54,972 bases of DNA from a virus. The translations under genes and the position numbers were made by a program. Shown in pieces: positions 1 to 54,972 of the stretch. The notes beneath the pieces are model-generated. The model saw only the letters and a program-made list of their open reading frames with translations, did no database searches and had not been told where the DNA came from. Positions within the stretch are counted from its first letter, which is position 1, and the number at the start of each line of letters is the position of its first letter. Location: the IMG/VR virus record IMGVR_UViG_3300023179_008764, positions 1-54,972 of that record; one strand, 5' to 3'.

Positions 1-1060
1 GCTTTACATCTTGTGCAATCAGACCATATGTTTTTTCGCCTTGTATTTCTTTAGGTGCATTAGTATTATAAGTAAATTCATATCCAGTTAGGCTTGTCGT
101 CTTTTCAATAGCATTTTCTATAGGGTTTAAATCTTCTTTGAGTCTTAAATCGGATGAAGTAAATGCTACAACGTCTTGTCCTACTCTTAATGTACCCTGA
201 ACAAAACCATCATCATATACACTGAACGGACCAGATATACCAGTTGCTCCAGTTACAGAAAGAGGCTTATTAATATTTACCTGTGCTTCAGAAACTTCTA
301 TAAAAATTGGATCTAAATTAATCCTTACACGAGTTCCAACTGTATCAAGAGAAATACCTGCACCTGCAATAAACGCGGTTGATAATAATTCTCCAATCGG
401 TATAGCTTCAAGATTACCGGATCTTCTACCAACAATAGTATTAACATCTAACGCTAAATCGGTTGGCGAATTTGTATACCCATCTATATTAGCCTTAACA
501 GAATTTAAAGGCATAGTAGCAAGATATTCGTTTGTTATGCCCTGTTTTCTCAATGCAATAGGTTCAGAGTAAGAAGGCTTAACAATTGTTATATTATCTA
601 CAACACCGGAATCGAGATTATTTGAATATATTCCGCCTTGTTTTACAGATAGTTGACCGTCTTGATTAAGAGTAAAGTTTGAAGAGTCATATTTTATAGA
701 AGTATCAAACGCAGAAAAATCTGAGGGGCTTGGAGGATAGCTTGCTGTTTCAGCGGTATAAATTAATTTAGTTGTATTATCGTAAATTATATCACCAACA
801 CTAACGCCTTTTGCATTTACAATAGCTTGAGCTTCTGACGTAAAATTTCCTGAACTATCATATAATTGAGCAACCTTTCCTAGATTTTGAATTCCAACAG
901 GCCAACCACCAATCGTAGTACCATCACCTATAAACAATCTTTTTGTATCAACACAAAAGCCTGGTTCGGCAGAATCAAAAACAACCCCGGTACCATTAGC
1001 TGTTAAGCGTTGATCGTTAGTACCCTGCCTTATTAAAATTTTGGTTATAGTATCTGCCAT
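1..1060 (-). CDS. Tail fibre protein with S74-type C-terminal chaperone domain (partial)
   Basis: Open reading frame of 353 codons that runs off the left edge of the window. The N-terminus (about residues 5-45, with GTGVVFDSAEP and LFIGDGTT) resembles the N-terminal domain of phage tropism-determinant and tail-fibre proteins. The last visible part has TSSDLRLKEDLNPI and YGLIAQDV, the hallmarks of the S74 intramolecular chaperone domain, which trimerises the fibre and then cleaves itself off at the Ser in the SDxRLK motif. The middle is beta-rich and not otherwise recognisable. It would act in host recognition. The ATG is preceded at 5 bases by a late-type box AATAAATA. The C-terminus of the chaperone lies outside the window. 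Confidence 0.85.
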   Translation of the reverse strand, partial: MADTITKILIRQGTNDQRLTANGTGVVFDSAEPGFCVDTKRLFIGDGTTIGGWPVGIQNLGKVAQLYDSSGNFTSEAQAIVNAKGVSVGDIIYDNTTKLIYTAETASYPPSPSDFSAFDTSIKYDSSNFTLNQDGQLSVKQGGIYSNNLDSGVVDNITIVKPSYSEPIALRKQGITNEYLATMPLNSVKANIDGYTNSPTDLALDVNTIVGRRSGNLEAIPIGELLSTAFIAGAGISLDTVGTRVRINLDPIFIEVSEAQVNINKPLSVTGATGISGPFSVYDDGFVQGTLRVGQDVVAFTSSDLRLKEDLNPIENAIEKTTSLTGYEFTYNTNAPKEIQGEKTYGLIAQDVK

Positions 1061-1065
1061 ATGTT

Positions 1066-1073
1066 TATTTATT
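1066..1073 (-). promoter_or_regulatory. Late-type promoter box for the tail fibre gene
   Basis: AATAAATA on the - strand, 5 bases upstream of the ATG at 1060. It matches the T4 gp55-dependent late box TATAAATA in 7 of 8 positions. Confidence 0.6.
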
Positions 1074-1093
1074 AGTTTATTGATATATACAAC

Positions 1094-1101
1094 GATAAAT
1101 A
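1094..1101 (+). promoter_or_regulatory. Late-type promoter box
   Basis: GATAAATA 5 bases before the GTG at 1107. It faces away from the tail-fibre box, so a roughly 45-base divergent promoter region serves both strands. Confidence 0.55.
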
Positions 1102-1106
1102 CTTAT

Positions 1107-1340
1107 GTGAAAAAGCTTTATTCTGCGGTATTATCTGGAAAAAGCACTATAGAAGTTTTTGATGTATTAAAGGGTATAAAAACTTATAGTCTTAATTTAG
1201 GCAACGTAGAAATAGTTAATGGTCCTGTAGTTACACAGGATAAGATGACTGTTGTTGTCAAAGATGCATCCGGCATACTAAAGGGTAAAGTTTATAGCCT
1301 CAAAACAGGTATTTTAACTTATTCTTTTGCCGTAAGATGA
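1107..1340 (+). CDS. Small protein of unknown function
   Basis: 77 residues from the GTG at 1107, chosen because a late-type box sits 5 bases upstream; the frame is open further upstream to a TTG at 1041 but that would run into the tail-fibre gene. The sequence is beta-rich with two similar strands (VLKGIKTYSLNLG and LKGKVYSLKTGILTYSF), suggesting a small repeated beta fold. Its stop overlaps the ATG of the next gene (ATGA), so the two are probably translated together. No family is recognised. Confidence 0.6.
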   Translation: MKKLYSAVLSGKSTIEVFDVLKGIKTYSLNLGNVEIVNGPVVTQDKMTVVVKDASGILKGKVYSLKTGILTYSFAVR

Positions 1341-1846
1341 AAAGTAGAAAAGGTTCAAAAGGTAGCGGTAATACAGGTGCTTTAAAGCAATTAAAAGCTG
1401 ATGTAAGCAGTATATATAAAACTGTTTATCAAGGCAACGGTAAACCTTCTATTATTACACAACTAGCTGGGTTTGAAAGTCGCTTGACTACAGAAAACGA
1501 GCTTTTAAAAAGACAAATTACTGAATTGAGTCAAGATATAAGATTGCGAATAGTTGATTCAGTTAACATCGCAAATGATAGGTGTAAATCTACAGAAGAA
1601 AATTTTGATTTAAAAATTAAAAATTTAGACAAAGAAATAGAATTAAAGTTTAAAAATATAACTGATGTGGTAAACGAAAAATTTAATAGCATTGCTTATC
1701 AAATTAAACAAGAATTTGATAAACGTAAAATAGATTCAACCGGTTCATGGAATTTTAAAGTAGCTATCATTACATCTATACTAGCTTCTTTTACTTCTGT
1801 TTTTGTCGTTTTACTAGCTGAATTTTTAAAGAGAATATCTAGTTGA
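1337..1846 (+). CDS. Coiled-coil protein with one C-terminal membrane segment
   Basis: 169 residues. A basic Gly/Ser/Lys-rich N-terminus is followed by a motif around residues 36-52 (YQGNGKPSIITQLAGFESRL), then heptad-like helices to about residue 135, and one hydrophobic segment at about 142-164 ending in LKRISS. The topology (long soluble coil, single C-terminal anchor) is seen in phage holin-associated and inner-membrane proteins, and its position beside the tail-fibre gene is where T4-like phages often keep lysis or adsorption-linked genes. No lytic motif is present, so the function is open. Confidence 0.65.
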   Translation: MKSRKGSKGSGNTGALKQLKADVSSIYKTVYQGNGKPSIITQLAGFESRLTTENELLKRQITELSQDIRLRIVDSVNIANDRCKSTEENFDLKIKNLDKEIELKFKNITDVVNEKFNSIAYQIKQEFDKRKIDSTGSWNFKVAIITSILASFTSVFVVLLAEFLKRISS

Positions 1847-1864
1847 TCTAGAAAGAACATCACA

Positions 1865-1870
1865 TACAAT
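1865..1870 (+). promoter_or_regulatory. Possible -10 box
   Basis: TACAAT 7 bases before the GTG at 1878, the same spacing as the TATAAT boxes in front of other non-structural genes in this window. One mismatch to consensus. Confidence 0.3.
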
Positions 1871-1877
1871 TGACTAT

Positions 1878-2453
1878 GTGAATATATTAGATGTGAGTCT
1901 TGTAGATGAACCGCTAGATGTTAGCGCGTTTTCTTACCTAACAGATAATGATTACCCTTGCGCGCTCTTAGGTGTACAAATAAAAAATCTTTACGATCAA
2001 AAAAGACTTCAATTTAATTCTGCTTATAATTCTGTAGATGTTATTCATTGCGTCCCTAACGAACATATTATGCCAAAATTTTTTAGAGGAATAAAACTAA
2101 ATTTAAATTCTAATTTAACACCACTAATTGAAAAGCTAGACACACTAAATTTTACAAATAAAAATATTATTAACAATTATAAAAATATTTTATCTGAATT
2201 TAATTTGACTACTAACAATTGTTACGCCTTTTTACAAAAAGGTACATATCCTATTGACAGCGAATGTTTAGATTTTTGCACTAAAATAAATGAACCTATT
2301 GAAACAATTTATGAAAATATTTTTTCTAATACTGATGTAGCTACATTTCAAAATTACGGATATTTGGTTATTTATATTTTAAGTAATAAAAATGTAAGCA
2401 AAACTACTACAAAAGATTTTATTTTTTCTGCGGTAAAAAATTACAGTAATTAA
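1878..2453 (+). CDS. Protein of unknown function
   Basis: 191 residues starting at GTG. Asn-rich, mixed alpha/beta, five scattered Cys, no signal peptide or membrane segment. It sits between the small membrane-protein pair and nrdA on the same strand. I recognise no family. The good codon structure and lack of any competing frame support it as a real gene. Confidence 0.55.
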   Translation: MNILDVSLVDEPLDVSAFSYLTDNDYPCALLGVQIKNLYDQKRLQFNSAYNSVDVIHCVPNEHIMPKFFRGIKLNLNSNLTPLIEKLDTLNFTNKNIINNYKNILSEFNLTTNNCYAFLQKGTYPIDSECLDFCTKINEPIETIYENIFSNTDVATFQNYGYLVIYILSNKNVSKTTTKDFIFSAVKNYSN

Positions 2454-2474
2454 CCAATTATTACTGTTAAAAGT

Positions 2475-2482
2475 TATAAATA
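2475..2482 (+). promoter_or_regulatory. Late-type promoter box for nrdA
   Basis: Perfect TATAAATA, 9 bases upstream of the nrdA ATG, longer than the usual 5-base spacing here. Confidence 0.65.
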
Positions 2483-2491
2483 ATTTTTTCT

Positions 2492-4756
2492 ATGAGCGTT
2501 CAAATTTCTGTAAAAAAACGAAACGGTAAATTAGAAAAATTTGATATAGAAAAAATTAATCGAGTAATATCATGGGCATGTGAAGGAGTTACAGGTGTTA
2601 GTCTTTCTGAGATTGAGATTAATGCTAAGCTAAACATCTCTGAAGGTATTAATACTAAGGAAATACATCAAGTATTAATCGAGTCTGCAGCTAATTTAAT
2701 TACTTTAGATAAACCAAATTATCAGCTAGTCGCAGGCAGATTGCTTAGCTATCAATTAAGAAAAGACGTTTGGGGCGGCAAAACGCCCCCTAGATTATTA
2801 GATTTAATTTATTCCGGAATTAGAAAAAAAATATATGATGAATCTATTCTTAAAAAATATACAGAAGACGAAATTAATAAGGTAAATGAATTTGTTGATC
2901 ATGATAGAGATTTTATTTTTACATATTCCGGTATTAAACAGTTATGCGACAAATACTTGATTAAAAATAGAATTACAAATCAAATATTTGAGACACCGCA
3001 ATTTGCATACATTCTTATAGCTATGTACGGGTTTGCAAATTATCCTGAAGAAACGAGATTAGAGTATGTAAGGCGCTTTTATAATGCTATATCAAGACAT
3101 AAAATTAATTTACCAACTCCAGTAATGGCAGGATTGCGAACAAATTCAAAAAGCTATGCAAGTTGTTGCTTAGTGGGTGTTGATGATACCAAAGAATCAA
3201 TCACTGCATCTGGTACTGCTGTATCTATTGCTACTGCAAGCCGTTGCGGAATTGGAATAGATGTATCAAGAATTAGAGCTATCGGAGCCCCTGTTAACAA
3301 TGGTGAAGTTGTCCATACAGGTGTTATTCCTTTTTTAAAGATATTTGAAGCGTCTGTTAAGGCATGGCAGCAAAATGGTCTTAGAGGTGGATCGGCTACC
3401 ACAAACATTCAGTGGTGGCACTATGAAATAGAAGATGTAGTAGTATTAAAAAATAATGCAGGTACTGATGATAATAGAGTTCGTAAGCTTGATTACACAG
3501 TCGGTATGTCAAAATTATTTTATGATCGTGTAATTAAAGATGAAGATGTGACTCTTTTTAGTCCTCACGAAGTACCGCAATTGTTTGAAGCATGGGGTAC
3601 ACCTAAGTTTGATAAAGTTTATACAGAATGTGAAGAAGATAGAAAGATTAAACAAAGAAAAAGAATATCTGCTCGTAAATTATTTTCTTTAATTGTAAAA
3701 GAGCGTGTAGAAACAGGTAGAATTTACATTCTTAATGTAGATACAGCTAACGAACACGGTTCATGGATAGACAAGATTACTATGAGCAATCTTTGCACAG
3801 AAGTTATTCACCCTACTATACCGTTAAAAGATTATAACGATCCAGATGCAGAAATTGGTATGTGTATACTTTCTGCTATTAATATGCTAGAAATCAGGGA
3901 TTGGAAAGATTTAGAAAAAACTTGTGATCTTGCAGTAAGATTTTTAGAAGAAATAATTGATATACAAACCTATTTTAATAAAGCTGCAGAAAATTTTGCT
4001 AAAAAAAGAAGAAGCTTAGGAATTGGAATTACTAATTTAGCGGCTTATTTAGCTAAAAATAAATTATCTTATAATTCTAAAGCGGCATTAAATGCTGTTG
4101 ACGAATGGATGGAGTATTTTCAGTATTCATTGCTTAAATCTAGCTTACAATTAGCACGCGAAAAAGGTCGTTGTGAAAAATTTCATACTTCTAAGTATTC
4201 TAAAGGTATACTACCTATAGATACTTTTAAAAAGAAATTAAATGATTTAGTTAAAAGAAAATATTCGTTGGATTGGGAGACACTACGTACTGAAATTTTA
4301 AAAGACGGTTTAAGACATTGTACACTGTCAAGCTGTATGCCTTGTGAGTCTAGTTCAGTTATTCAAAGTTCTACTAACGGTGTTGAGCCTATTAGATCTC
4401 TTGTAACATTTAAAATGTCTAAAATGGGTAAGCTTCCAGTTCTTGCTCCTGGTATAGGAAAATATTCAGATAATTATGAGTTTGCTTATGATTTTAAAGA
4501 CAATATAGGTATATTAAATGTTAATGCTATTATTCAAAAATATATAGATATGGCTATTTCTACTAATGTTTATTATAACTACAGTCATTATGAGAATAAT
4601 ACATTACCCGATTCTAAGGTAATGAAGGAAATAATGTACGCTTATAGCGTTGGTTTAATTAGTCTTTATTATAATAATACGGATGACGGTGATAAAGAAC
4701 AACTTATAACTAAAGATAGAGAGATGGATTGTTCTAGCGGTGCGTGTAAGTTATAA
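2492..4756 (+). CDS. nrdA: Ribonucleoside-diphosphate reductase, class Ia alpha subunit
   Basis: 754 residues, full length for the family. Reduces NDPs to dNDPs for phage DNA synthesis with the NrdB partner encoded downstream. An ATP-cone domain occupies about residues 1-95. The catalytic barrel carries the redox Cys pair partner near 225 (ASCCLVGVDD), the NLCTE motif at 433-437 with the thiyl-radical Cys435 and Glu437, and Cys458 (MCILSAIN). The C-terminal tail ends CSSGACKL, the shuttle Cys pair that takes electrons from thioredoxin or glutaredoxin. All active-site residues are present. It is separated from nrdB by an unrelated low-complexity gene, and each has its own late-type box. Confidence 0.97.
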   Translation: MSVQISVKKRNGKLEKFDIEKINRVISWACEGVTGVSLSEIEINAKLNISEGINTKEIHQVLIESAANLITLDKPNYQLVAGRLLSYQLRKDVWGGKTPPRLLDLIYSGIRKKIYDESILKKYTEDEINKVNEFVDHDRDFIFTYSGIKQLCDKYLIKNRITNQIFETPQFAYILIAMYGFANYPEETRLEYVRRFYNAISRHKINLPTPVMAGLRTNSKSYASCCLVGVDDTKESITASGTAVSIATASRCGIGIDVSRIRAIGAPVNNGEVVHTGVIPFLKIFEASVKAWQQNGLRGGSATTNIQWWHYEIEDVVVLKNNAGTDDNRVRKLDYTVGMSKLFYDRVIKDEDVTLFSPHEVPQLFEAWGTPKFDKVYTECEEDRKIKQRKRISARKLFSLIVKERVETGRIYILNVDTANEHGSWIDKITMSNLCTEVIHPTIPLKDYNDPDAEIGMCILSAINMLEIRDWKDLEKTCDLAVRFLEEIIDIQTYFNKAAENFAKKRRSLGIGITNLAAYLAKNKLSYNSKAALNAVDEWMEYFQYSLLKSSLQLAREKGRCEKFHTSKYSKGILPIDTFKKKLNDLVKRKYSLDWETLRTEILKDGLRHCTLSSCMPCESSSVIQSSTNGVEPIRSLVTFKMSKMGKLPVLAPGIGKYSDNYEFAYDFKDNIGILNVNAIIQKYIDMAISTNVYYNYSHYENNTLPDSKVMKEIMYAYSVGLISLYYNNTDDGDKEQLITKDREMDCSSGACKL

Positions 4757-4765
4757 CTTGTTTAG

Positions 4766-4773
4766 CATAAATA
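4766..4773 (+). promoter_or_regulatory. Late-type promoter box
   Basis: CATAAATA 5 bases before the GTG at 4779. It decides the start of the following gene, whose frame is otherwise open back into nrdA. Confidence 0.6.
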
Positions 4774-4778
4774 ATATT

Positions 4779-5843
4779 GTGGCTACTAAAAATTTTGACA
4801 CAATTATAAACCAGATCAATGAAGGGCTTTTTGATAGAGCAAAAGCTAACGTTGCTGGTGCAGTTGGGACAGTAAAAGGAATAGGTGCTAGAGCTTCTGG
4901 TACCCTAGGAGCTGCTAAAGCTGCATTTACAGGAGATCAAGCTGCATTACAGGCTGCAGGTCAAAAAGCAGCAGCAGGTAAGCAGATGGGTGTAGATGCT
5001 AAAACGCAATCAATTGTTGGCTCGCATCAACAAAAGCTCACAAAAGCTATAAACGATTATGCTAACGATTTAAATAAGTTAAAATTATCTGATCCAAAAT
5101 CGGTAGATCAGCTAAAACAAGATTTAACTTCACAAATACAAAGTGCAGTTAAAGTTCCTACAGCGCCTGCGGCTGCTACCGGTACCCCATCGGCTGGTAC
5201 AGCTTCAGGTGCTGCAGGTTCGACGTCAACTTCAAGTGGCGCTCCAGCAGGGTCAACTGCAAGTACTGCTGCTTCATCTACTACCCCAGCGTCTACTACA
5301 GCTACTGCTCCTACAGCGCCTGCGGCTGCTAGCACCGCTGCATCTACACCGCCCGCTGGGTCTGCCGCTGCTTCACCAACAACCGGTACACCTTCAGCAA
5401 CTACAACATCGCCAACTGGTACATCAACAGCAACCACTACCCCATCGCCGACCACACCTACTTCTTTAGCTAATCCGGATTCTATTAAAGCTGCTGATGC
5501 TAAGCTAAAAGATTTAGGTAATCAAGAAAAAATATTAAAGGGTTTAATGGTATCTGATAGAAAGAATGCTGCACAATATACTGCTCAATTAAAAAGTTTA
5601 GATTCTGCAAAACAAGCTGCAATAAAAGAAAAACAGGCAGCTCAAGCAGCCTTAAAAAAAGCTACATCGGCAGCTAACATAAGTGCTTATAAAAATAAGC
5701 AACAAGCTGCTGGTATGAATTTAAATGCAAAACCTAATTTAACTAATGCTAGTTTTATACCGACGGGTTCTATGTTTAGTGAACTTTACAATTCATTAGA
5801 AAGCGGTTTAAAACTTTCAAAAAAGTTTAACTTGTTGTCGTAA
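4779..5843 (+). CDS. Low-complexity Ala/Thr/Ser/Pro-rich protein, probable virion component
   Basis: 354 residues from GTG 4779. Three parts: an N-terminal part (to about residue 115) beginning with an amphipathic stretch (NFDTIINQINEGLF) followed by an Ala/Gly helix; a linker of about 110 residues made almost only of Ala, Thr, Ser, Pro and Gly; and a charged helical part (to about 300) with a short hydrophobic tail. Base composition of the linker is far richer in GC than the surroundings. The N-terminus resembles the short FxxxhxE peptides that target T4 internal proteins to the prohead, and the gene has a late box, so a structural or packaged role is likely. No homologous family is recognised. 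Confidence 0.75.
   Translation: MATKNFDTIINQINEGLFDRAKANVAGAVGTVKGIGARASGTLGAAKAAFTGDQAALQAAGQKAAAGKQMGVDAKTQSIVGSHQQKLTKAINDYANDLNKLKLSDPKSVDQLKQDLTSQIQSAVKVPTAPAAATGTPSAGTASGAAGSTSTSSGAPAGSTASTAASSTTPASTTATAPTAPAAASTAASTPPAGSAAASPTTGTPSATTTSPTGTSTATTTPSPTTPTSLANPDSIKAADAKLKDLGNQEKILKGLMVSDRKNAAQYTAQLKSLDSAKQAAIKEKQAAQAALKKATSAANISAYKNKQQAAGMNLNAKPNLTNASFIPTGSMFSELYNSLESGLKLSKKFNLLS
5157..5331 (+). repeat. 22-base in-frame direct repeat inside the Ala/Thr/Pro linker
   Basis: Positions 5157-5178 and 5310-5331 are identical, 153 bases (51 codons) apart and in the same frame, encoding PTAPAAA twice. This is the footprint expected of linker growth by slippage or recombination. Confidence 0.8.
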
Positions 5844-5868
5844 TTGCAATTTAAGAGAGATTATTTAT

Positions 5869-5876
5869 AATAAATA
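5869..5876 (+). promoter_or_regulatory. Late-type promoter box for nrdB
   Basis: AATAAATA 6 bases before the nrdB ATG. A TATAAT overlaps it on its 5' side, so both early and late polymerase forms could start here. Confidence 0.6.
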
Positions 5877-5882
5877 ACTCTA

Positions 5883-6944
5883 ATGAAATCTGTGCTTAAT
5901 GTAAAGAATATTGACTATACAAAGCAGCCATTATTTTTTGGCGAAGATTTAAATTTACAACGGTATGATAGGTTTAAATATCCTATCTTTTTTGAACTGT
6001 TTAAGAAGCAAGAAGAATTTTTTTGGTGGCCTCATGAAATAGCTTTAGCTAAAGATAAAAGCGATTATAGAGATTTGTCGAGTGAAGAACGTTTTGTTTT
6101 TGATACTAACTTAAGATTTCAAACCCTTGGGGATAGTATGTTATCTAGGTCTATACATTCGTTAAAAGAACATGTAACTAATCCTGAATTAGAGATATGT
6201 ATGAATACTTGGGCAAGGTTTGAAGGTATTCATAGCTATTCTTATTCATATTTGCTTAATAATGTACATCCTGACGCATCTAAATTTTTTGACAGTATTA
6301 TGGAGGATAAAGAGATTGTTTCTCGTGCAGAGTTAATTAGGTCTAATTATGATAAAATTTTAGGTGATGATAAAAAAGATCTAAAAGATAAAGTCTTTAA
6401 TTGTGTTTTAGCAACTAACGTAATGGAAGGATTGGTATTTTATATTTCTTTTGCATGTTCGTTTTATTTTGGCTACAGAGGTAAGATGGAAGGAAATGCA
6501 AAAATTATAAAATTTATTCAGAGAGATGAGGCGTTACATTTTGGTATTACACAAAATCTTTTAAAGATTTTTAAAGAAGAGGATAAGGAAGGGTTTACAT
6601 CAACATACAAAAAGAATGAAGATAAAATTTATGCAGTTTATGAGCAAGCTACTAAAAATGAAATTGAATGGGCTCAGTATCTTTTTAGCAAGGGCTCATT
6701 ATTAGGATTAAATGCAGGTGTCCTGGAAGGCTATTCAAAGTGGCTTTGTGACAATAGATTACGCTCTTTGGGATTAAAGAAAATTTATAATGTAAAGGAA
6801 AATCCTATTGCAGGGTGGTTAGATAGTTATCTAGATAGCAGTAAAGTGCAGGTAGCTCCACAAGAGACTGAAATCTCTACTTATAAAATTGGAGCTAGAG
6901 ATACTAATATTACAGAAGATATATTTGATGATATTAAGCTATGA
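5883..6944 (+). CDS. nrdB: Ribonucleoside-diphosphate reductase, class Ia beta subunit
   Basis: 353 residues. Holds the diiron-tyrosyl radical cofactor for NrdA. The metal ligands and radical site are all visible: Asp in TLGDSMLSRS, Glu and His in FEGIHSYSYSY with the radical Tyr four residues after the His, Glu in NVMEGLVFYISFA, and Glu/His in RDEALHFG. The C-terminal tail (EDIFDDIKL) is the part that docks on NrdA. The stop overlaps the next ATG (ATGA). Confidence 0.97.
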   Translation: MKSVLNVKNIDYTKQPLFFGEDLNLQRYDRFKYPIFFELFKKQEEFFWWPHEIALAKDKSDYRDLSSEERFVFDTNLRFQTLGDSMLSRSIHSLKEHVTNPELEICMNTWARFEGIHSYSYSYLLNNVHPDASKFFDSIMEDKEIVSRAELIRSNYDKILGDDKKDLKDKVFNCVLATNVMEGLVFYISFACSFYFGYRGKMEGNAKIIKFIQRDEALHFGITQNLLKIFKEEDKEGFTSTYKKNEDKIYAVYEQATKNEIEWAQYLFSKGSLLGLNAGVLEGYSKWLCDNRLRSLGLKKIYNVKENPIAGWLDSYLDSSKVQVAPQETEISTYKIGARDTNITEDIFDDIKL

Positions 6945-7174
6945 TACATTCTGAGACACTTAAAGAGTTAACCGAAGACGAATTATCAATATTATTTTAC
7001 ATATGCGGTCACCCTAAAGTATTAGGCAGTATGGTTCAACCAAAAATTGAATTTATTAAAATGTTTAAGAGAGATGCCTTGTTAAAACTAATTGAAATTT
7101 TTAAAGGCCATGCACTGGAAGATAAAAAAAATATTTTTGATGATCTTTCAAAAAAACTATCCGCAAGCAACTAA
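6941..7174 (+). CDS. Small protein of unknown function coupled to nrdB
   Basis: 77 residues, helical and charged, overlapping the nrdB stop by four bases, so it is probably made from the same message. No motif is recognised. The stop codon lies inside the first hairpin of the structured element that follows. Confidence 0.6.
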   Translation: MIHSETLKELTEDELSILFYICGHPKVLGSMVQPKIEFIKMFKRDALLKLIEIFKGHALEDKKNIFDDLSKKLSASN

Positions 7175-7254
7175 ATAAAATTTAGAAGGAGCAATTGTAC
7201 TACGTACACTAGGGGCGGGATGGTGGGCGCCTTTTTGAAGGCGACTAGTGTATA
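7171..7254 (+). ncRNA. Candidate structured RNA element (unclassified)
   Basis: An unusually GC- and G-rich island in an AT-rich genome with nested perfect inverted repeats. Stem 1: CTAAAT/ATTTAG (7171-7176 with 7180-7185). Stem 2: TACACTAG/CTAGTGTA (7205-7212 with 7245-7252). Stem 3, inside stem 2: CGCCTT/AAGGCG (7228-7233 with 7238-7243, loop TTTG). A purine-rich asymmetric bulge (7213-7227) holds four G-runs. A perfect AGAAGGAG lies at 7184-7191, followed by TTG and a four-codon frame to a stop. It would be the 3' end of the nrdB transcript, because the next gene has its own promoter box. I could not match it to a known riboswitch class. Confidence 0.5.
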
Positions 7255-7272
7255 GAATTTTTATGGTTTTTT

Positions 7273-7280
7273 ATTAAATA
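7273..7280 (+). promoter_or_regulatory. Late-type promoter box (variant)
   Basis: ATTAAATA, 5 bases before the ATG at 7286. It differs from the common NATAAATA form at one base. Confidence 0.45.
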
Positions 7281-7285
7281 TTAGT

Positions 7286-7483
7286 ATGAGTATTACGCTG
7301 TCGGCAGCTGACTCAATGCTTTTAAATTCTGCATTATACAAAGAATTTTTAAGAGAAAGAGAAGAAATTCTTAAAAATAAATGGTATATGTCTGAAAAAG
7401 AAGGCAAAGATGTTGGCTTTGAACGCGCTTTATTAAATTGGGTATCAAATTATAGAACAGAGTGGAAAAAAGAAAAAAGATAG
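7286..7483 (+). CDS. Small conserved-type phage protein of unknown function
   Basis: 65 residues. The stretch EFLREREEILKNKWYMSE and the following GFERALLNW resemble a short helical protein often seen in T4-like phages (family recall, not a search). All-helical, charged, no Cys. Function unknown. Confidence 0.6.
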   Translation: MSITLSAADSMLLNSALYKEFLREREEILKNKWYMSEKEGKDVGFERALLNWVSNYRTEWKKEKR

Positions 7484-7484
7484 T

Positions 7485-7490
7485 TATAAT
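7485..7490 (+). promoter_or_regulatory. -10 box for the GMP-reductase-like gene
   Basis: TATAAT 9 bases before the TTG start at 7500. No clear -35 hexamer is seen. Confidence 0.45.
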
Positions 7491-7499
7491 AAACCTGTT

Positions 7500-8450
7500 T
7501 TGAAATACCATTATAAAGACGTCTTTTTAATTCCTAATTATTCTGAATTATCATCCCGATCAAAAGCTACTACATTTGTAGACTTTGGTGCTCGTTCATT
7601 TATTTTACCTGTAATTCCATCAAATATGAAATGTTCTATTGACATTAATACAGCTAGAATGCTTGATAGAATTGGATGTTTTTATATTATGCATCGTTTT
7701 AATATTAGTAATTATGATTTTGTAAAGCATGCTAATAAGGAAAATTGGAAAGCTATATCTATAAGTGTAGGTGTTAATAAAGTTGATTACGATTCTTTAA
7801 CTCAAATTGGTAATGAAAATCTAAGAGTAGATTATATTACTGTAGATGTAGCGCATGGGCATCATTTATTAGTAAAACAAATGCTTACGTTTTTAAAGCA
7901 AAACTTTAAAAAAACTTATATAATAGCGGGTAATATTGTTACTGAAGCTGCTGCAGCAGATCTTACTACATGGGGAGCTAATGCATTAAAAGTTGGTATT
8001 GGTCAAGGATATGTTTGTACAACTAAAGATAAGACCGGGTTTACATATCCGATGTTTAGCTGTGTATTAGAATTAGCTAAAAAATATACTGTAATAGCAG
8101 ATGGTGGTATTCGTTGTACGGGTGATATTGCTAAAGCATTAGCTGCAGGTGCAAAGATGGTTATGTGTGGTAGTATTTTTGCAAAATTAAAAGATAGTCC
8201 AGCTAAGACTGTAAATAGCCCTTTTGATAATAAAAAGTATAAAGAGTATTATGGTTCTGCTAGTTATCAAAATAAAAATAAGAATAAAAATATTGAAGGT
8301 AAAACAGAATTGGTAGAGTTAGAAGATAAGACGTATGTAGAAAAAATAAAAGAAATTCAAGAAGATTTACAAAGCGCTATAAGTTATTCAGGCGGTATTG
8401 CCATCCCGTCGCTTAAAAAAGCTATGTGGGATACGCACGTGACTATTTAA
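7500..8450 (+). CDS. guaC: GMP reductase / IMP dehydrogenase family enzyme, GMP-reductase-like
   Basis: 316 residues from a TTG start. A single TIM-barrel domain without the CBS insert of most IMP dehydrogenases. The catalytic loop GIGQGYVCTT (167-176) carries Cys173, followed by KDKTG, closer to GMP reductases (CTTRxKTG) than to IMP dehydrogenases (CTTRxVAG). The phosphate-binding strand ADGGIRCTGDIAKALAAGA is intact. GMP reductase converts GMP to IMP with NADPH. The region after residue 250 is short and Lys/Asn-rich, so the C-terminus is reduced. Its stop abuts the stop of the gp5-like gene on the other strand. In this genome it may adjust purine pools for the 7-deazaguanine pathway, which consumes GTP. 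Confidence 0.8.
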   Translation: MKYHYKDVFLIPNYSELSSRSKATTFVDFGARSFILPVIPSNMKCSIDINTARMLDRIGCFYIMHRFNISNYDFVKHANKENWKAISISVGVNKVDYDSLTQIGNENLRVDYITVDVAHGHHLLVKQMLTFLKQNFKKTYIIAGNIVTEAAAADLTTWGANALKVGIGQGYVCTTKDKTGFTYPMFSCVLELAKKYTVIADGGIRCTGDIAKALAAGAKMVMCGSIFAKLKDSPAKTVNSPFDNKKYKEYYGSASYQNKNKNKNIEGKTELVELEDKTYVEKIKEIQEDLQSAISYSGGIAIPSLKKAMWDTHVTI

Positions 8451-11150
8451 TTATCGCTTATAATTTGATACTGGTACAGAATTATTTGGTAAGTCTTTTT
8501 CCGCTGCAACTTCTCTTGTTTCTTTATTAGTATTTGTCAATCTAGTAGGTATTGTCTTGTACATATGACTATGAGGCTCCATTACAATACTATCTGGGTC
8601 TCTACCGGTACCATACACAACAATAGCCATTTGCATTGGATCTGCTCCTCCTGCGCCATGTTCAATAGCTTTAACACAATCATTACCACTACCCTTAACA
8701 TTTACTAAGCTATTAATTGTAAATACACCGTTAAGCGTACCTATCAAGGGGTTTGTTGTGACAAAAGATACATTAGCTATTTCTGTACCGGGTAATATTT
8801 CTCCTACCACAACTGCTTTATCTAGTAATCCAAGGTAAGGCGGGCCTGTCTTAATAAATCCAGCTTTAGGCATAAATGTTCCAGGTGTACTACCGGCTAC
8901 TGGGAATTGTGATAACGGTACACCAAATCCAATTATAGGCCCATTTAAATTATTAGCATCTGTTACTGCTGCACCATACACTTTAGCCTGTTCAGTAGCT
9001 TGAATTTCTGTAGGCATTGTAATATGATTTGCAGTTATTTCGCCTTCTACATGTAATCCACCTGCTACTACAACATTATTAGTTACCCCTAAAGAACCTT
9101 CTACAACAACTTGCTTACGGTCTCTTTGTCTTATACTAACTACATCTCCGACTAAAGATAATCTTTTTCCACCATCTATATTTGTTTCTAACTCACTAGA
9201 AATATTAACCTGTTCACCGCTTACGTTAGTTAAACTGCCAGAGACATTTACAACACCATAAGATTTTAAGTTAATACCACCAGCACCAACTAAAAGACTA
9301 TATTTGTTTGCAACGTTTAGATTGTAGTTACCGCCTGGTAAATCGTCAACATGAACTAATTCTACAAGCGGGGTTGGTGTGCGGTTATAAAATACACCAT
9401 AAGGCCCTACTTTAACTTCAGATATATACATCTTACCTTTTGTATCTACTCTAATTGAAGGGTAGTCATTCATTACTAATCCTATTGTTTCAATTTTATG
9501 TTTAGTAATTTCTATAATCTCACTGCCACCTATACCCATTTGCTTTTCTAAATTAGCTAATTTTTCTATTTTTTGTACATATAGTTTACTTATATTATCT
9601 TTTAAAGGATCTAAATCCCAAGTACCGCCCTGTGAGCTTGTGCTCTTACCTAATAATTGCGTTTTACCTTTATTAGAATCGCCAGGATTACATACCGGGC
9701 AAGGCAATCCCATTATGTATCCTGGTCCTATAAGTTTTGGTGAAGAACCATCCACAGATGCCCCCAATACTCCAGATGATGGTGTAACTTGCTGTACCTT
9801 ACCAAGCATACCTAAATATTTTACAGTTGGCTTTCCTTGTCCTTTAATGCTTGTATTAGTACTAAAGATAAAATCACCACTACTATTTGCTATTGAGCCT
9901 ACAACATAGTTAACAAACGAGTCGCTGTAAGAGTTGTTTAAATTAAAGTACGTATTAGTGTCCTTACTACAAACCGGACAAGCATCAAAAGTACCATTAG
10001 CTTGTGTTTGTTTGCTTGAAGTTAATTTTAAGCCGTTAATAGATGTATATTTTTTAGCTCTTTTAATATCAAACAATTGCTTTAGATCAGCTATTTCATC
10101 AAGTTCAGCTTTCCATTCTTCAAATAAATTTAATTTTAAATTGCCTACTTTGCGATAAACATCGCCTTGTGTTACGCTATCAAAATCTAACTGAGTAAAT
10201 TGATTTCTTGATCCTCTAACTGTTGAAAATTCATCTCCTAAAATTAATATTTGATTATTATTTGATGCAAATTCTATGTTTGTAGAATTATTAAACTCTT
10301 TAAATGAACCAGAATAATGAGTAAGTTTTAGCGCTTCTCGGTTGTCTGTATTAATAAAAGCGAGTGTACCGCCTTTTTGATTTATAACATATTTGTTTCT
10401 ATAAGTTTCAACATTAATGTCATATTCTTGATTTGCTGCAGGTGTATTTTCGTATATACCAGGATAATCTTGACTTGAACCGGATAGCGCATTATTAATG
10501 CTATTCCAATCTTCTGAACCAAACGTAGTACCAAACACAACAGGTTTTGTGGGGTCGCCGTTATTAAAGAATACCCATACGTGAGATCCTACAGCTATAA
10601 TTGGAAATGCACCTCTAGCACTATTACTATAACATTCTGGTGTATAATTATAGCTAAATTTGTTAACGTTATTAACGTTTGTTTCTTCAGGATTACTAAA
10701 AGCATCTTTTAATTTAAAATAAGAAATATCATATATGTTGCCTGGCTTTTCTCCTATATTATCTTTATTTTGACTATATTGAGTTAATTTAGAAAAATCA
10801 ACTTCATCAGATGTTAGATTTGAATATGTAGTTGAAAGATTGCCGCTATCGCTTATTGTACCTACATTTTTAAATGCGTTATATCTACCGCTACTATTTT
10901 CACCCGCTAAAGGAATTGATATTTCTGACCAAGGTAATATCTTTTTAAGATCATCTACAATAACATTAAGATCACTATTAATGTTTGTACCAATAAATTT
11001 AAATTTTTTATCAACTTTATTATTAACCCATTTTTGATAAACATTAGGGGATATATGTGGAACAAATACCTTAACTCGTCCGCGCTTTTGAGGATCATTG
11101 TTTTGAATAACGATACCTAGATAATTGCCAAAATACTTGGGATAACTCAT
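8451..11150 (-). CDS. 5: gp5-like baseplate hub / tail-tip protein
   Basis: 899 residues. Begins with an OB-fold-like domain (YLGIVIQNNDPQKRGRVKVFVP), typical of T4 gp5 and VgrG spike proteins. A second OB-like stretch is at about 180-215 (GSHVWVFFNNGDPTKPVVFGT). The C-terminal third contains beta-helix-like repeats (VNVSGSLTNVSG, VVVEGSLGVTNN). There is no lysozyme domain, unlike T4 gp5. Two CPVC motifs (in FDACPVCSK and LPCPVCNPG) flank about 80 residues in the middle and could bind a metal. The protein would form the membrane-piercing hub of the contractile tail. Confidence 0.8.
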   Translation of the reverse strand: MSYPKYFGNYLGIVIQNNDPQKRGRVKVFVPHISPNVYQKWVNNKVDKKFKFIGTNINSDLNVIVDDLKKILPWSEISIPLAGENSSGRYNAFKNVGTISDSGNLSTTYSNLTSDEVDFSKLTQYSQNKDNIGEKPGNIYDISYFKLKDAFSNPEETNVNNVNKFSYNYTPECYSNSARGAFPIIAVGSHVWVFFNNGDPTKPVVFGTTFGSEDWNSINNALSGSSQDYPGIYENTPAANQEYDINVETYRNKYVINQKGGTLAFINTDNREALKLTHYSGSFKEFNNSTNIEFASNNNQILILGDEFSTVRGSRNQFTQLDFDSVTQGDVYRKVGNLKLNLFEEWKAELDEIADLKQLFDIKRAKKYTSINGLKLTSSKQTQANGTFDACPVCSKDTNTYFNLNNSYSDSFVNYVVGSIANSSGDFIFSTNTSIKGQGKPTVKYLGMLGKVQQVTPSSGVLGASVDGSSPKLIGPGYIMGLPCPVCNPGDSNKGKTQLLGKSTSSQGGTWDLDPLKDNISKLYVQKIEKLANLEKQMGIGGSEIIEITKHKIETIGLVMNDYPSIRVDTKGKMYISEVKVGPYGVFYNRTPTPLVELVHVDDLPGGNYNLNVANKYSLLVGAGGINLKSYGVVNVSGSLTNVSGEQVNISSELETNIDGGKRLSLVGDVVSIRQRDRKQVVVEGSLGVTNNVVVAGGLHVEGEITANHITMPTEIQATEQAKVYGAAVTDANNLNGPIIGFGVPLSQFPVAGSTPGTFMPKAGFIKTGPPYLGLLDKAVVVGEILPGTEIANVSFVTTNPLIGTLNGVFTINSLVNVKGSGNDCVKAIEHGAGGADPMQMAIVVYGTGRDPDSIVMEPHSHMYKTIPTRLTNTNKETREVAAEKDLPNNSVPVSNYKR

Positions 11151-11175
11151 ACGTTGATATATCTATATTTACATT

Positions 11176-11181
11176 TATAAT
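11176..11181 (+). promoter_or_regulatory. -10 box for the base-modification operon
   Basis: TATAAT 6 bases before the ATG at 11188. It is the only good promoter seen ahead of the run of six coupled genes to 14532. Confidence 0.5.
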
Positions 11182-11187
11182 AAAGTT

Positions 11188-12000
11188 ATGCTAATGAAAG
11201 TTTCACACGAAACGCCTATATCTCTATTAGATTATTCTAAGCAATATAATGATTTTGACTACTGTCTGGTTCACTTATTAGATCAAAATGAAGGGTATAG
11301 AAACTTTTACACTAAATCTAGATCTGTTTGGGATAGAGAGCTTTTATTAGATAATTCTATTTTTGAACTAGGTAAAGCATTTGATAAGCATGAATTTTGG
11401 AAAAAAGTAAAAGAATTACAACCCAATATGTATATTGTACCGGATGTATTAGAAGATTATTACGGTACTGTTGATAGTTTTAAAGAATTTCAAAATTATA
11501 ACATGGATATTAAAAATACATTTTTAACTAAAGCGATAGGCGCTGTTCAGGGTAAAAATTGGCAAGAGTTAAAAGAGTGTTACAAATTTATGGCTGACAA
11601 TGCAGATATGATAGCTATTAGCTTTGATTTTAGTTATTACCAGATTACAGGTCAGGGATGGCATCATCTTGAGCGCTGGTGTTCAGGTCGTCAACGTTTT
11701 ATTACCGATTTAATAAATAATAATATATGGAGGTGGGATAAGCCGCATCACTTACTAGGATGCTCGCTTGCAAAAGAATTTAGATATTATGTCGATAGAA
11801 ACATTTACAATATTGTTTCTTGCGATACTAGCAATCCAATTGTTGCCGCTATTCATGGATTAAAGTACGACGCAGATTATGGCTTAGATACTAAACCATC
11901 AACAAAACTTGCTGATTTAATTGCACATGAATTTACAGAAGATCAGCTTGAACTTGTAAAATATAATACTACAATGTTTAAGAAGATTCTTCGTAGATGA
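11188..12000 (+). CDS. dpdA: DpdA-like DNA guanine transglycosylase (TGT-like TIM barrel)
   Basis: 270 residues. Pattern of a tRNA-guanine-transglycosylase-like barrel: LLDNSIFELG (53-62), VPDVLEDYYGTVD (84-96), AIGAVQGKNWQELKECY (117-132), HLLGCSL (188-194) and VSCDTSNPIVAAIHG (210-224). Asp55 or Asp86 and Asp213 are candidates for the catalytic Asp pair of TGTs. DpdA proteins exchange guanine in DNA for a 7-deazaguanine base after replication. Supporting context is strong: the gene is coupled by a 4-base overlap to a formyltransferase, and queF lies four genes downstream. It lacks the C-terminal zinc site of tRNA TGTs. The alternative, a tRNA-modifying TGT relative, is less likely for a phage with this gene set. 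An ATG six bases in is an alternative start. Confidence 0.7.
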   Translation: MLMKVSHETPISLLDYSKQYNDFDYCLVHLLDQNEGYRNFYTKSRSVWDRELLLDNSIFELGKAFDKHEFWKKVKELQPNMYIVPDVLEDYYGTVDSFKEFQNYNMDIKNTFLTKAIGAVQGKNWQELKECYKFMADNADMIAISFDFSYYQITGQGWHHLERWCSGRQRFITDLINNNIWRWDKPHHLLGCSLAKEFRYYVDRNIYNIVSCDTSNPIVAAIHGLKYDADYGLDTKPSTKLADLIAHEFTEDQLELVKYNTTMFKKILRR

Positions 12001-12566
12001 GACCTTGGATCACATTTTTTTCACAAACTGGAACAGAGATAGCTGCCTTGTGTCAGGCGCTAGGTAAATACCCTCATGGTATTGTAACTAATAAACAGAA
12101 CATGACAAATGTTAATAAAGATTTGGTTAATACGACGTCATTTCGCGAGCATAAATTAAATCAAACTTTTTGGCATATATTACCAGCTAAACCGTCGATT
12201 GATGACTATTTAAATACACTATCGTCTTTTGACAATCCTGTTATAACTCTTCACGGTTATTTAAGAATAATACCAAAAGTGGTTTGCGAAAAATACGAGA
12301 TATACAATTTACATCCTGGTTTAATTGACAAATACCCTTCATTGAAAGGGTTTAACCCTCAAGAAAGAGCATTTAGAGAAGGTTATAAACTCGCTGGGTG
12401 TGTTATACATAGGGTAATTCCTGATGTTGATGAGGGTGAAATTTTAATGAGTCAAGGAATATCAATAGAAAATAAAACTTTAAATGAAGTTTATGATTCT
12501 TTAAGAAATGTTGCTTTAGATCTCTGGAAAAGCTTCTTTACAGCATATAAAATACTCGATAAATGA
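11997..12566 (+). CDS. dpdN: PurN-like formyltransferase, candidate DpdN (dPreQ1 formyltransferase)
   Basis: 189 residues. Formyltransferase fold of the GAR-transformylase type. ITLHGYLRIIP (83-93) is followed by the catalytic NLHP motif (Asn104, His106) and GCVIHRVIPDVDEGEIL (134-150), whose Asp143/Asp145 matches the third catalytic residue. These enzymes move a formyl group from 10-formyl-tetrahydrofolate to an amine. Purine synthesis is an unlikely role for a lone phage copy. Its ATGA overlap with the dpdA-like gene and the presence of queF suggest it formylates the aminomethyl group of preQ1 in DNA, the activity predicted for DpdN. The substrate is inferred from context. Confidence 0.7.
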   Translation: MRPWITFFSQTGTEIAALCQALGKYPHGIVTNKQNMTNVNKDLVNTTSFREHKLNQTFWHILPAKPSIDDYLNTLSSFDNPVITLHGYLRIIPKVVCEKYEIYNLHPGLIDKYPSLKGFNPQERAFREGYKLAGCVIHRVIPDVDEGEILMSQGISIENKTLNEVYDSLRNVALDLWKSFFTAYKILDK

Positions 12567-12910
12567 ACCCCGAAGATTATATTAAAAGCGTAGAAGCCAC
12601 GTATCCTGAAACGTGTGAAGAGTTTAAAAAAATACAAAGAGAGCATTATGAGACTTTTTGTAAAAAGCAATTTGATTACGGTCCCCATAACATAAGCCTG
12701 GGCTCAGATTTACATAAAAAAGAAGATATTATTGCTTCAATATCTGCTATAGTGGTGAGATTAAACGATAAAATTCAGCGTTTAATTAATATGGTACTAC
12801 GTAAAAAGTCATTTGAAGCTGCAAATGAATCTATTTTTGATGCTTTTAGTGATACAGCTGTATACTGTATTATAGCTGAAGTAGTAAAAAGAAAGAAGTG
12901 GTGCAAATAA
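12563..12910 (+). CDS. Nmad1-like (DUF1599) nucleotide-modification-associated protein
   Basis: 115 residues. The pattern FCKKQFDYGP at about 32-41, a central RLNDKIQRLINM helix (67-78), SIFDAFSDTAVYCIIA (90-105) and a terminal KKW match what I remember of the DUF1599 / nucleotide modification associated domain 1 family, which is found in gene neighbourhoods for modified DNA bases. Biochemistry unknown. Overlaps the formyltransferase stop (ATGA) and touches the next gene (TAATG). Confidence 0.6.
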   Translation: MNPEDYIKSVEATYPETCEEFKKIQREHYETFCKKQFDYGPHNISLGSDLHKKEDIIASISAIVVRLNDKIQRLINMVLRKKSFEAANESIFDAFSDTAVYCIIAEVVKRKKWCK

Positions 12911-13050
12911 TGTCGCTTTTGAATATATTTCGTAATAAAAATGATGAGTTGCGTCGTCTTAAAGAAGAGAATGAAATACTAAAACATGAAGTATATGTCT
13001 TGAAAAATTTGCTTTTTAATTTAGAATTAGATGAATTAGCTAAAAAATGA
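12910..13050 (+). CDS. 46-residue coiled-coil peptide
   Basis: MSLLNIFRNKNDELRRLKEE begins the protein; residues 11-44 form a regular Leu/Ile heptad helix. Start overlaps the preceding stop (TAATG) and its TGA overlaps the ATG of the kinase (ATGA), so translation of all three is coupled. The short N-terminal LLNIF segment could touch membrane or partner. It may be an adaptor for its neighbours; function unknown. Confidence 0.6.
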   Translation: MSLLNIFRNKNDELRRLKEENEILKHEVYVLKNLLFNLELDELAKK

Positions 13051-13637
13051 ATATAACTTTTACAGGTCCGCAGTGTTCAGGCAAAACTACATTACTAAAA
13101 AGAATGAAGACAGAGAAAGGTATAATTGATAAGTTTTGGTATGTTGACGAGGTCACTAGATTAGTTAAAAGAGAGTGTTATGTAGATATTAATGAATCAG
13201 GTGCAAATGATATAACTCAGCTGTTAATTATTAACAAGGAACTAGAGAATCTGTTTAAATTTAAAAAAGAATTGTTATGGGATAGATGTCAAGGTGTTGT
13301 TCATGATAGATGTTTATTAGACGGTTTAGTATATACAGAATATTTTTATGATAAGAAATTAGTTAGTCAACATGTTGTGATGCAAGCTTTGCAGTATTGG
13401 CATAAATTTCATGAAAAATATGACATTATTTTTTATCCTAGTCCGCACGATGTACAGTTACAGGATGATGGGGAAAGAAGTACTAGTGTAGAATTTAGAA
13501 ATGCTATAATTGAAAAATATGAAAATTATTATCTTAATCAATTTCAGTGGAAAGATAGGGTAACAATTTTAAAAGGAACAGTTGAAGATCGAATGGAACA
13601 GATTAAAATTAAACTACATGAATACGGAATTAGATAA
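13047..13637 (+). CDS. P-loop NTPase, small nucleoside/nucleotide-kinase-like (AAA_28 type)
   Basis: 196 residues. Walker A GPQCSGKTT at 7-15, a WDRCQGVVHDRCLLD region at about 76-90 resembling the DR motif of NadR- and thymidylate-kinase-like enzymes, and a predicted Walker B strand YDIIFYPSP (129-137). The substrate is not deducible. Being fourth in an operon otherwise devoted to base modification, it may phosphorylate a nucleotide or folate-pathway intermediate, or salvage bases released by transglycosylation. Its C-terminus overlaps queF by 20 bases. Confidence 0.65.
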   Translation: MNITFTGPQCSGKTTLLKRMKTEKGIIDKFWYVDEVTRLVKRECYVDINESGANDITQLLIINKELENLFKFKKELLWDRCQGVVHDRCLLDGLVYTEYFYDKKLVSQHVVMQALQYWHKFHEKYDIIFYPSPHDVQLQDDGERSTSVEFRNAIIEKYENYYLNQFQWKDRVTILKGTVEDRMEQIKIKLHEYGIR

Positions 13638-14532
13638 TAGCAATATTTCAAAACATTTAGGCAAAGTAACCGGGTATAAGTCAACATACGACCCTACCCT
13701 ATTGGTACGCGAGCCAAGAATTAATAACCGTAAGCATTTAGGTATTACTGATGAAAGCGCACCGTTTAGTGGATATGATATTTGGAATGCATATGAAGTA
13801 TCTTGTTTGACCTCAGAAGGTATGCCTATTGCAGCGATTGCTAAAATAGTATATCCATGTAAGAACAAATATATTGTTGAATCAAAGTCAATTAAACTCT
13901 ATATGAATTCTTTTAATATGCAAAAGTTTAACGGTAATATTATTAAGGTTTTAAACGATCTTCAAACTACAATAGCGAAGGATCTTTCTAACCTACTTGA
14001 AACAGATGTAAAAGTGTATGTTAGGTTAACAAAAGCTGTAAGTGATGATTTATATTACCCACCAGTTTTTAATAATAAAGATTATCCGACATTAGAAAAT
14101 AATATTGATGTAACTTATATTCACGCACCTTCGTATACAGAAAATCCAAAATTATTAAGCGGTATAGAAATTTCTGAATCGAGAGTACAAAAATTTCATT
14201 CCGCTTTATTAAAGAGTAACTGTAGGGTAACTTCACAACCTGATTGGGGTGACGTTTATATTCATTATAAGGGTAAATACGAACTTAACCCTACATCTCT
14301 TTTGCAATATATTGTCTCTTTTAGAGATGAATGTCATTTTCATGAAGAAATTTGTGAGACAATTTACATGCGTTTATTTAAATTGTTTAATCCAGAAGAG
14401 CTTATTGTAAGCTGCTTGTATGTACGACGTGGTGGTATTGATATTAATCCAACGCGCGCTAGTAATTATAGCTTATTAGATAACGCTCTTATTGACGAGA
14501 CAAAGTACTTTACTAAGACAGTAAGACAATAA
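13618..14532 (+). CDS. queF: NADPH-dependent 7-cyano-7-deazaguanine (preQ0) reductase
   Basis: 304 residues from the ATG at 13618, the length of the two-lobed E. coli-type QueF; the frame extends further upstream inside the kinase gene but homology starts here (HLGKVTGYKSTYDPTLL). Reduces preQ0 to preQ1 with NADPH. Key residues: ESKSIKLYMNSF (88-99) for substrate binding, catalytic Cys202 in SNCRVTSQPDWG with Asp209 seven residues later, FRDECHFHEEICE (235-247), and RRGGIDINPTR (270-280). A complete active site. The product preQ1 is the base that the DpdA-like enzyme encoded upstream could insert in DNA. The stop directly abuts a convergent gene. Confidence 0.95.
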   Translation: MNTELDNSNISKHLGKVTGYKSTYDPTLLVREPRINNRKHLGITDESAPFSGYDIWNAYEVSCLTSEGMPIAAIAKIVYPCKNKYIVESKSIKLYMNSFNMQKFNGNIIKVLNDLQTTIAKDLSNLLETDVKVYVRLTKAVSDDLYYPPVFNNKDYPTLENNIDVTYIHAPSYTENPKLLSGIEISESRVQKFHSALLKSNCRVTSQPDWGDVYIHYKGKYELNPTSLLQYIVSFRDECHFHEEICETIYMRLFKLFNPEELIVSCLYVRRGGIDINPTRASNYSLLDNALIDETKYFTKTVRQ

Positions 14533-15015
14533 TTAGTCGTTTTGACGATTACGTCTTTGCTGTTCATACCAAACGCTGGTATTTTCTTCCCACCAGCCAC
14601 CTTCTAAAGGTATCATTTCGTCATTTACGTCAACGTATGGGGTAATTTCTAGAGTAGATGGGTCTATAAAATTACCCCATTCAGGTTCCCAGCTACCTGA
14701 AAGGCCTAACTGCTTAGTGGGAGGTGCCCATCTATTATTACCGTATAATGCTAATCCGCCATTTAGAGGGTCACCATCTTGCCCAACATACCATTCTCCA
14801 CTACCATCAAGAGGATATCCCCAAATATAAAAATCATTATTACCTATGTAACCTACTTCACCATATTGAGCATCCATTGTAAATAAAGATACAACTTCTT
14901 CTAAACCATTTAACTTAACCAAATACTGAGAATGTACAGGGTATGAATTAAAAGGATTGCTATTAAAATACTCATCAGAAGTTTTAGTTATGTACCAAGG
15001 TGTATAGATACTCAT
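14533..15015 (-). CDS. Trp/Gly-rich protein of unknown function, possible virion surface protein
   Basis: 160 residues, unusually rich in Trp, Tyr, Gly and Asn, with many turn-like motifs (NNDFYIWGYPLDGSGEW, GLSGSWEPEWG). Predicted all-beta. Coupled by ATGA to a 27-codon gene that has a late-type box, and lies just past the gp23 terminator, a position where T4-like phages may carry capsid decoration proteins. No family recognised. Confidence 0.65.
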   Translation of the reverse strand: MSIYTPWYITKTSDEYFNSNPFNSYPVHSQYLVKLNGLEEVVSLFTMDAQYGEVGYIGNNDFYIWGYPLDGSGEWYVGQDGDPLNGGLALYGNNRWAPPTKQLGLSGSWEPEWGNFIDPSTLEITPYVDVNDEMIPLEGGWWEENTSVWYEQQRRNRQND

Positions 15016-15095
15016 TCTTTATCGTCCTTCTTTTCTTCAGTAGGCTTGTATTCATCTATGCTTTTACGAACTTTATCTATACCTTTTTCACTCAT
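15012..15095 (-). CDS. 27-residue charged peptide
   Basis: A short gene starting MSEKGIDKVRKSIDEYK and ending in an acidic/lysine tail. Its ATG has AATAAATA at 5 bases and its TGA overlaps the ATG of the following gene, which is the pattern of real genes here. It may act as a leader that couples translation of the Trp-rich protein, or as a small peptide in its own right. Confidence 0.55.
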   Translation of the reverse strand: MSEKGIDKVRKSIDEYKPTEEKKDDKE

Positions 15096-15100
15096 ACAAA

Positions 15101-15108
15101 TATTTATT
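15101..15108 (-). promoter_or_regulatory. Late-type promoter box
   Basis: AATAAATA on the - strand, 5 bases before the 27-codon gene. It lies just beyond the gp23 terminator, so this gene pair is transcribed separately from gp23. Confidence 0.6.
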
Positions 15109-15140
15109 CTGTAAAGTCGTTTTTTTTATGTAAAACCAAA

Positions 15141-15170
15141 AAAAAAGGGCACCGCAAGATGCCCTTTTTT
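15141..15170. terminator. Strong bidirectional rho-independent terminator after gp23
   Basis: An 11-base perfect stem (AAAAAAGGGCA paired with TGCCCTTTTTT) and an 8-base loop. The A-run and T-run make it work on both strands. It lies 59 bases beyond the gp23 stop on the - strand. It is the only classical terminator I could see in the window. Confidence 0.9.
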
Positions 15171-15228
15171 AAAGATCCTAGGACTTACTAGGTGAAAATG
15201 ACTTTCTTTTAATCTCCTACTTCTATTT

Positions 15229-16734
15229 TTAGAAGTAGACCGATTGAGTGCCAGGCGTAAACGCAACACCGAGACCGGTCAAGATAATAACGTGGTAGTA
15301 AAGATTAGCACCAAAGATGTTATCTACAACTCCATAACGAGTTAATAGACCAACACGAGGAGCAAAATCATTAGGACCAATTGTTCTCTGGACCATTACC
15401 GGAATATACGGACAATAGATGATACCAGTGTCGTAGAATTCCGGACCCTTGTAACCAAGGAGAGCGTATTCGAGGCGAGATGTACGAGTTGTTCCGGCGG
15501 GGAACCCACCTGAACCGCCGTAGTTTCCTCCGGCGTTAGCTTCGTACTGAGCCTCTGTACGTGTGTCACGGTAAACGTTGAAACGGCCACCAATTGAGCC
15601 TACTTTTGCGACACCAACTGGCTGAGTGTTAACGTTGCCCTGGACTGGTACCCACTGAAACTCAGGGAGCATTTCCAGGATGGCGCAAACGCGAGGTGTA
15701 GCAACGATAAAGTTGGCAGCACCACGGCGATTACGAACAGCAATTCTGTTAGCCTCAACAATTAGTCTCTGATAGAAGTCGCGGTTGCGCTCTACGAGCC
15801 AGCGACCGTCTGCTGAAGCGGGCGACCAGACTGAGAAGCCTGTGCCAAGTCCAGCATTAAGGGCTGTCTGGATCATTCGGATGATCATTTCACGGTCGAT
15901 TTCGGCCTGCAACTCATATGACATAGCATTGGTGAGTTCGGTGTCGATATCGATTCCGTTCATGTTCTTAAGATCCTGTTCGAGTTCTACTGACCAACGA
16001 GCAGCGAGCCTACGAGTACCAGCTTCAACAGCTGTCTTCTCGAAGGATACAACTACCTGAGGGATCTTAGAAGATAACTCGAAGTTAGCTAAGAGCTGAG
16101 CAACGCCTCGGTCTTGTTCAGGTATTGCGAATGAAGCGTTACCAACTAGTGCATCTGATGATGTACCTGTGTAACGAGTATCCAAATACTGATAACCGAG
16201 TTCTGCGCCTGAAGACTGAGCCTGAGGACCACCAGCGGGGGTACCAGCGGCTAGAGAGCCGTCAGAACCTTTATCATTGGTTGAACCAAGCGATGTGCCT
16301 TCGTATCTATAACGGAGGGCAAAAGCAAGACCTACGGGACCGCTCATGGGCTGAACACCAACGATTTCGTTAGTGATCAACTCAGGGAACGTACGGCGGA
16401 TCATCGGAATGAGAATCTTGGGTAGACGTGTGTCGTTAGGAGCGTAAGCATTATCATTCTGTGAGGGGAACTGATTTCCATAAGCACCGACATTGGGCGA
16501 ACCAACGCCTGTGGCATTGAAAACAGAGCTTGAACCTCCAGCAATATTGCTAGCTTCGAAACACCACTTCTCTTGGTTTTCCAAAAGAATGGCGGTGTTT
16601 AAACGAGTGTGGTCATCTTCGATAGCGCGAACATTGTTCGATGTGTAATCCAATACTGGACCCCACTTTTCGAGCAATACTCTTGCGCGTGACTCATCGA
16701 TGTAAGCCTGTGTAGGACGAATTTGTTTTGACAT
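15229..16734 (-). CDS. 23: Major capsid protein precursor
   Basis: 501 residues, T4 gp23 family. Strong landmarks: YAPNDTRLPK (97-106), IPMIRRTFPELI (109-120), VGVQPMSGPVGLAFALRY just after. The prohead protease should cut after Glu60 (KWCFE/ASN), close to the T4 site at Glu65, removing the N-terminal propeptide. Codon use and GC content are clearly higher than in neighbours, as expected for the most highly expressed gene. Unlike most genes here it has a real leader with a Shine-Dalgarno-like AAGGA about 13 bases before the ATG. Last gene of the head operon, followed by a strong terminator. Confidence 0.97.
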   Translation of the reverse strand: MSKQIRPTQAYIDESRARVLLEKWGPVLDYTSNNVRAIEDDHTRLNTAILLENQEKWCFEASNIAGGSSSVFNATGVGSPNVGAYGNQFPSQNDNAYAPNDTRLPKILIPMIRRTFPELITNEIVGVQPMSGPVGLAFALRYRYEGTSLGSTNDKGSDGSLAAGTPAGGPQAQSSGAELGYQYLDTRYTGTSSDALVGNASFAIPEQDRGVAQLLANFELSSKIPQVVVSFEKTAVEAGTRRLAARWSVELEQDLKNMNGIDIDTELTNAMSYELQAEIDREMIIRMIQTALNAGLGTGFSVWSPASADGRWLVERNRDFYQRLIVEANRIAVRNRRGAANFIVATPRVCAILEMLPEFQWVPVQGNVNTQPVGVAKVGSIGGRFNVYRDTRTEAQYEANAGGNYGGSGGFPAGTTRTSRLEYALLGYKGPEFYDTGIIYCPYIPVMVQRTIGPNDFAPRVGLLTRYGVVDNIFGANLYYHVIILTGLGVAFTPGTQSVYF

Positions 16735-16786
16735 GTTAAGTTTTTTTCCTTTAATGTGATGTCGACCTTTAATTAATAAACTATTC

Positions 16787-16801
16787 AGTGGTTAGACCAC
16801 T
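16787..16801 (-). promoter_or_regulatory. Small perfect hairpin between gp22 and gp23
   Basis: AGTGGT/ACCACT with a three-base loop, 20 bases after the gp22 stop and about 53 bases before the gp23 start. It has no U-run after it, so it is more likely an RNA processing or stability element that separates the two messages than a terminator. Confidence 0.4.
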
Positions 16802-16821
16802 CAACAAAAATCGAAAAAAAA

Positions 16822-17706
16822 TTAATACTTCTTCAACTCACTCATGTATGCGTTAAATGACGGATCATTTGCATCTTGAGCGGGGGTTGATGAAGCTTCT
16901 TCAACAACAGGTCTGTCAACATTAGATGTAACAGTTTCTGTAATTGCTTCAGATTTTAGATTCTTGAGCCTCTCCTCTTCAGATTGTTCAAATAGCTTGA
17001 GAGTATAATCATAATTCTCCATGATAAATTCAGCTGTTCTATTACCGAGCATCTTCTTCATGTATGACTTTCTTTCGTCATCTAAATTAGATACTTTCTT
17101 TTCTAGAACTAGCTGAGCATTGAGCTTTTTATTCTCTTCAACTAATTTTGTAACCTGCTTTTGAGCGGCTTCAAGCTGCTTGGCAGCTTCATCAATTTTA
17201 GACTTACCATCAACTACTGCATCGCGAATGCTATCATTAGCAAGAGCGAGATCAATTGATAGTGTCTTACGTAGATCTTCAAGTAAATTATAAGCTTTCT
17301 TATTCTTTACTGCTTCCATAATGCTAGTAGTAGGTACCTTTTCCTCTAGATAAAGGTCAAGATATTTGCTAACATGCTCTACGATGGAAGATTTAAATTC
17401 ACCAGCTTCTTTATTAAGAGCTGCTTCATATTTTTCAATAACAGTTTTTAGTTTATTAGCTCTATCGGTATCAATAGCTTCAACAACTTTCTTAAGCTTA
17501 GCTGTATGATCTGTATCGATAGCTTCAATGAGTTTTTCTAACTTAGAAGCGTAATCGGCATCTTGTTCGTTAAGAGCCTTTTCGACATGCAATTTAACTT
17601 TTTCATTTACTGAAGTTTCAAAAGCTGTTTCAATTTCTTTAAGAACATCTTCAGTTAGGATATCCTTAGCAGCTTCTTTCAACGCGTTAGTTAGATTTGG
17701 TTCCAT
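16822..17706 (-). CDS. 22: Prohead scaffold (core) protein
   Basis: 294 residues from the ATG at 17706, one base after the stop of the preceding small core gene. Acidic and almost entirely helical, with repeated EAIDTDHTAKLKKVVE-like heptads at about 60-110 and a long coil at 170-230. The gene order prohead protease, small core protein, this gene, gp23 matches T4 21-22-23. It would assemble the internal core around which gp23 polymerises and be degraded by gp21. The identification rests mainly on order and composition. Confidence 0.85.
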   Translation of the reverse strand: MEPNLTNALKEAAKDILTEDVLKEIETAFETSVNEKVKLHVEKALNEQDADYASKLEKLIEAIDTDHTAKLKKVVEAIDTDRANKLKTVIEKYEAALNKEAGEFKSSIVEHVSKYLDLYLEEKVPTTSIMEAVKNKKAYNLLEDLRKTLSIDLALANDSIRDAVVDGKSKIDEAAKQLEAAQKQVTKLVEENKKLNAQLVLEKKVSNLDDERKSYMKKMLGNRTAEFIMENYDYTLKLFEQSEEERLKNLKSEAITETVTSNVDRPVVEEASSTPAQDANDPSFNAYMSELKKY

Positions 17707-17707
17707 A

Positions 17708-17878
17708 TTAAAATAATTTTTCGTTTTGAGCGGCACCGATTTTTTGTTTTAACTTTAAATCGATAACGTTCTGTAAATATTTATTGGCCTCAGAATAGTT
17801 TTTTTGAGAAATAGCTGTTAAAAAGTTAACTATCTCACTGCCTTCTGTAATCTTCTTTTTAGCTGATTTTTTGGCCAT
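17708..17878 (-). CDS. Small prohead core protein
   Basis: 56 residues beginning MAKKSAKKK. The start at 17878 is set by a GATAAATA box five bases away; the frame is open further upstream. A basic N-terminus is followed by a FLTAISQKNYSEANKYLQNVI helix pattern that is common in the short core proteins beside gp21/gp22 in T4-like phages (T4 67/68 positions). A scaffold component is likely. Confidence 0.65.
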   Translation of the reverse strand: MAKKSAKKKITEGSEIVNFLTAISQKNYSEANKYLQNVIDLKLKQKIGAAQNEKLF

Positions 17879-17883
17879 ATTAT

Positions 17884-17891
17884 TATTTATC
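17884..17891 (-). promoter_or_regulatory. Late-type promoter box
   Basis: GATAAATA five bases before the small core-protein ATG, in the gap between it and gp21. Confidence 0.6.
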
Positions 17892-17906
17892 TTCTTCTTC
17901 ATATAT

Positions 17907-18578
17907 TTATGCAGTTTTAAGAAAATTAAAGAAGCTAACAATTTGCTCCTTAAGGTATGATTGTAAATGCTTTACCGGTAGATTCTTTAATGAATTTTCA
18001 AAATTAGTATAAATTTCCTCTAGCTTACCGTTTTGGTTTAATACAAACTGTTTGCTTTCTAGAATACCATTTACAAAAGCAGATGGGCACGATGGATCAG
18101 CTACGCAATCTATAGCAATAAGGCGCATGTCTGTGACTCTATTAACACCACCAGCATCTTCATTGAGCTTACCTAAAGCTCTGCTAGACATTCCAACTTT
18201 AACTCCATCGTTGATAAGAGAACGTACAATCTGACCCATAGGAGTAGATAGCACTTGCGATTTACCCATTACATGATTACCTTCAAACTTTAAATCCGTT
18301 ACCATATGGCAGGCGCGCTCTAAATTAACTTCTGCAGAAGTAGGGTGATTTAACTCTCCCATAGCTCTCTGTGTTCTTACCATTTCTTTAATATATCTAC
18401 CTACTTCGCGTTGCATGTCATCGCGTTCATAAATACGTTGGTTTTTATTTACTTCATTACAAACCATATAAGGGCCTTTAATAAAAAGACGAGCTGGCTC
18501 TTTAGGATTTTTTTCCTCTAGAATATATTCAAATTGTTCCTGAGGTGCAGGTGTTTCGACTAATAGACTAAGCGCCAT
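17907..18578 (-). CDS. 21: Prohead maturation protease
   Basis: 223 residues from the ATG at 18578, fixed by a TATAAATA box five bases upstream. T4 gp21-type serine protease of the herpesvirus-assemblin fold: His78 in GELNHPTS and Ser131/132 in VGMSSRALG are the expected catalytic residues. It cleaves gp23, the scaffold and targeted internal proteins after a Glu during head maturation. Residues 155-175 (IDCVADPSCPSAFVNG) are also conserved in the family. Confidence 0.93.
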   Translation of the reverse strand: MALSLLVETPAPQEQFEYILEEKNPKEPARLFIKGPYMVCNEVNKNQRIYERDDMQREVGRYIKEMVRTQRAMGELNHPTSAEVNLERACHMVTDLKFEGNHVMGKSQVLSTPMGQIVRSLINDGVKVGMSSRALGKLNEDAGGVNRVTDMRLIAIDCVADPSCPSAFVNGILESKQFVLNQNGKLEEIYTNFENSLKNLPVKHLQSYLKEQIVSFFNFLKTA

Positions 18579-18583
18579 ATTAT

Positions 18584-18591
18584 TATTTATA
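18584..18591 (-). promoter_or_regulatory. Late-type promoter box for gp21
   Basis: Perfect TATAAATA five bases before the gp21 ATG. Confidence 0.7.
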
Positions 18592-18601
18592 TTCAAAGCT
18601 A

Positions 18602-19186
18602 TTAAGATTTCCTATTAAAATAAACTAATCCTGTACCCGTATAATGACCAAATTGTGTTATATTTTCTTTAGGTAAATCTATATCATTCCAAAAACTTCT
18701 CATACCTTCGTTGAGCCATATATCATCTACCATAAGCACACCGTCAAAATTAGCCTGCTTAAGAGCCTTGAATATAATAAACTCCTGTAATCCATCATGT
18801 GGGTCAATATCTAAAAATATTAATTTAGTATTTTTAAGTTCGTCTAAGTCGTCTAAAAAATTTTTTTTCTTAAATGTTATATTTTTTAAATCAAATATTG
18901 AATCACTTTGAGTTTTATTTGTCTTTTTAAGCTCAGAAATAAGATCGTTTAAATCGTAGGTAATAACTTTATTAGTTTTATTTTTAGATAAACATAATGC
19001 GCTCCACCCATAGTGTGTACCAATATCTATAAATTTACAATTGTTATAAGATTCTGAAATGTAAGCGAGTAGAGGATAGTGACTATGCCCTGCAGGTGAT
19101 AAAAACTCAACATCACCTGGTCCTATTGCATAAGGTTCCAATGTTTTAAGATCAACATTATTAAGGATATCCAAGCTTAGCTTCAT
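18602..19186 (-). CDS. Class I SAM-dependent methyltransferase-like protein
   Basis: 194 residues. FIDIGTHYGWSALCLS (52-67) is the glycine-rich SAM-binding motif I, and LIFLDIDPHDG (about 121-131) a motif with paired acidic residues as in catechol O-methyltransferase-like and cephalosporin-hydroxylase-like folds. The substrate is unknown. It sits inside the head operon between gp4-like and gp21 genes, where T4 has no methyltransferase, so it looks like an acquired gene. It could methylate a virion protein or a small molecule. Confidence 0.65.
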   Translation of the reverse strand: MKLSLDILNNVDLKTLEPYAIGPGDVEFLSPAGHSHYPLLAYISESYNNCKFIDIGTHYGWSALCLSKNKTNKVITYDLNDLISELKKTNKTQSDSIFDLKNITFKKKNFLDDLDELKNTKLIFLDIDPHDGLQEFIIFKALKQANFDGVLMVDDIWLNEGMRSFWNDIDLPKENITQFGHYTGTGLVYFNRKS

Positions 19187-19645
19187 CTACCTACTTATAC
19201 CCAGTTCTTTTTCAGTCAAGATAAGAAAAGAATAGTTCCTTTGCTCACACCATTTTTTTGCTGCTGCCCATTTGGCTTGATTTTGTACATATCTAGCGCT
19301 TTCATATACTAGTGTAGAGTGTTTTTTCTTACCTGCAACCGGTTTTTGAACTTGAGTACTAGGTTTTATTTCAACTACAAATTTTTTAATTGTTCCATTA
19401 TCATTTAAAGCTATTACCCCGTCTGTAAAATATCTATGTACTTTGCCATCGACCGGGTTGACGTATGGTATTATTATTGATTCACTGGCCCATTCTACAA
19501 TTTTAGGATTATCGTCACACCATCTAAAAAATTTTAGCTCCCATCCAGATCTGTAAATAGGTGTACCTCTGCCTACATACTTTGCTGTATTTTTGGGTTT
19601 AAAGATACCCTGTCTAAATTTATCTGATTTATTTAAAGGAATCAT
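19187..19645 (-). CDS. 4: gp4-like head completion protein (TnsA-type nuclease fold)
   Basis: 152 residues, the usual length. RSGWELKFFRWCDDNPKIVEWASE (31-55), IPYVNPVDGKVHRYFTDG and VVEIKP reproduce the T4 gp4 head-completion pattern, with the WEL Glu, the Asp of YFTD and the ExK of VEIKP forming a nuclease-like acidic set. It acts at the portal vertex after packaging. Its start overlaps the previous stop by one base. Confidence 0.8.
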   Translation of the reverse strand: MIPLNKSDKFRQGIFKPKNTAKYVGRGTPIYRSGWELKFFRWCDDNPKIVEWASESIIIPYVNPVDGKVHRYFTDGVIALNDNGTIKKFVVEIKPSTQVQKPVAGKKKHSTLVYESARYVQNQAKWAAAKKWCEQRNYSFLILTEKELGISR

Positions 19646-20724
19646 TAGCCAACAAAGAATTGAGGCGGCGCACCGTCTCCAAAGCCTGTAGAGCCGCCTT
19701 GAAAAAGCTTCTCTTCTAGCGCTTTCTTTTCTTCTAGTCCTTGTGAAAGTAAATCATTAAAATTAATTTGACCACCTCCAAACATTGTTGTACCTGTGTA
19801 TTTTCCTCTAACATTACCTATTGCGATTTTACACAATGCGAGAGCGTATTGATAGACCCAAGGCTCTTTAATTAAATCACGTAAAGGTCTTTCTACATAA
19901 CAAGAAACTACACCATAAAATTTTGATCCCGAACCTGGAGTACGAGGAGGTGGATAAAAATTCATATATTGCGTGCGGTCATCAAAGGTAATATATCTTC
20001 TGGTTGCGAGTAATTTTTCTCTTACTTTTAGCCAGTCTTTTAAAACATACCAACTTATTAAGTCAAATCCATAATTACCCATAGCGTAACTAAAATATGT
20101 TTGCTGCGCTAATGTTTGCTCAATAGTAAAGAGAGTATTAACACCTGTAGACGAACCTTCTTCAAAATCGATTACATCTATAACTTTTCTATAGTCCATA
20201 ATATCATAATCAAAGCTATTAACTATTTTTTGAGTACTATTAGAAGAAGGAGCAAAATATTGTGCTAAAACACCATTGAAGTTTATTACACTAAGATAAT
20301 TTGTTTCAGTTAAAATTTGATTTTGAAAAATACCATCTTTATAGGTTGATGAAAGTGCTTGAGATGTAGAAAATGCAGTTGCGGGTAATGAAGAATTAGC
20401 TACATAAACTGTTTTAGATGGTATATTGGTTTTATTAAAATTAGGTGTGATGCTGAATAATTCGTCTAGCTTAACGCCTTTACCATCTATATAGAGGTCG
20501 GAATCAAATACTAAATACTCTTCTGTATAACCAGCATATTTTGCGAACATTTCACATGCTATTGAAATATTTTCAAATAATTGATCATGATGTATTTCTA
20601 GATTTAAAAGTGGCGCTCCCATAGAGCGAACAATTCTATCTCCTAATCTTTTAAATGAATCTATTTTACTATTAAGATTAGTACTCTGAAACGCTGTAAT
20701 CGGTGTTATTTCTGTACAATCCAT
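19645..20724 (-). CDS. 13: Neck protein, gp13-like
   Basis: 359 residues. RLGDRIVRSMGAPLLNLEIHHDQLFENISIA-type N-terminal helices, then RKVIDVIDFEEG, a central ISWYVLKDWL and a C-terminal CKIAIGNVRGKYTG region recall the neck/head-completion proteins (gp13) of marine T4-like phages. It would bridge portal and tail. It lies between gp20 and gp4 genes. Assignment to gp13 rather than another neck protein is moderately sure. Confidence 0.6.
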   Translation of the reverse strand: MDCTEITPITAFQSTNLNSKIDSFKRLGDRIVRSMGAPLLNLEIHHDQLFENISIACEMFAKYAGYTEEYLVFDSDLYIDGKGVKLDELFSITPNFNKTNIPSKTVYVANSSLPATAFSTSQALSSTYKDGIFQNQILTETNYLSVINFNGVLAQYFAPSSNSTQKIVNSFDYDIMDYRKVIDVIDFEEGSSTGVNTLFTIEQTLAQQTYFSYAMGNYGFDLISWYVLKDWLKVREKLLATRRYITFDDRTQYMNFYPPPRTPGSGSKFYGVVSCYVERPLRDLIKEPWVYQYALALCKIAIGNVRGKYTGTTMFGGGQINFNDLLSQGLEEKKALEEKLFQGGSTGFGDGAPPQFFVG

Positions 20725-20729
20725 ATAGG

Positions 20730-20737
20730 TATTTATG
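20730..20737 (-). promoter_or_regulatory. Late-type promoter box for the neck gene
   Basis: CATAAATA five bases before the ATG at 20724, in the 15-base gap after the portal gene. Confidence 0.6.
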
Positions 20738-20739
20738 CA

Positions 20740-22539
20740 TTACTGTGTTGGAGCTGCGCTGCCTGCAGGGGCTCCTCCACCAGCTGCAGGAGCGGCTCCG
20801 CCTGCTGCTCCACCAGCTTCTGCACCCCCAGCTTCACCGCCAGCACCGCCTGGAGCAGGTCCAAATGCAGGGGGTATAGCTGATCCGCCACCACCACCAG
20901 CGCCTGCAGCGGGTTCAGCACCAGTTTCACCTGGAGTTACAGCGCCTACTTCACGCCAGTTAGGACCGTTATTAGTAATTTGATCTAATTCCCAAAGCAT
21001 TTCTCTATCTTTTCTTAAAAACTCTCTATTAGCCATTAAATCAGAATCAGACCAACCTAGATATTTCTTTTGTGCAAAAGTCTTAGAAACAAGATCGCTT
21101 TGAGTAATACTATTAAAGTTCTCTGCTTTAATTTGAAACTTTTGATTTTCTCTTAACTCGTAAAAGTTTGTAGGTACATTAAAATGCAAATCTAAATGTT
21201 GCTCTTTAAGATGCATATCTTCCCAAATCTTTTTAAGCTTAAGGTGTGTAATAAACCCATTCTTAAGACCGCATGCAAATTTTTGCTGTAGTCTAATAAT
21301 AAAACGTGCAAATTTTAGTTCTTCTCTAAGAATATCGGTACCGTCTCTAAAAGCATCATTTTCGTCAAGTCTTGTTGTAGGTACCTTTAAAGCCTTATAA
21401 AGCTTTTTAACGAAATACATTAAGTCAGTTAACTCGCCAAGATTTGCTCCACCTTGAAGCTGATCTACAGTAGTACCTTCTGACCCAGCACGCTTTGCAA
21501 ACCAAAAGCTATCTAACATGCTTTGAGGGTTAAACTTTTGTACTGTAGCGGCTTGACTGTCGTCATATGTACGGCGTGACCAATAATTGTTCATTAATTT
21601 TCTAAGATATGCTTCAGCTTTAGGCGGTGACATATTACCAACATCAACGTTAAAAACTAGACGCTCAGGGGCTCTAACTAATCTATAAATTACAATAGCG
21701 TCTTCAATAAGAGATAATTGACGGTAAGCTCTCCTAGCATTTTCAATAAAGGGTAATCTTAAAGTTTTATTTTCATTCCATATACCAGAATTAATATATG
21801 TTACTTGATTTGTGTCCATCGGAATCATTTCTATTTTAACAACCTTACCCGGGGTCTTAGGATCGTAAACATTCTTTCTTAGTAAATAGCCCCTTACAAT
21901 TTGATTTTGTACATTCTCAAAAATTGGATCGATTATATCTGTAGGTATAGTTACTACACCTAAAATTCCTTCCTCAGGATATTTTTTATGTATAATATGC
22001 TCCCAATAAAGCTCTGCATCAACTAACAATTGTCTTAAATATTCCCAGCCTTTATTTTCTAAATCAAAGAAATTAATATACTTTTGAAATTCTTTTTTAA
22101 GCTTTTCTTTTTGTTCTTCCGATAGATTTGATTCTTTAAATTTTAATTTAACAATCTCATTATTATCGTCTTTGTTAATAAATTCATCACAAATTTCATC
22201 TAGTGCGTCTGATACTTCTGAAAATGCAGCCATTACTCTATAGTCCATTAACCTTCTGCCCTTATCGGGCTGAATGTTAGCATACATAAAGTTATGATAA
22301 TCTTTATTTTGAATTACATTTGCATAAAGATCGTCAGTAAACAATAAGGATGATGAAATCGATTGTCTTGATAAGGCTTCTTCTCTGTGTGTACCTTTAT
22401 CAAAAAATTCCTCGTATTTTGGATTAAGTTTATTAATTTTATCTTCAATTCCAATAGATTGGTATGGTAATTTAGATGAAATAAATTTCATTAAATCTCT
22501 ACCAAACGTACTCTCTCTATTTGGATCTTGTTCGGGCAT
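20740..22539 (-). CDS. 20: Portal protein
   Basis: 599 residues. T4 gp20 family: RRLMDYRVMAAFSEVSDALDEICDE (about 95-120), YWEHIIHKKYPEEGILGV (about 178-196), DIIDPIFENVQ, and MYFVKKLYKALKVPTTRLDE (about 372-392). The dodecamer forms the DNA entry channel and nucleates head assembly. The last 70 residues are a Gly/Ala/Pro tail of very low complexity that I do not remember from T4; its codons raise local GC sharply. The tail may be a flexible tether or internal head element. Confidence 0.95.
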   Translation of the reverse strand: MPEQDPNRESTFGRDLMKFISSKLPYQSIGIEDKINKLNPKYEEFFDKGTHREEALSRQSISSSLLFTDDLYANVIQNKDYHNFMYANIQPDKGRRLMDYRVMAAFSEVSDALDEICDEFINKDDNNEIVKLKFKESNLSEEQKEKLKKEFQKYINFFDLENKGWEYLRQLLVDAELYWEHIIHKKYPEEGILGVVTIPTDIIDPIFENVQNQIVRGYLLRKNVYDPKTPGKVVKIEMIPMDTNQVTYINSGIWNENKTLRLPFIENARRAYRQLSLIEDAIVIYRLVRAPERLVFNVDVGNMSPPKAEAYLRKLMNNYWSRRTYDDSQAATVQKFNPQSMLDSFWFAKRAGSEGTTVDQLQGGANLGELTDLMYFVKKLYKALKVPTTRLDENDAFRDGTDILREELKFARFIIRLQQKFACGLKNGFITHLKLKKIWEDMHLKEQHLDLHFNVPTNFYELRENQKFQIKAENFNSITQSDLVSKTFAQKKYLGWSDSDLMANREFLRKDREMLWELDQITNNGPNWREVGAVTPGETGAEPAAGAGGGGGSAIPPAFGPAPGGAGGEAGGAEAGGAAGGAAPAAGGGAPAGSAAPTQ

Positions 22540-22549
22540 ATAACCTAAT

Positions 22550-22557
22550 TATTTATT
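22550..22557 (-). promoter_or_regulatory. Late-type promoter box for gp20
   Basis: AATAAATA on the - strand, 10 bases before the ATG, one of the few wider spacings. Confidence 0.55.
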
Positions 22558-22591
22558 AAAAAAAATAAAACTTAAACTATAAATAGCAAAA

Positions 22592-23392
22592 TTAATAGAT
22601 ATAGTTACTCCCAGTAAATGTGGGGTTACCTGATATGGACACTACTTCTGTTTCATTGACTAATCCTGTGCTTATAGGATATACTATAGTCGAAGATAAA
22701 TCGTCATATGTTGTAATGTTTGCTTCAGTATGAAAATTGGCATCTATCTGATAAATATTGCCAACAGGAGCTTCTACAGCAGGGAATAACCATCCTTTAA
22801 TAACGAATCCTGTATCACCTACTATTCTATACTTTTCATTTGCTTGTAATTCAACAGGATACGATAGATTAATATTTCCGTCCCATAATACTTCACTTCT
22901 TATTTCTTGTAAAGCGGTATAGTTAGGGTTTAATAGACCGAGCGGTATTTTCCAAGATAGAATTATATAAGGATTGCTGTAAGGAACAAAATTAGATATT
23001 ATTTGATCCATATCCGTTTGAAACTTGGTAATTATAGACATAGCTATGCCAATATTAACAGGAATAGGTGTTCTATAAAATTGTGATACATTTCTAGCAT
23101 CGTTGTCAGAAAGACCCTTAGAAATATAAAAACCTGCTAGTTTATTAAAAACTCGAGATTCATCTCTAGCTACGCTTGTAATGTTAATAGCAACTGCAGG
23201 AACAGTTATGTTTTGAGCTTTATTGACCAAATCATACAAAACTCTTTGCTTTGGTGCGTATACATATCTAACTTGTACTTTGTTTTGTGATACTCTGTTC
23301 TTATCATATCTTTTAATAATAATATCATCAAACGCAGCTGTAAACTGCGTTATTAAATCTTTTATTTCAAAATGATAAGTCTCTTTTCTCAC
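22592..23392 (-). CDS. 15: Proximal tail sheath stabilization protein, gp15-like
   Basis: 266 residues from GTG 23392, set by a late box five bases away. Follows the T4 gp15 pattern: an AFDDIIIKRY start, KVQVRYVYAPKQRVLYDL (about 38-55), a PAVAINITSVARDESR strand, IAMSIITKFQTDMDQIISNFVPYSNPY (about 116-142) and a C-terminal KGWLFPAVEAPVGNIYQID. gp15 caps the tail tube and sheath before head joining. Its place just before gp20 fits. Confidence 0.75.
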   Translation of the reverse strand: MRKETYHFEIKDLITQFTAAFDDIIIKRYDKNRVSQNKVQVRYVYAPKQRVLYDLVNKAQNITVPAVAINITSVARDESRVFNKLAGFYISKGLSDNDARNVSQFYRTPIPVNIGIAMSIITKFQTDMDQIISNFVPYSNPYIILSWKIPLGLLNPNYTALQEIRSEVLWDGNINLSYPVELQANEKYRIVGDTGFVIKGWLFPAVEAPVGNIYQIDANFHTEANITTYDDLSSTIVYPISTGLVNETEVVSISGNPTFTGSNYIY

Positions 23393-23397
23393 AGTAT

Positions 23398-23405
23398 TAT
23401 TTATT
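23398..23405 (-). promoter_or_regulatory. Late-type promoter box for the gp15-like gene
   Basis: AATAAATA five bases before the GTG start. It overlaps the stop codon of the upstream helicase gene by two codons. Confidence 0.6.
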
Positions 23406-25035
23406 AAACTATTCTATCTATAAAATATTTAGGAAGTTTATCTTTAGACCTTTTTAATGTACTAACGATGTTTCCATCTAAAATGTACGTGGTAGAAAAA
23501 TCTTGCTTACTTCTTGTAGCTCTTCCACATGCTTGTACTAATGCGTTTAACATTTTATTTTCATACCAATTCTTATCTTCATCAAACAATTTTTTAATAT
23601 GCTTTGATGATAGCGGTGGAAAAGGTAGTTTAATAATAATTTGAAATCGAGCTAAATGATCTTTTAGATCTACACCAAATGCAAGGGAAGGTGAAACGAG
23701 TATGGTAGGAAAATCTGTCTCATAGTGTTCTTTTAAAATATCTTCATTATTTGCTAAATCATTTCGAAACAAAAATCGTTTATTATTTGATAATTTATTT
23801 TGAATAAAATTAGTTATATCACGCGAGTGAGTATGTATAATACCTTTTTCAGTTTTATGGTGCTCAATAATAGTTTTAATCTGATCACATATTAAAGGTA
23901 ATGTATTGGTTAAATTTTTATAATTAAGTTTATTTTTTGATGATACGTAAATGGGTGATTTTGCAGGATCAAACCCACTCTCACCTTCTACGTACTCATA
24001 ATCAGTAATTCCTAAAGTTTTAGCAAAATTTTTATGATCAATAATCGTAGCCGACATAAGCAAGATATTATCTGCATAATCAAAAACAAATTTTGTTAGT
24101 TTATTAGCACGTAGAGGTGTAAATGTAACTTTCTTTGAATCTTTGTCTATTACAAATTCGCAATCTTTCCATAAACCATCAACAGTAGAAAGCGAATTAT
24201 GAAGATTCTTTAAATATTGTAATTTTATCTTTTCTGGTTGAGAAAGTGTTCTTTGTTTTTTGTTAACACGATTTATTAATGAGTTTATTTGTTCACTTAC
24301 ATTAAAGATTAAATCATATATCCATGCACGAATTTTATCTCTATCCTCATGTAAAAGAAGTTTGTGAGTTATATTATACGCTTTTAACCTGTCATAATTT
24401 ACTTCTGCAGAAAATTGTTTAATTAGCTCATCTTCTAATTCTGATGCTTCGTCACAAATAATAAAGTTTTTTCTTTTTACATGGCTCGGTAAAGCTAAAA
24501 ACATTTTATAATTTAGTACCGCAAATTTTGACAATACAGCATTATTTCTGGAATTGTAATAAGGACAGCGATTTTTTTCCCAACACTCATCTCTTATTTT
24601 TGAAACCAATACACAGGGAGCTGTTTCTACGTCAAAATTTTGATCAACATCGCATACGTAATTAGATTTACCTTTTAATATATCTGTATCGGGAAAAAGT
24701 TTTAAATATTGGTCCTGAAGTGATTTTGTTATAGTTAATGCAAAAGTCCCAAATGGTGGCTCTGATAAACAGTCTACTTCATTTATGTAATTGCCAAAAT
24801 AATCTTGTTTGTATGCGGCATATGTGTAGATGTTCTCTGCAAATTTATGTGAAGGACCAGAACTTATACCGGACAATGTTTTAGCTAAAAAACTTTTACC
24901 TGTACCGGTAGGTGCACAACAAATGACAAATTTTTTACCACTATTAAAAGCACGCTCTATATTTTTAATAAGCTTTGCTTGCTGTGTGCTCGGTTCATAT
25001 TCTTTTGGAAAATGATTTAAATATCTACTAAACAC
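23404..25035 (-). CDS. DinG/XPD-like superfamily 2 helicase with Fe-S cysteines
   Basis: 543 residues. Walker A APTGTGKS (41-48), motif II ICDEASE (DEAS in place of DEAH, 193-199), LLMSATI, IIHTHSR, SPSLAFGVDL and the motif VI QACGRATRS. Cys128, Cys141, Cys151 and Cys157 lie between motifs Ia and II as in DinG/XPD helicases that carry a 4Fe-4S cluster. A 5'-3' DNA helicase role in replication, recombination or removal of DNA-RNA hybrids is expected. Starts with GTG. Confidence 0.85.
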   Translation of the reverse strand: MFSRYLNHFPKEYEPSTQQAKLIKNIERAFNSGKKFVICCAPTGTGKSFLAKTLSGISSGPSHKFAENIYTYAAYKQDYFGNYINEVDCLSEPPFGTFALTITKSLQDQYLKLFPDTDILKGKSNYVCDVDQNFDVETAPCVLVSKIRDECWEKNRCPYYNSRNNAVLSKFAVLNYKMFLALPSHVKRKNFIICDEASELEDELIKQFSAEVNYDRLKAYNITHKLLLHEDRDKIRAWIYDLIFNVSEQINSLINRVNKKQRTLSQPEKIKLQYLKNLHNSLSTVDGLWKDCEFVIDKDSKKVTFTPLRANKLTKFVFDYADNILLMSATIIDHKNFAKTLGITDYEYVEGESGFDPAKSPIYVSSKNKLNYKNLTNTLPLICDQIKTIIEHHKTEKGIIHTHSRDITNFIQNKLSNNKRFLFRNDLANNEDILKEHYETDFPTILVSPSLAFGVDLKDHLARFQIIIKLPFPPLSSKHIKKLFDEDKNWYENKMLNALVQACGRATRSKQDFSTTYILDGNIVSTLKRSKDKLPKYFIDRIV

Positions 25036-25042
25036 AAACTAT

Positions 25043-25048
25043 ATTATA
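25043..25048 (-). promoter_or_regulatory. -10 box for the helicase gene
   Basis: TATAAT on the - strand seven bases before the GTG at 25035. Confidence 0.45.
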
Positions 25049-25053
25049 GTATA

Positions 25054-25401
25054 TTAAATTGGCTTTACAAATACTTTTTTATTAAACAATTTTGACGGCT
25101 TTCCAATATTAATTTTTTTGTATTTCTCGTAAAGCTCGCCATTATACCTACAAAATGAATCTACTGTATAATCAAAAAGTAAATTATCATCTTTTGTCGT
25201 AAAAGAAAAGGGATATGGTATTTCGTAAATAATTTTTTTATTCTTTTTTTCTTCCGAAACAATAGTAAAAATACAGAAAAAATCTTTTATACAAAATAAA
25301 ATAAGTTTACCTTTTTTAATAAGTTTAGACTCAAGGTAAAATCCTATATTTTTTTGCAGTAATTTGCTAACTGCCTTTTCAATTAATTCTGCTGATGTCA
25401 T
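25054..25401 (-). CDS. Protein of unknown function
   Basis: 115 residues, very rich in Lys, Phe and Ile, predicted alpha/beta with a central hydrophobic strand pair (GKLILFCIKDFFCIFTIV). Start overlaps the previous stop by four bases. No family recognised. Confidence 0.5.
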   Translation of the reverse strand: MTSAELIEKAVSKLLQKNIGFYLESKLIKKGKLILFCIKDFFCIFTIVSEEKKNKKIIYEIPYPFSFTTKDDNLLFDYTVDSFCRYNGELYEKYKKINIGKPSKLFNKKVFVKPI

Positions 25402-25775
25402 GCGTTCATAAACCTCAATTTATCGTTAGGTGAAAGTAGCGCTAACCTTTCATTAAAAAATTTCCAAAAACTTTCATTAGCGGGAATAGCTTGAATTAAA
25501 TTACACGCAGCCATATTAATACATCTGTAATCCTGCATAAAAATATCCCAAGTAATAAGAACATTACTAGCTGTAGGGTTAAATTTAGGTTGATTAATAG
25601 CTCTACGGTAGTTTAATGCTAAACGCCCCTCAGGGCTCATAAGAAGCTTTAAATTATTTGTACAAAGCATTCTGCGGGTAGGTGCAGATCCAAGCTTAGG
25701 GCGCTTACGCACAAACTTGATCTCAGCTACGTTGCTTAGCAGGATGTTTTTTAACGTGGGAAGCGACACTTTCAT
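25398..25775 (-). CDS. Small SH3-like (WYL_2/DUF2693-type) protein
   Basis: 125 residues. The pattern AEIKFVRKRP, TRRMLCTNN and NVLITWDIFMQDYRCINM resembles the short SH3-like barrel family (WYL_2, DUF2693) common in T4-like phages. The role is unknown, possibly nucleic-acid binding. The chosen ATG overlaps the 3' end of the GroES-like gene by 53 bases; a later start is possible. Confidence 0.5.
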   Translation of the reverse strand: MKVSLPTLKNILLSNVAEIKFVRKRPKLGSAPTRRMLCTNNLKLLMSPEGRLALNYRRAINQPKFNPTASNVLITWDIFMQDYRCINMAACNLIQAIPANESFWKFFNERLALLSPNDKLRFMNA

Positions 25776-26178
25776 TATCGTTTCTTATTGAGCATATTCC
25801 AAATATTCTTTGCTCGTTTAAAAAGAGACCTTTCTTTAAATTTCCATAACCGTCAATATCTAAGTTTGCAACTGGTACACCGAGATTATTAGGGAAACAA
25901 ACATGATCTCCTTTCTTAACATACTTTGCAGTTGGTCCACAAAGTATTACTTCACCAATACGCCACGCTTTTGTATCTGCATTAATCGGAATAACAATTC
26001 CATTTCGTACAATAGAAGACCCATCTTCTGTTTCATCTACATATTTAACTAGTAAAACATCATCTAAAACTGCATTAAGATTATAACCATAAAAAACAGA
26101 ATTAAACGAATTCTTAGGTAGTTCAGATAAATCAATTAAACTTTTATGTACCGGTAATAAATCTATATTGGCTGACAT
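25723..26178 (-). CDS. GroES-like co-chaperonin (gp31-like)
   Basis: 151 residues. VLDDVLLVKYV (38-48) begins the GroES-type barrel, and IGEVILCGPTAKYVKKGDHVCFPN (about 72-96) is the classic GroES second half. T4 gp31 replaces GroES so that GroEL can fold gp23, and the same role is likely here. The mobile loop region (about 50-62, ETEDGSSIVRNG) is longer than in bacterial GroES, as in gp31. Confidence 0.75.
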   Translation of the reverse strand: MSANIDLLPVHKSLIDLSELPKNSFNSVFYGYNLNAVLDDVLLVKYVDETEDGSSIVRNGIVIPINADTKAWRIGEVILCGPTAKYVKKGDHVCFPNNLGVPVANLDIDGYGNLKKGLFLNEQRIFGICSIRNDNESVASHVKKHPAKQRS

Positions 26179-26193
26179 GTTAAATAGATTTAA

Positions 26194-26568
26194 TTACTTC
26201 TTAAGATAGTTCAACTTAGAGATATAATCGAGTATTTCTCTTTGTGAAAGTTCTTTGTTTTTAGCTATAAGAGAAACAGTGTCAAGTTCTTTGTCGTCTT
26301 TATTTTCTTTTATTTTTTTAATATAATTTATCTTCTTTGCAGGTACTTTAGGAAACAAAGCCATAAACAAAGAATATAAATCTTTTTTATTGTCAAAAAC
26401 GCCTAGGTATTTGTTAATTATATTTGATGTCAACGCCACCTGAGAGGAATACATACTTAGCCAGCGGTTTACAAGAAAAGGAATAAAGTCTCCTTCTTCG
26501 TCTACCGTATTAAAACAAGTTTGTTTTTTTGTAAATAAAATATCTTTAATGACGTCAAAAATGGTCAT
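26194..26568 (-). CDS. 62: Clamp-loader small subunit, gp62-like
   Basis: 124 residues. FDVIKDILFTKK at the start and FIPFLVNRWLSMYSSQVAL (29-47) match the N-terminal collar pattern of gp62 in marine T4-like phages, as does the AKKINYIKK segment. It would work with gp44 (not in the window) to load the gp45 clamp. Shorter than T4 gp62 (187 residues). The start overlaps the next gene's stop by one base. Confidence 0.6.
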   Translation of the reverse strand: MTIFDVIKDILFTKKQTCFNTVDEEGDFIPFLVNRWLSMYSSQVALTSNIINKYLGVFDNKKDLYSLFMALFPKVPAKKINYIKKIKENKDDKELDTVSLIAKNKELSQREILDYISKLNYLKK

Positions 26569-27152
26569 TAACTAATAACCTTTGATGTAGCAATAAAGAT
26601 ATCATCGTTCAATTCATAAAATAACTTTATTACATCGCTCATAAATTGGGTTGCTTGCTCATTTGTCAAATTTGTTGAAAAAGCAAACGCAGGAGCTTTT
26701 TTACCTGCGGTAATATTAATACCCGTATGGCCTAACGCGACATTATTTTTAGAATATGTAATGCTTACGCTACACTTTCCCTTAGGCTGTGTAATACCGC
26801 CTTGTGAGTGTTCCTTATGCACAATAAGATCATCACCATCAACCTCAATAGGCGCCTTTAAATATTGAGTACTAAGAATATTAGCAATTTGTGTATTAAA
26901 TAGCCTTTGCCACGCCACTGCACCAAAAGGATCTAACATAGGTATTTCCCATAAAAAGTTAATAGCGTCATCACTATAAATGTAATCATTATTAAGAACA
27001 TCTTCACTATCTATCATACCTTCAAGCTCAACCTTCATCGGAGCTCTAAATGCAACAATATTACCAATAGGGAGTGTCTTTTCTCTAAAAAATTTATATG
27101 CAAATCTTGCATGTAACAGTTTACCGTCGTATATATTTTGCTCAATAATCAT
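26568..27152 (-). CDS. DUF366-like protein
   Basis: 194 residues. YDGKLLHARFAYKFF, IVAFRAPMKVELEGMIDSEDV (32-52), DDLIVHK, CSVSITYSKNNVALGHTGINI (about 132-152) follow the order I recall for DUF366 proteins (archaea and cyanobacteria, function unknown). No catalytic motif can be named. It lies between replication genes and the glycosyltransferases with its own TATAAT box. Confidence 0.5.
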   Translation of the reverse strand: MIIEQNIYDGKLLHARFAYKFFREKTLPIGNIVAFRAPMKVELEGMIDSEDVLNNDYIYSDDAINFLWEIPMLDPFGAVAWQRLFNTQIANILSTQYLKAPIEVDGDDLIVHKEHSQGGITQPKGKCSVSITYSKNNVALGHTGINITAGKKAPAFAFSTNLTNEQATQFMSDVIKLFYELNDDIFIATSKVIS

Positions 27153-27158
27153 AAAAAC

Positions 27159-27164
27159 ATTATA
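27159..27164 (-). promoter_or_regulatory. -10 box
   Basis: TATAAT on the - strand, six bases before the ATG at 27152. Confidence 0.45.
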
Positions 27165-27166
27165 TA

Positions 27167-28015
27167 TTATAATTTGTAGGATTCAAGAATTTTTAAAACT
27201 TGTTCAGACATTTTTTCTAGAGTAAAATAATTTTTATATACTTCTTTTCCTGTTTTTAGCATAGATTCTTTTTTGTCAGAAGAAATAGATTTAAGTATTG
27301 TTTTAATATTTTTTATGTCTTTACGCTCAATTAATACACAAAATTCACTCCAATTAACGTATTGTTTAAAAGGTAACCATTCTCTATCGTAAACATATAC
27401 TGGAATAGAGTTTAACTGAAACGTCTCATAAAGCCTAAAACTCGACGGCCCATACCCCCTAGGGCATAATGTAAATTCTGATTTAGCTGTAGTTGTAATA
27501 AAATTATTAAATTGCTCTTTAGATATCACCCTACTCCATTCAGACACATCCAATTTAAAATCACTATCATTTTTAAAAAAATCATAAATGTTTCTTCTGA
27601 TTTTATGCGTTAATGTACCTACAAACGAGCAAAAATATTCTTTTTGTAAGAGCGGTCTTTCTTCTAATGATGAGCATATTAATGGGAGTGGAATGCCTTT
27701 TCCATTACCACCAGCTTCAAAGCTAATTGTGTTTTGAGGTAAAATTTCTGCTACTGCATCATCCTGCTGCGATACGCAAAAATAATTTCCTTCTGGTAAA
27801 GCATTTAAATAGGGTTGAATTAAATGGCGATTTTCATTTTGGTTGTAAACGGCTGTCCAAAAAACAGGAATTAGTGTAAAGCTAGTTTGTTTAAAGCGTG
27901 CTTTATTTTTAAGATAAAATTCATAAAAATATTCTTCTAAATATAACCCTTTGTGGTAGGGTGGATAGGTAGGGTATCTTGCAGGTACCCTTAAATTTTT
28001 AAAATCGTAAGTCAT
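27167..28015 (-). CDS. Exostosin/GT47-like glycosyltransferase
   Basis: 282 residues. The segment FTLCPRGYGPSSFRLYETFQ (181-200) followed by IPVYV is the exostosin C-terminal sugar-nucleotide motif. The acceptor is unknown. Last gene in a five-gene glycosyltransferase cluster, overlapping the previous stop by four bases. Confidence 0.8.
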   Translation of the reverse strand: MTYDFKNLRVPARYPTYPPYHKGLYLEEYFYEFYLKNKARFKQTSFTLIPVFWTAVYNQNENRHLIQPYLNALPEGNYFCVSQQDDAVAEILPQNTISFEAGGNGKGIPLPLICSSLEERPLLQKEYFCSFVGTLTHKIRRNIYDFFKNDSDFKLDVSEWSRVISKEQFNNFITTTAKSEFTLCPRGYGPSSFRLYETFQLNSIPVYVYDREWLPFKQYVNWSEFCVLIERKDIKNIKTILKSISSDKKESMLKTGKEVYKNYFTLEKMSEQVLKILESYKL

Positions 28016-28665
28016 TTTTTTAGATTATTTTTTATCATTTTTAATAAAGCTAGTTTGTTTTTTGTCCCTTCTACATAGTTTGCGTGATGTAATAAAATAT
28101 TTTTTGGCGGAATAATGTTTGTATAATTGTCCCACACAAAAGTGCCGTTAGGGTTTTCAAAAAAATTACCTACTGTAAAGTATTTTTCTTTATTAAGTAA
28201 TCCGCTATTTAAATAGGGTCTAAAATAATTTAATGCTGCCTGGTCATTGACTAATGTTCGAAAATTAAGTCTTATTTTTTCCCATAGCGTTTTTGTCTTT
28301 TCATTAGCTTTGCAGGCAAAAAATCCCGCACATAAACTACCTCTGTCCTCCTGACATACTATATCTTTATCTTTAATTTGATTCGTAATATCCTCTAAAA
28401 AAGGTGAAAAGAACTGAACGTCACAATCTGAAAATATAAACCAATCACCCCAATTTTCTTCTATAGCGGCTAATATTACAGATATCTTATAATTCATTGT
28501 ATCTAGCCAGCCCGGTGACATAAACATCCCCTCTGACGTGGTTTGATCGTGATAGAGTACTCTAAGCTTAAGATCTGATTTACTGTAGATTTTTCTTAAA
28601 GTAGGCAGAAAAAAATCATTATAAAGCTCTTTATGACTATCGCTATAGTGCGAATATAATACCAT
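28012..28665 (-). CDS. Nucleotide-sugar transferase-like protein (GT-A, DxD)
   Basis: 217 residues. FIFSDCDVQFF (77-87) holds the DxD metal site (Asp80, Asp82), and a glycine/Cys-rich GSLCAGFFACK follows near residue 109, as in GT77-type and related GT-A enzymes. No membrane segment. Donor and acceptor are not deducible. Confidence 0.75.
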   Translation of the reverse strand: MVLYSHYSDSHKELYNDFFLPTLRKIYSKSDLKLRVLYHDQTTSEGMFMSPGWLDTMNYKISVILAAIEENWGDWFIFSDCDVQFFSPFLEDITNQIKDKDIVCQEDRGSLCAGFFACKANEKTKTLWEKIRLNFRTLVNDQAALNYFRPYLNSGLLNKEKYFTVGNFFENPNGTFVWDNYTNIIPPKNILLHHANYVEGTKNKLALLKMIKNNLKK

Positions 28666-28671
28666 CCGTAT

Positions 28672-28677
28672 ATTATA
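28672..28677 (-). promoter_or_regulatory. -10 box
   Basis: TATAAT on the - strand six bases before the ATG at 28665; it overlaps the stop codon of the gene upstream. Confidence 0.4.
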
Positions 28678-29431
28678 CTAAATGCTTTTTGTGTTGCAAC
28701 AGTTTTCGCATTAAATGTAGTTCTTTTAATCTTGTATCTCTAACAGTACTATTATAATAAAAACATTTAAATAATCGTTTATTAAGACATGCAATCTTTA
28801 CTAAATTTTGTTTAAGAAATTGACTACGCAAATAAAGATCACCTTCATTCTTTGTGCGTAATTCTGAGTATGTTTTGTCGCATAACTCCAAAAGAAAATT
28901 TATCTTAGCTACATACGGTCTGTTAATTATGTCTAATAAATTCGTATCTCTAAATACGGATGTAGGGTATAGAGACAATATTAAATTTTTTGAGATGTGA
29001 TGGGTTTTTTGAGCATTATGATTTATTTCACCTGATTTAATGCATAATGATAAAAAAGTGATATCTTTATTTTTCTTATATAATTCTAACACTTCATCTA
29101 TAAATTTTGTATTTTTTGTTACACATGCAGCATCGTCAGGCAAATAAACAATATCTGTAAATCCCTCTTCTTGTAATTTTAACAAATGAGAAGTGAAAAC
29201 TAAATTAAATGATTCAGCTTTATATAACAAAAATTCTACGTTTTTTAAATTTTTTTTAATTTTTAAAGCAACATTTCTGCAATATTCTCTATCTAATACA
29301 TTATGAAAACAAAAAAATCTTTTGTTTAGTTTATTTAAAAAATAAGCTAATGAAGCGTCTTGGGAGTAAAAATTTGAAACCTCTTCTCTACCTGTTGTAT
29401 GGGTAGGCGTAAAATTAGCTAACTTTTTCAA
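28673..29431 (-). CDS. Putative GT-A-fold glycosyltransferase
   Basis: 252 residues. DIVYLPDDAACV (93-104) has the DD metal-binding pattern of GT-A enzymes, and the general layout (N-terminal Rossmann-like part, helical basic C-terminus) matches its neighbours. The assignment rests on that motif and on context. Overlaps the upstream gene by 17 bases. Confidence 0.6.
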   Translation of the reverse strand: MKKLANFTPTHTTGREEVSNFYSQDASLAYFLNKLNKRFFCFHNVLDREYCRNVALKIKKNLKNVEFLLYKAESFNLVFTSHLLKLQEEGFTDIVYLPDDAACVTKNTKFIDEVLELYKKNKDITFLSLCIKSGEINHNAQKTHHISKNLILSLYPTSVFRDTNLLDIINRPYVAKINFLLELCDKTYSELRTKNEGDLYLRSQFLKQNLVKIACLNKRLFKCFYYNSTVRDTRLKELHLMRKLLQHKKHLV

Positions 29432-30182
29432 TAGTACCTCCTCGAGTATCTACTTTTGACCAATCGGGTTTCATATTTAAATATTTACTTAATCTATTAA
29501 CTGCGTCTATACGGTCATCTACTAGATCATACCATAATTTATCGCTTATTTTGTCGTGATTATCTGAGAGCATTCTATCTGCAGTGTTATCTTTCTTACG
29601 ACCACCATAAACCCAGTGATTATGTTGAATATGAATATCTCTTCTATATTTTACGCGTTTAAAAGTATTAAACGTTTGATACATCCATTGATCTGACCAG
29701 TTAATTAAAAACTCTTCTTTTGTAAGGTATCCTAATGTTTCGTAATATTTTCTATGTAAAAAAGCGTTAACACAAATCTCATCTACCTCGCGATGGCCGT
29801 CATAACAATGAACCAGCTTAATATTATCTTTAGGGCAATTGTTTGCATTAAATTCTTCTAAGATCTTTTCATCCCAATTAGACGTCTTAAAAATCATATC
29901 ATCACCTATGTAGCCAAATATTTCAGCTTCTGTGTTTTTAGCGAGTATATTCCATATACGATTAATACCAATAAACTTGCCATTATTTTTAATATCAACA
30001 ATACGTACACAAGGAATAGCTGCAGCTATTTTGTAAGTAATTTCTCTGGTAGGATCATCCTCATCGATACCAAATACGATTTCAACATTATTAATATCCT
30101 TTACGGTAGTAATAATGGAACTGATTAACGTTAATTTAAGATTTAACCGCTCTCTGCTTGGAATTAGAAGACTTATTTTCAT
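29415..30182 (-). CDS. GT2-family glycosyltransferase
   Basis: 255 residues. A canonical GT2 start (ISLLIPSRERLNLKLTL), FGIDEDDP at 37-44 and FGYIGDDMIF (89-98) with the DD metal site. The C-terminal HNHWVYGGRKKDNTADR region is a probable acceptor-side motif. Its start lies 47 bases inside the upstream gene. Confidence 0.8.
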   Translation of the reverse strand: MKISLLIPSRERLNLKLTLISSIITTVKDINNVEIVFGIDEDDPTREITYKIAAAIPCVRIVDIKNNGKFIGINRIWNILAKNTEAEIFGYIGDDMIFKTSNWDEKILEEFNANNCPKDNIKLVHCYDGHREVDEICVNAFLHRKYYETLGYLTKEEFLINWSDQWMYQTFNTFKRVKYRRDIHIQHNHWVYGGRKKDNTADRMLSDNHDKISDKLWYDLVDDRIDAVNRLSKYLNMKPDWSKVDTRGGTIEKVS

Positions 30183-30993
30183 ATTTCTTTCTTATTTTCT
30201 TAAGAATTTTTAACACCTCATCTTTTGAGGTATCAGGCACTGCGTTTTGCCAAGCCGGTTGAAACCCGTGCTTGTTTTGAAACAATCTAGCCCCATTAAC
30301 AATATTTTGTTTCCAATCAGCTCTAGGTCTAATTGAACTGCTATATTCCGAACACTCTACTTCTTCTAGGTATTCATAACTTTTTTCTATATCAGGAAAA
30401 TTCCAATAAGGCGTTCCGTACCCTGCTTTAAAGATCCGATAATCATGATCTACATGCTCAAAAGCGTTAGTATATTCCTCATCTAATAACCCTACCTCTT
30501 TTAAAACATTTTTAGAATAATAACAAAAAGCCCCAACGCTATGTGCATTAATAGCTATTTTTACTGCACCGTAATCCACGACATATCTTGGTGATGGTGT
30601 ACCTTTCGAAACATTACCGCGATTAGCTGGCCCATGATAACCAAAATTAAAATGCTGTATACCGGTAATATTTCTAGCTTTTATATACTCATTAAAAATT
30701 TCGGGATTCTTTACTACTATATCATCCTCTACTATAAAAATATGATCGCAATCTTCTTCAAGTAAATATCTTAAAAGTATGTTTTTTGATTTACCAACCC
30801 CCAAGTTAACTTTATTATGAAAATATTCAAAATTCTTTTCTTTTTTAAGTTTATCAATATCTGCAAAATCTGAACCATCATTGACTACCGCTAATGTATA
30901 CTCTTTAGGAATTGATCTAAAAGACTTTATAAAGAAACTAGGCCTATTACATGTAACTATACCAACACCAATTTTATTGCTATTTACACTCAT
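30136..30993 (-). CDS. GT2-family glycosyltransferase
   Basis: 285 residues. GVGIVTCNRPSFF (9-21), VVNDGS (37-41), and FIVEDDIVVK (86-95) with the ExD/DD metal site. FEHVDHDYRIFKAG near residue 194 fits the catalytic base region. First gene of the cluster, with AT-rich divergent promoter region shared with the + strand fibre-like gene. Confidence 0.85.
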   Translation of the reverse strand: MSVNSNKIGVGIVTCNRPSFFIKSFRSIPKEYTLAVVNDGSDFADIDKLKKEKNFEYFHNKVNLGVGKSKNILLRYLLEEDCDHIFIVEDDIVVKNPEIFNEYIKARNITGIQHFNFGYHGPANRGNVSKGTPSPRYVVDYGAVKIAINAHSVGAFCYYSKNVLKEVGLLDEEYTNAFEHVDHDYRIFKAGYGTPYWNFPDIEKSYEYLEEVECSEYSSSIRPRADWKQNIVNGARLFQNKHGFQPAWQNAVPDTSKDEVLKILKKIRKKYENKSSNSKQRAVKS

Positions 30994-31010
30994 TGATTTA
31001 TATATTTTAA

Positions 31011-31018
31011 TATAAATA
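31011..31018 (+). promoter_or_regulatory. Late-type promoter box
   Basis: Perfect TATAAATA six bases before the ATG at 31025. Confidence 0.7.
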
Positions 31019-31024
31019 TAATAA

Positions 31025-31762
31025 ATGGCAATTAATACTACAAACAGTAATTTCGTTAATATAAACAGCCTTCCGCAAACGCAAGAAGCTATGGATGGTG
31101 ATTTATTAATTATTCAAACGGAAAACGGTACGCAAACAATAGACTTTACTAATTTAAATGTTGTAAAGACTGATGCAGCTGGTAATGCTACTATTGTAGG
31201 CAACTTAACTGGAAATAATGCTAAATTTGAAACACTTACAGCTAGTGTTGTAGGTGGTTCATCATTTTCTGCGAATAGTAAAGAGGGGTTTACAGCAGTT
31301 CAAGGTTATTATAATTTTTTTACTGTAGAAGCTGGTATTGTTACTAGCGCAGTTCAGACAACCCCTTCCCCGGAATATACTAATTTAACTAGTACATTTC
31401 TACCGGCTATGACAAGCTGGCAAAATTCTGTTTATAAAAGAATAGTAGATTACAATAGTTATATTACAGTTTTAGCAGGTGAAACCTACGCTACAGTAAG
31501 TATACCAAATTTTTACGTTACATACCCCGATGTAGGTGATACTGATCTTAAAATGTGGCATGTAATAATATTTTGTAATAACCCGCTACTTTACAACAAC
31601 ACAACAAGCCCTATCTCTGGATTACCTTATGCATCGGCTGAAGATAGCGCAGTAAACACCACATTAACAAAAGACGGAAGCAATCTTAATTTTAGACTTA
31701 ATACAGGCGTTAAGGTACCGCAAAATACAGCATTTTACTACCGAATACTTTACACTTATTGA
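31025..31762 (+). CDS. Probable virion fibre or appendage protein
   Basis: 245 residues. The N-terminus (MDGDLLIIQTENGTQTIDFTNL) and the following GNATIVGNLTGNNAKFETL repeat-like strands resemble phage fibre modules; the rest is a beta-rich, Asn/Thr-rich globular domain with no Cys pair. The perfect late box and composition support a structural role. It abuts the glycosyltransferase cluster, so it may be a glycosylated protein. Ends 7 bases inside a convergent gene. Confidence 0.65.
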   Translation: MAINTTNSNFVNINSLPQTQEAMDGDLLIIQTENGTQTIDFTNLNVVKTDAAGNATIVGNLTGNNAKFETLTASVVGGSSFSANSKEGFTAVQGYYNFFTVEAGIVTSAVQTTPSPEYTNLTSTFLPAMTSWQNSVYKRIVDYNSYITVLAGETYATVSIPNFYVTYPDVGDTDLKMWHVIIFCNNPLLYNNTTSPISGLPYASAEDSAVNTTLTKDGSNLNFRLNTGVKVPQNTAFYYRILYTY

Positions 31763-31971
31763 ACGTGAAATAAAAGAGCTTTATTAATACGAGCTAAAGC
31801 TTTACGAGGATGATGACCTTCATCAATTAACCTTTTATATTCGTTTTTAAAAGCTTTTACAAAATCTTCAGATAATTTAAAATTTTTTGGATAAAATTCT
31901 CTTTTTACTGTACGAATACTTCTAAAATTTTCTAGTAATGATTCGTACTTTTTGTTAAAGTCTGCCTTCAT
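31756..31971 (-). CDS. Small basic protein of unknown function
   Basis: 71 residues from the ATG at 31971, chosen over upstream in-frame ATGs because of the ATTAAATA box five bases away and because it then starts just after the kinase stop. Helical, Lys/Arg-rich, starting MKADFNKKYESLLEN. No family recognised. Confidence 0.55.
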   Translation of the reverse strand: MKADFNKKYESLLENFRSIRTVKREFYPKNFKLSEDFVKAFKNEYKRLIDEGHHPRKALARINKALLFHVQ

Positions 31972-31975
31972 ACTA

Positions 31976-32716
31976 TTATTTAATCCCGCGGATAATTTGA
32001 TTCTTAAATTTTTGCTCTTCTTGTTCATCATAAAGTGCACGCTTTTGTGCTCTAAGAAGAGTTTCCATCTGGTTTAAATTTTCAGGATTTAACACACTAG
32101 AATCATTATCTATTACACTACCATCTTTATTAATGTATAGCTTTATAATTTCGACACGTTCTTCTGGAGTACCAAAGACTTCTATCATCGGAGGCCTATC
32201 ATCTTTTGCCATAAAAGGGCAAACACCTTTACTCATTAAATTGTAAGATATTGCTTTAAAAATATTATCAATTTCTTTAATAAACGTTTCGTCTATTTCT
32301 CTATTCTCTTTTAGTTCAACCTTTACCGGAGCCGCCTTTGTAATAGGTATAAAGAAAATTATATCAATTGCTTTCATGCTTTCTTGTACAAGAGGAATAC
32401 ATTTATTAATAAATTCCTTATCAATATCAGATGACTTTTTATCCTCAGCCCATAATGAATAAACCAAATTGTCTAAAGGGCATCTATCAAAAATAATATT
32501 ATCTGTTTTATCAGTTTTTTGAATATCATCAATAAGACAGTTAAGAATTTTCCATTGACTTTCTTGATCTACAAACTTATTAATTTTTAATTTATCATTT
32601 TTTAAAGCTTTGCGGTATGATTCTTCCGATCTTTTATAATTTGGCCAATTTTTTAAAAAATCATTTACTAAGGTAGACTTACCTTGACATGCTGTGCCTG
32701 AAATTGCTATTCTCAT
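31976..32716 (-). CDS. P-loop kinase-like NTPase (AAA_28 type)
   Basis: 246 residues. Walker A GTACQGKST (7-15), IIFDRCPLDNLVY (about 77-89) with the DR motif, and IDIIFFIPI as Walker B strand. It is a paralogue-like relative of the kinase in the base-modification operon, although the two are not close in sequence. The C-terminal 50 residues are charged and helical. Downstream of queE and a coupled 54-residue gene, so a role in nucleotide supply is possible. The substrate is unknown. Confidence 0.65.
   Translation of the reverse strand: MRIAISGTACQGKSTLVNDFLKNWPNYKRSEESYRKALKNDKLKINKFVDQESQWKILNCLIDDIQKTDKTDNIIFDRCPLDNLVYSLWAEDKKSSDIDKEFINKCIPLVQESMKAIDIIFFIPITKAAPVKVELKENREIDETFIKEIDNIFKAISYNLMSKGVCPFMAKDDRPPMIEVFGTPEERVEIIKLYINKDGSVIDNDSSVLNPENLNQMETLLRAQKRALYDEQEEQKFKNQIIRGIK
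31977..31984 (-). promoter_or_regulatory. Late-type promoter box (variant)
   Basis: ATTAAATA on the - strand five bases before the ATG at 31971, overlapping the kinase stop codon. Confidence 0.4.
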
Positions 32717-32877
32717 TTTTTTAATTTATTTATAAAGCTTCCAACAATAATATACACTTTGTCATTATCTAATCCTTTTCCGTCTGTAAGCTCATTAATC
32801 CATTGTTCGACAGAAAGCTTATCCAAATCTTCTAATTTTTCTTCTTCAGGTCCTTTAACAAATTCTTTAAAATTCAT
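32713..32877 (-). CDS. 54-residue acidic protein
   Basis: Starts MNFKEFVKGPEEEK and continues as a charged helix with LSVEQWINELTDGKG. Its ATG overlaps the queE stop (ATGA) and its TGA overlaps the kinase ATG (ATGA), so it is wedged and coupled on both sides. The first residues resemble a prohead-targeting peptide. Function unknown. Confidence 0.6.
   Translation of the reverse strand: MNFKEFVKGPEEEKLEDLDKLSVEQWINELTDGKGLDNDKVYIIVGSFINKLKK
32727..32734 (-). promoter_or_regulatory. Late-type promoter box
   Basis: TATAAATA on the - strand ten bases before the kinase ATG at 32716, inside the end of the 54-residue gene. Confidence 0.4.
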
Positions 32878-33614
32878 ACTTTTAAAGCTTTATCCCAAAT
32901 TACAAGCTGAAGCCTCGGGCTAAATTTAAGATTATGTCTCTTGCATAAATCAGCAACAAATACAGCTTTTTCAACATGCTCAGCTCGGCTACCGCAACAA
33001 GGCATTAACCATACACGCTCTTTAGGTACTTTAATAGATGGTTCACTAATATACTTTTCAAACACTTCTAAAAGATCATTTTCATCGTTAATAACAAATT
33101 TAAACCCAGAATTATTCTTAACATGCCATTTTAATACTTCTGGCTTATATCTCTTTTCAATAGGATCTCCATTATTAGAAAGCTTAGGTGAAGTAGTAAA
33201 TGTAGCTTTCCAATCCAACCATTGCTGATCAGGTAAAATAGTAGCGTTAGTTTCAAAATCTATTCTCGGTACAAAACCAAATCTAAAAATAAATTGGTCT
33301 ACTAATTCAAGTAAAGCTTTCTGCTGAATAAGAGGCTCACCACCCGTAATCTTCCAGATAGCACCGTCTTTTAAGTAGCAATTATAACTATTTTGTGACA
33401 TATATTCAAAGACATCATCAAAAGTCATTTTATTTTTAACAGACCAGCTAATAAAACTATCACATCCATTAGGAGAATCTGCAGAAGCAAACCCCTTACA
33501 GGTCAAATTGCACATTGACAGTCGCATAAACACAGAAGGTTGACCAACATACTCGCCTTCCCCCTCTATTGTGTAAAATATTTTATCGTCACTAAGAAAA
33601 ATAGTATTTTCCAT
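32874..33614 (-). CDS. queE: 7-carboxy-7-deazaguanine synthase
   Basis: 246 residues. Radical-SAM enzyme that turns 6-carboxytetrahydropterin into 7-carboxy-7-deazaguanine. FYTIEGEGEYVGQPSVFMRL (13-32) is the QueE substrate loop, and KITGGEP (88-94) the SAM motif. The cluster cysteines are Cys35, Cys39 and Cys51, i.e. C-x3-C-x11-C, an insertion relative to the usual CxxxCxxC. The pathway partners QueD and FolE lie within 4 kb. Confidence 0.9.
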   Translation of the reverse strand: MENTIFLSDDKIFYTIEGEGEYVGQPSVFMRLSMCNLTCKGFASADSPNGCDSFISWSVKNKMTFDDVFEYMSQNSYNCYLKDGAIWKITGGEPLIQQKALLELVDQFIFRFGFVPRIDFETNATILPDQQWLDWKATFTTSPKLSNNGDPIEKRYKPEVLKWHVKNNSGFKFVINDENDLLEVFEKYISEPSIKVPKERVWLMPCCGSRAEHVEKAVFVADLCKRHNLKFSPRLQLVIWDKALKV

Positions 33615-33620
33615 ATAGTT

Positions 33621-33626
33621 AGTATA
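33621..33626 (-). promoter_or_regulatory. -10 box for queE
   Basis: TATACT on the - strand six bases before the queE ATG. Confidence 0.45.
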
Positions 33627-33628
33627 TA

Positions 33629-33835
33629 TTATTTCTTGTAATCATCAACTAGCTTTTTAATTAAACTTTCAGCAATATCTACCATTTCTTTATTATGAGG
33701 GCTATCTGAATATTTCTTTTCTGTGCCGACATATCTATAATACTGATCTCTGGTAATTCTTTTAAATTCACCCAATACATGCCATAAATTGTACATCTCT
33801 TTTTCATTTAACTCTGCATTAATTTTATAATTCAT
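33629..33835 (-). CDS. Small protein of unknown function
   Basis: 68 residues, helical and charged, Tyr-rich centre (DQYYRYVGTEKKY). Directly upstream of queE with its own TATAAT box. No family recognised. Confidence 0.5.
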   Translation of the reverse strand: MNYKINAELNEKEMYNLWHVLGEFKRITRDQYYRYVGTEKKYSDSPHNKEMVDIAESLIKKLVDDYKK

Positions 33836-33843
33836 TTTTTTAT

Positions 33844-33849
33844 ATTATA
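33844..33849 (-). promoter_or_regulatory. -10 box
   Basis: TATAAT on the - strand eight bases before the ATG at 33835, within a 52-base divergent promoter region shared with phoH. Confidence 0.4.
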
Positions 33850-33872
33850 ATTGACAAAACGACTTAATCAAG

Positions 33873-33880
33873 AATAAATA
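33873..33880 (+). promoter_or_regulatory. Promoter box for phoH
   Basis: AATAAATA seven bases before the phoH ATG. A TTGACA at 33851-33856 lies 17 bases before ATAAAT, so it can also be read as a sigma70-type promoter, the best -35/-10 pair noticed in the window. Confidence 0.5.
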
Positions 33881-33887
33881 TTAATAG

Positions 33888-34628
33888 ATGTCTAAGAAAG
33901 ATAGACAGCTTAAAAAAGCTGCCAAAGATGATAGTAAACTAATTAAATCTGATATTTTTTTAAATTTTCAAATTAATCAAAAATATCACTTTAATGATCA
34001 TCATAAAGCTTTTGTAGAGACTGCGTTCAGAGATGATTCGCATATAATCTTTTGTGATGGACCTGCTGGCTCCGCTAAAACGTATTGTGCCGCTTATGTA
34101 GCATTAACACTTTTAAAGGAAAAGAAGATTGATGAAATAGTATATATTAGAAGTATTGTAGAATCTGCTGCTAGAAAGCTAGGAAGTTTACCTGGTGAAG
34201 TAGATGATAAATTTAAGCCATGGAGCATTCCAATGGTAGAAAAATGTGATGAATTAGCTGGCAAACAAGTAACAAACATGTTGTTTGAAAGTGAATACCT
34301 TAAGTGCGTACCTGTTAACTTTTTGAGAGGAACAACATTTACTAATAGTGTTGTAATTGTAGACGAAGCACAAAACTTAGAACATAGCGAGTTAGTTACT
34401 ATTATGACAAGATATGGTAAAAATTGTAAACTATTTGTAATAGGTGATTCTTTTCAATCAGATATTCATAAAGCAGATTTTAGAAATTTATTAAAAGCTT
34501 TTGATAGCAACGAAAGTAAAACTAACGGAATACATGTAAATCATTTCGTAGAGGATGATATAGTAAGAAGTAAATTACTTAAGTTCATCGTAAAAGTTCT
34601 TACGGGGATCAAGTCTAAGCAAATCTAA
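33888..34628 (+). CDS. phoH: PhoH-like ATPase
   Basis: 246 residues. Walker A GPAGSAKT (58-65), the PhoH-specific YIRSIVESAARKLGSLPGE (about 85-103), Walker B VIVDEAQN (about 156-163) and IGDSFQSD. PhoH proteins are cytosolic ATPases very common in marine phages, with a proposed RNA-helicase or nucleotide-stress role. The 3' end overlaps a convergent gene by 54 bases. Confidence 0.92.
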   Translation: MSKKDRQLKKAAKDDSKLIKSDIFLNFQINQKYHFNDHHKAFVETAFRDDSHIIFCDGPAGSAKTYCAAYVALTLLKEKKIDEIVYIRSIVESAARKLGSLPGEVDDKFKPWSIPMVEKCDELAGKQVTNMLFESEYLKCVPVNFLRGTTFTNSVVIVDEAQNLEHSELVTIMTRYGKNCKLFVIGDSFQSDIHKADFRNLLKAFDSNESKTNGIHVNHFVEDDIVRSKLLKFIVKVLTGIKSKQI

Positions 34629-34769
34629 TAAAGATTTTTTATTTTTTACATAATAATCGTATATACTAGCAATATTATCACCATCTTGACTATTTGTTTT
34701 TAAATCTTTATTTTTAAAATAATCGGAAATCTCTCCACCATAAAGCTGTTGCTTTATTTCAGGATTCAT
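34575..34769 (-). CDS. Small protein of unknown function coupled to queD
   Basis: 64 residues. Its ATG overlaps the queD stop by one base (TAATG), which argues that it is translated. It ends 54 bases inside the convergent phoH gene. Helical, charged; no family recognised. Confidence 0.5.
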   Translation of the reverse strand: MNPEIKQQLYGGEISDYFKNKDLKTNSQDGDNIASIYDYYVKNKKSLLDLLRLDPRKNFYDELK

Positions 34770-35455
34770 TAAACACCCCAGCTTGTACCGCCAAAAAGAT
34801 TTGAAAAGCCTGTAGTTACTTTATTACCTACCGGTGCCGGTTTTGGGCCTTGCATAGGAGGATTCTTCAAAACCTGCGCAAGATTTACACCCGTCTCTTC
34901 TCTAACCTCATCCATAAAATCAAAAACTTGCTTTGCTCTATTTAATTCAGGTACATTAGATGGTGCTTGTACAGTAGTTGACTCTGTATTACCAGGTGCT
35001 TGTACAGTTACAATTGTAGAGCTTTCAACAATGGCTGAGTTTTTATCATGCTCCCAAACTTCAACCTTTTCAACCCAACATCTACCATTAGTTAGATCGC
35101 GAATAAATGTATCTGAAACTTTAAGGCACCATTCAGCTGTTTTTTCGATACCCACCCCATCTTCCATAATTCGTAAATCACAACCACGAGCTGCGTGTAA
35201 TGATTTAAATCCTTCTAACAACGGGTCATCTCCCGCAATGCATAATGTATGGTCAAATTGTTTTTCGAGTATTTTCTTTAAATCCTTTAACCCACCAAAA
35301 TCTACAACCCAATTCTTATCATCCAATGTATTGCAACCAAACCAGAATTTAGCTACCAATCTATATCCGTGAATAAACTTACAATGACTATCAGCTCTCC
35401 ATTGTCTAAATGCACAACTACCCAACTCAATAATTTTAGTACTAGTATACTTCAT
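34769..35455 (-). CDS. queD: 6-carboxytetrahydropterin synthase (QueD/PTPS family), extended
   Basis: 228 residues, about 75 longer than usual. Converts dihydroneopterin triphosphate to 6-carboxytetrahydropterin for QueE. SCAFRQWRADSHCKFIHGYRL (13-33) corresponds to the catalytic Cys/zinc region: Cys25 then His29, but the normal HGH is HGY. NWVVDFGGLK (48-57), FDHTL (67-71) and the Glu of EVWEHDKNSA are intact. The C-terminal extension from about residue 150 has two copies of TVQAP and ends in a Gly-rich tail. The nearest TATAAT lies 25 bases upstream with a purine-rich leader, an exception to the leaderless rule. Confidence 0.85.
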   Translation of the reverse strand: MKYTSTKIIELGSCAFRQWRADSHCKFIHGYRLVAKFWFGCNTLDDKNWVVDFGGLKDLKKILEKQFDHTLCIAGDDPLLEGFKSLHAARGCDLRIMEDGVGIEKTAEWCLKVSDTFIRDLTNGRCWVEKVEVWEHDKNSAIVESSTIVTVQAPGNTESTTVQAPSNVPELNRAKQVFDFMDEVREETGVNLAQVLKNPPMQGPKPAPVGNKVTTGFSNLFGGTSWGV

Positions 35456-35480
35456 AGATCTTCTTTTCTAATATCTATAT

Positions 35481-35486
35481 ATTATA
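35481..35486 (-). promoter_or_regulatory. -10 box for queD
   Basis: TATAAT on the - strand 25 bases before the queD ATG. The implied 18-base leader has an AGAAAAGAAGA stretch that could bind ribosomes. Confidence 0.35.
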
Positions 35487-35513
35487 ATCAAAACTAGTTA
35501 AAAAATCAACTGT

Positions 35514-35705
35514 TTATTTTATTATTCCGTTAATATTATTTTCAGTAAGATACTTTTCTGCTTCTTCTCTTAATTTAAAAACAGCCGGAAAGCCAGTAGG
35601 CAAAATATGTACATCTTTAGTACTATTATCGTAAATGTAATAACCAGGCTTTTGCAGCTTTTTTAATTTTTCAGGAAGCTGATTTGTTTTGAATTGCTTT
35701 AACAT
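35514..35705 (-). CDS. Small protein of unknown function
   Basis: 63 residues from the ATG at 35705, which is preceded by a Shine-Dalgarno-like AGGTGAGG; a GTG four codons earlier is possible. Sequence YYIYDNSTKDVHILPTG suggests a small beta hairpin domain. Overlaps the end of the upstream basic protein. No family named. Confidence 0.5.
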   Translation of the reverse strand: MLKQFKTNQLPEKLKKLQKPGYYIYDNSTKDVHILPTGFPAVFKLREEAEKYLTENNINGIIK

Positions 35706-35892
35706 TATAAACCTCACCTAGTACTTTATTGACAATGTCGTCAAAGCTTTCTTTTTTAAGAAATTTTTTAATTTCTTTTTTAGGCATTTTTTTTGCAACT
35801 TTTTTAGCTGCTCCTTTAACACCTTTTTGATGTTTTTTAGCGCCCATAACTGCACCAAAAAATTTTCTTTGTTTTTCAGATTTTGCAGGCAT
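35671..35892 (-). CDS. Small basic DUF3008-like protein
   Basis: 73 residues, starting MPAKSEKQRKFFGAV, a start shared by a family of short Lys-rich phage and bacterial proteins (MPAKSKAQQRF-type, DUF3008 as I recall). Highly basic through KKHQKGVKGAAKKVAKK, so nucleic-acid binding in the virion is plausible. The start at 35892 is fixed by a late box five bases away; the frame is open for 24 codons further upstream. Confidence 0.65.
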   Translation of the reverse strand: MPAKSEKQRKFFGAVMGAKKHQKGVKGAAKKVAKKMPKKEIKKFLKKESFDDIVNKVLGEVYNVKAIQNKSAS

Positions 35893-35896
35893 GTTA

Positions 35897-36616
35897 TTAT
35901 TTATTTTTTTTACTTGGAATTCTACGAACTTTTTGCCATTCGCTTCCATATCTCTTACTATCACGAAAACGATCTCTCTTCCAATCCGGTCTTAATTTGT
36001 AATTATGCCCCCATCTAATTACTGGGTCTAAAACTCTACCTACATTACCACCTATGACAACATCATGCGCTGCATCAACAGCTTTAAAAGGTGCTTGTAC
36101 TGCACCTTTTGCCAATTCCGCTGTCTTACCGATAGCTCTACGAGCTCCATGAGCTAGCTTGCTAATTAAACCTTCGTTCAGCGGACCATCATGCATAATA
36201 AACGATTTATAAAGGTTAGATAGGTTTTCATCTGTAAATCCTTTTTGTTTTAAAAATGTCTCAATATCACTTAAATTGTTCGAACTTGCAACATTACATA
36301 GAATAGGATCACCCTCTTGTGTACCGCATCTTAACATTTCGCTTAGAATAAAACTTTTTAATTCTTCAAAAGTTTCTAATTTATCGTCTTCAGCTATAGC
36401 TTCAATAAATTCTAGGGGTATTTCTTCTATAGGCATATCTGGTGAAAGAACTAAAATCTTTAGCTTACCTACACCTTCAGCAAGGATATAACCCTCATAA
36501 CCATCTACTTTAGATAGATCTTGTTCTGCGCTTATCTTAGCTGGATCTACTTTAATTCTTATTCTTTTTAAAGCTGTCTTTTGAAGGCTTTCTTCTATTA
36601 TCTGACTAAATTTCAC
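35897..36616 (-). CDS. Protein of unknown function with prohead-targeting-like N-terminus
   Basis: 239 residues from GTG 36616, fixed by a CATAAATA box five bases away (the frame runs further upstream across folE's promoter). The first residues KFSQIIEESLQK resemble a T4 capsid-targeting sequence. The middle is acidic and helical; a Gly/Ala amphipathic stretch LISKLAHGARRAIGKTAELAKGA-like segment lies near 165-190, and the C-terminus is strongly basic (RPDWKRDRFRDSKRYG). Possibly an internal virion protein. Confidence 0.55.
   Translation of the reverse strand: MKFSQIIEESLQKTALKRIRIKVDPAKISAEQDLSKVDGYEGYILAEGVGKLKILVLSPDMPIEEIPLEFIEAIAEDDKLETFEELKSFILSEMLRCGTQEGDPILCNVASSNNLSDIETFLKQKGFTDENLSNLYKSFIMHDGPLNEGLISKLAHGARRAIGKTAELAKGAVQAPFKAVDAAHDVVIGGNVGRVLDPVIRWGHNYKLRPDWKRDRFRDSKRYGSEWQKVRRIPSKKNK
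35898..35905 (-). promoter_or_regulatory. Late-type promoter box
   Basis: AATAAATA on the - strand five bases before the ATG at 35892. Confidence 0.6.
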
Positions 36617-36621
36617 GTAAT

Positions 36622-36629
36622 TATTTATG
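36622..36629 (-). promoter_or_regulatory. Late-type promoter box
   Basis: CATAAATA on the - strand five bases before the GTG at 36616. Confidence 0.6.
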
Positions 36630-36651
36630 TTGATCTCGTTATATCTTATCA

Positions 36652-36657
36652 TATAAT
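36652..36657 (+). promoter_or_regulatory. -10 box for folE
   Basis: TATAAT seven bases before the folE ATG, inside a 48-base divergent promoter region. Confidence 0.5.
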
Positions 36658-36664
36658 AGCTATT

Positions 36665-37318
36665 ATGTTTAAAAAGAAATTGGCTTTCGCGAATCACAAT
36701 CATCCTCATACACAAGAAGAAACACAGCAAATAATAGAAAAAGCTGCTAAAGCTTACGAGGCGTATATGGATGCTCTAGGGTATGATTGGAGAAACGATC
36801 CTAATAGTAATAATACACCACATCGTGTTGCTAAAGCTTTTGTAGAAGACTTTGCATGGGGTTGCTATAGTAACCCACCAAAAGTAACTGCTTTTGATAA
36901 TGTAGATAAGTATGATGGGATAGTAGCACAAACAAATATTAAGCTTACTTCGCTTTGCTCACATCATCATGCACCCTTTATGGGGTTTGCTCATGTTGCT
37001 TACATACCTGCTAAGGATGGTAAGGTTATTGGTCTTAGTAAGCTTAATCGTATTGTTGATTGGTTTGCCCGCCGTCCTCAGGTTCAAGAAAACCTTACAA
37101 TGCAAATTCACAAGTACATTGATGAAGTCTGTTTAAAGAATAAGGGGGTGGCTGTTATGATTGAAGCAGCACATACATGTTGTTCGAATCGTGGTATAAG
37201 ACATGATTCTACAATGCGTACTGCGAGAATGTCCGGTGCATTTTTAGATGATAAAGACAATTCTCGTAATGAGTTTTATAAGTTTATTGAATTTGCGCAA
37301 AATAGAAAACTTATCTAA
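36665..37318 (+). CDS. folE: GTP cyclohydrolase I
   Basis: 217 residues from the ATG at 36665. Converts GTP to dihydroneopterin triphosphate, the first step of both folate and 7-deazaguanine synthesis. Zinc and catalytic residues are intact: Cys98 and His101 in LCSHHHAPF, and CC at 172-173 in AAHTCCSNRGI. GLSKLNRIVDWFARRPQVQE (123-142) is the family signature. With queD and queE nearby on the other strand, the 7-deazaguanine role is favoured. It may also feed the folate used by the formyltransferase. Confidence 0.95.
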   Translation: MFKKKLAFANHNHPHTQEETQQIIEKAAKAYEAYMDALGYDWRNDPNSNNTPHRVAKAFVEDFAWGCYSNPPKVTAFDNVDKYDGIVAQTNIKLTSLCSHHHAPFMGFAHVAYIPAKDGKVIGLSKLNRIVDWFARRPQVQENLTMQIHKYIDEVCLKNKGVAVMIEAAHTCCSNRGIRHDSTMRTARMSGAFLDDKDNSRNEFYKFIEFAQNRKLI

Positions 37319-37349
37319 AGCGACTAAATAATTATGTGAGTCAGTCGCT
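37319..37349 (+). promoter_or_regulatory. Inverted repeat enclosing a GTG start
   Basis: AGCGACT/AGTCGCT, a perfect 7-base stem with a 17-base loop that contains the late-type box tail and the GTG start of the next gene. It begins right after the folE stop. It could end the folE message or hide the start codon in read-through RNA. Confidence 0.4.
37323..37330 (+). promoter_or_regulatory. Late-type promoter box (variant)
   Basis: ACTAAATA five bases before the GTG at 37336. Confidence 0.4.
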
Positions 37350-37659
37350 ATTAATTAATGGCGATTTAATAAACCCTCCATCAAGCATTTCATGTGTGAG
37401 GGATATAACTTTTATTGCTCACGAGTATTTAGATTTAGACGTAATTATAGAGTGCGTGGCTGAGAAAGATTTTTATCATCGTTATCTTAAAAACTTCGGT
37501 GCTATGGATTACATAGATGAGTTAACTGCTTTTGGTGAAGAGGTTGGCATGAGAATAGATAACGATTTTCACTATGACCCGACAATCTATGTTACGGATG
37601 TAATTGATGCTTCTAATGTACAGTTAATTCTTAAGTGTATCGGGTTCAGAGGATTCTGA
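37336..37659 (+). CDS. Small acidic protein of unknown function
   Basis: 107 residues from GTG. Acidic alpha/beta with paired strands (DLDVIIECVAEKDFYHRYL). Ends 36 bases inside the convergent retropepsin-like gene. No family recognised. Confidence 0.5.
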   Translation: MSQSLLINGDLINPPSSISCVRDITFIAHEYLDLDVIIECVAEKDFYHRYLKNFGAMDYIDELTAFGEEVGMRIDNDFHYDPTIYVTDVIDASNVQLILKCIGFRGF

Positions 37660-38283
37660 TTTTTTCTTAAAAATAATAAAAGGCTTTTTTGTTTCTGGAT
37701 TAAAAATTTTTAATACGTCTTTTCCTTTAAATTTTGGACCACCTTGTTTATTAACTATAAGTGTTTTTTGTTTATTAGCTATTTGTCTTATTAAATTTTC
37801 TGAATAGTTTGCTTGTTTCCAAACACCAGCAAGTTTATCTTTTTTATTAATAGCTACAATTTTATATTTTGTAGATTCGTTCACAGGTTTATTTACATCG
37901 ATTATTGCATTTAGCTTCTTGAGAAATGGCTCTCCAACTAAAATTGGATCTTCATTCTCAGATCTATCAGCAACACTAAATGGAACACCTTTATACATTT
38001 TCCCATTTATCTTTATATCCATTAAAACTATAGGTCTATCTTCCTTAACACCACTTCCAATATGTATTTTTATTTCACCTTTACGAGGTTTAGTAACACG
38101 CTTGTCACCTACAGTAGTAAATGAAACGTTCTCTCCTTCTTCAGAGACATCAACCCCATGAATAACGTTATAAGCTTCATTACCGCTATCTATCTTTGCC
38201 TTAATTTTGCCTAAACCGTCTATTTCAATAAGCTCGTTTGTACCAAAAACCGGTTTTTCATAAAATTCTTTAAACGTCTGCAT
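37624..38283 (-). CDS. Retropepsin-like (ATP-dependent zinc protease-type) domain protein
   Basis: 219 residues from the ATG at 38283. AKIDSGNEAYNVIHG (29-43) has the DSG motif of the retropepsin-like family PF05618, followed by RPIVLMDIKINGK, then DPILVGEPFLKKLNAIIDV, the family's second-half signature. In bacteria such proteins are linked to RimK-type ligases. The first residues MQTFKEFYEK look like a T4 capsid-targeting peptide (MKTYQEFIAE type). A C-terminal basic domain (GPKFKGKDVLKIF) follows. A processed virion protease is possible. Confidence 0.65.
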   Translation of the reverse strand: MQTFKEFYEKPVFGTNELIEIDGLGKIKAKIDSGNEAYNVIHGVDVSEEGENVSFTTVGDKRVTKPRKGEIKIHIGSGVKEDRPIVLMDIKINGKMYKGVPFSVADRSENEDPILVGEPFLKKLNAIIDVNKPVNESTKYKIVAINKKDKLAGVWKQANYSENLIRQIANKQKTLIVNKQGGPKFKGKDVLKIFNPETKKPFIIFKKKSESSEPDTLKN

Positions 38284-38289
38284 CAAAGA

Positions 38290-38297
38290 TATTTATG
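38290..38297 (-). promoter_or_regulatory. Late-type promoter box
   Basis: CATAAATA on the - strand six bases before the ATG at 38283. Confidence 0.6.
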
Positions 38298-38330
38298 GAT
38301 AATTTTTGCGTTTCTTCTATTATAGATGTA

Positions 38331-38741
38331 ATGGACAACATTTTTAAAAGATGTACTGAAATATCACATGCACTATTAAAAAAGCATGGTGATTATCGCT
38401 GCAAGCATTTCTCGTTTATTTTTGATAAGAATAGGCTAATTTCTATTGGGTTTAACAACCCAAACAAAACACATCCTAAAAATTTACAAATAGGATTTTT
38501 TAATAGAAGAGGAGAAGATATTTCACATACAGTAGGAGTACATTCAGAGTTGTCAGCAATTTTAAAGCTAGGTGAAGAAGATTGCACTGGATTAACACTT
38601 GTCAATACACGTATTAATAGAAATAATCAGTTAGACTTTTCTAAACCCTGTAAAGGCTGTAATTCATTAATCAGACAATTAAATTTTAAGAAAGTATACT
38701 TTTCAGTCGACAATAAATCGTTTTCTCAGCTATCAGACTAA
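38331..38741 (+). CDS. Cytidine/dCMP deaminase-fold protein
   Basis: 136 residues from the ATG at 38331; an in-frame ATG at 38295 would add 12 residues but overlaps the promoter box of the opposite gene. GVHSELSAI (69-77) gives the His-x-Glu zinc/proton-shuttle motif and KPCKGC (105-110) the PCxxC zinc motif of the deaminase superfamily. The substrate may be a free nucleotide such as dCMP or a modified base, or RNA; not deducible. Confidence 0.75.
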   Translation: MDNIFKRCTEISHALLKKHGDYRCKHFSFIFDKNRLISIGFNNPNKTHPKNLQIGFFNRRGEDISHTVGVHSELSAILKLGEEDCTGLTLVNTRINRNNQLDFSKPCKGCNSLIRQLNFKKVYFSVDNKSFSQLSD

Positions 38742-38747
38742 TAAATA
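38740..38747 (+). promoter_or_regulatory. Late-type promoter box
   Basis: AATAAATA five bases before the ATG at 38753, overlapping the deaminase stop region. Confidence 0.6.
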
Positions 38748-38752
38748 TTTAC

Positions 38753-39412
38753 ATGTTCGCAAAAGATTATAATCTTTTAAATGAGCTTTACAACCAAAAG
38801 ATTGCTAAAGAAAATGTTGGTTTAGGACCATTAGGTGATAATACTGGCGTAACACCTTCTCCTTCAAAAATTGAGAGAGTTTCTATACCCCCTAAAAAGG
38901 GATGTGATAAATGCGGCGAAAATGAAGAGCATTGTGAATATGCTGCTAAAGGTTGTACATGTAACCATTGTCCGGAATGTAAAGCTAATCAACATAAAGA
39001 AAAGAGCGAGGATTGTGAAGGCTATAACCCTGATAATTATGATAGTAATGGTAAGATGGCTCGTCAATTATTGTTTAGAATGGTAAAGTTATCCGCTATG
39101 TTACATGATCTTTTAAAAGATAAAAATAATGTTGAAGCATGGGTTTTGAGTAAAATTACTAACGCTCACGATCAACTAGAATCTGTTTTTGGTTATGAAG
39201 ATTACGAACATGCTTTAAACCCCATGCATGGTGCGTGTGATGATATGCAGGGTAATTTAGAAGAAAACAATGAAGAAGATCTCTATGCTGCTATTTCTAA
39301 AGGCGGTGACGATCTTTTAAATCAAATTAAGACTGTTTTGAGACGTGAATCAAAAGATACTTTAGAAAAAGTTTTATTTGAAACTATTACTTTGCTAGAA
39401 GAAAAAAAATAA
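38753..39412 (+). CDS. Conserved T4-like phage protein with a cysteine-rich insert
   Basis: 219 residues. The C-terminal helical part (KMARQLLFRMVKLSAMLHDL, then NNVEAWVLSKITNAHDQL) matches a domain of unknown function familiar from marine T4-like phages. Between residues 43 and 85 there are eight Cys and several His (CDKCGEN, CEYAAKGCTCNHCPEC), a likely zinc-binding insert. The N-terminus (AKDYNLLNELYNQKI) resembles prohead-targeting peptides and the gene has a late box, so it may be a virion protein. Ends one base before a convergent gene. Confidence 0.65.
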   Translation: MFAKDYNLLNELYNQKIAKENVGLGPLGDNTGVTPSPSKIERVSIPPKKGCDKCGENEEHCEYAAKGCTCNHCPECKANQHKEKSEDCEGYNPDNYDSNGKMARQLLFRMVKLSAMLHDLLKDKNNVEAWVLSKITNAHDQLESVFGYEDYEHALNPMHGACDDMQGNLEENNEEDLYAAISKGGDDLLNQIKTVLRRESKDTLEKVLFETITLLEEKK

Positions 39413-40066
39413 TTAACCTAATTTAGTGTTAAAAAGATTATAAATTTTTGGATCAAACTTACCACCTAATACAGCTTTTATAATTTGCTTTCTCATATTT
39501 TCATCTGACTGTCTATATAAACTTCTTAATTCTGAAGCACTAGTAATTTTCTTTCCACCTACAGAAAAATCTATAGTAATAGGAGCAAATATATAACCAT
39601 GCCCACCATCCTCTCTAAACGGTTGCATTGAGTTTAAATCTGTAAATGGCTGAAAATAAGTTGGTGTACCTTTTTTTGTTGTACCGAATTTAAATCTAGG
39701 ATCAGATTCCATATCTTTCTTTCCTACAACGTAAACCACTTTTGCAATATTAGCATCATAGTTGCTAAGAATTTCTAAAGGTTTGTAAGGCTGTTTAACC
39801 TGAGCTATTTCACCTTCAGGTATACCAGCTGCAACCATTATAGCTTTTTTTTCTGCAAAATTAAAAGGATATCTTTCAGGATCTTTTACTTTAGCTATTT
39901 CATCAGCTGTTGCGATAAAAAAATCCGCGGCTGGAAATTGCTTTTTAGCCATATCATATATTTTTTTATGACCTTCATGAAAAGGCTGAAAGCGTCCAGG
40001 AAAAATAACAATTAAATTATTTTTTTGATGTTGTAATATTTCGTTAACTAATTTATAAAATTTCAT
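39413..40066 (-). CDS. Nucleotidyltransferase (cytidylyltransferase/NMNAT-like)
   Basis: 217 residues. IFPGRFQPFHEGH (21-33) is the HxGH nucleotide-binding signature, and KKITSASELRSLY (about 175-187) corresponds to the ISxTxxR motif. It transfers a nucleotide to a phosphorylated small molecule; NMN adenylylation or cytidylylation are both possible. The N-terminus MKFYKLVNEILQ precedes the core and resembles a targeting peptide. Overlaps the ligase-like gene by four bases (ATGA). Confidence 0.8.
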   Translation of the reverse strand: MKFYKLVNEILQHQKNNLIVIFPGRFQPFHEGHKKIYDMAKKQFPAADFFIATADEIAKVKDPERYPFNFAEKKAIMVAAGIPEGEIAQVKQPYKPLEILSNYDANIAKVVYVVGKKDMESDPRFKFGTTKKGTPTYFQPFTDLNSMQPFREDGGHGYIFAPITIDFSVGGKKITSASELRSLYRQSDENMRKQIIKAVLGGKFDPKIYNLFNTKLG

Positions 40067-41253
40067 AGTTGTACCCCAGGAGTTAATGTCATTCTAGCAC
40101 CTTCTTTACCATATTCTGGATTAACCATATAATTTTGATTAGACATTTGTCTAGGATTTTCTTCTTCTTCTTGACGCTTAGTAGCAAACTTACCTTGTTC
40201 TTTTCCTAAAATAAAATTACCAGTTATTTTAACTGGATTTGGAGATATAGATTTATCCCTTACGACAATACCTTCTTGCGTGCTCAAAGTACCTAGATCT
40301 GAAGAAGCTGCATCTTTAATTGCTTGCCCTAAAATCATAGTAGCATGATAAAACACAGCACCTGAAATAGCTTTTTCTATAGCTTTTTTATCATTACCTA
40401 TATACATGTTCATAGGCGTCCCAGCCGAGATGTTTTTATAATTTTCTAAACTCATAGCTGAAATAGTTTTACCCGAAGCAAGCTTAATCTTATCTGCTCT
40501 TGGATTTTTAGCTGCAGCTAACCAATCTTTCAAAGGTTTTGTAGCTATATTTTTTGAATCATAACTAACAGTAAAAGGTTCATTTAAAGGCTTATTAAAG
40601 TCAACCTTATTCATTTTTACAATAAATTCATGCTCTACATCAAAATTCTTTTGTTTAGCAATAGGGTCAACTTTTGCAATTAAATCTTGTAAAGCTTTTT
40701 TATCGTAATTTATTTCTCTCGATGCCCTTCTTACACTACCTCTTACCGGGCTTTTTACTTCTATAATTTCGTTCAACCCATGTATTGCTAAGAAGTTTTT
40801 TGCATAACCAACTACATTTGTTGCTCCTTGAACATATTCCATATTAAATAAAATTTTGTTATTATTCCACATTTTTAATTTTTTAAGATCTTTTTCTATA
40901 GTAGGAATTGCAGTATTAAAGATATCTAAAACAGTACCACCTATATTAATCATACCATGTCCTTGAGGAAACCTAGCTGTCAATTTAGCTTTTGTAACTC
41001 CCTCTACATCTTCCGGTTTATTTGAGCCTCTATCCATAGCAAATTCTTTCTGACCTTCAGCATTTGTTATTAACTTTATAGAAGCATTAGCACCGTCTAT
41101 TTTTACTGCAGAAGGCTTAGTACCGAGGCTTTTAGCAAGTTTATCAAATATAGAAATCAAATTCTTACCTGTATTAGCTCCTGGTAAATCAAAGGGATGG
41201 GCCATGTGACCAGCTACCCCGCCCTCCAATATAAACTGTGCAAACGTTATCAT
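40063..41253 (-). CDS. ATP-dependent polynucleotide ligase-like protein
   Basis: 396 residues from the ATG at 41253, just after the upstream stop. Covalent nucleotidyltransferase motifs: AVKIDGANASI (49-59, nucleotidyl Lys51), ILFNMEYVQG (134-143), EGIVVRD (327-333) and VKITGNF (341-347). DNA versus RNA ligase cannot be decided. The start MITFAQFILEGG has the form of a T4 capsid-targeting peptide with a possible gp21 cut after Glu10. Confidence 0.75.
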   Translation of the reverse strand: MITFAQFILEGGVAGHMAHPFDLPGANTGKNLISIFDKLAKSLGTKPSAVKIDGANASIKLITNAEGQKEFAMDRGSNKPEDVEGVTKAKLTARFPQGHGMINIGGTVLDIFNTAIPTIEKDLKKLKMWNNNKILFNMEYVQGATNVVGYAKNFLAIHGLNEIIEVKSPVRGSVRRASREINYDKKALQDLIAKVDPIAKQKNFDVEHEFIVKMNKVDFNKPLNEPFTVSYDSKNIATKPLKDWLAAAKNPRADKIKLASGKTISAMSLENYKNISAGTPMNMYIGNDKKAIEKAISGAVFYHATMILGQAIKDAASSDLGTLSTQEGIVVRDKSISPNPVKITGNFILGKEQGKFATKRQEEEENPRQMSNQNYMVNPEYGKEGARMTLTPGVQL

Positions 41254-41254
41254 A

Positions 41255-42772
41255 CTAACTAGGAAAAGACACCTGTGCTGCAGCACCTCTTTTGTCAATA
41301 GATATGTTAACTTTTGCATTATTTTTTAGTAAGAAATTGTATGTAGTAAATAATTTTTCACCTATTGAATTACCAGGGACGCTAAAAAACATTACTTTTT
41401 TATGTGATATATCTTCCTTTACATCTTCTGGTGTATCTTTAGGAAATGATCTACCACTAGCAAATATTATTCCTTTAAAATTATGATAATGTTTGTACAG
41501 CGCAATATGTAACGCTGCAATAATATATCTTAAACCTTGCATATCTTTTAAATTATGTCTAAAAAAGTTAATATTTTGCATTATAAAAGTTATTAACTGT
41601 TCTTTATCATTTTCATTTAATTCATATGTCCTACAAGCTACTATCCCTTTAGCTAGCTGATCATTTGTTAAACTATCTATATCACCAAAAAAAGCATTTA
41701 CTGAAGAAAGAAAATCTTTTAATGGTTCTACTTTTTTTGCTGTTTGATAAGCTGTAAGTCTATCGACAATATTCTTTTTAAGAGTCTCTACTGACTTTAC
41801 AACTTTATTTTTAGCTACTACCTGAGGTATAGCTGTTTCAATAGTACTAACTAAATCTTGCAAATTATTATCATTATCTAATGCATTTTTAACATTAGTA
41901 AGATAATTTCTTATATTAGGTAGATTTGTACTTTTCTTAGATTCAGGTGATTCAGAAAGCGCTTTTTCAATAAAATTTAATATATCTTTTTTAGCAGCTC
42001 GTAAAGCTTTTTCTGGTAGACTTTCTGCTGCAGACTGTGATAAAATATTAGCTAATTCATCTTGTGTACCTTCTATAGCAAACGATTTACCAGCACCTAT
42101 CATTCGCGCGTCATAGTCTTTAAACTCTACTTCTCCAAATCCTGGAAAAAACAAATCACCTGTCTTTCCCTTTACAGCATCAGATATTAATGTTGTAGCT
42201 ACTTCACCCCTACCTACATTAATACCTTTTAGTTGAGGTACAATATTAAATAAATTTCCAACCACTTTTAAAGCGTCTTCTGGGTTACTGAATAACGCTT
42301 TAAATGTATCCGGAATTAAATCAAAATACAGTTTAGGAGCTGTACTGTCACCTGCTTCAATCAATTTTCTTGTCGGGTTATTAGGATCAGTTTGAATGGT
42401 AATTAAATTTTCAAAAGCATCTACATTTAATTTATATTTATCAAACGCTGAATGAACACGTTCTGAAACAGCTTTAACTGACCACCCGTCTTTAGATAGC
42501 GCTTCATCTATAATATTATTAGCTGATACATCCTTACCGGACTTACCTTTCCACGACCTACTTTTATCTATTAGCCTTGCAATGTTATCCGCTAGCTGAT
42601 CTGAAACACCTTTAAACTCTTGCATAGAGCCGTGAGGTGGGTTTTTATGAACCAATATTTCTGCGTTCTCTTTATTTATGTAAACTATATTACGAGGTGG
42701 CGGAGGTACTGGCTTATTAAATGATTCAGATAGATAGACTTGATCTAAGCTCCTGTAAGGCTTTTTCTTCAT
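41255..42772 (-). CDS. Large protein with a PD-(D/E)XK nuclease-like motif
   Basis: 505 residues. At 187-226 lies GRGE...GDLFF...EVEFK...ARM, with Glu190, Asp206 and Glu216-x-Lys218, the order of a PD-(D/E)XK active site. Otherwise helical, with an N-terminal Pro-rich part and a compact C-terminal alpha/beta domain (LRYIIAALHIALYKHYHNF). The first residues KPYRSLDQVYLSESFNK resemble a targeting peptide. Two bases separate it from the downstream ligase-like gene, so they likely act together. I know no named homologue. Confidence 0.6.
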   Translation of the reverse strand: MKKKPYRSLDQVYLSESFNKPVPPPPRNIVYINKENAEILVHKNPPHGSMQEFKGVSDQLADNIARLIDKSRSWKGKSGKDVSANNIIDEALSKDGWSVKAVSERVHSAFDKYKLNVDAFENLITIQTDPNNPTRKLIEAGDSTAPKLYFDLIPDTFKALFSNPEDALKVVGNLFNIVPQLKGINVGRGEVATTLISDAVKGKTGDLFFPGFGEVEFKDYDARMIGAGKSFAIEGTQDELANILSQSAAESLPEKALRAAKKDILNFIEKALSESPESKKSTNLPNIRNYLTNVKNALDNDNNLQDLVSTIETAIPQVVAKNKVVKSVETLKKNIVDRLTAYQTAKKVEPLKDFLSSVNAFFGDIDSLTNDQLAKGIVACRTYELNENDKEQLITFIMQNINFFRHNLKDMQGLRYIIAALHIALYKHYHNFKGIIFASGRSFPKDTPEDVKEDISHKKVMFFSVPGNSIGEKLFTTYNFLLKNNAKVNISIDKRGAAAQVSFPS

Positions 42773-42774
42773 GA

Positions 42775-43224
42775 TTAAACTGCGACATCATTGCTGTATC
42801 GCTTCATTATATTTAGAATTTCCTTATACTTTGCCATAAAATTATTTTCATTTATAGACTTTACAAAGCTTTGAAAATGAGGATTTTGAACTTTTTGAGG
42901 GTTGTCTTGATAATTTTCATTAGCCGCAATAGCTGCTTGCAGACCTTCTCTTACTTCTGTAGCGTTTTCTTTAGTTATTGGAATAGAAAATAAATCATCA
43001 ATAGCCCCTGGAGGTACGTTCATAACTAAAGCTTTAGCAAGCATTCTTACTATATCTACATATCCTTCTGGTGGAATTGATTGTGGTTGTGTGTCTGTTG
43101 CAGCTGCAGGCTGCTCTGTAGCTGGGGCTGGTGCTGCAGCATCTTGAGGTGGTAAAGCAGACTGCTCTTCACCTGCTTCTGTGTACATATCCATGTATTT
43201 TTTAAGTGTATTGGCAAAACCCAT
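42775..43224 (-). CDS. Ala/Pro-linker protein of unknown function, possible virion protein
   Basis: 149 residues. N-terminal amphipathic helix (GFANTLKKYMDMYTEAG), an Ala/Pro/Gln linker (about 23-50), then a helical domain. Late box five bases upstream and immediately upstream of the nuclease-like gene. Same build (short helix, low-complexity linker, compact domain) as the 354-residue protein at 4.8 kb. Confidence 0.6.
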   Translation of the reverse strand: MGFANTLKKYMDMYTEAGEEQSALPPQDAAAPAPATEQPAAATDTQPQSIPPEGYVDIVRMLAKALVMNVPPGAIDDLFSIPITKENATEVREGLQAAIAANENYQDNPQKVQNPHFQSFVKSINENNFMAKYKEILNIMKRYSNDVAV

Positions 43225-43229
43225 ACTAA

Positions 43230-43237
43230 TATTTATG
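43230..43237 (-). promoter_or_regulatory. Late-type promoter box
   Basis: CATAAATA on the - strand five bases before the ATG at 43224. It is the best promoter ahead of the four-gene run to 39413. Confidence 0.6.
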
Positions 43238-43240
43238 TAA

Positions 43241-43804
43241 TTATACTATAAGAAGTTGTTTAGTCTTAAGGAGATTAAAGTATTCCTTATTAAGAAATAC
43301 CAGATCATTTTTCTTAGTAAACGTTTTAACCTTATTAAATGTAAACTTTTCTATATTAACATTGTTTATATAGTCTCTAATACCGTTAATCACTTCAATA
43401 CCCCTTCCATCATTTTTGGATAGTAAATGTGATAAAAATTCAAATGAAATATTTGTTATAAATACCTTTATTGGAAGTATTTTTTTAACTTTTGATAAAA
43501 TAGAATTTATTAGTTTTAATACATCTTCTTCTTTAAAATACTTTAAAATCTTAAATCCTTCTAGCTGCGTATTATTAAAATATATAACATTCTTTTCCGT
43601 AGTTTTATCGTTCAACAAAAATTCACATATACTATGAATAATATGATGATAAAAAAACTTCTTTGCATCTGAACGAATCTTCGGTCCTAACAGCTCAAAT
43701 TGATGTAAATCGTTTATGAGCTTTACTTCAATATTCTTAGTATATAAATGATTAAAATTTATTAATCTAAAATTATATTGCTTAAAGTCCATCTTACGCA
43801 TCAT
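43241..43804 (-). CDS. Protein of unknown function
   Basis: 187 residues, Lys/Phe/Ile/Asn-rich, alpha/beta. Three possible ATGs within the first five codons. No motif recognised. Follows the GIY-YIG gene with 12 bases between them. Confidence 0.5.
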   Translation of the reverse strand: MMRKMDFKQYNFRLINFNHLYTKNIEVKLINDLHQFELLGPKIRSDAKKFFYHHIIHSICEFLLNDKTTEKNVIYFNNTQLEGFKILKYFKEEDVLKLINSILSKVKKILPIKVFITNISFEFLSHLLSKNDGRGIEVINGIRDYINNVNIEKFTFNKVKTFTKKNDLVFLNKEYFNLLKTKQLLIV

Positions 43805-43816
43805 AATAAATGCTTT

Positions 43817-44236
43817 TTAATTTTGTTCAAGAAATTTTTTAGGCGGTCGACCGATCCTAACATTTATAATACCATTATAATAGTCATTTCTTAATAAGAC
43901 GTTTCTTTCTATCTGCTCTGAAATTTCAAAATAGGCTAATTCCCACTTAGACTCGCATGTCTTTAGAATTTTAAAAATAAATTTATCTTTACCAAACTTT
44001 AAAATATCTTCGTTTAATTCTGTTGAAGAGCTAGTGTATTCCTTCCAATCCGACTCTTTAATTTCTATTCTTTTATTTTTTTTACCCTTTAACGGCTTTC
44101 TTTTAAGCTTAGATTTGCATTGTTTTTTACCAATATATTTTTTTCCGTTAACCGTATTTGTTATTTCGTAAATAAAACCAAAAGTATTTTCTGTCATTTT
44201 GACAGATTCATTTAATATCCAATGTCCTGTTTCCAC
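43817..44236 (-). CDS. GIY-YIG endonuclease, Seg-like homing type
   Basis: 139 residues from GTG. GFIYEI (20-25) and KYIGKK (33-38) are the GIY and YIG strands in variant form, followed by WKEYTSSSTELNEDI, then a WELAYFE helix with the metal-binding Glu and a terminal YYNGIINVRIGRPP. This is the pattern of the Seg-like mobile endonucleases of T4-like phages. It would cut DNA and spread by homing. Start is supported by an ACTAAATA box five bases upstream; an ATG at 44197 is an alternative. Confidence 0.8.
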   Translation of the reverse strand: METGHWILNESVKMTENTFGFIYEITNTVNGKKYIGKKQCKSKLKRKPLKGKKNKRIEIKESDWKEYTSSSTELNEDILKFGKDKFIFKILKTCESKWELAYFEISEQIERNVLLRNDYYNGIINVRIGRPPKKFLEQN

Positions 44237-44241
44237 AGAAC

Positions 44242-44249
44242 TATTTAGT
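44242..44249 (-). promoter_or_regulatory. Late-type promoter box (variant)
   Basis: ACTAAATA on the - strand five bases before the GTG at 44236. Confidence 0.35.
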
Positions 44250-44506
44250 TATAGTCCTAAACCTGGCAAAGGCCTTCTTTGTATTTTTATTTTTTCTTTT
44301 TTCTTTTTTTTGCCTACGCCTAGCATTTTTGGCAATCTTGTGTCATTAGGAGCATAAGCTTGATCATTTTGAGAAGGAAACTGATTACCATGCGAACCAG
44401 CTGAGCCACCTTGACCTACACCAAAAACGCTCGCTGGACCCCCGGAAACCATATCTTCTTGCAATACTTTATAGTATGCCTGTTCAAATAACCCCATTGA
44501 TTTCAT
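44249..44506 (-). CDS. Small basic protein copying the major capsid protein N-arm
   Basis: 85 residues. Residues 1-18 form an amphipathic targeting-like peptide (GLFEQAYYKVLQE); residues 22-61 align with residues 66-107 of the gp23 encoded in this window, including 20 of 21 identities across GNQFPSQND and YAPNDTRLPK; residues 65-85 are Lys-rich. Similarity is also visible in the DNA (44327-44450 against 16417-16530). In gp23 the copied part begins just after the predicted prohead-protease cut. The protein may be a capsid-binding internal peptide. It is not simply a broken gp23, since it has its own start, a new tail and good codons. Confidence 0.75.
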   Translation of the reverse strand: MKSMGLFEQAYYKVLQEDMVSGGPASVFGVGQGGSAGSHGNQFPSQNDQAYAPNDTRLPKMLGVGKKKKKEKIKIQRRPLPGLGL

Positions 44507-44532
44507 AATAAGTTATACTATTATTTAATTTA

Positions 44533-44925
44533 ATGATACTAGAAGATTACATAAAAGAGCTAGAAAATGACTTAAAAATTGATGAGCTTAATTTAAAAGA
44601 TTATCAATTAAGATTACCTGGCATCAAGCATAAATGGGCTGGTAGGTGTATAAGACATAAATTAGATCTTATTGAAGTAAAGCGCGAAAAAGAAAATCTT
44701 AAGAAAACTCTAGCTGATAAGCTTCAAGAGCAAAGCCCAGTAAAAATTGCAACACCGGTTGCCGAAAGAACAGCTGAAAAACACGCAGAAGTTATTAAGC
44801 TTGACGATAAAATTAAACAACTCGAATTAGTTGTAGAACTGTTAGAAAAAGCCGAAAAAACTTTAAGCTCTACATCATATGATATAAAAAATCTCGTTGA
44901 TATTATTAAGCTAGAAACCACATGA
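44533..44925 (+). CDS. uvsY: UvsY-like recombination mediator
   Basis: 130 residues, mostly helical (LEDYIKELENDLKID, then IKHKWAGRCIRHKLDLIEVK). Size, composition, KW-containing helix and position right beside uvsW match T4 UvsY, which loads UvsX on gp32-coated ssDNA. Sequence similarity to T4 UvsY is weak, so context carries weight. The stop overlaps the uvsW start (ATGA). Confidence 0.7.
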   Translation: MILEDYIKELENDLKIDELNLKDYQLRLPGIKHKWAGRCIRHKLDLIEVKREKENLKKTLADKLQEQSPVKIATPVAERTAEKHAEVIKLDDKIKQLELVVELLEKAEKTLSSTSYDIKNLVDIIKLETT

Positions 44926-46382
44926 CGAATTTTACTTACGATACAAAAAAGAATACTGCTATTGTTACAGGTGAAATGCTTGAAAATATTAGAGAAGCAT
45001 TTTCTGTTAAAAATGAAGCAGCTTTTTTTGTTAGACGTCGCTATGGGCGTTTTTTACCAGATAGAACTTACGCTATAACACCTGCAGGTAGATTTGAACC
45101 CGGGTTGTATTTTGAAATTAGAAAATATTTAACTAACAACAATTATACAGGTGAAGTTAAAACAGATGAAACTCTCTTTGATGTAATTAAGCCATCTCAC
45201 CGGTGGGAGAGTAATCCACAATTTTCTAAAGACGTTATACCTCTTGCATTACCGTTAAGAGACTATCAAGAAGAAATTGTAAGAAAAGCGTTTAATATAG
45301 GCCGAGGTACAATTGTGCTTGCTACTGCAGGCGGTAAAACACTTACTGCTGCCTCATTACTAACAAAAATATTTTTACTACATGGTTCTAATTTTAAGTG
45401 CTTATACATTGTACCGGATTTAGGATTAGTGGAGCAAACATATAGTGATTTTCTAGCTTATAATGTACCTTTTTCTATGCGTAAGTGGACGGGTAATAGC
45501 CCTTACGAGCACGATAATTCAAATATTGTTATTGCTAACCTAGGTATCTTGCAAAGTAAAAATACGGATTTATCTTGGATTCAAAACGTAGATGCTTTAA
45601 TTGTTGACGAAGTACATAAAATTAGAAAAGGAAATGAAGTTAATAAAATTATTAAATTAATCAAAACGCCTGTTCGATTTGGGTTTACTGGTACAATGCC
45701 TGAAAATTTAATGGACCAATGGAATATTATAGGCAAGATAGGTCCTGTAATATACGAGAAGAATAGCTACGAACTTAGGTTAGAGAACTTTATTAGTAAT
45801 GTACAAGTTCAAATATTGAAATTAATTTATAAAGAAGACCCTTTTAAAGATGTAGTAATATCATCAGCAAATTTATTTAGAGAAGAGCAAAGATTCTTAA
45901 TGCGCAGCACATTTAGAAATTCTGTAATTAGTAAGCTCGCTTGTAAGCTTAATAATAACGCTCTTATTTTGGTAGACTTTATTGAGCATGGAGAAAATTT
46001 ATACAGAGCAATTAAAGAAATGTGTCCAAATAAACAATGTTATTTTATTAGAGGAGAAGTAGAAGTTACTGAAAGAGAAAAAATAAGAAAGCTTATAGAA
46101 GAGCATTCTGACGTTGTTGTAGTAGCTATTACAAAAATATTTTCGACAGGTATTAATATAAAAAATCTCCATTACATTATTTTTGCATGCGGTGGAAAGG
46201 CCAAAATTAAAATAGTTCAGTCAATAGGTAGAGGTCTTCGCTTGCATAAGGATAAGGATAAGCTTATAATATTTGATGTCGCTGACGACTTTAAGTATGG
46301 CTTATTGCATATGGATAAGCGTATAGCACTTTATGAGAAAGAAAAAATCCAACACACAATTAAAGAAATTACCGAAGCTTAA
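44922..46382 (+). CDS. uvsW: UvsW-like superfamily 2 helicase
   Basis: 486 residues. Q-like region LRDYQEEIVRKA, Walker A ATAGGKT (about 134-140), DEVH at about 229, FGFTGTMP, and motif VI QSIGRGLRLHKD. UvsW drives branch migration and resolves R-loops and stalled forks, switching origin-based to recombination-based replication in T4. Its 3' end overlaps gene 55 by 50 bases. Confidence 0.92.
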   Translation: MTNFTYDTKKNTAIVTGEMLENIREAFSVKNEAAFFVRRRYGRFLPDRTYAITPAGRFEPGLYFEIRKYLTNNNYTGEVKTDETLFDVIKPSHRWESNPQFSKDVIPLALPLRDYQEEIVRKAFNIGRGTIVLATAGGKTLTAASLLTKIFLLHGSNFKCLYIVPDLGLVEQTYSDFLAYNVPFSMRKWTGNSPYEHDNSNIVIANLGILQSKNTDLSWIQNVDALIVDEVHKIRKGNEVNKIIKLIKTPVRFGFTGTMPENLMDQWNIIGKIGPVIYEKNSYELRLENFISNVQVQILKLIYKEDPFKDVVISSANLFREEQRFLMRSTFRNSVISKLACKLNNNALILVDFIEHGENLYRAIKEMCPNKQCYFIRGEVEVTEREKIRKLIEEHSDVVVVAITKIFSTGINIKNLHYIIFACGGKAKIKIVQSIGRGLRLHKDKDKLIIFDVADDFKYGLLHMDKRIALYEKEKIQHTIKEITEA

Positions 46383-46929
46383 AGCTAAAAAGCAGAAGGT
46401 AGAGCGTAAGGTCAAGGCTAAAGAAGCTGATGACGATATTACTCATATACCGCCAGAACTTACACCTACTATTACTAAGCTTGCTGCTAAAGATAAAGTT
46501 CACTATGTCAATGGTAGAGAATTTGAAGAAGAAATTCGTGCGTATTATAAGTCAGGCAACATTACAGAAAAACTAGGTGAGAGCTTAACTAAGATTGCAA
46601 ACGGACTGTCTTATGCGCCAAATTTTATAAACTATTCTTATAAGGATGATATGATAGGCGATGCTATAGTTAAAATGTTCTCAGCTTTACGTAACAAAAA
46701 ATTTAGACTAGATTCAGGTTTTAGCCCATTCTCATATTTTACAACTATTGCATTTCATGCTTTTATTAATAGAATTAAAAAAGAAAACAAGCATCATGCA
46801 GCTTTAAACGAATACAGAGAAAAGGTTTATACAGAACATATGATTAATCCGGAGCTAATGGGCGGTGCACATATATATGTCGAGCCTGATAAGGAAGACG
46901 CGGATAATTATAATTCGACTCATGAGTAA
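46333..46929 (+). CDS. 55: Late-transcription sigma factor
   Basis: 198 residues. YVNGREFEEEIRAYYKSG (about 58-75), a region-2-like core FINYSYKDDMIGDAIVKMFSALRNKKF (about 98-124) and SPFSYFTTIAFHAFINRIKKE match T4 gp55 and its marine relatives. It directs host RNA polymerase to TATAAATA late promoters, in keeping with the many NATAAATA boxes here. The Lys-rich N-terminus (first 35 residues) overlaps uvsW; no later good start exists. Confidence 0.9.
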   Translation: MRKKKSNTQLKKLPKLKAKKQKVERKVKAKEADDDITHIPPELTPTITKLAAKDKVHYVNGREFEEEIRAYYKSGNITEKLGESLTKIANGLSYAPNFINYSYKDDMIGDAIVKMFSALRNKKFRLDSGFSPFSYFTTIAFHAFINRIKKENKHHAALNEYREKVYTEHMINPELMGGAHIYVEPDKEDADNYNSTHE

Positions 46930-47986
46930 AGAGCTAATAACAAAATCTAATAAAATTTGCTGCATTGCTGATCTACACATTGGTGTACATCAAAATAGTA
47001 TTTTATGGCATGAAACTGCTTTGAAATGGGCTAAATGGCTAAAAGATGAACTTAATAATGCAGGTATAAAAGATATTTTTATTTTAGGAGATTTGTATCA
47101 TTACAGAGATGAAATAGCAGTTAATACTATTCATGTTGTTAATCAAATATTAAAAATGTGGTCTGAGTTTAATATTGTTATACTGGTGGGTAATCACGAC
47201 GCTTATTACAAAGATAGATCAGATGTAAACTCTCTTTCAATATTAGACGGCTGGAAAAATATACAAGTTATTAGCGAAGCTTCGACATATACAATTTATG
47301 GCAAGACATGTTCCTTTTTACCCTGGGGAGCAAATATAGATAATATTGAAAATTCTGATATTATTTTTGGTCATCTAGAGATTGAAAGCTTTAAGATGAA
47401 TGCTCATAAGCTATGTGATCACGGTATGACAGCTAAAGATCTTTTAACAAAAGCTAATTTAATTCTTACAGGCCATTTTCATTTAAGAGATGAAAGGAAA
47501 TACGATAGTAAGACTATTGTTTATGTTGGTAATCCTTTTGAAATGGATTTCGGTGATACTGGATCAACTAAAGGTTATTATTTGTTAGATTTTAATACTC
47601 TCAAATATGAATTTTTTGAAAACAACCTTTCACCTAAACATAAAAAATTATCTTTAACAGAACTAATCGATACAAAAATGAGCGGTGATAATATAAAATT
47701 ATTAGCAGAAAATAACATTATTAAATTGCTAATCGATAAGAAAATTTCTAGTGATAATATTGATTTATTAATTCAAAAGATTTCTAGCTATAAACCGTTT
47801 AGTCTTTCAGCTGATTATTCATTATACGATAATTCTATCGGCGTAAATGACGACCAGCAGGTAGATTTATCTGGTGTAGATATGAGTAAGGCTATAGAAG
47901 AATTTATTAATCTATTAGATATTGATAAAAAGATAGACGTTTCACGGTATTGCTTAGAATTATATAAAAAGGCTTGTAACGCATGA
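46922..47986 (+). CDS. 47: Recombination nuclease subunit (Mre11/SbcD-like)
   Basis: 354 residues from the ATG at 46922, which overlaps the end of gene 55 by 8 bases. Phosphoesterase motifs: IADLHIG (15-21), ILGDLYHYRDE, LVGNHDAYYKD and TGHFH with downstream GNPFEMDFGD. With gp46 it resects DNA ends for UvsX-dependent recombination. Its stop overlaps gene 46. Confidence 0.93.
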   Translation: MSKELITKSNKICCIADLHIGVHQNSILWHETALKWAKWLKDELNNAGIKDIFILGDLYHYRDEIAVNTIHVVNQILKMWSEFNIVILVGNHDAYYKDRSDVNSLSILDGWKNIQVISEASTYTIYGKTCSFLPWGANIDNIENSDIIFGHLEIESFKMNAHKLCDHGMTAKDLLTKANLILTGHFHLRDERKYDSKTIVYVGNPFEMDFGDTGSTKGYYLLDFNTLKYEFFENNLSPKHKKLSLTELIDTKMSGDNIKLLAENNIIKLLIDKKISSDNIDLLIQKISSYKPFSLSADYSLYDNSIGVNDDQQVDLSGVDMSKAIEEFINLLDIDKKIDVSRYCLELYKKACNA

Positions 47987-49794
47987 AAACAATAACATTT
48001 AATAAAATAAGCATTAAAAATTTTCTATCAGTCGGCAATCAGCCTGTTACTGTAGATTTTAAGAGAGGTCTTCACATTATTACAGGTATTAATAGAGATA
48101 AAGAAGATCGACGCAACGGTGTAGGTAAATCGACAATTGCTGATGCTGTATATTTTGCTATATTTGGAGAGACATTGCGCGATCTTAAGAAAGAAAATAT
48201 TATTAATAATATTAATAGAAAAAATTGCGAAATAATTTTAGACGCCGTAATACAATCTTCCGATAAAAAAGAAGAAATACAAATTATTAGAACACTCGAG
48301 CCTTCAAAATGCTATCTTTATGTAAACGGTGAAGATAAAACAAGAGATAGTATAACCAATACTAACGATTATATTAAATCTAAATTTAACTGTACTCCCG
48401 AGATATTTCAAAATTGTGTTATTATGACTATTAATAATACAATTCCTTTCATGGCTAAAAAGAAGCAAGAAAAAAGAAAATTTATTGAAGATATTTTTAA
48501 TCTAGGTATCTTTGGTAATATGCTTAATATTCTTAAAGTTGATCTTAACGAAAAGAAAAAAGCTTTTGATATTGAAGTAACTAAGCACGATGAAATACAA
48601 AAAACAATACTAACGCAAGAAAAACAAAAAGAAAATTTTGCTCTTGAAAGACAGCGTAAAAAAGAGAAATATGAGTTTCGTAAAAAGAATAACACTATAG
48701 AAATAGAAGATATCAATAGTAAGCTTTTAGCTTTTGAAATGCCCGATGTAAATGATTTGATGGATAAGATTAAAGAGCAAGAAGCTAACTTAGTTAAAAT
48801 CGATAAAAAGCTTCAAGAAACTAGACATTCTATTTCAGAAAAAACAACACTTATTACTCAAATTAATAAAAAAATTAATGCTGTCGGTACCGAGAAAGAT
48901 GTTTGCCCTACTTGCTTAAGATCGATTAAAGATGTTGATCGTAATCATATTGTAACAGAAAAGAAGAAATTTAAGAAAGAAATAGAGGACTATGAAGATG
49001 CAATTAATAAGCTTAAAAGTGAAGAAAAGCAATTTAATACCGCACAAGATGTAGTAGATGCTAAGCTTTTAAAGTTACGTGAAAGTAGAAATTCATATAA
49101 TCACAAACTTAAGGAAAAAGAGAGCCTAGAGCAAAGACTTGCACAGTTAAATCAATGGCAAGTTGAGTTAGATCAAGATTTAAAGGATATAGAGAAAGAT
49201 TCTAATTCATACGATTCATTAATAAAAGAACAAACAGACAGACTTAATCTTGTAAAAGATGAGATTAATAAGCTTAAAGAGATCATCAATACACTAGATG
49301 TTGTTAAATTTGTGGTTTCAGAAGAAGGCGTAAAATCGTTTATTGTTAAGAAAATTCTTCAATTGTTTAACAGTAAGCTGGCTTATTATCTCAAGAAAAT
49401 GGACGCTAACTGTATTTGTACATTTAATGAATATTTTGAAGAAGAAATTATAGATAATAAAGGAAAGTCATGTTCTTACTTTAACTTTAGTGGTGCAGAA
49501 AGAAAAAACATAGATCTAGCTTGTTTATTTACATTTATGGATATTAGACGTCTGCAGGGTGATGTAGCGTTTAACTTTAGTATTTACGATGAGTTATTTG
49601 ATTCTAGCTTAGACGAACGTGGAGTTGAATTGGTAATTAATTTATTAAAAGAACGTGTAGACAAATATAATGAAAGTATAATGGTTATAAGTCATAGAAA
49701 AGAGAGCATTAAAGCTGCCACCGGTGATGTCATATTTCTAGAGAAGAGTAATGGTATTACTAGAAGAGTTGATTATAAGACGTATAGCATTTAA
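47983..49794 (+). CDS. 46: Recombination nuclease ATPase subunit (Rad50/SbcC-like)
   Basis: 603 residues. Walker A NGVGKST (45-51), long coiled coils, a CPTC zinc hook (308-311), signature FSGAERKNIDLA (about 505-516) and Walker B IYDELFDSSLDERG. The hook arms are short, as in T4 gp46. Partner of gp47. Confidence 0.95.
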   Translation: MKTITFNKISIKNFLSVGNQPVTVDFKRGLHIITGINRDKEDRRNGVGKSTIADAVYFAIFGETLRDLKKENIINNINRKNCEIILDAVIQSSDKKEEIQIIRTLEPSKCYLYVNGEDKTRDSITNTNDYIKSKFNCTPEIFQNCVIMTINNTIPFMAKKKQEKRKFIEDIFNLGIFGNMLNILKVDLNEKKKAFDIEVTKHDEIQKTILTQEKQKENFALERQRKKEKYEFRKKNNTIEIEDINSKLLAFEMPDVNDLMDKIKEQEANLVKIDKKLQETRHSISEKTTLITQINKKINAVGTEKDVCPTCLRSIKDVDRNHIVTEKKKFKKEIEDYEDAINKLKSEEKQFNTAQDVVDAKLLKLRESRNSYNHKLKEKESLEQRLAQLNQWQVELDQDLKDIEKDSNSYDSLIKEQTDRLNLVKDEINKLKEIINTLDVVKFVVSEEGVKSFIVKKILQLFNSKLAYYLKKMDANCICTFNEYFEEEIIDNKGKSCSYFNFSGAERKNIDLACLFTFMDIRRLQGDVAFNFSIYDELFDSSLDERGVELVINLLKERVDKYNESIMVISHRKESIKAATGDVIFLEKSNGITRRVDYKTYSI

Positions 49795-49802
49795 TATAAT
49801 CT

Positions 49803-51020
49803 ATGGTCGTTAATCCTTTCGTATCTCCGTTTGCCTCGTCACCTTTTGCTTCGCCTTTCCCTTCTGTTCAGCCAGGTGTTGTACAGCAAAACGATGTACC
49901 GAGACCGCCAGAAATGGATTTAAATAGAGCATTAAATTATTATGCTGACTATAGTGGTTGTGGTTTCTGGAGAATGATTTGGCCTGAGCACATGCTTAAC
50001 GCTAATCAAAGGATGGTAATACATGGTAGCACTGTAATGTGCTTTGATCCTAATTATTTTAGAGGTATTAAAGCTGTTAGAATTCAAAGACAAGCTACAC
50101 CCAATCAATTGAGATTTGTAAAGTTTTTAAAAGAAATTAGCAAACAGCATAATTTTAGAATAATTTACGAAATTGATGACATTTGTTTTGCAGAAGATAT
50201 TCCTGATTATAATAAGTTTAAGCCCGCATTTACAGATCCAGAGATAAGAAAAACAGCTCAAGAAATAATGAGTTTATGTGATGAGCTTACTGTTACATGT
50301 AAGTTTATGCAGGACTATTATAGAAATAAAACAGGTAATAGAAATGTAACTGTCATACCTAATTACCCACCTAAATTTTGGATGGGTAGATTTTATAACG
50401 AAAAGAAGATATCAGAAAATTACGATGCTTTTGAAAAGAGACCTCGCATTTTATATGCAGGGTCAGGAGCTCATTTCGATGTAGATAAAAGAGTTAATTA
50501 TAAAGATGACTTTGAACATGTAGTAGAAACAATTATTAAAACGCGTCATAAGTTTAGGTGGGTATTTTTAGGTGCATTTCCATTGCCTTTAAAACCATAT
50601 GTTGCAAACGGCGATCTAGAGTTTCATCAGTGGCAGCATCTATATGACTACCCTGAAAAAATTTATAATCTTAATATTAACATGCTTGTAGCTCCATTAC
50701 AGGATAATATTTTTAATAAAGCTAAAAGTGATTTAAAATTTATTGAAGCATGTTGCTATGGATTACCAATTGCTTGTCAAGATCTTTGTACATATGAAGA
50801 TGCTCCTTTAAAGTTCAAAACGGGCGATGAGATGGTAGGACATATAGAAGATGCTCTTTCTAAGAAAGGTAAATATATGAACCAATCCGCTAAGTATCGA
50901 AAGCTTGCTGAATCTCGTTGGCTTGAAAATAAAGATAACCTTGACAAGTATTTTGAACTATATAATTATCCGTACGGTGATCCTAATAGAAAGCTAATTA
51001 ATTCTATTAATAGTCTATGA
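49803..51020 (+). CDS. GT4-like glycosyltransferase
   Basis: 405 residues. N-terminal Phe/Pro/Ser-rich segment (to about 40), then a GT-B-like fold: FRIIYEIDDICF (about 118-129), RPRILYAGSGAHFD, KFRWVFLGAFP and the C-terminal KSDLKFIEACCYGLPIACQD (about 303-322), which is the GT4 nucleotide-sugar motif. Not next to the other glycosyltransferases but placed between genes 46 and 43. A DNA-glucosylating role as in T4 cannot be excluded; the acceptor is unknown. The only TATAAT nearby lies just two bases before the ATG. Confidence 0.75.
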   Translation: MVVNPFVSPFASSPFASPFPSVQPGVVQQNDVPRPPEMDLNRALNYYADYSGCGFWRMIWPEHMLNANQRMVIHGSTVMCFDPNYFRGIKAVRIQRQATPNQLRFVKFLKEISKQHNFRIIYEIDDICFAEDIPDYNKFKPAFTDPEIRKTAQEIMSLCDELTVTCKFMQDYYRNKTGNRNVTVIPNYPPKFWMGRFYNEKKISENYDAFEKRPRILYAGSGAHFDVDKRVNYKDDFEHVVETIIKTRHKFRWVFLGAFPLPLKPYVANGDLEFHQWQHLYDYPEKIYNLNINMLVAPLQDNIFNKAKSDLKFIEACCYGLPIACQDLCTYEDAPLKFKTGDEMVGHIEDALSKKGKYMNQSAKYRKLAESRWLENKDNLDKYFELYNYPYGDPNRKLINSINSL

Positions 51021-51196
51021 GAAAGTTATCTAAAAAAGAAATTAAAAAATTAGAAAAAGAAGGCAGATTAAGAGATCATGTTGAGATTTGGGTTGACAAA
51101 CACAATCATAAATTAGAACTGCTAAGAACTTTAACGAGTTTAATTGCGGCAATAAGCTCTGCCATTGTATTGTTCAAAATAGTACTACATTTTTAA
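51017..51196 (+). CDS. 59-residue single-span membrane protein
   Basis: Begins MRKLSKKEIKKLEKEGRLRD, a basic helix, and ends in a hydrophobic stretch (LTSLIAAISSAIVLFKIVL, about 39-57). Start overlaps the previous stop (ATGA). The cytoplasmic helix plus C-terminal anchor is the build of small phage membrane proteins such as superinfection-exclusion or lysis-control factors. Function unknown. Confidence 0.55.
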   Translation: MRKLSKKEIKKLEKEGRLRDHVEIWVDKHNHKLELLRTLTSLIAAISSAIVLFKIVLHF

Positions 51197-51218
51197 TTGT
51201 ACTTTTAGATATTATAGC

Positions 51219-51224
51219 TATAAT
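51219..51224 (+). promoter_or_regulatory. -10 box for DNA polymerase gene
   Basis: TATAAT six bases before the GTG at 51231. Confidence 0.5.
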
Positions 51225-51230
51225 AATTTT

Positions 51231-53810
51231 GTGTATAGGAACGTTGCATATTTACCTAAAGATCAGTTAATGCGCTTATTTACTTGGGATGAAAGCGGTA
51301 AGCGTATTTCATATGATACTACTTTTGAACCATATATATTTCTTGAAACGAATAATCATAGTGATTGTAAAAGCATTTTTAATACACCTTTAAAAAGAAA
51401 ACGTTTTAAAAACCAGGCTGAAAGAGCTCGTTATTTAAAAGACAACAAAATAACGAGAGTATTTGAAAACATTAATATTCAACAGCAATTTTTAATAGAT
51501 ACGTTTTGGGAGAAGAACGAAGAGGCTGAATTTACAAAGCATCAATTAAGAATGTTGTTTATTGATATCGAGACATATAGTCCTGACGATTTTCCAAAAC
51601 CTGACGACCCCCAGCATACTATTAATATTATAACCGTTTACGATACTTTACGTAAGCAGTTTATAACTTGGGGATTAAAACCTTATCATAATAAAAGAGA
51701 AGGGGTAACTTATATTTACTGTAAGACCGAGAAAGACCTTCTTAATAAGTTTATAAGTTATTTTACTTCTGATTATCCTGATATTTTATCTGGTTGGAAT
51801 AGCGAATTTTTTGATGTACCGTATATTATTAATAGAATAACAAAAATTTTAGGTGAAGATGAAACTAGAAAACTTTCACCAGTCGGTTATATAAGACCAA
51901 TTCAATTTACAGGCAGGTTCGGTCGCGAACAAGTTCATTGGCATATTGAAGGTGTTTCGTGTGTCGATTATCTAGACATTTATAAAAGATTTTGCCCTGT
52001 ATTACGCGAATCATATAAATTAGATAATATCGGTGAAATTGAATTAGGCGAAAATAAGATTGATTACGGCGATACAAATTTGACAAGCTTAGCTGATGAT
52101 AATTGGGAAATGTTTGTTGATTATAATATTCAAGACGTTAACTTGCTAGTGAGATTAGAACAGAAACTACAGTATCTAGAGTTATTACGTATGATTGCTT
52201 ATGCCGGTCTTACTACGTTTGAAGGTGCTTTGGGATCACTTTCTGTTATTACCGGTCTTTGTGCAATTAAAGCAAGAAGTAAAAATCAACGAATTCCGAC
52301 TTTTAACAAATCAACTTTTAGTGACGAACAAAATGCTGGTGCGTATGTGGCTGACCCGCAAAAAGGGTTTAAAGAACATATTGTATCGTTTGATGCTAAT
52401 AGCCTATACCCCAACGTGATGATTACTCTGAATCTATCTCCCGAAACAAAAGTTGGTAGTATTGTAGATAAAAACGATAAAGAAATAACAATTAAACATG
52501 TCAACGGACAAACGTTTACTTTAACACATAATCATTTTGTTGATTTTCTTAAAAAAGAAGAGATAGCTATCTCGAAAGCTAAAGTGCTATTTACACAAAA
52601 AGAAAAAGGCATTATTCCCTCTATTGTCGATCATTACTATAAAAAGCGTGTTGAAATTAAGAAAAAGCTTGCAGCGTTAAAGAAAAAGAAATCAGAAATT
52701 TCTAAAGAAGAAGCTGATGAATTTAAACACGAAATAGATAATCTTAATATTACTCAGCATACTATTAAGATTTTAATCAATACAATCTATGGTTATTTCG
52801 GTAATAAGCATAGTCCACTCGGTGATGATGAGCTAGCAGAATCGATTACATTAACAGGACAAGCTGTAATTAAAGAATCTAATAGATTATTGGAAGAATA
52901 TATAAAAAGTAAAGCAGGGTTAACAGATGAAGAAATGTTAAAAGATAGCCCTATTATCTATAACGATACAGACAGCTCATACATATCGATCAAACATATT
53001 GTCGATAAAACGGGTCTTAGAATGTTTAATAATAGAGGAAAAATTTCTCAAGAATATTATAAACAAGTTCAGGATATTGAAGATTATTTAAATGAAAAAA
53101 TTAAAGTATGGGGTGCACAAGCATTAGGCTCAAAAGATTGTAGATTTGTTTTTAAGAGAGAGGCTATTGCAGACTCCGGACTTTTTTTACAGAAAAAGCG
53201 ATATGTTCTTCATGTTTTAGATGAAGAAGGTATACCATGCGATAAATTTAAATACACTGGTGTAGAAGTTGTCCGGACAACTATGCCCACGCCTATCAAA
53301 CCGTACGTAAAAAAGATTATCGAGACAATGCTGTTAAAACGCGATCTTGCAGAAACAAATAAAATTTTTAACGAAACATATGACATTTTTAAGCAATTAC
53401 CGGTTGAGGATATTGCCTTTGTCATGGGCATTAAAGGATATGAAAAATATGCTAGTCAGTGCGACGGGTTTAAAACAGCTAAACATATGCCTATTCACGT
53501 TAAAGCAGCATATTTTTATAATATTTTACTAGACCGATTTAATACTGGCAAAAAATATGAAAAGATAGCTTCTGGCGATAAGGTTCGTTATTTCTACACT
53601 AGACAGCCCAATAAGTTTGGCCTTTCTGCTATAGGGTACAAATATACTTTTCCAAAAGAATTTAGCGAAACATTTCAGCCGGATCATGAAATGATGTTTG
53701 AAAAAATTATTTTTTCAGTTATTGAAAGATTTTATGACGCTGTAGGTTGGAAATTAAAGACACCTGGTTCTCAAGTTCAGACAGATCTTTTTGATTTATT
53801 AGCAGTTTAA
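51231..53810 (+). CDS. 43: Family B DNA polymerase
   Basis: 859 residues from GTG. 3'-5' exonuclease motif FIDIETYSPDD (110-120; Asp112, Glu114), polymerase motif A DANSLYPNVMIT (388-399), motif B region NTIYGYFGNKHSPLGDDE, and motif C YNDTDSS (about 579-585). The C-terminal clamp-binding tail ends VQTDLFDLLAV. Replicative polymerase of the T4 gp43 type. Confidence 0.97.
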   Translation: MYRNVAYLPKDQLMRLFTWDESGKRISYDTTFEPYIFLETNNHSDCKSIFNTPLKRKRFKNQAERARYLKDNKITRVFENINIQQQFLIDTFWEKNEEAEFTKHQLRMLFIDIETYSPDDFPKPDDPQHTINIITVYDTLRKQFITWGLKPYHNKREGVTYIYCKTEKDLLNKFISYFTSDYPDILSGWNSEFFDVPYIINRITKILGEDETRKLSPVGYIRPIQFTGRFGREQVHWHIEGVSCVDYLDIYKRFCPVLRESYKLDNIGEIELGENKIDYGDTNLTSLADDNWEMFVDYNIQDVNLLVRLEQKLQYLELLRMIAYAGLTTFEGALGSLSVITGLCAIKARSKNQRIPTFNKSTFSDEQNAGAYVADPQKGFKEHIVSFDANSLYPNVMITLNLSPETKVGSIVDKNDKEITIKHVNGQTFTLTHNHFVDFLKKEEIAISKAKVLFTQKEKGIIPSIVDHYYKKRVEIKKKLAALKKKKSEISKEEADEFKHEIDNLNITQHTIKILINTIYGYFGNKHSPLGDDELAESITLTGQAVIKESNRLLEEYIKSKAGLTDEEMLKDSPIIYNDTDSSYISIKHIVDKTGLRMFNNRGKISQEYYKQVQDIEDYLNEKIKVWGAQALGSKDCRFVFKREAIADSGLFLQKKRYVLHVLDEEGIPCDKFKYTGVEVVRTTMPTPIKPYVKKIIETMLLKRDLAETNKIFNETYDIFKQLPVEDIAFVMGIKGYEKYASQCDGFKTAKHMPIHVKAAYFYNILLDRFNTGKKYEKIASGDKVRYFYTRQPNKFGLSAIGYKYTFPKEFSETFQPDHEMMFEKIIFSVIERFYDAVGWKLKTPGSQVQTDLFDLLAV

Positions 53811-53847
53811 TAGTTGATTTATTTCTAATATATCATAATATATCTAC

Positions 53848-54213
53848 ATGAGCGAACAAAATCTTATTACATTTATTGATCATATTGGAAGAACTATTTT
53901 GGCTACTGTTGTAGAGCAGGATAAGACTTCGTTAACAGTTAAGAATCCTGCCATTATTCACGTACAGCCTACTCAGCAGGGTCAACTTAATGTACAGACT
54001 ATTCCTCTTTATTTTAGAGAGTTTGTTGGTGAAAAGTCCCGTGAAGAAGGGACTACATGGAAGTTTAATTTAGCTAATATTGTAATTGGAGTCGGGGTTG
54101 ATAATGATCCTAGACTTGTTGAGCAGTATGTCAGATTATTCTCGGCTGCTCCTGTTGTACAGCCTGCTACAGGTGGTGCAAATGAGCAAGTAATTAAGTT
54201 GTTTGACGAATAA
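53848..54213 (+). CDS. Small conserved T4-like phage protein (Sm/SH3-like)
   Basis: 121 residues. ITFIDHIGRTILATVVE, LTVKNPAIIHVQPTQQGQLNV and IPLYFREFV follow a small beta-barrel protein familiar from marine T4-like phages next to uvsX; its role is unknown. A CATAAT lies eight bases before the ATG. Confidence 0.7.
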   Translation: MSEQNLITFIDHIGRTILATVVEQDKTSLTVKNPAIIHVQPTQQGQLNVQTIPLYFREFVGEKSREEGTTWKFNLANIVIGVGVDNDPRLVEQYVRLFSAAPVVQPATGGANEQVIKLFDE

Positions 54214-54243
54214 TTTTTTACTTGTTTTTTATAAAGCTTCATA

Positions 54244-54249
54244 TATACT
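54244..54249 (+). promoter_or_regulatory. -10 box for uvsX
   Basis: TATACT six bases before the uvsX ATG. Confidence 0.45.
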
Positions 54250-54255
54250 AGATCT

Positions 54256-54972
54256 ATGAGTAAAGATCTTAATAAAATATTTGCGTCGTTAGATAAGTTA
54301 AATAGCGAAGCTTCAATGTTAAATGAAAACGCTTTAAGTAAAGTAGATGAATGGTTTGATACTGGCTGTTATGCTCTCAATGCCATACTGGGTGGCAGCT
54401 GTCGTGCTGGTGGTGTACCTAAGGGAAGAATTACTGGCTTCTCTGGTCCTAGTCAGACAGGCAAGACTTTTATTGTTAACAAGATCCTTGCAACGGCGCA
54501 AAAGAAAGGCATCACACCGGTTATTTTTGATACAGAGATCGCTATTGACGAGAATAGTACTAAGGGCGTCGGTCTTGATCCGGAAAACGTAAAATATGTA
54601 CCGGTAGACACTATTGATCAGTGTCGTAATCAGATTAGTGCATTACTCGATAGTATTATTGAAAACGATGCAAAAGGTAAGTTCATTATTAGTATTGACA
54701 GTCTTGGCAATTTAGCTTCACAAAAAGAGTTAGACGACGTTGCAAAAGATAAATCAGCATCTGATATGGGTCTTCGCGCAAAGTCTTTGAAGAGTATGTT
54801 TCGCACTTTAACTTTTAAAGCTGCTAAGGCTGGCGTTACAATTCTTTTTACTAATCATACCTACGATGATCCAGCTGCAATGTTTCCTAGTCTTGTAAAG
54901 AATCAAGCTGGTGGTTCTGGACCGGTATATATGGCTAGTATTTTAGTACAGCTAGCTAAGCGTCACGAGAAG
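54256..54972 (+). CDS. uvsX: UvsX RecA-like recombinase (partial)
   Basis: 239 codons visible, cut by the right edge. Walker A GPSQTGKT at about residues 60-67, DTEIAID, Walker B FIISIDSLGNL and the L2-side ILFTNHTYDDPAAMFPSLVKNQAGGSGP. Full-length T4 UvsX is about 390 residues. It pairs homologous DNA and starts recombination-dependent replication together with UvsY and UvsW. Confidence 0.95.
   Translation, partial: MSKDLNKIFASLDKLNSEASMLNENALSKVDEWFDTGCYALNAILGGSCRAGGVPKGRITGFSGPSQTGKTFIVNKILATAQKKGITPVIFDTEIAIDENSTKGVGLDPENVKYVPVDTIDQCRNQISALLDSIIENDAKGKFIISIDSLGNLASQKELDDVAKDKSASDMGLRAKSLKSMFRTLTFKAAKAGVTILFTNHTYDDPAAMFPSLVKNQAGGSGPVYMASILVQLAKRHEK

Follow-up and report, generated by a model that had tools for sequence, protein, structure and literature searches.

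A predicted pathway for a formylated 7-deazaguanine DNA base in an uncultured T4-like phage

Genes related to 7-deazaguanine synthesis in this virus record raise the question of whether the phage makes its own modified base, inserts it into its DNA and formylates it. The window analysed here is the whole record of 54,972 bases, a contig that represents a genome fragment. Reading the chemistry from the genes, we consider it likely that the phage does all three. Judged by the sequences of its portal and major capsid proteins, which are 33-34% identical to their cyanophage counterparts, the phage is T4-like. Four matches were found in bacterial bins, all of them distant from the window phage.

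Layout of the locus and synthesis of the precursor

A cassette of five genes on the plus strand (11188-14532) encodes, in this order, a DpdA-type protein, a formyltransferase, a 115-aa protein, a P-loop kinase and QueF. Overlaps of 4 nt between stop and start codons (11997/12000 and 12563/12566) join the first three genes, the kinase gene is preceded by a gap of 136 nt, and QueF, with its preferred ATG start at 13618, overlaps the kinase gene by 20 nt. The initial annotation had assigned all the pathway genes to one operon. This holds for DpdA, the formyltransferase and QueF, together with two unnamed genes between them (12563-12910 and 13047-13637), but QueE and QueD on the minus strand and FolE on the plus strand lie elsewhere, at 32.9-37.3 kb, which is 18-24 kb from the cassette.

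QueF, the NADPH-dependent reductase of preQ0 to preQ1 (304 aa, 13618..14532, plus strand), matched PF14819 (1e-34), PF14489 (7e-22) and TIGR03138 (1.5e-76), the last with 257.6 bits, below the cut-off of 293.45. Alignment to E. coli QueF revealed that the nucleophilic Cys (SNCRVTSQPDW), the Asp and the NADPH motif ESKSxKLY (VESKSIKLY) are retained. FolE, a GTP cyclohydrolase I (36665..37318, plus strand, preferred start ATG 36665), matched PF01227 (6.7e-49) and shares 95% identity with its syntenic counterpart in the relative G003; its zinc and substrate site sequences are CSHH and AAHTCC, as in E. coli FolE. The phage-type CDG synthase QueE, a radical SAM enzyme (32874..33614, minus strand; phrog_2076, 1.7e-43), keeps the three Cys in the alignment, in a motif that is spread out. 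In the QueD-like 6-carboxytetrahydropterin synthase (34769..35455, minus strand; PF01242, 3.6e-15; phrog_2389, 2.8e-34) the catalytic Cys, Asp-His and Glu are all retained, but other residues stand at two of the three canonical His positions for zinc, likewise in its close relatives. Since several phages retain the same altered form, this QueD is probably functional. All four enzymes are present according to the profile matches; of their active sites, originally described as intact or nearly so, that of QueD is only near-intact, given its two altered zinc ligands.

QueC is absent from the 54,972-base window, as first noted. No homology to QueC was seen in the final 1.5 kb of the window, as would be expected if the contig cut falls before queC; the window ends in the 5' part of uvsX (RecA-like; 54256..54972, plus strand), cut by the contig end after 717 nt. 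Among 20 large relatives, 15 have QueC, and in all eight relatives checked the reading frame that immediately follows uvsX is queC. As the window is collinear with G003, queC would lie a few hundred bases past the contig end. QueC is most likely encoded by the phage at this position rather than supplied by the host, so that of the two sources initially proposed, the host or another part of the genome, the phage location after uvsX is favoured. With queC placed behind uvsX in the relatives, there is no need to invoke a QueC from the host.

The formyltransferase and its likely substrate

The second gene of the cassette (11997..12566, plus strand) encodes a DpdN-like formyltransferase of 189 aa with a predicted PurN fold (PF00551, 1.5e-17). 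Its predicted model (pLDDT 95.8) matched PurN best (E 2e-11), followed by FMT and sugar N-formyltransferases. The triad N104, H106 and D145, corresponding to the catalytic Asn/His/Asp of PurN, is invariant in 56 relatives. The protein consists of a single small domain with no additional nucleic-acid-binding part. With QueF adjoining, the likely target is the aminomethyl group of preQ1. Considering the operon linkage, the catalytic residues and the absence of purine-pathway genes, the best reading is that the formyltransferase acts on preQ1.

It appears improbable that the pathway is the same and the formyltransferase targets another amine, or that a further derivative is made through genes outside the window. 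The two cassette proteins without an assigned role (the 115-aa protein and the kinase) and the fragmentary state of the contig would leave room for this, whereas a single cassette holds both QueF and the formyltransferase, and preQ1 offers an obvious primary amine.

The PF00551 match and the PurN-like predicted fold would also suit an ordinary PurN that boosts purine synthesis, in which case the phage DNA would end as dPreQ1. Cyanophages carry PurN, the PHROG label of the family is PurN, and the homologue in the Flavobacterium phage immuto is annotated as phosphoribosylglycinamide formyltransferase. However, alignment revealed that the loop binding the GAR phosphate is lost in the window protein (SQTGTE versus SGNGSN in E. 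coli PurN), yet is retained as SGNGTN in the PurN of cyanophage P-SSM2. Against the PurN equivalog TIGR00639 the protein scored 56.7 bits, below the cut-off of 150.1, and the PF00551 score was 148 bits for P-SSM2 PurN versus 43-66 for the window-type formyltransferases. Moreover, AIRS_C (PurM/PurL) was absent from all 17 formyltransferase-bearing records searched (the window, 15 IMG/VR relatives and immuto), whereas one AIRS_C was found in the control P-SSM2, which has a true PurN. The lost loop, the low TIGR00639 score and the absence of PurM/PurL suggest that GAR is probably not the substrate, and the assignment as PurN was rejected on these grounds. Since the start of the formyltransferase gene also overlaps the stop of DpdA, we regard a role in purine synthesis as very improbable.

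The barrel protein, its linked genes and the proposed pathway

The first gene of the cassette (11188..12000, plus strand) encodes a barrel protein of 270 aa with no Pfam or NCBIfam match. A sequence search against the PDB returned nothing either, and the fold search alone gave matches. An AlphaFold model based on an alignment of 55 relatives (mean pLDDT 94.8) was compared with the PDB by Foldseek; all 50 matches listed were TGT (E 2.1e-8 to 2e-7), the best listed one having a TM of 0.68 on the query (E 2.1e-8). The placement in the TGT/DpdA fold that had been put forward from the sequence was thereby supported. The BFVD viral models nearest to the protein include one from Cellulophaga phage phiST (TM 0.86) and, as a weaker match, one from Vibrio phage nt-1 (E 8e-5), which carries a known DpdA2 (PMC6884629). 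Three residues, D55, D86 and D213, are invariant in the 55 relatives and are proposed, from motifs and a weak hhalign match, to be equivalent to the catalytic and base-binding Asp of TGT. Compared with E. coli TGT the protein is shorter by about 100 residues and, having no Cys beyond residue 212, lacks the cysteines of the TGT zinc subdomain. The nearest phage records are Campylobacter CP220-type and Flavobacterium immuto phages (41-45% identity); on the DpdA tree CP220 forms a long branch without a sure position. Given the TGT fold, the invariant Asp residues, the missing zinc cysteines and these nearest phages, the barrel protein is best read as a predicted DNA transglycosylase of the DpdA kind.

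The TGT fold, together with preQ1 being the usual TGT substrate, could instead suggest that the barrel protein modifies tRNA as a true TGT and that the queuosine content of host tRNA is raised by the genes; an action on tRNA has been proposed for phages with que genes and no DpdA (PMC6884629). This reading is most improbable: the barrel protein is short and without the zinc-subdomain cysteines, its relatives occur in phages with measured 7-deazaguanine DNA (CP220; PMC8306585), and once the amine carried a formyl group, its further conversion to Q should be blocked.

In order to assess the linkage of the cassette genes, 153 non-redundant loci were compared and counts were made on the 101 that extend 5 kb or more downstream; the frequencies are not unbiased, as patterns from the window's own DpdA subfamily were used to collect the loci. 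The formyltransferase, kinase and QueF occurred together in 63 of the 101 loci, with DpdA in view in 62 of those, and a further 33 held DpdA, kinase and QueF without the formyltransferase. The remaining loci had DpdA and kinase (three), DpdA and formyltransferase (one, L081) or DpdA alone (one). Both L081 and L247 carry DpdA and the formyltransferase with no QueF within 7-10 kb downstream. The order DpdA-formyltransferase-kinase-QueF was kept despite rearranged que genes in L001, L141, L151 and L244. QueF accompanied the formyltransferase in 63 of 64 loci, versus 33 of 37 loci lacking it, a weak dependence, because QueF is almost always present. With QueF near-universal around DpdA of the window type, the linkage by itself is no proof that preQ1 is required by the formyltransferase. 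On the DpdA tree, the formyltransferase label needs at least six changes, although only one is forced by the starred branches; all 57 rows of the window's branch carry the formyltransferase.

The P-loop kinase (AAA_28, NadR/thymidylate-kinase-like; 13047..13637, plus strand; PF13521, 1e-16) has distant matches to Tmk and NadR. It was present in 99 of the 101 loci, making it a near-constant but unexplained partner of the window's DpdA subfamily, which accompanies DpdA even without QueF. For the conserved 115-aa protein of the cassette (12563..12910, plus strand; phrog_1485), a relative was sought in the PDB and none was found. A GuaC-like GMP reductase (7500..8450, plus strand) was recognized by synteny and by NF003966 (5.4e-96, below the cut-off of that model); it possibly belongs to the system, since its gene lies inside the cassette in about 30 relatives. 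Together with the GMP reductase, the constant kinase seems to be the less explained part of the system. One speculative and rather unlikely extension is that the cassette is more than a modification pathway and serves a guanine-exchange programme, in which DpdA would replace nearly every G by formyl-preQ1, the kinase, the GMP reductase and the 115-aa protein would deal with the guanine set free and with the pools of nucleotides, and this DpdA subfamily would need a dedicated kinase of a kind not yet described.

In the proposed pathway, FolE, QueD and QueE, together with the phage QueC expected off the contig, would convert GTP to preQ0, which QueF would reduce to preQ1. After replication, DpdA would exchange guanine in DNA for the 7-deazaguanine, and the formyltransferase would transfer the formyl group of 10-formyl-tetrahydrofolate to the aminomethyl nitrogen, either on the free base or in DNA. 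This would yield 7-(formylamino)methyl-7-deazaguanine, which may occupy most or all G positions. In measured phages, DpdA is essential for 7-deazaguanine insertion (CAjan), and dPreQ1 occurs together with a QueF-type gene (Dp-1 and HVTV-1; PMC6884629). Near-complete or full replacement of dG in the window phage is plausible by analogy, since all dG is replaced in CP220-type phages, whose DpdA is 44% identical to that of the window (100% replacement by dADG in CP220 and CPt10; PMC8306585). The modified base would shield the phage DNA from restriction enzymes, and such escape is probably its purpose, as 7-deazaguanine in DNA confers restriction resistance in the phages where it was measured (PMC6884629).

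Comparison with known systems

Phages 9g, CAjan, nt-1 and Dp-1 resemble the window phage in combining a FolE-QueD-QueE-QueC pathway with a TGT-related DNA transglycosylase, but no formyltransferase has been described in them (PMC6884629) and their DpdA is alike only distantly, by fold (E 8e-5 for nt-1). The Campylobacter phage CP220 has a DpdA 44-45% identical to that of the window and the same P-loop kinase after it; unlike in the window, no QueF or formyltransferase was found adjoining DpdA, and the product is dADG. The Flavobacterium phage vB_FspM_immuto_2-6A (MW353175) shares with the window the order DpdA, formyltransferase, kinase, QueF, with identities of 41% for DpdA, 43% for the formyltransferase and 46% for QueF. 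It likewise encodes its own FolE, QueD and QueE, and also its own QueC. The two differ in that the que genes of immuto are confined to about 18 kb of a single strand and its cassette contains no 115-aa gene; its host is Flavobacterium, and the window phage is of another T4-like lineage.

Finally, Cui et al. are said to have described in 2023 the base fdPreQ1 and the proteins DpdN and DpdA3; DpdN is reportedly a formyltransferase predicted to formylate dPreQ1, and DpdA3 reportedly allows complete guanine replacement. The window formyltransferase shows the trait of DpdN, a Formyl_trans_N domain with the Asn-His-Asp triad. On this description, the names DpdN and DpdA3 may apply to the window-type formyltransferase and DpdA. 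By its gene content the window system is of this kind, with a predicted chemistry to match. The combination of DpdA with a DpdN-like formyltransferase is thus already known, and it is found here in a large group of uncultured T4-like water phages. Loci of sister phages with DpdA, kinase and QueF but no formyltransferase provide a natural contrast for the effect of the formyl group, and phage immuto is a cultured stand-in in which the chemistry can be measured.

GMP reductase and inserted genes in related cassettes

A GMP reductase gene was found at 7500-8450 of the window, in the related locus L003 (11372-12346) and in about 30 relatives. In many relatives this gene lies within the cassette, flanked on one side by the formyltransferase gene and on the other by the gene for the 115-aa protein. 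Its product may deal with the guanine that DpdA would release.

The identities of further inserted genes were judged by eye. Asparagine-synthase-like and tryptophan-halogenase-like genes separate DpdA from the formyltransferase in L007 (2620-5582), and a radical-SAM-like protein of the SPASM/twitch type is encoded between the kinase and QueF in L005 (13437-14762) and L019 (12545-13888).

QueD, a compact pathway locus and glycosyltransferase-like genes

The QueD of the window (34769-35455) carries HGY in place of HGH and lacks the AHRL histidine, and both alterations also occur in phage relatives. In L244, a contig in a Rhodobacteraceae bin, the whole pathway (QueE, QueD, FolE, DpdA, formyltransferase, kinase, QueF and QueC) occupies approximately 8.3 kb. 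On the minus strand of the window, several genes resembling glycosyltransferases (GT47 exostosin, Nucleotid_trans and GT2) are clustered at 27167-30993.

The P-loop kinase of the cassette

The NadR/thymidylate-kinase-like P-loop protein (window 13047-13637; 12819-13361 in the related locus L002) occurred together with DpdA of the window's subfamily in 99 of the 101 loci with at least 5 kb downstream, which were gathered with patterns from that same subfamily. A second, AAA_28/dNK-like kinase (31976-32716), kin to the cassette kinase, adjoins QueE. A tblastn search of 50,697 phage records with the cassette kinase returned matches in Campylobacter phages only. The CP220-type Campylobacter phages, in which QueF and the formyltransferase do not adjoin DpdA, also possess this kinase together with DpdA.
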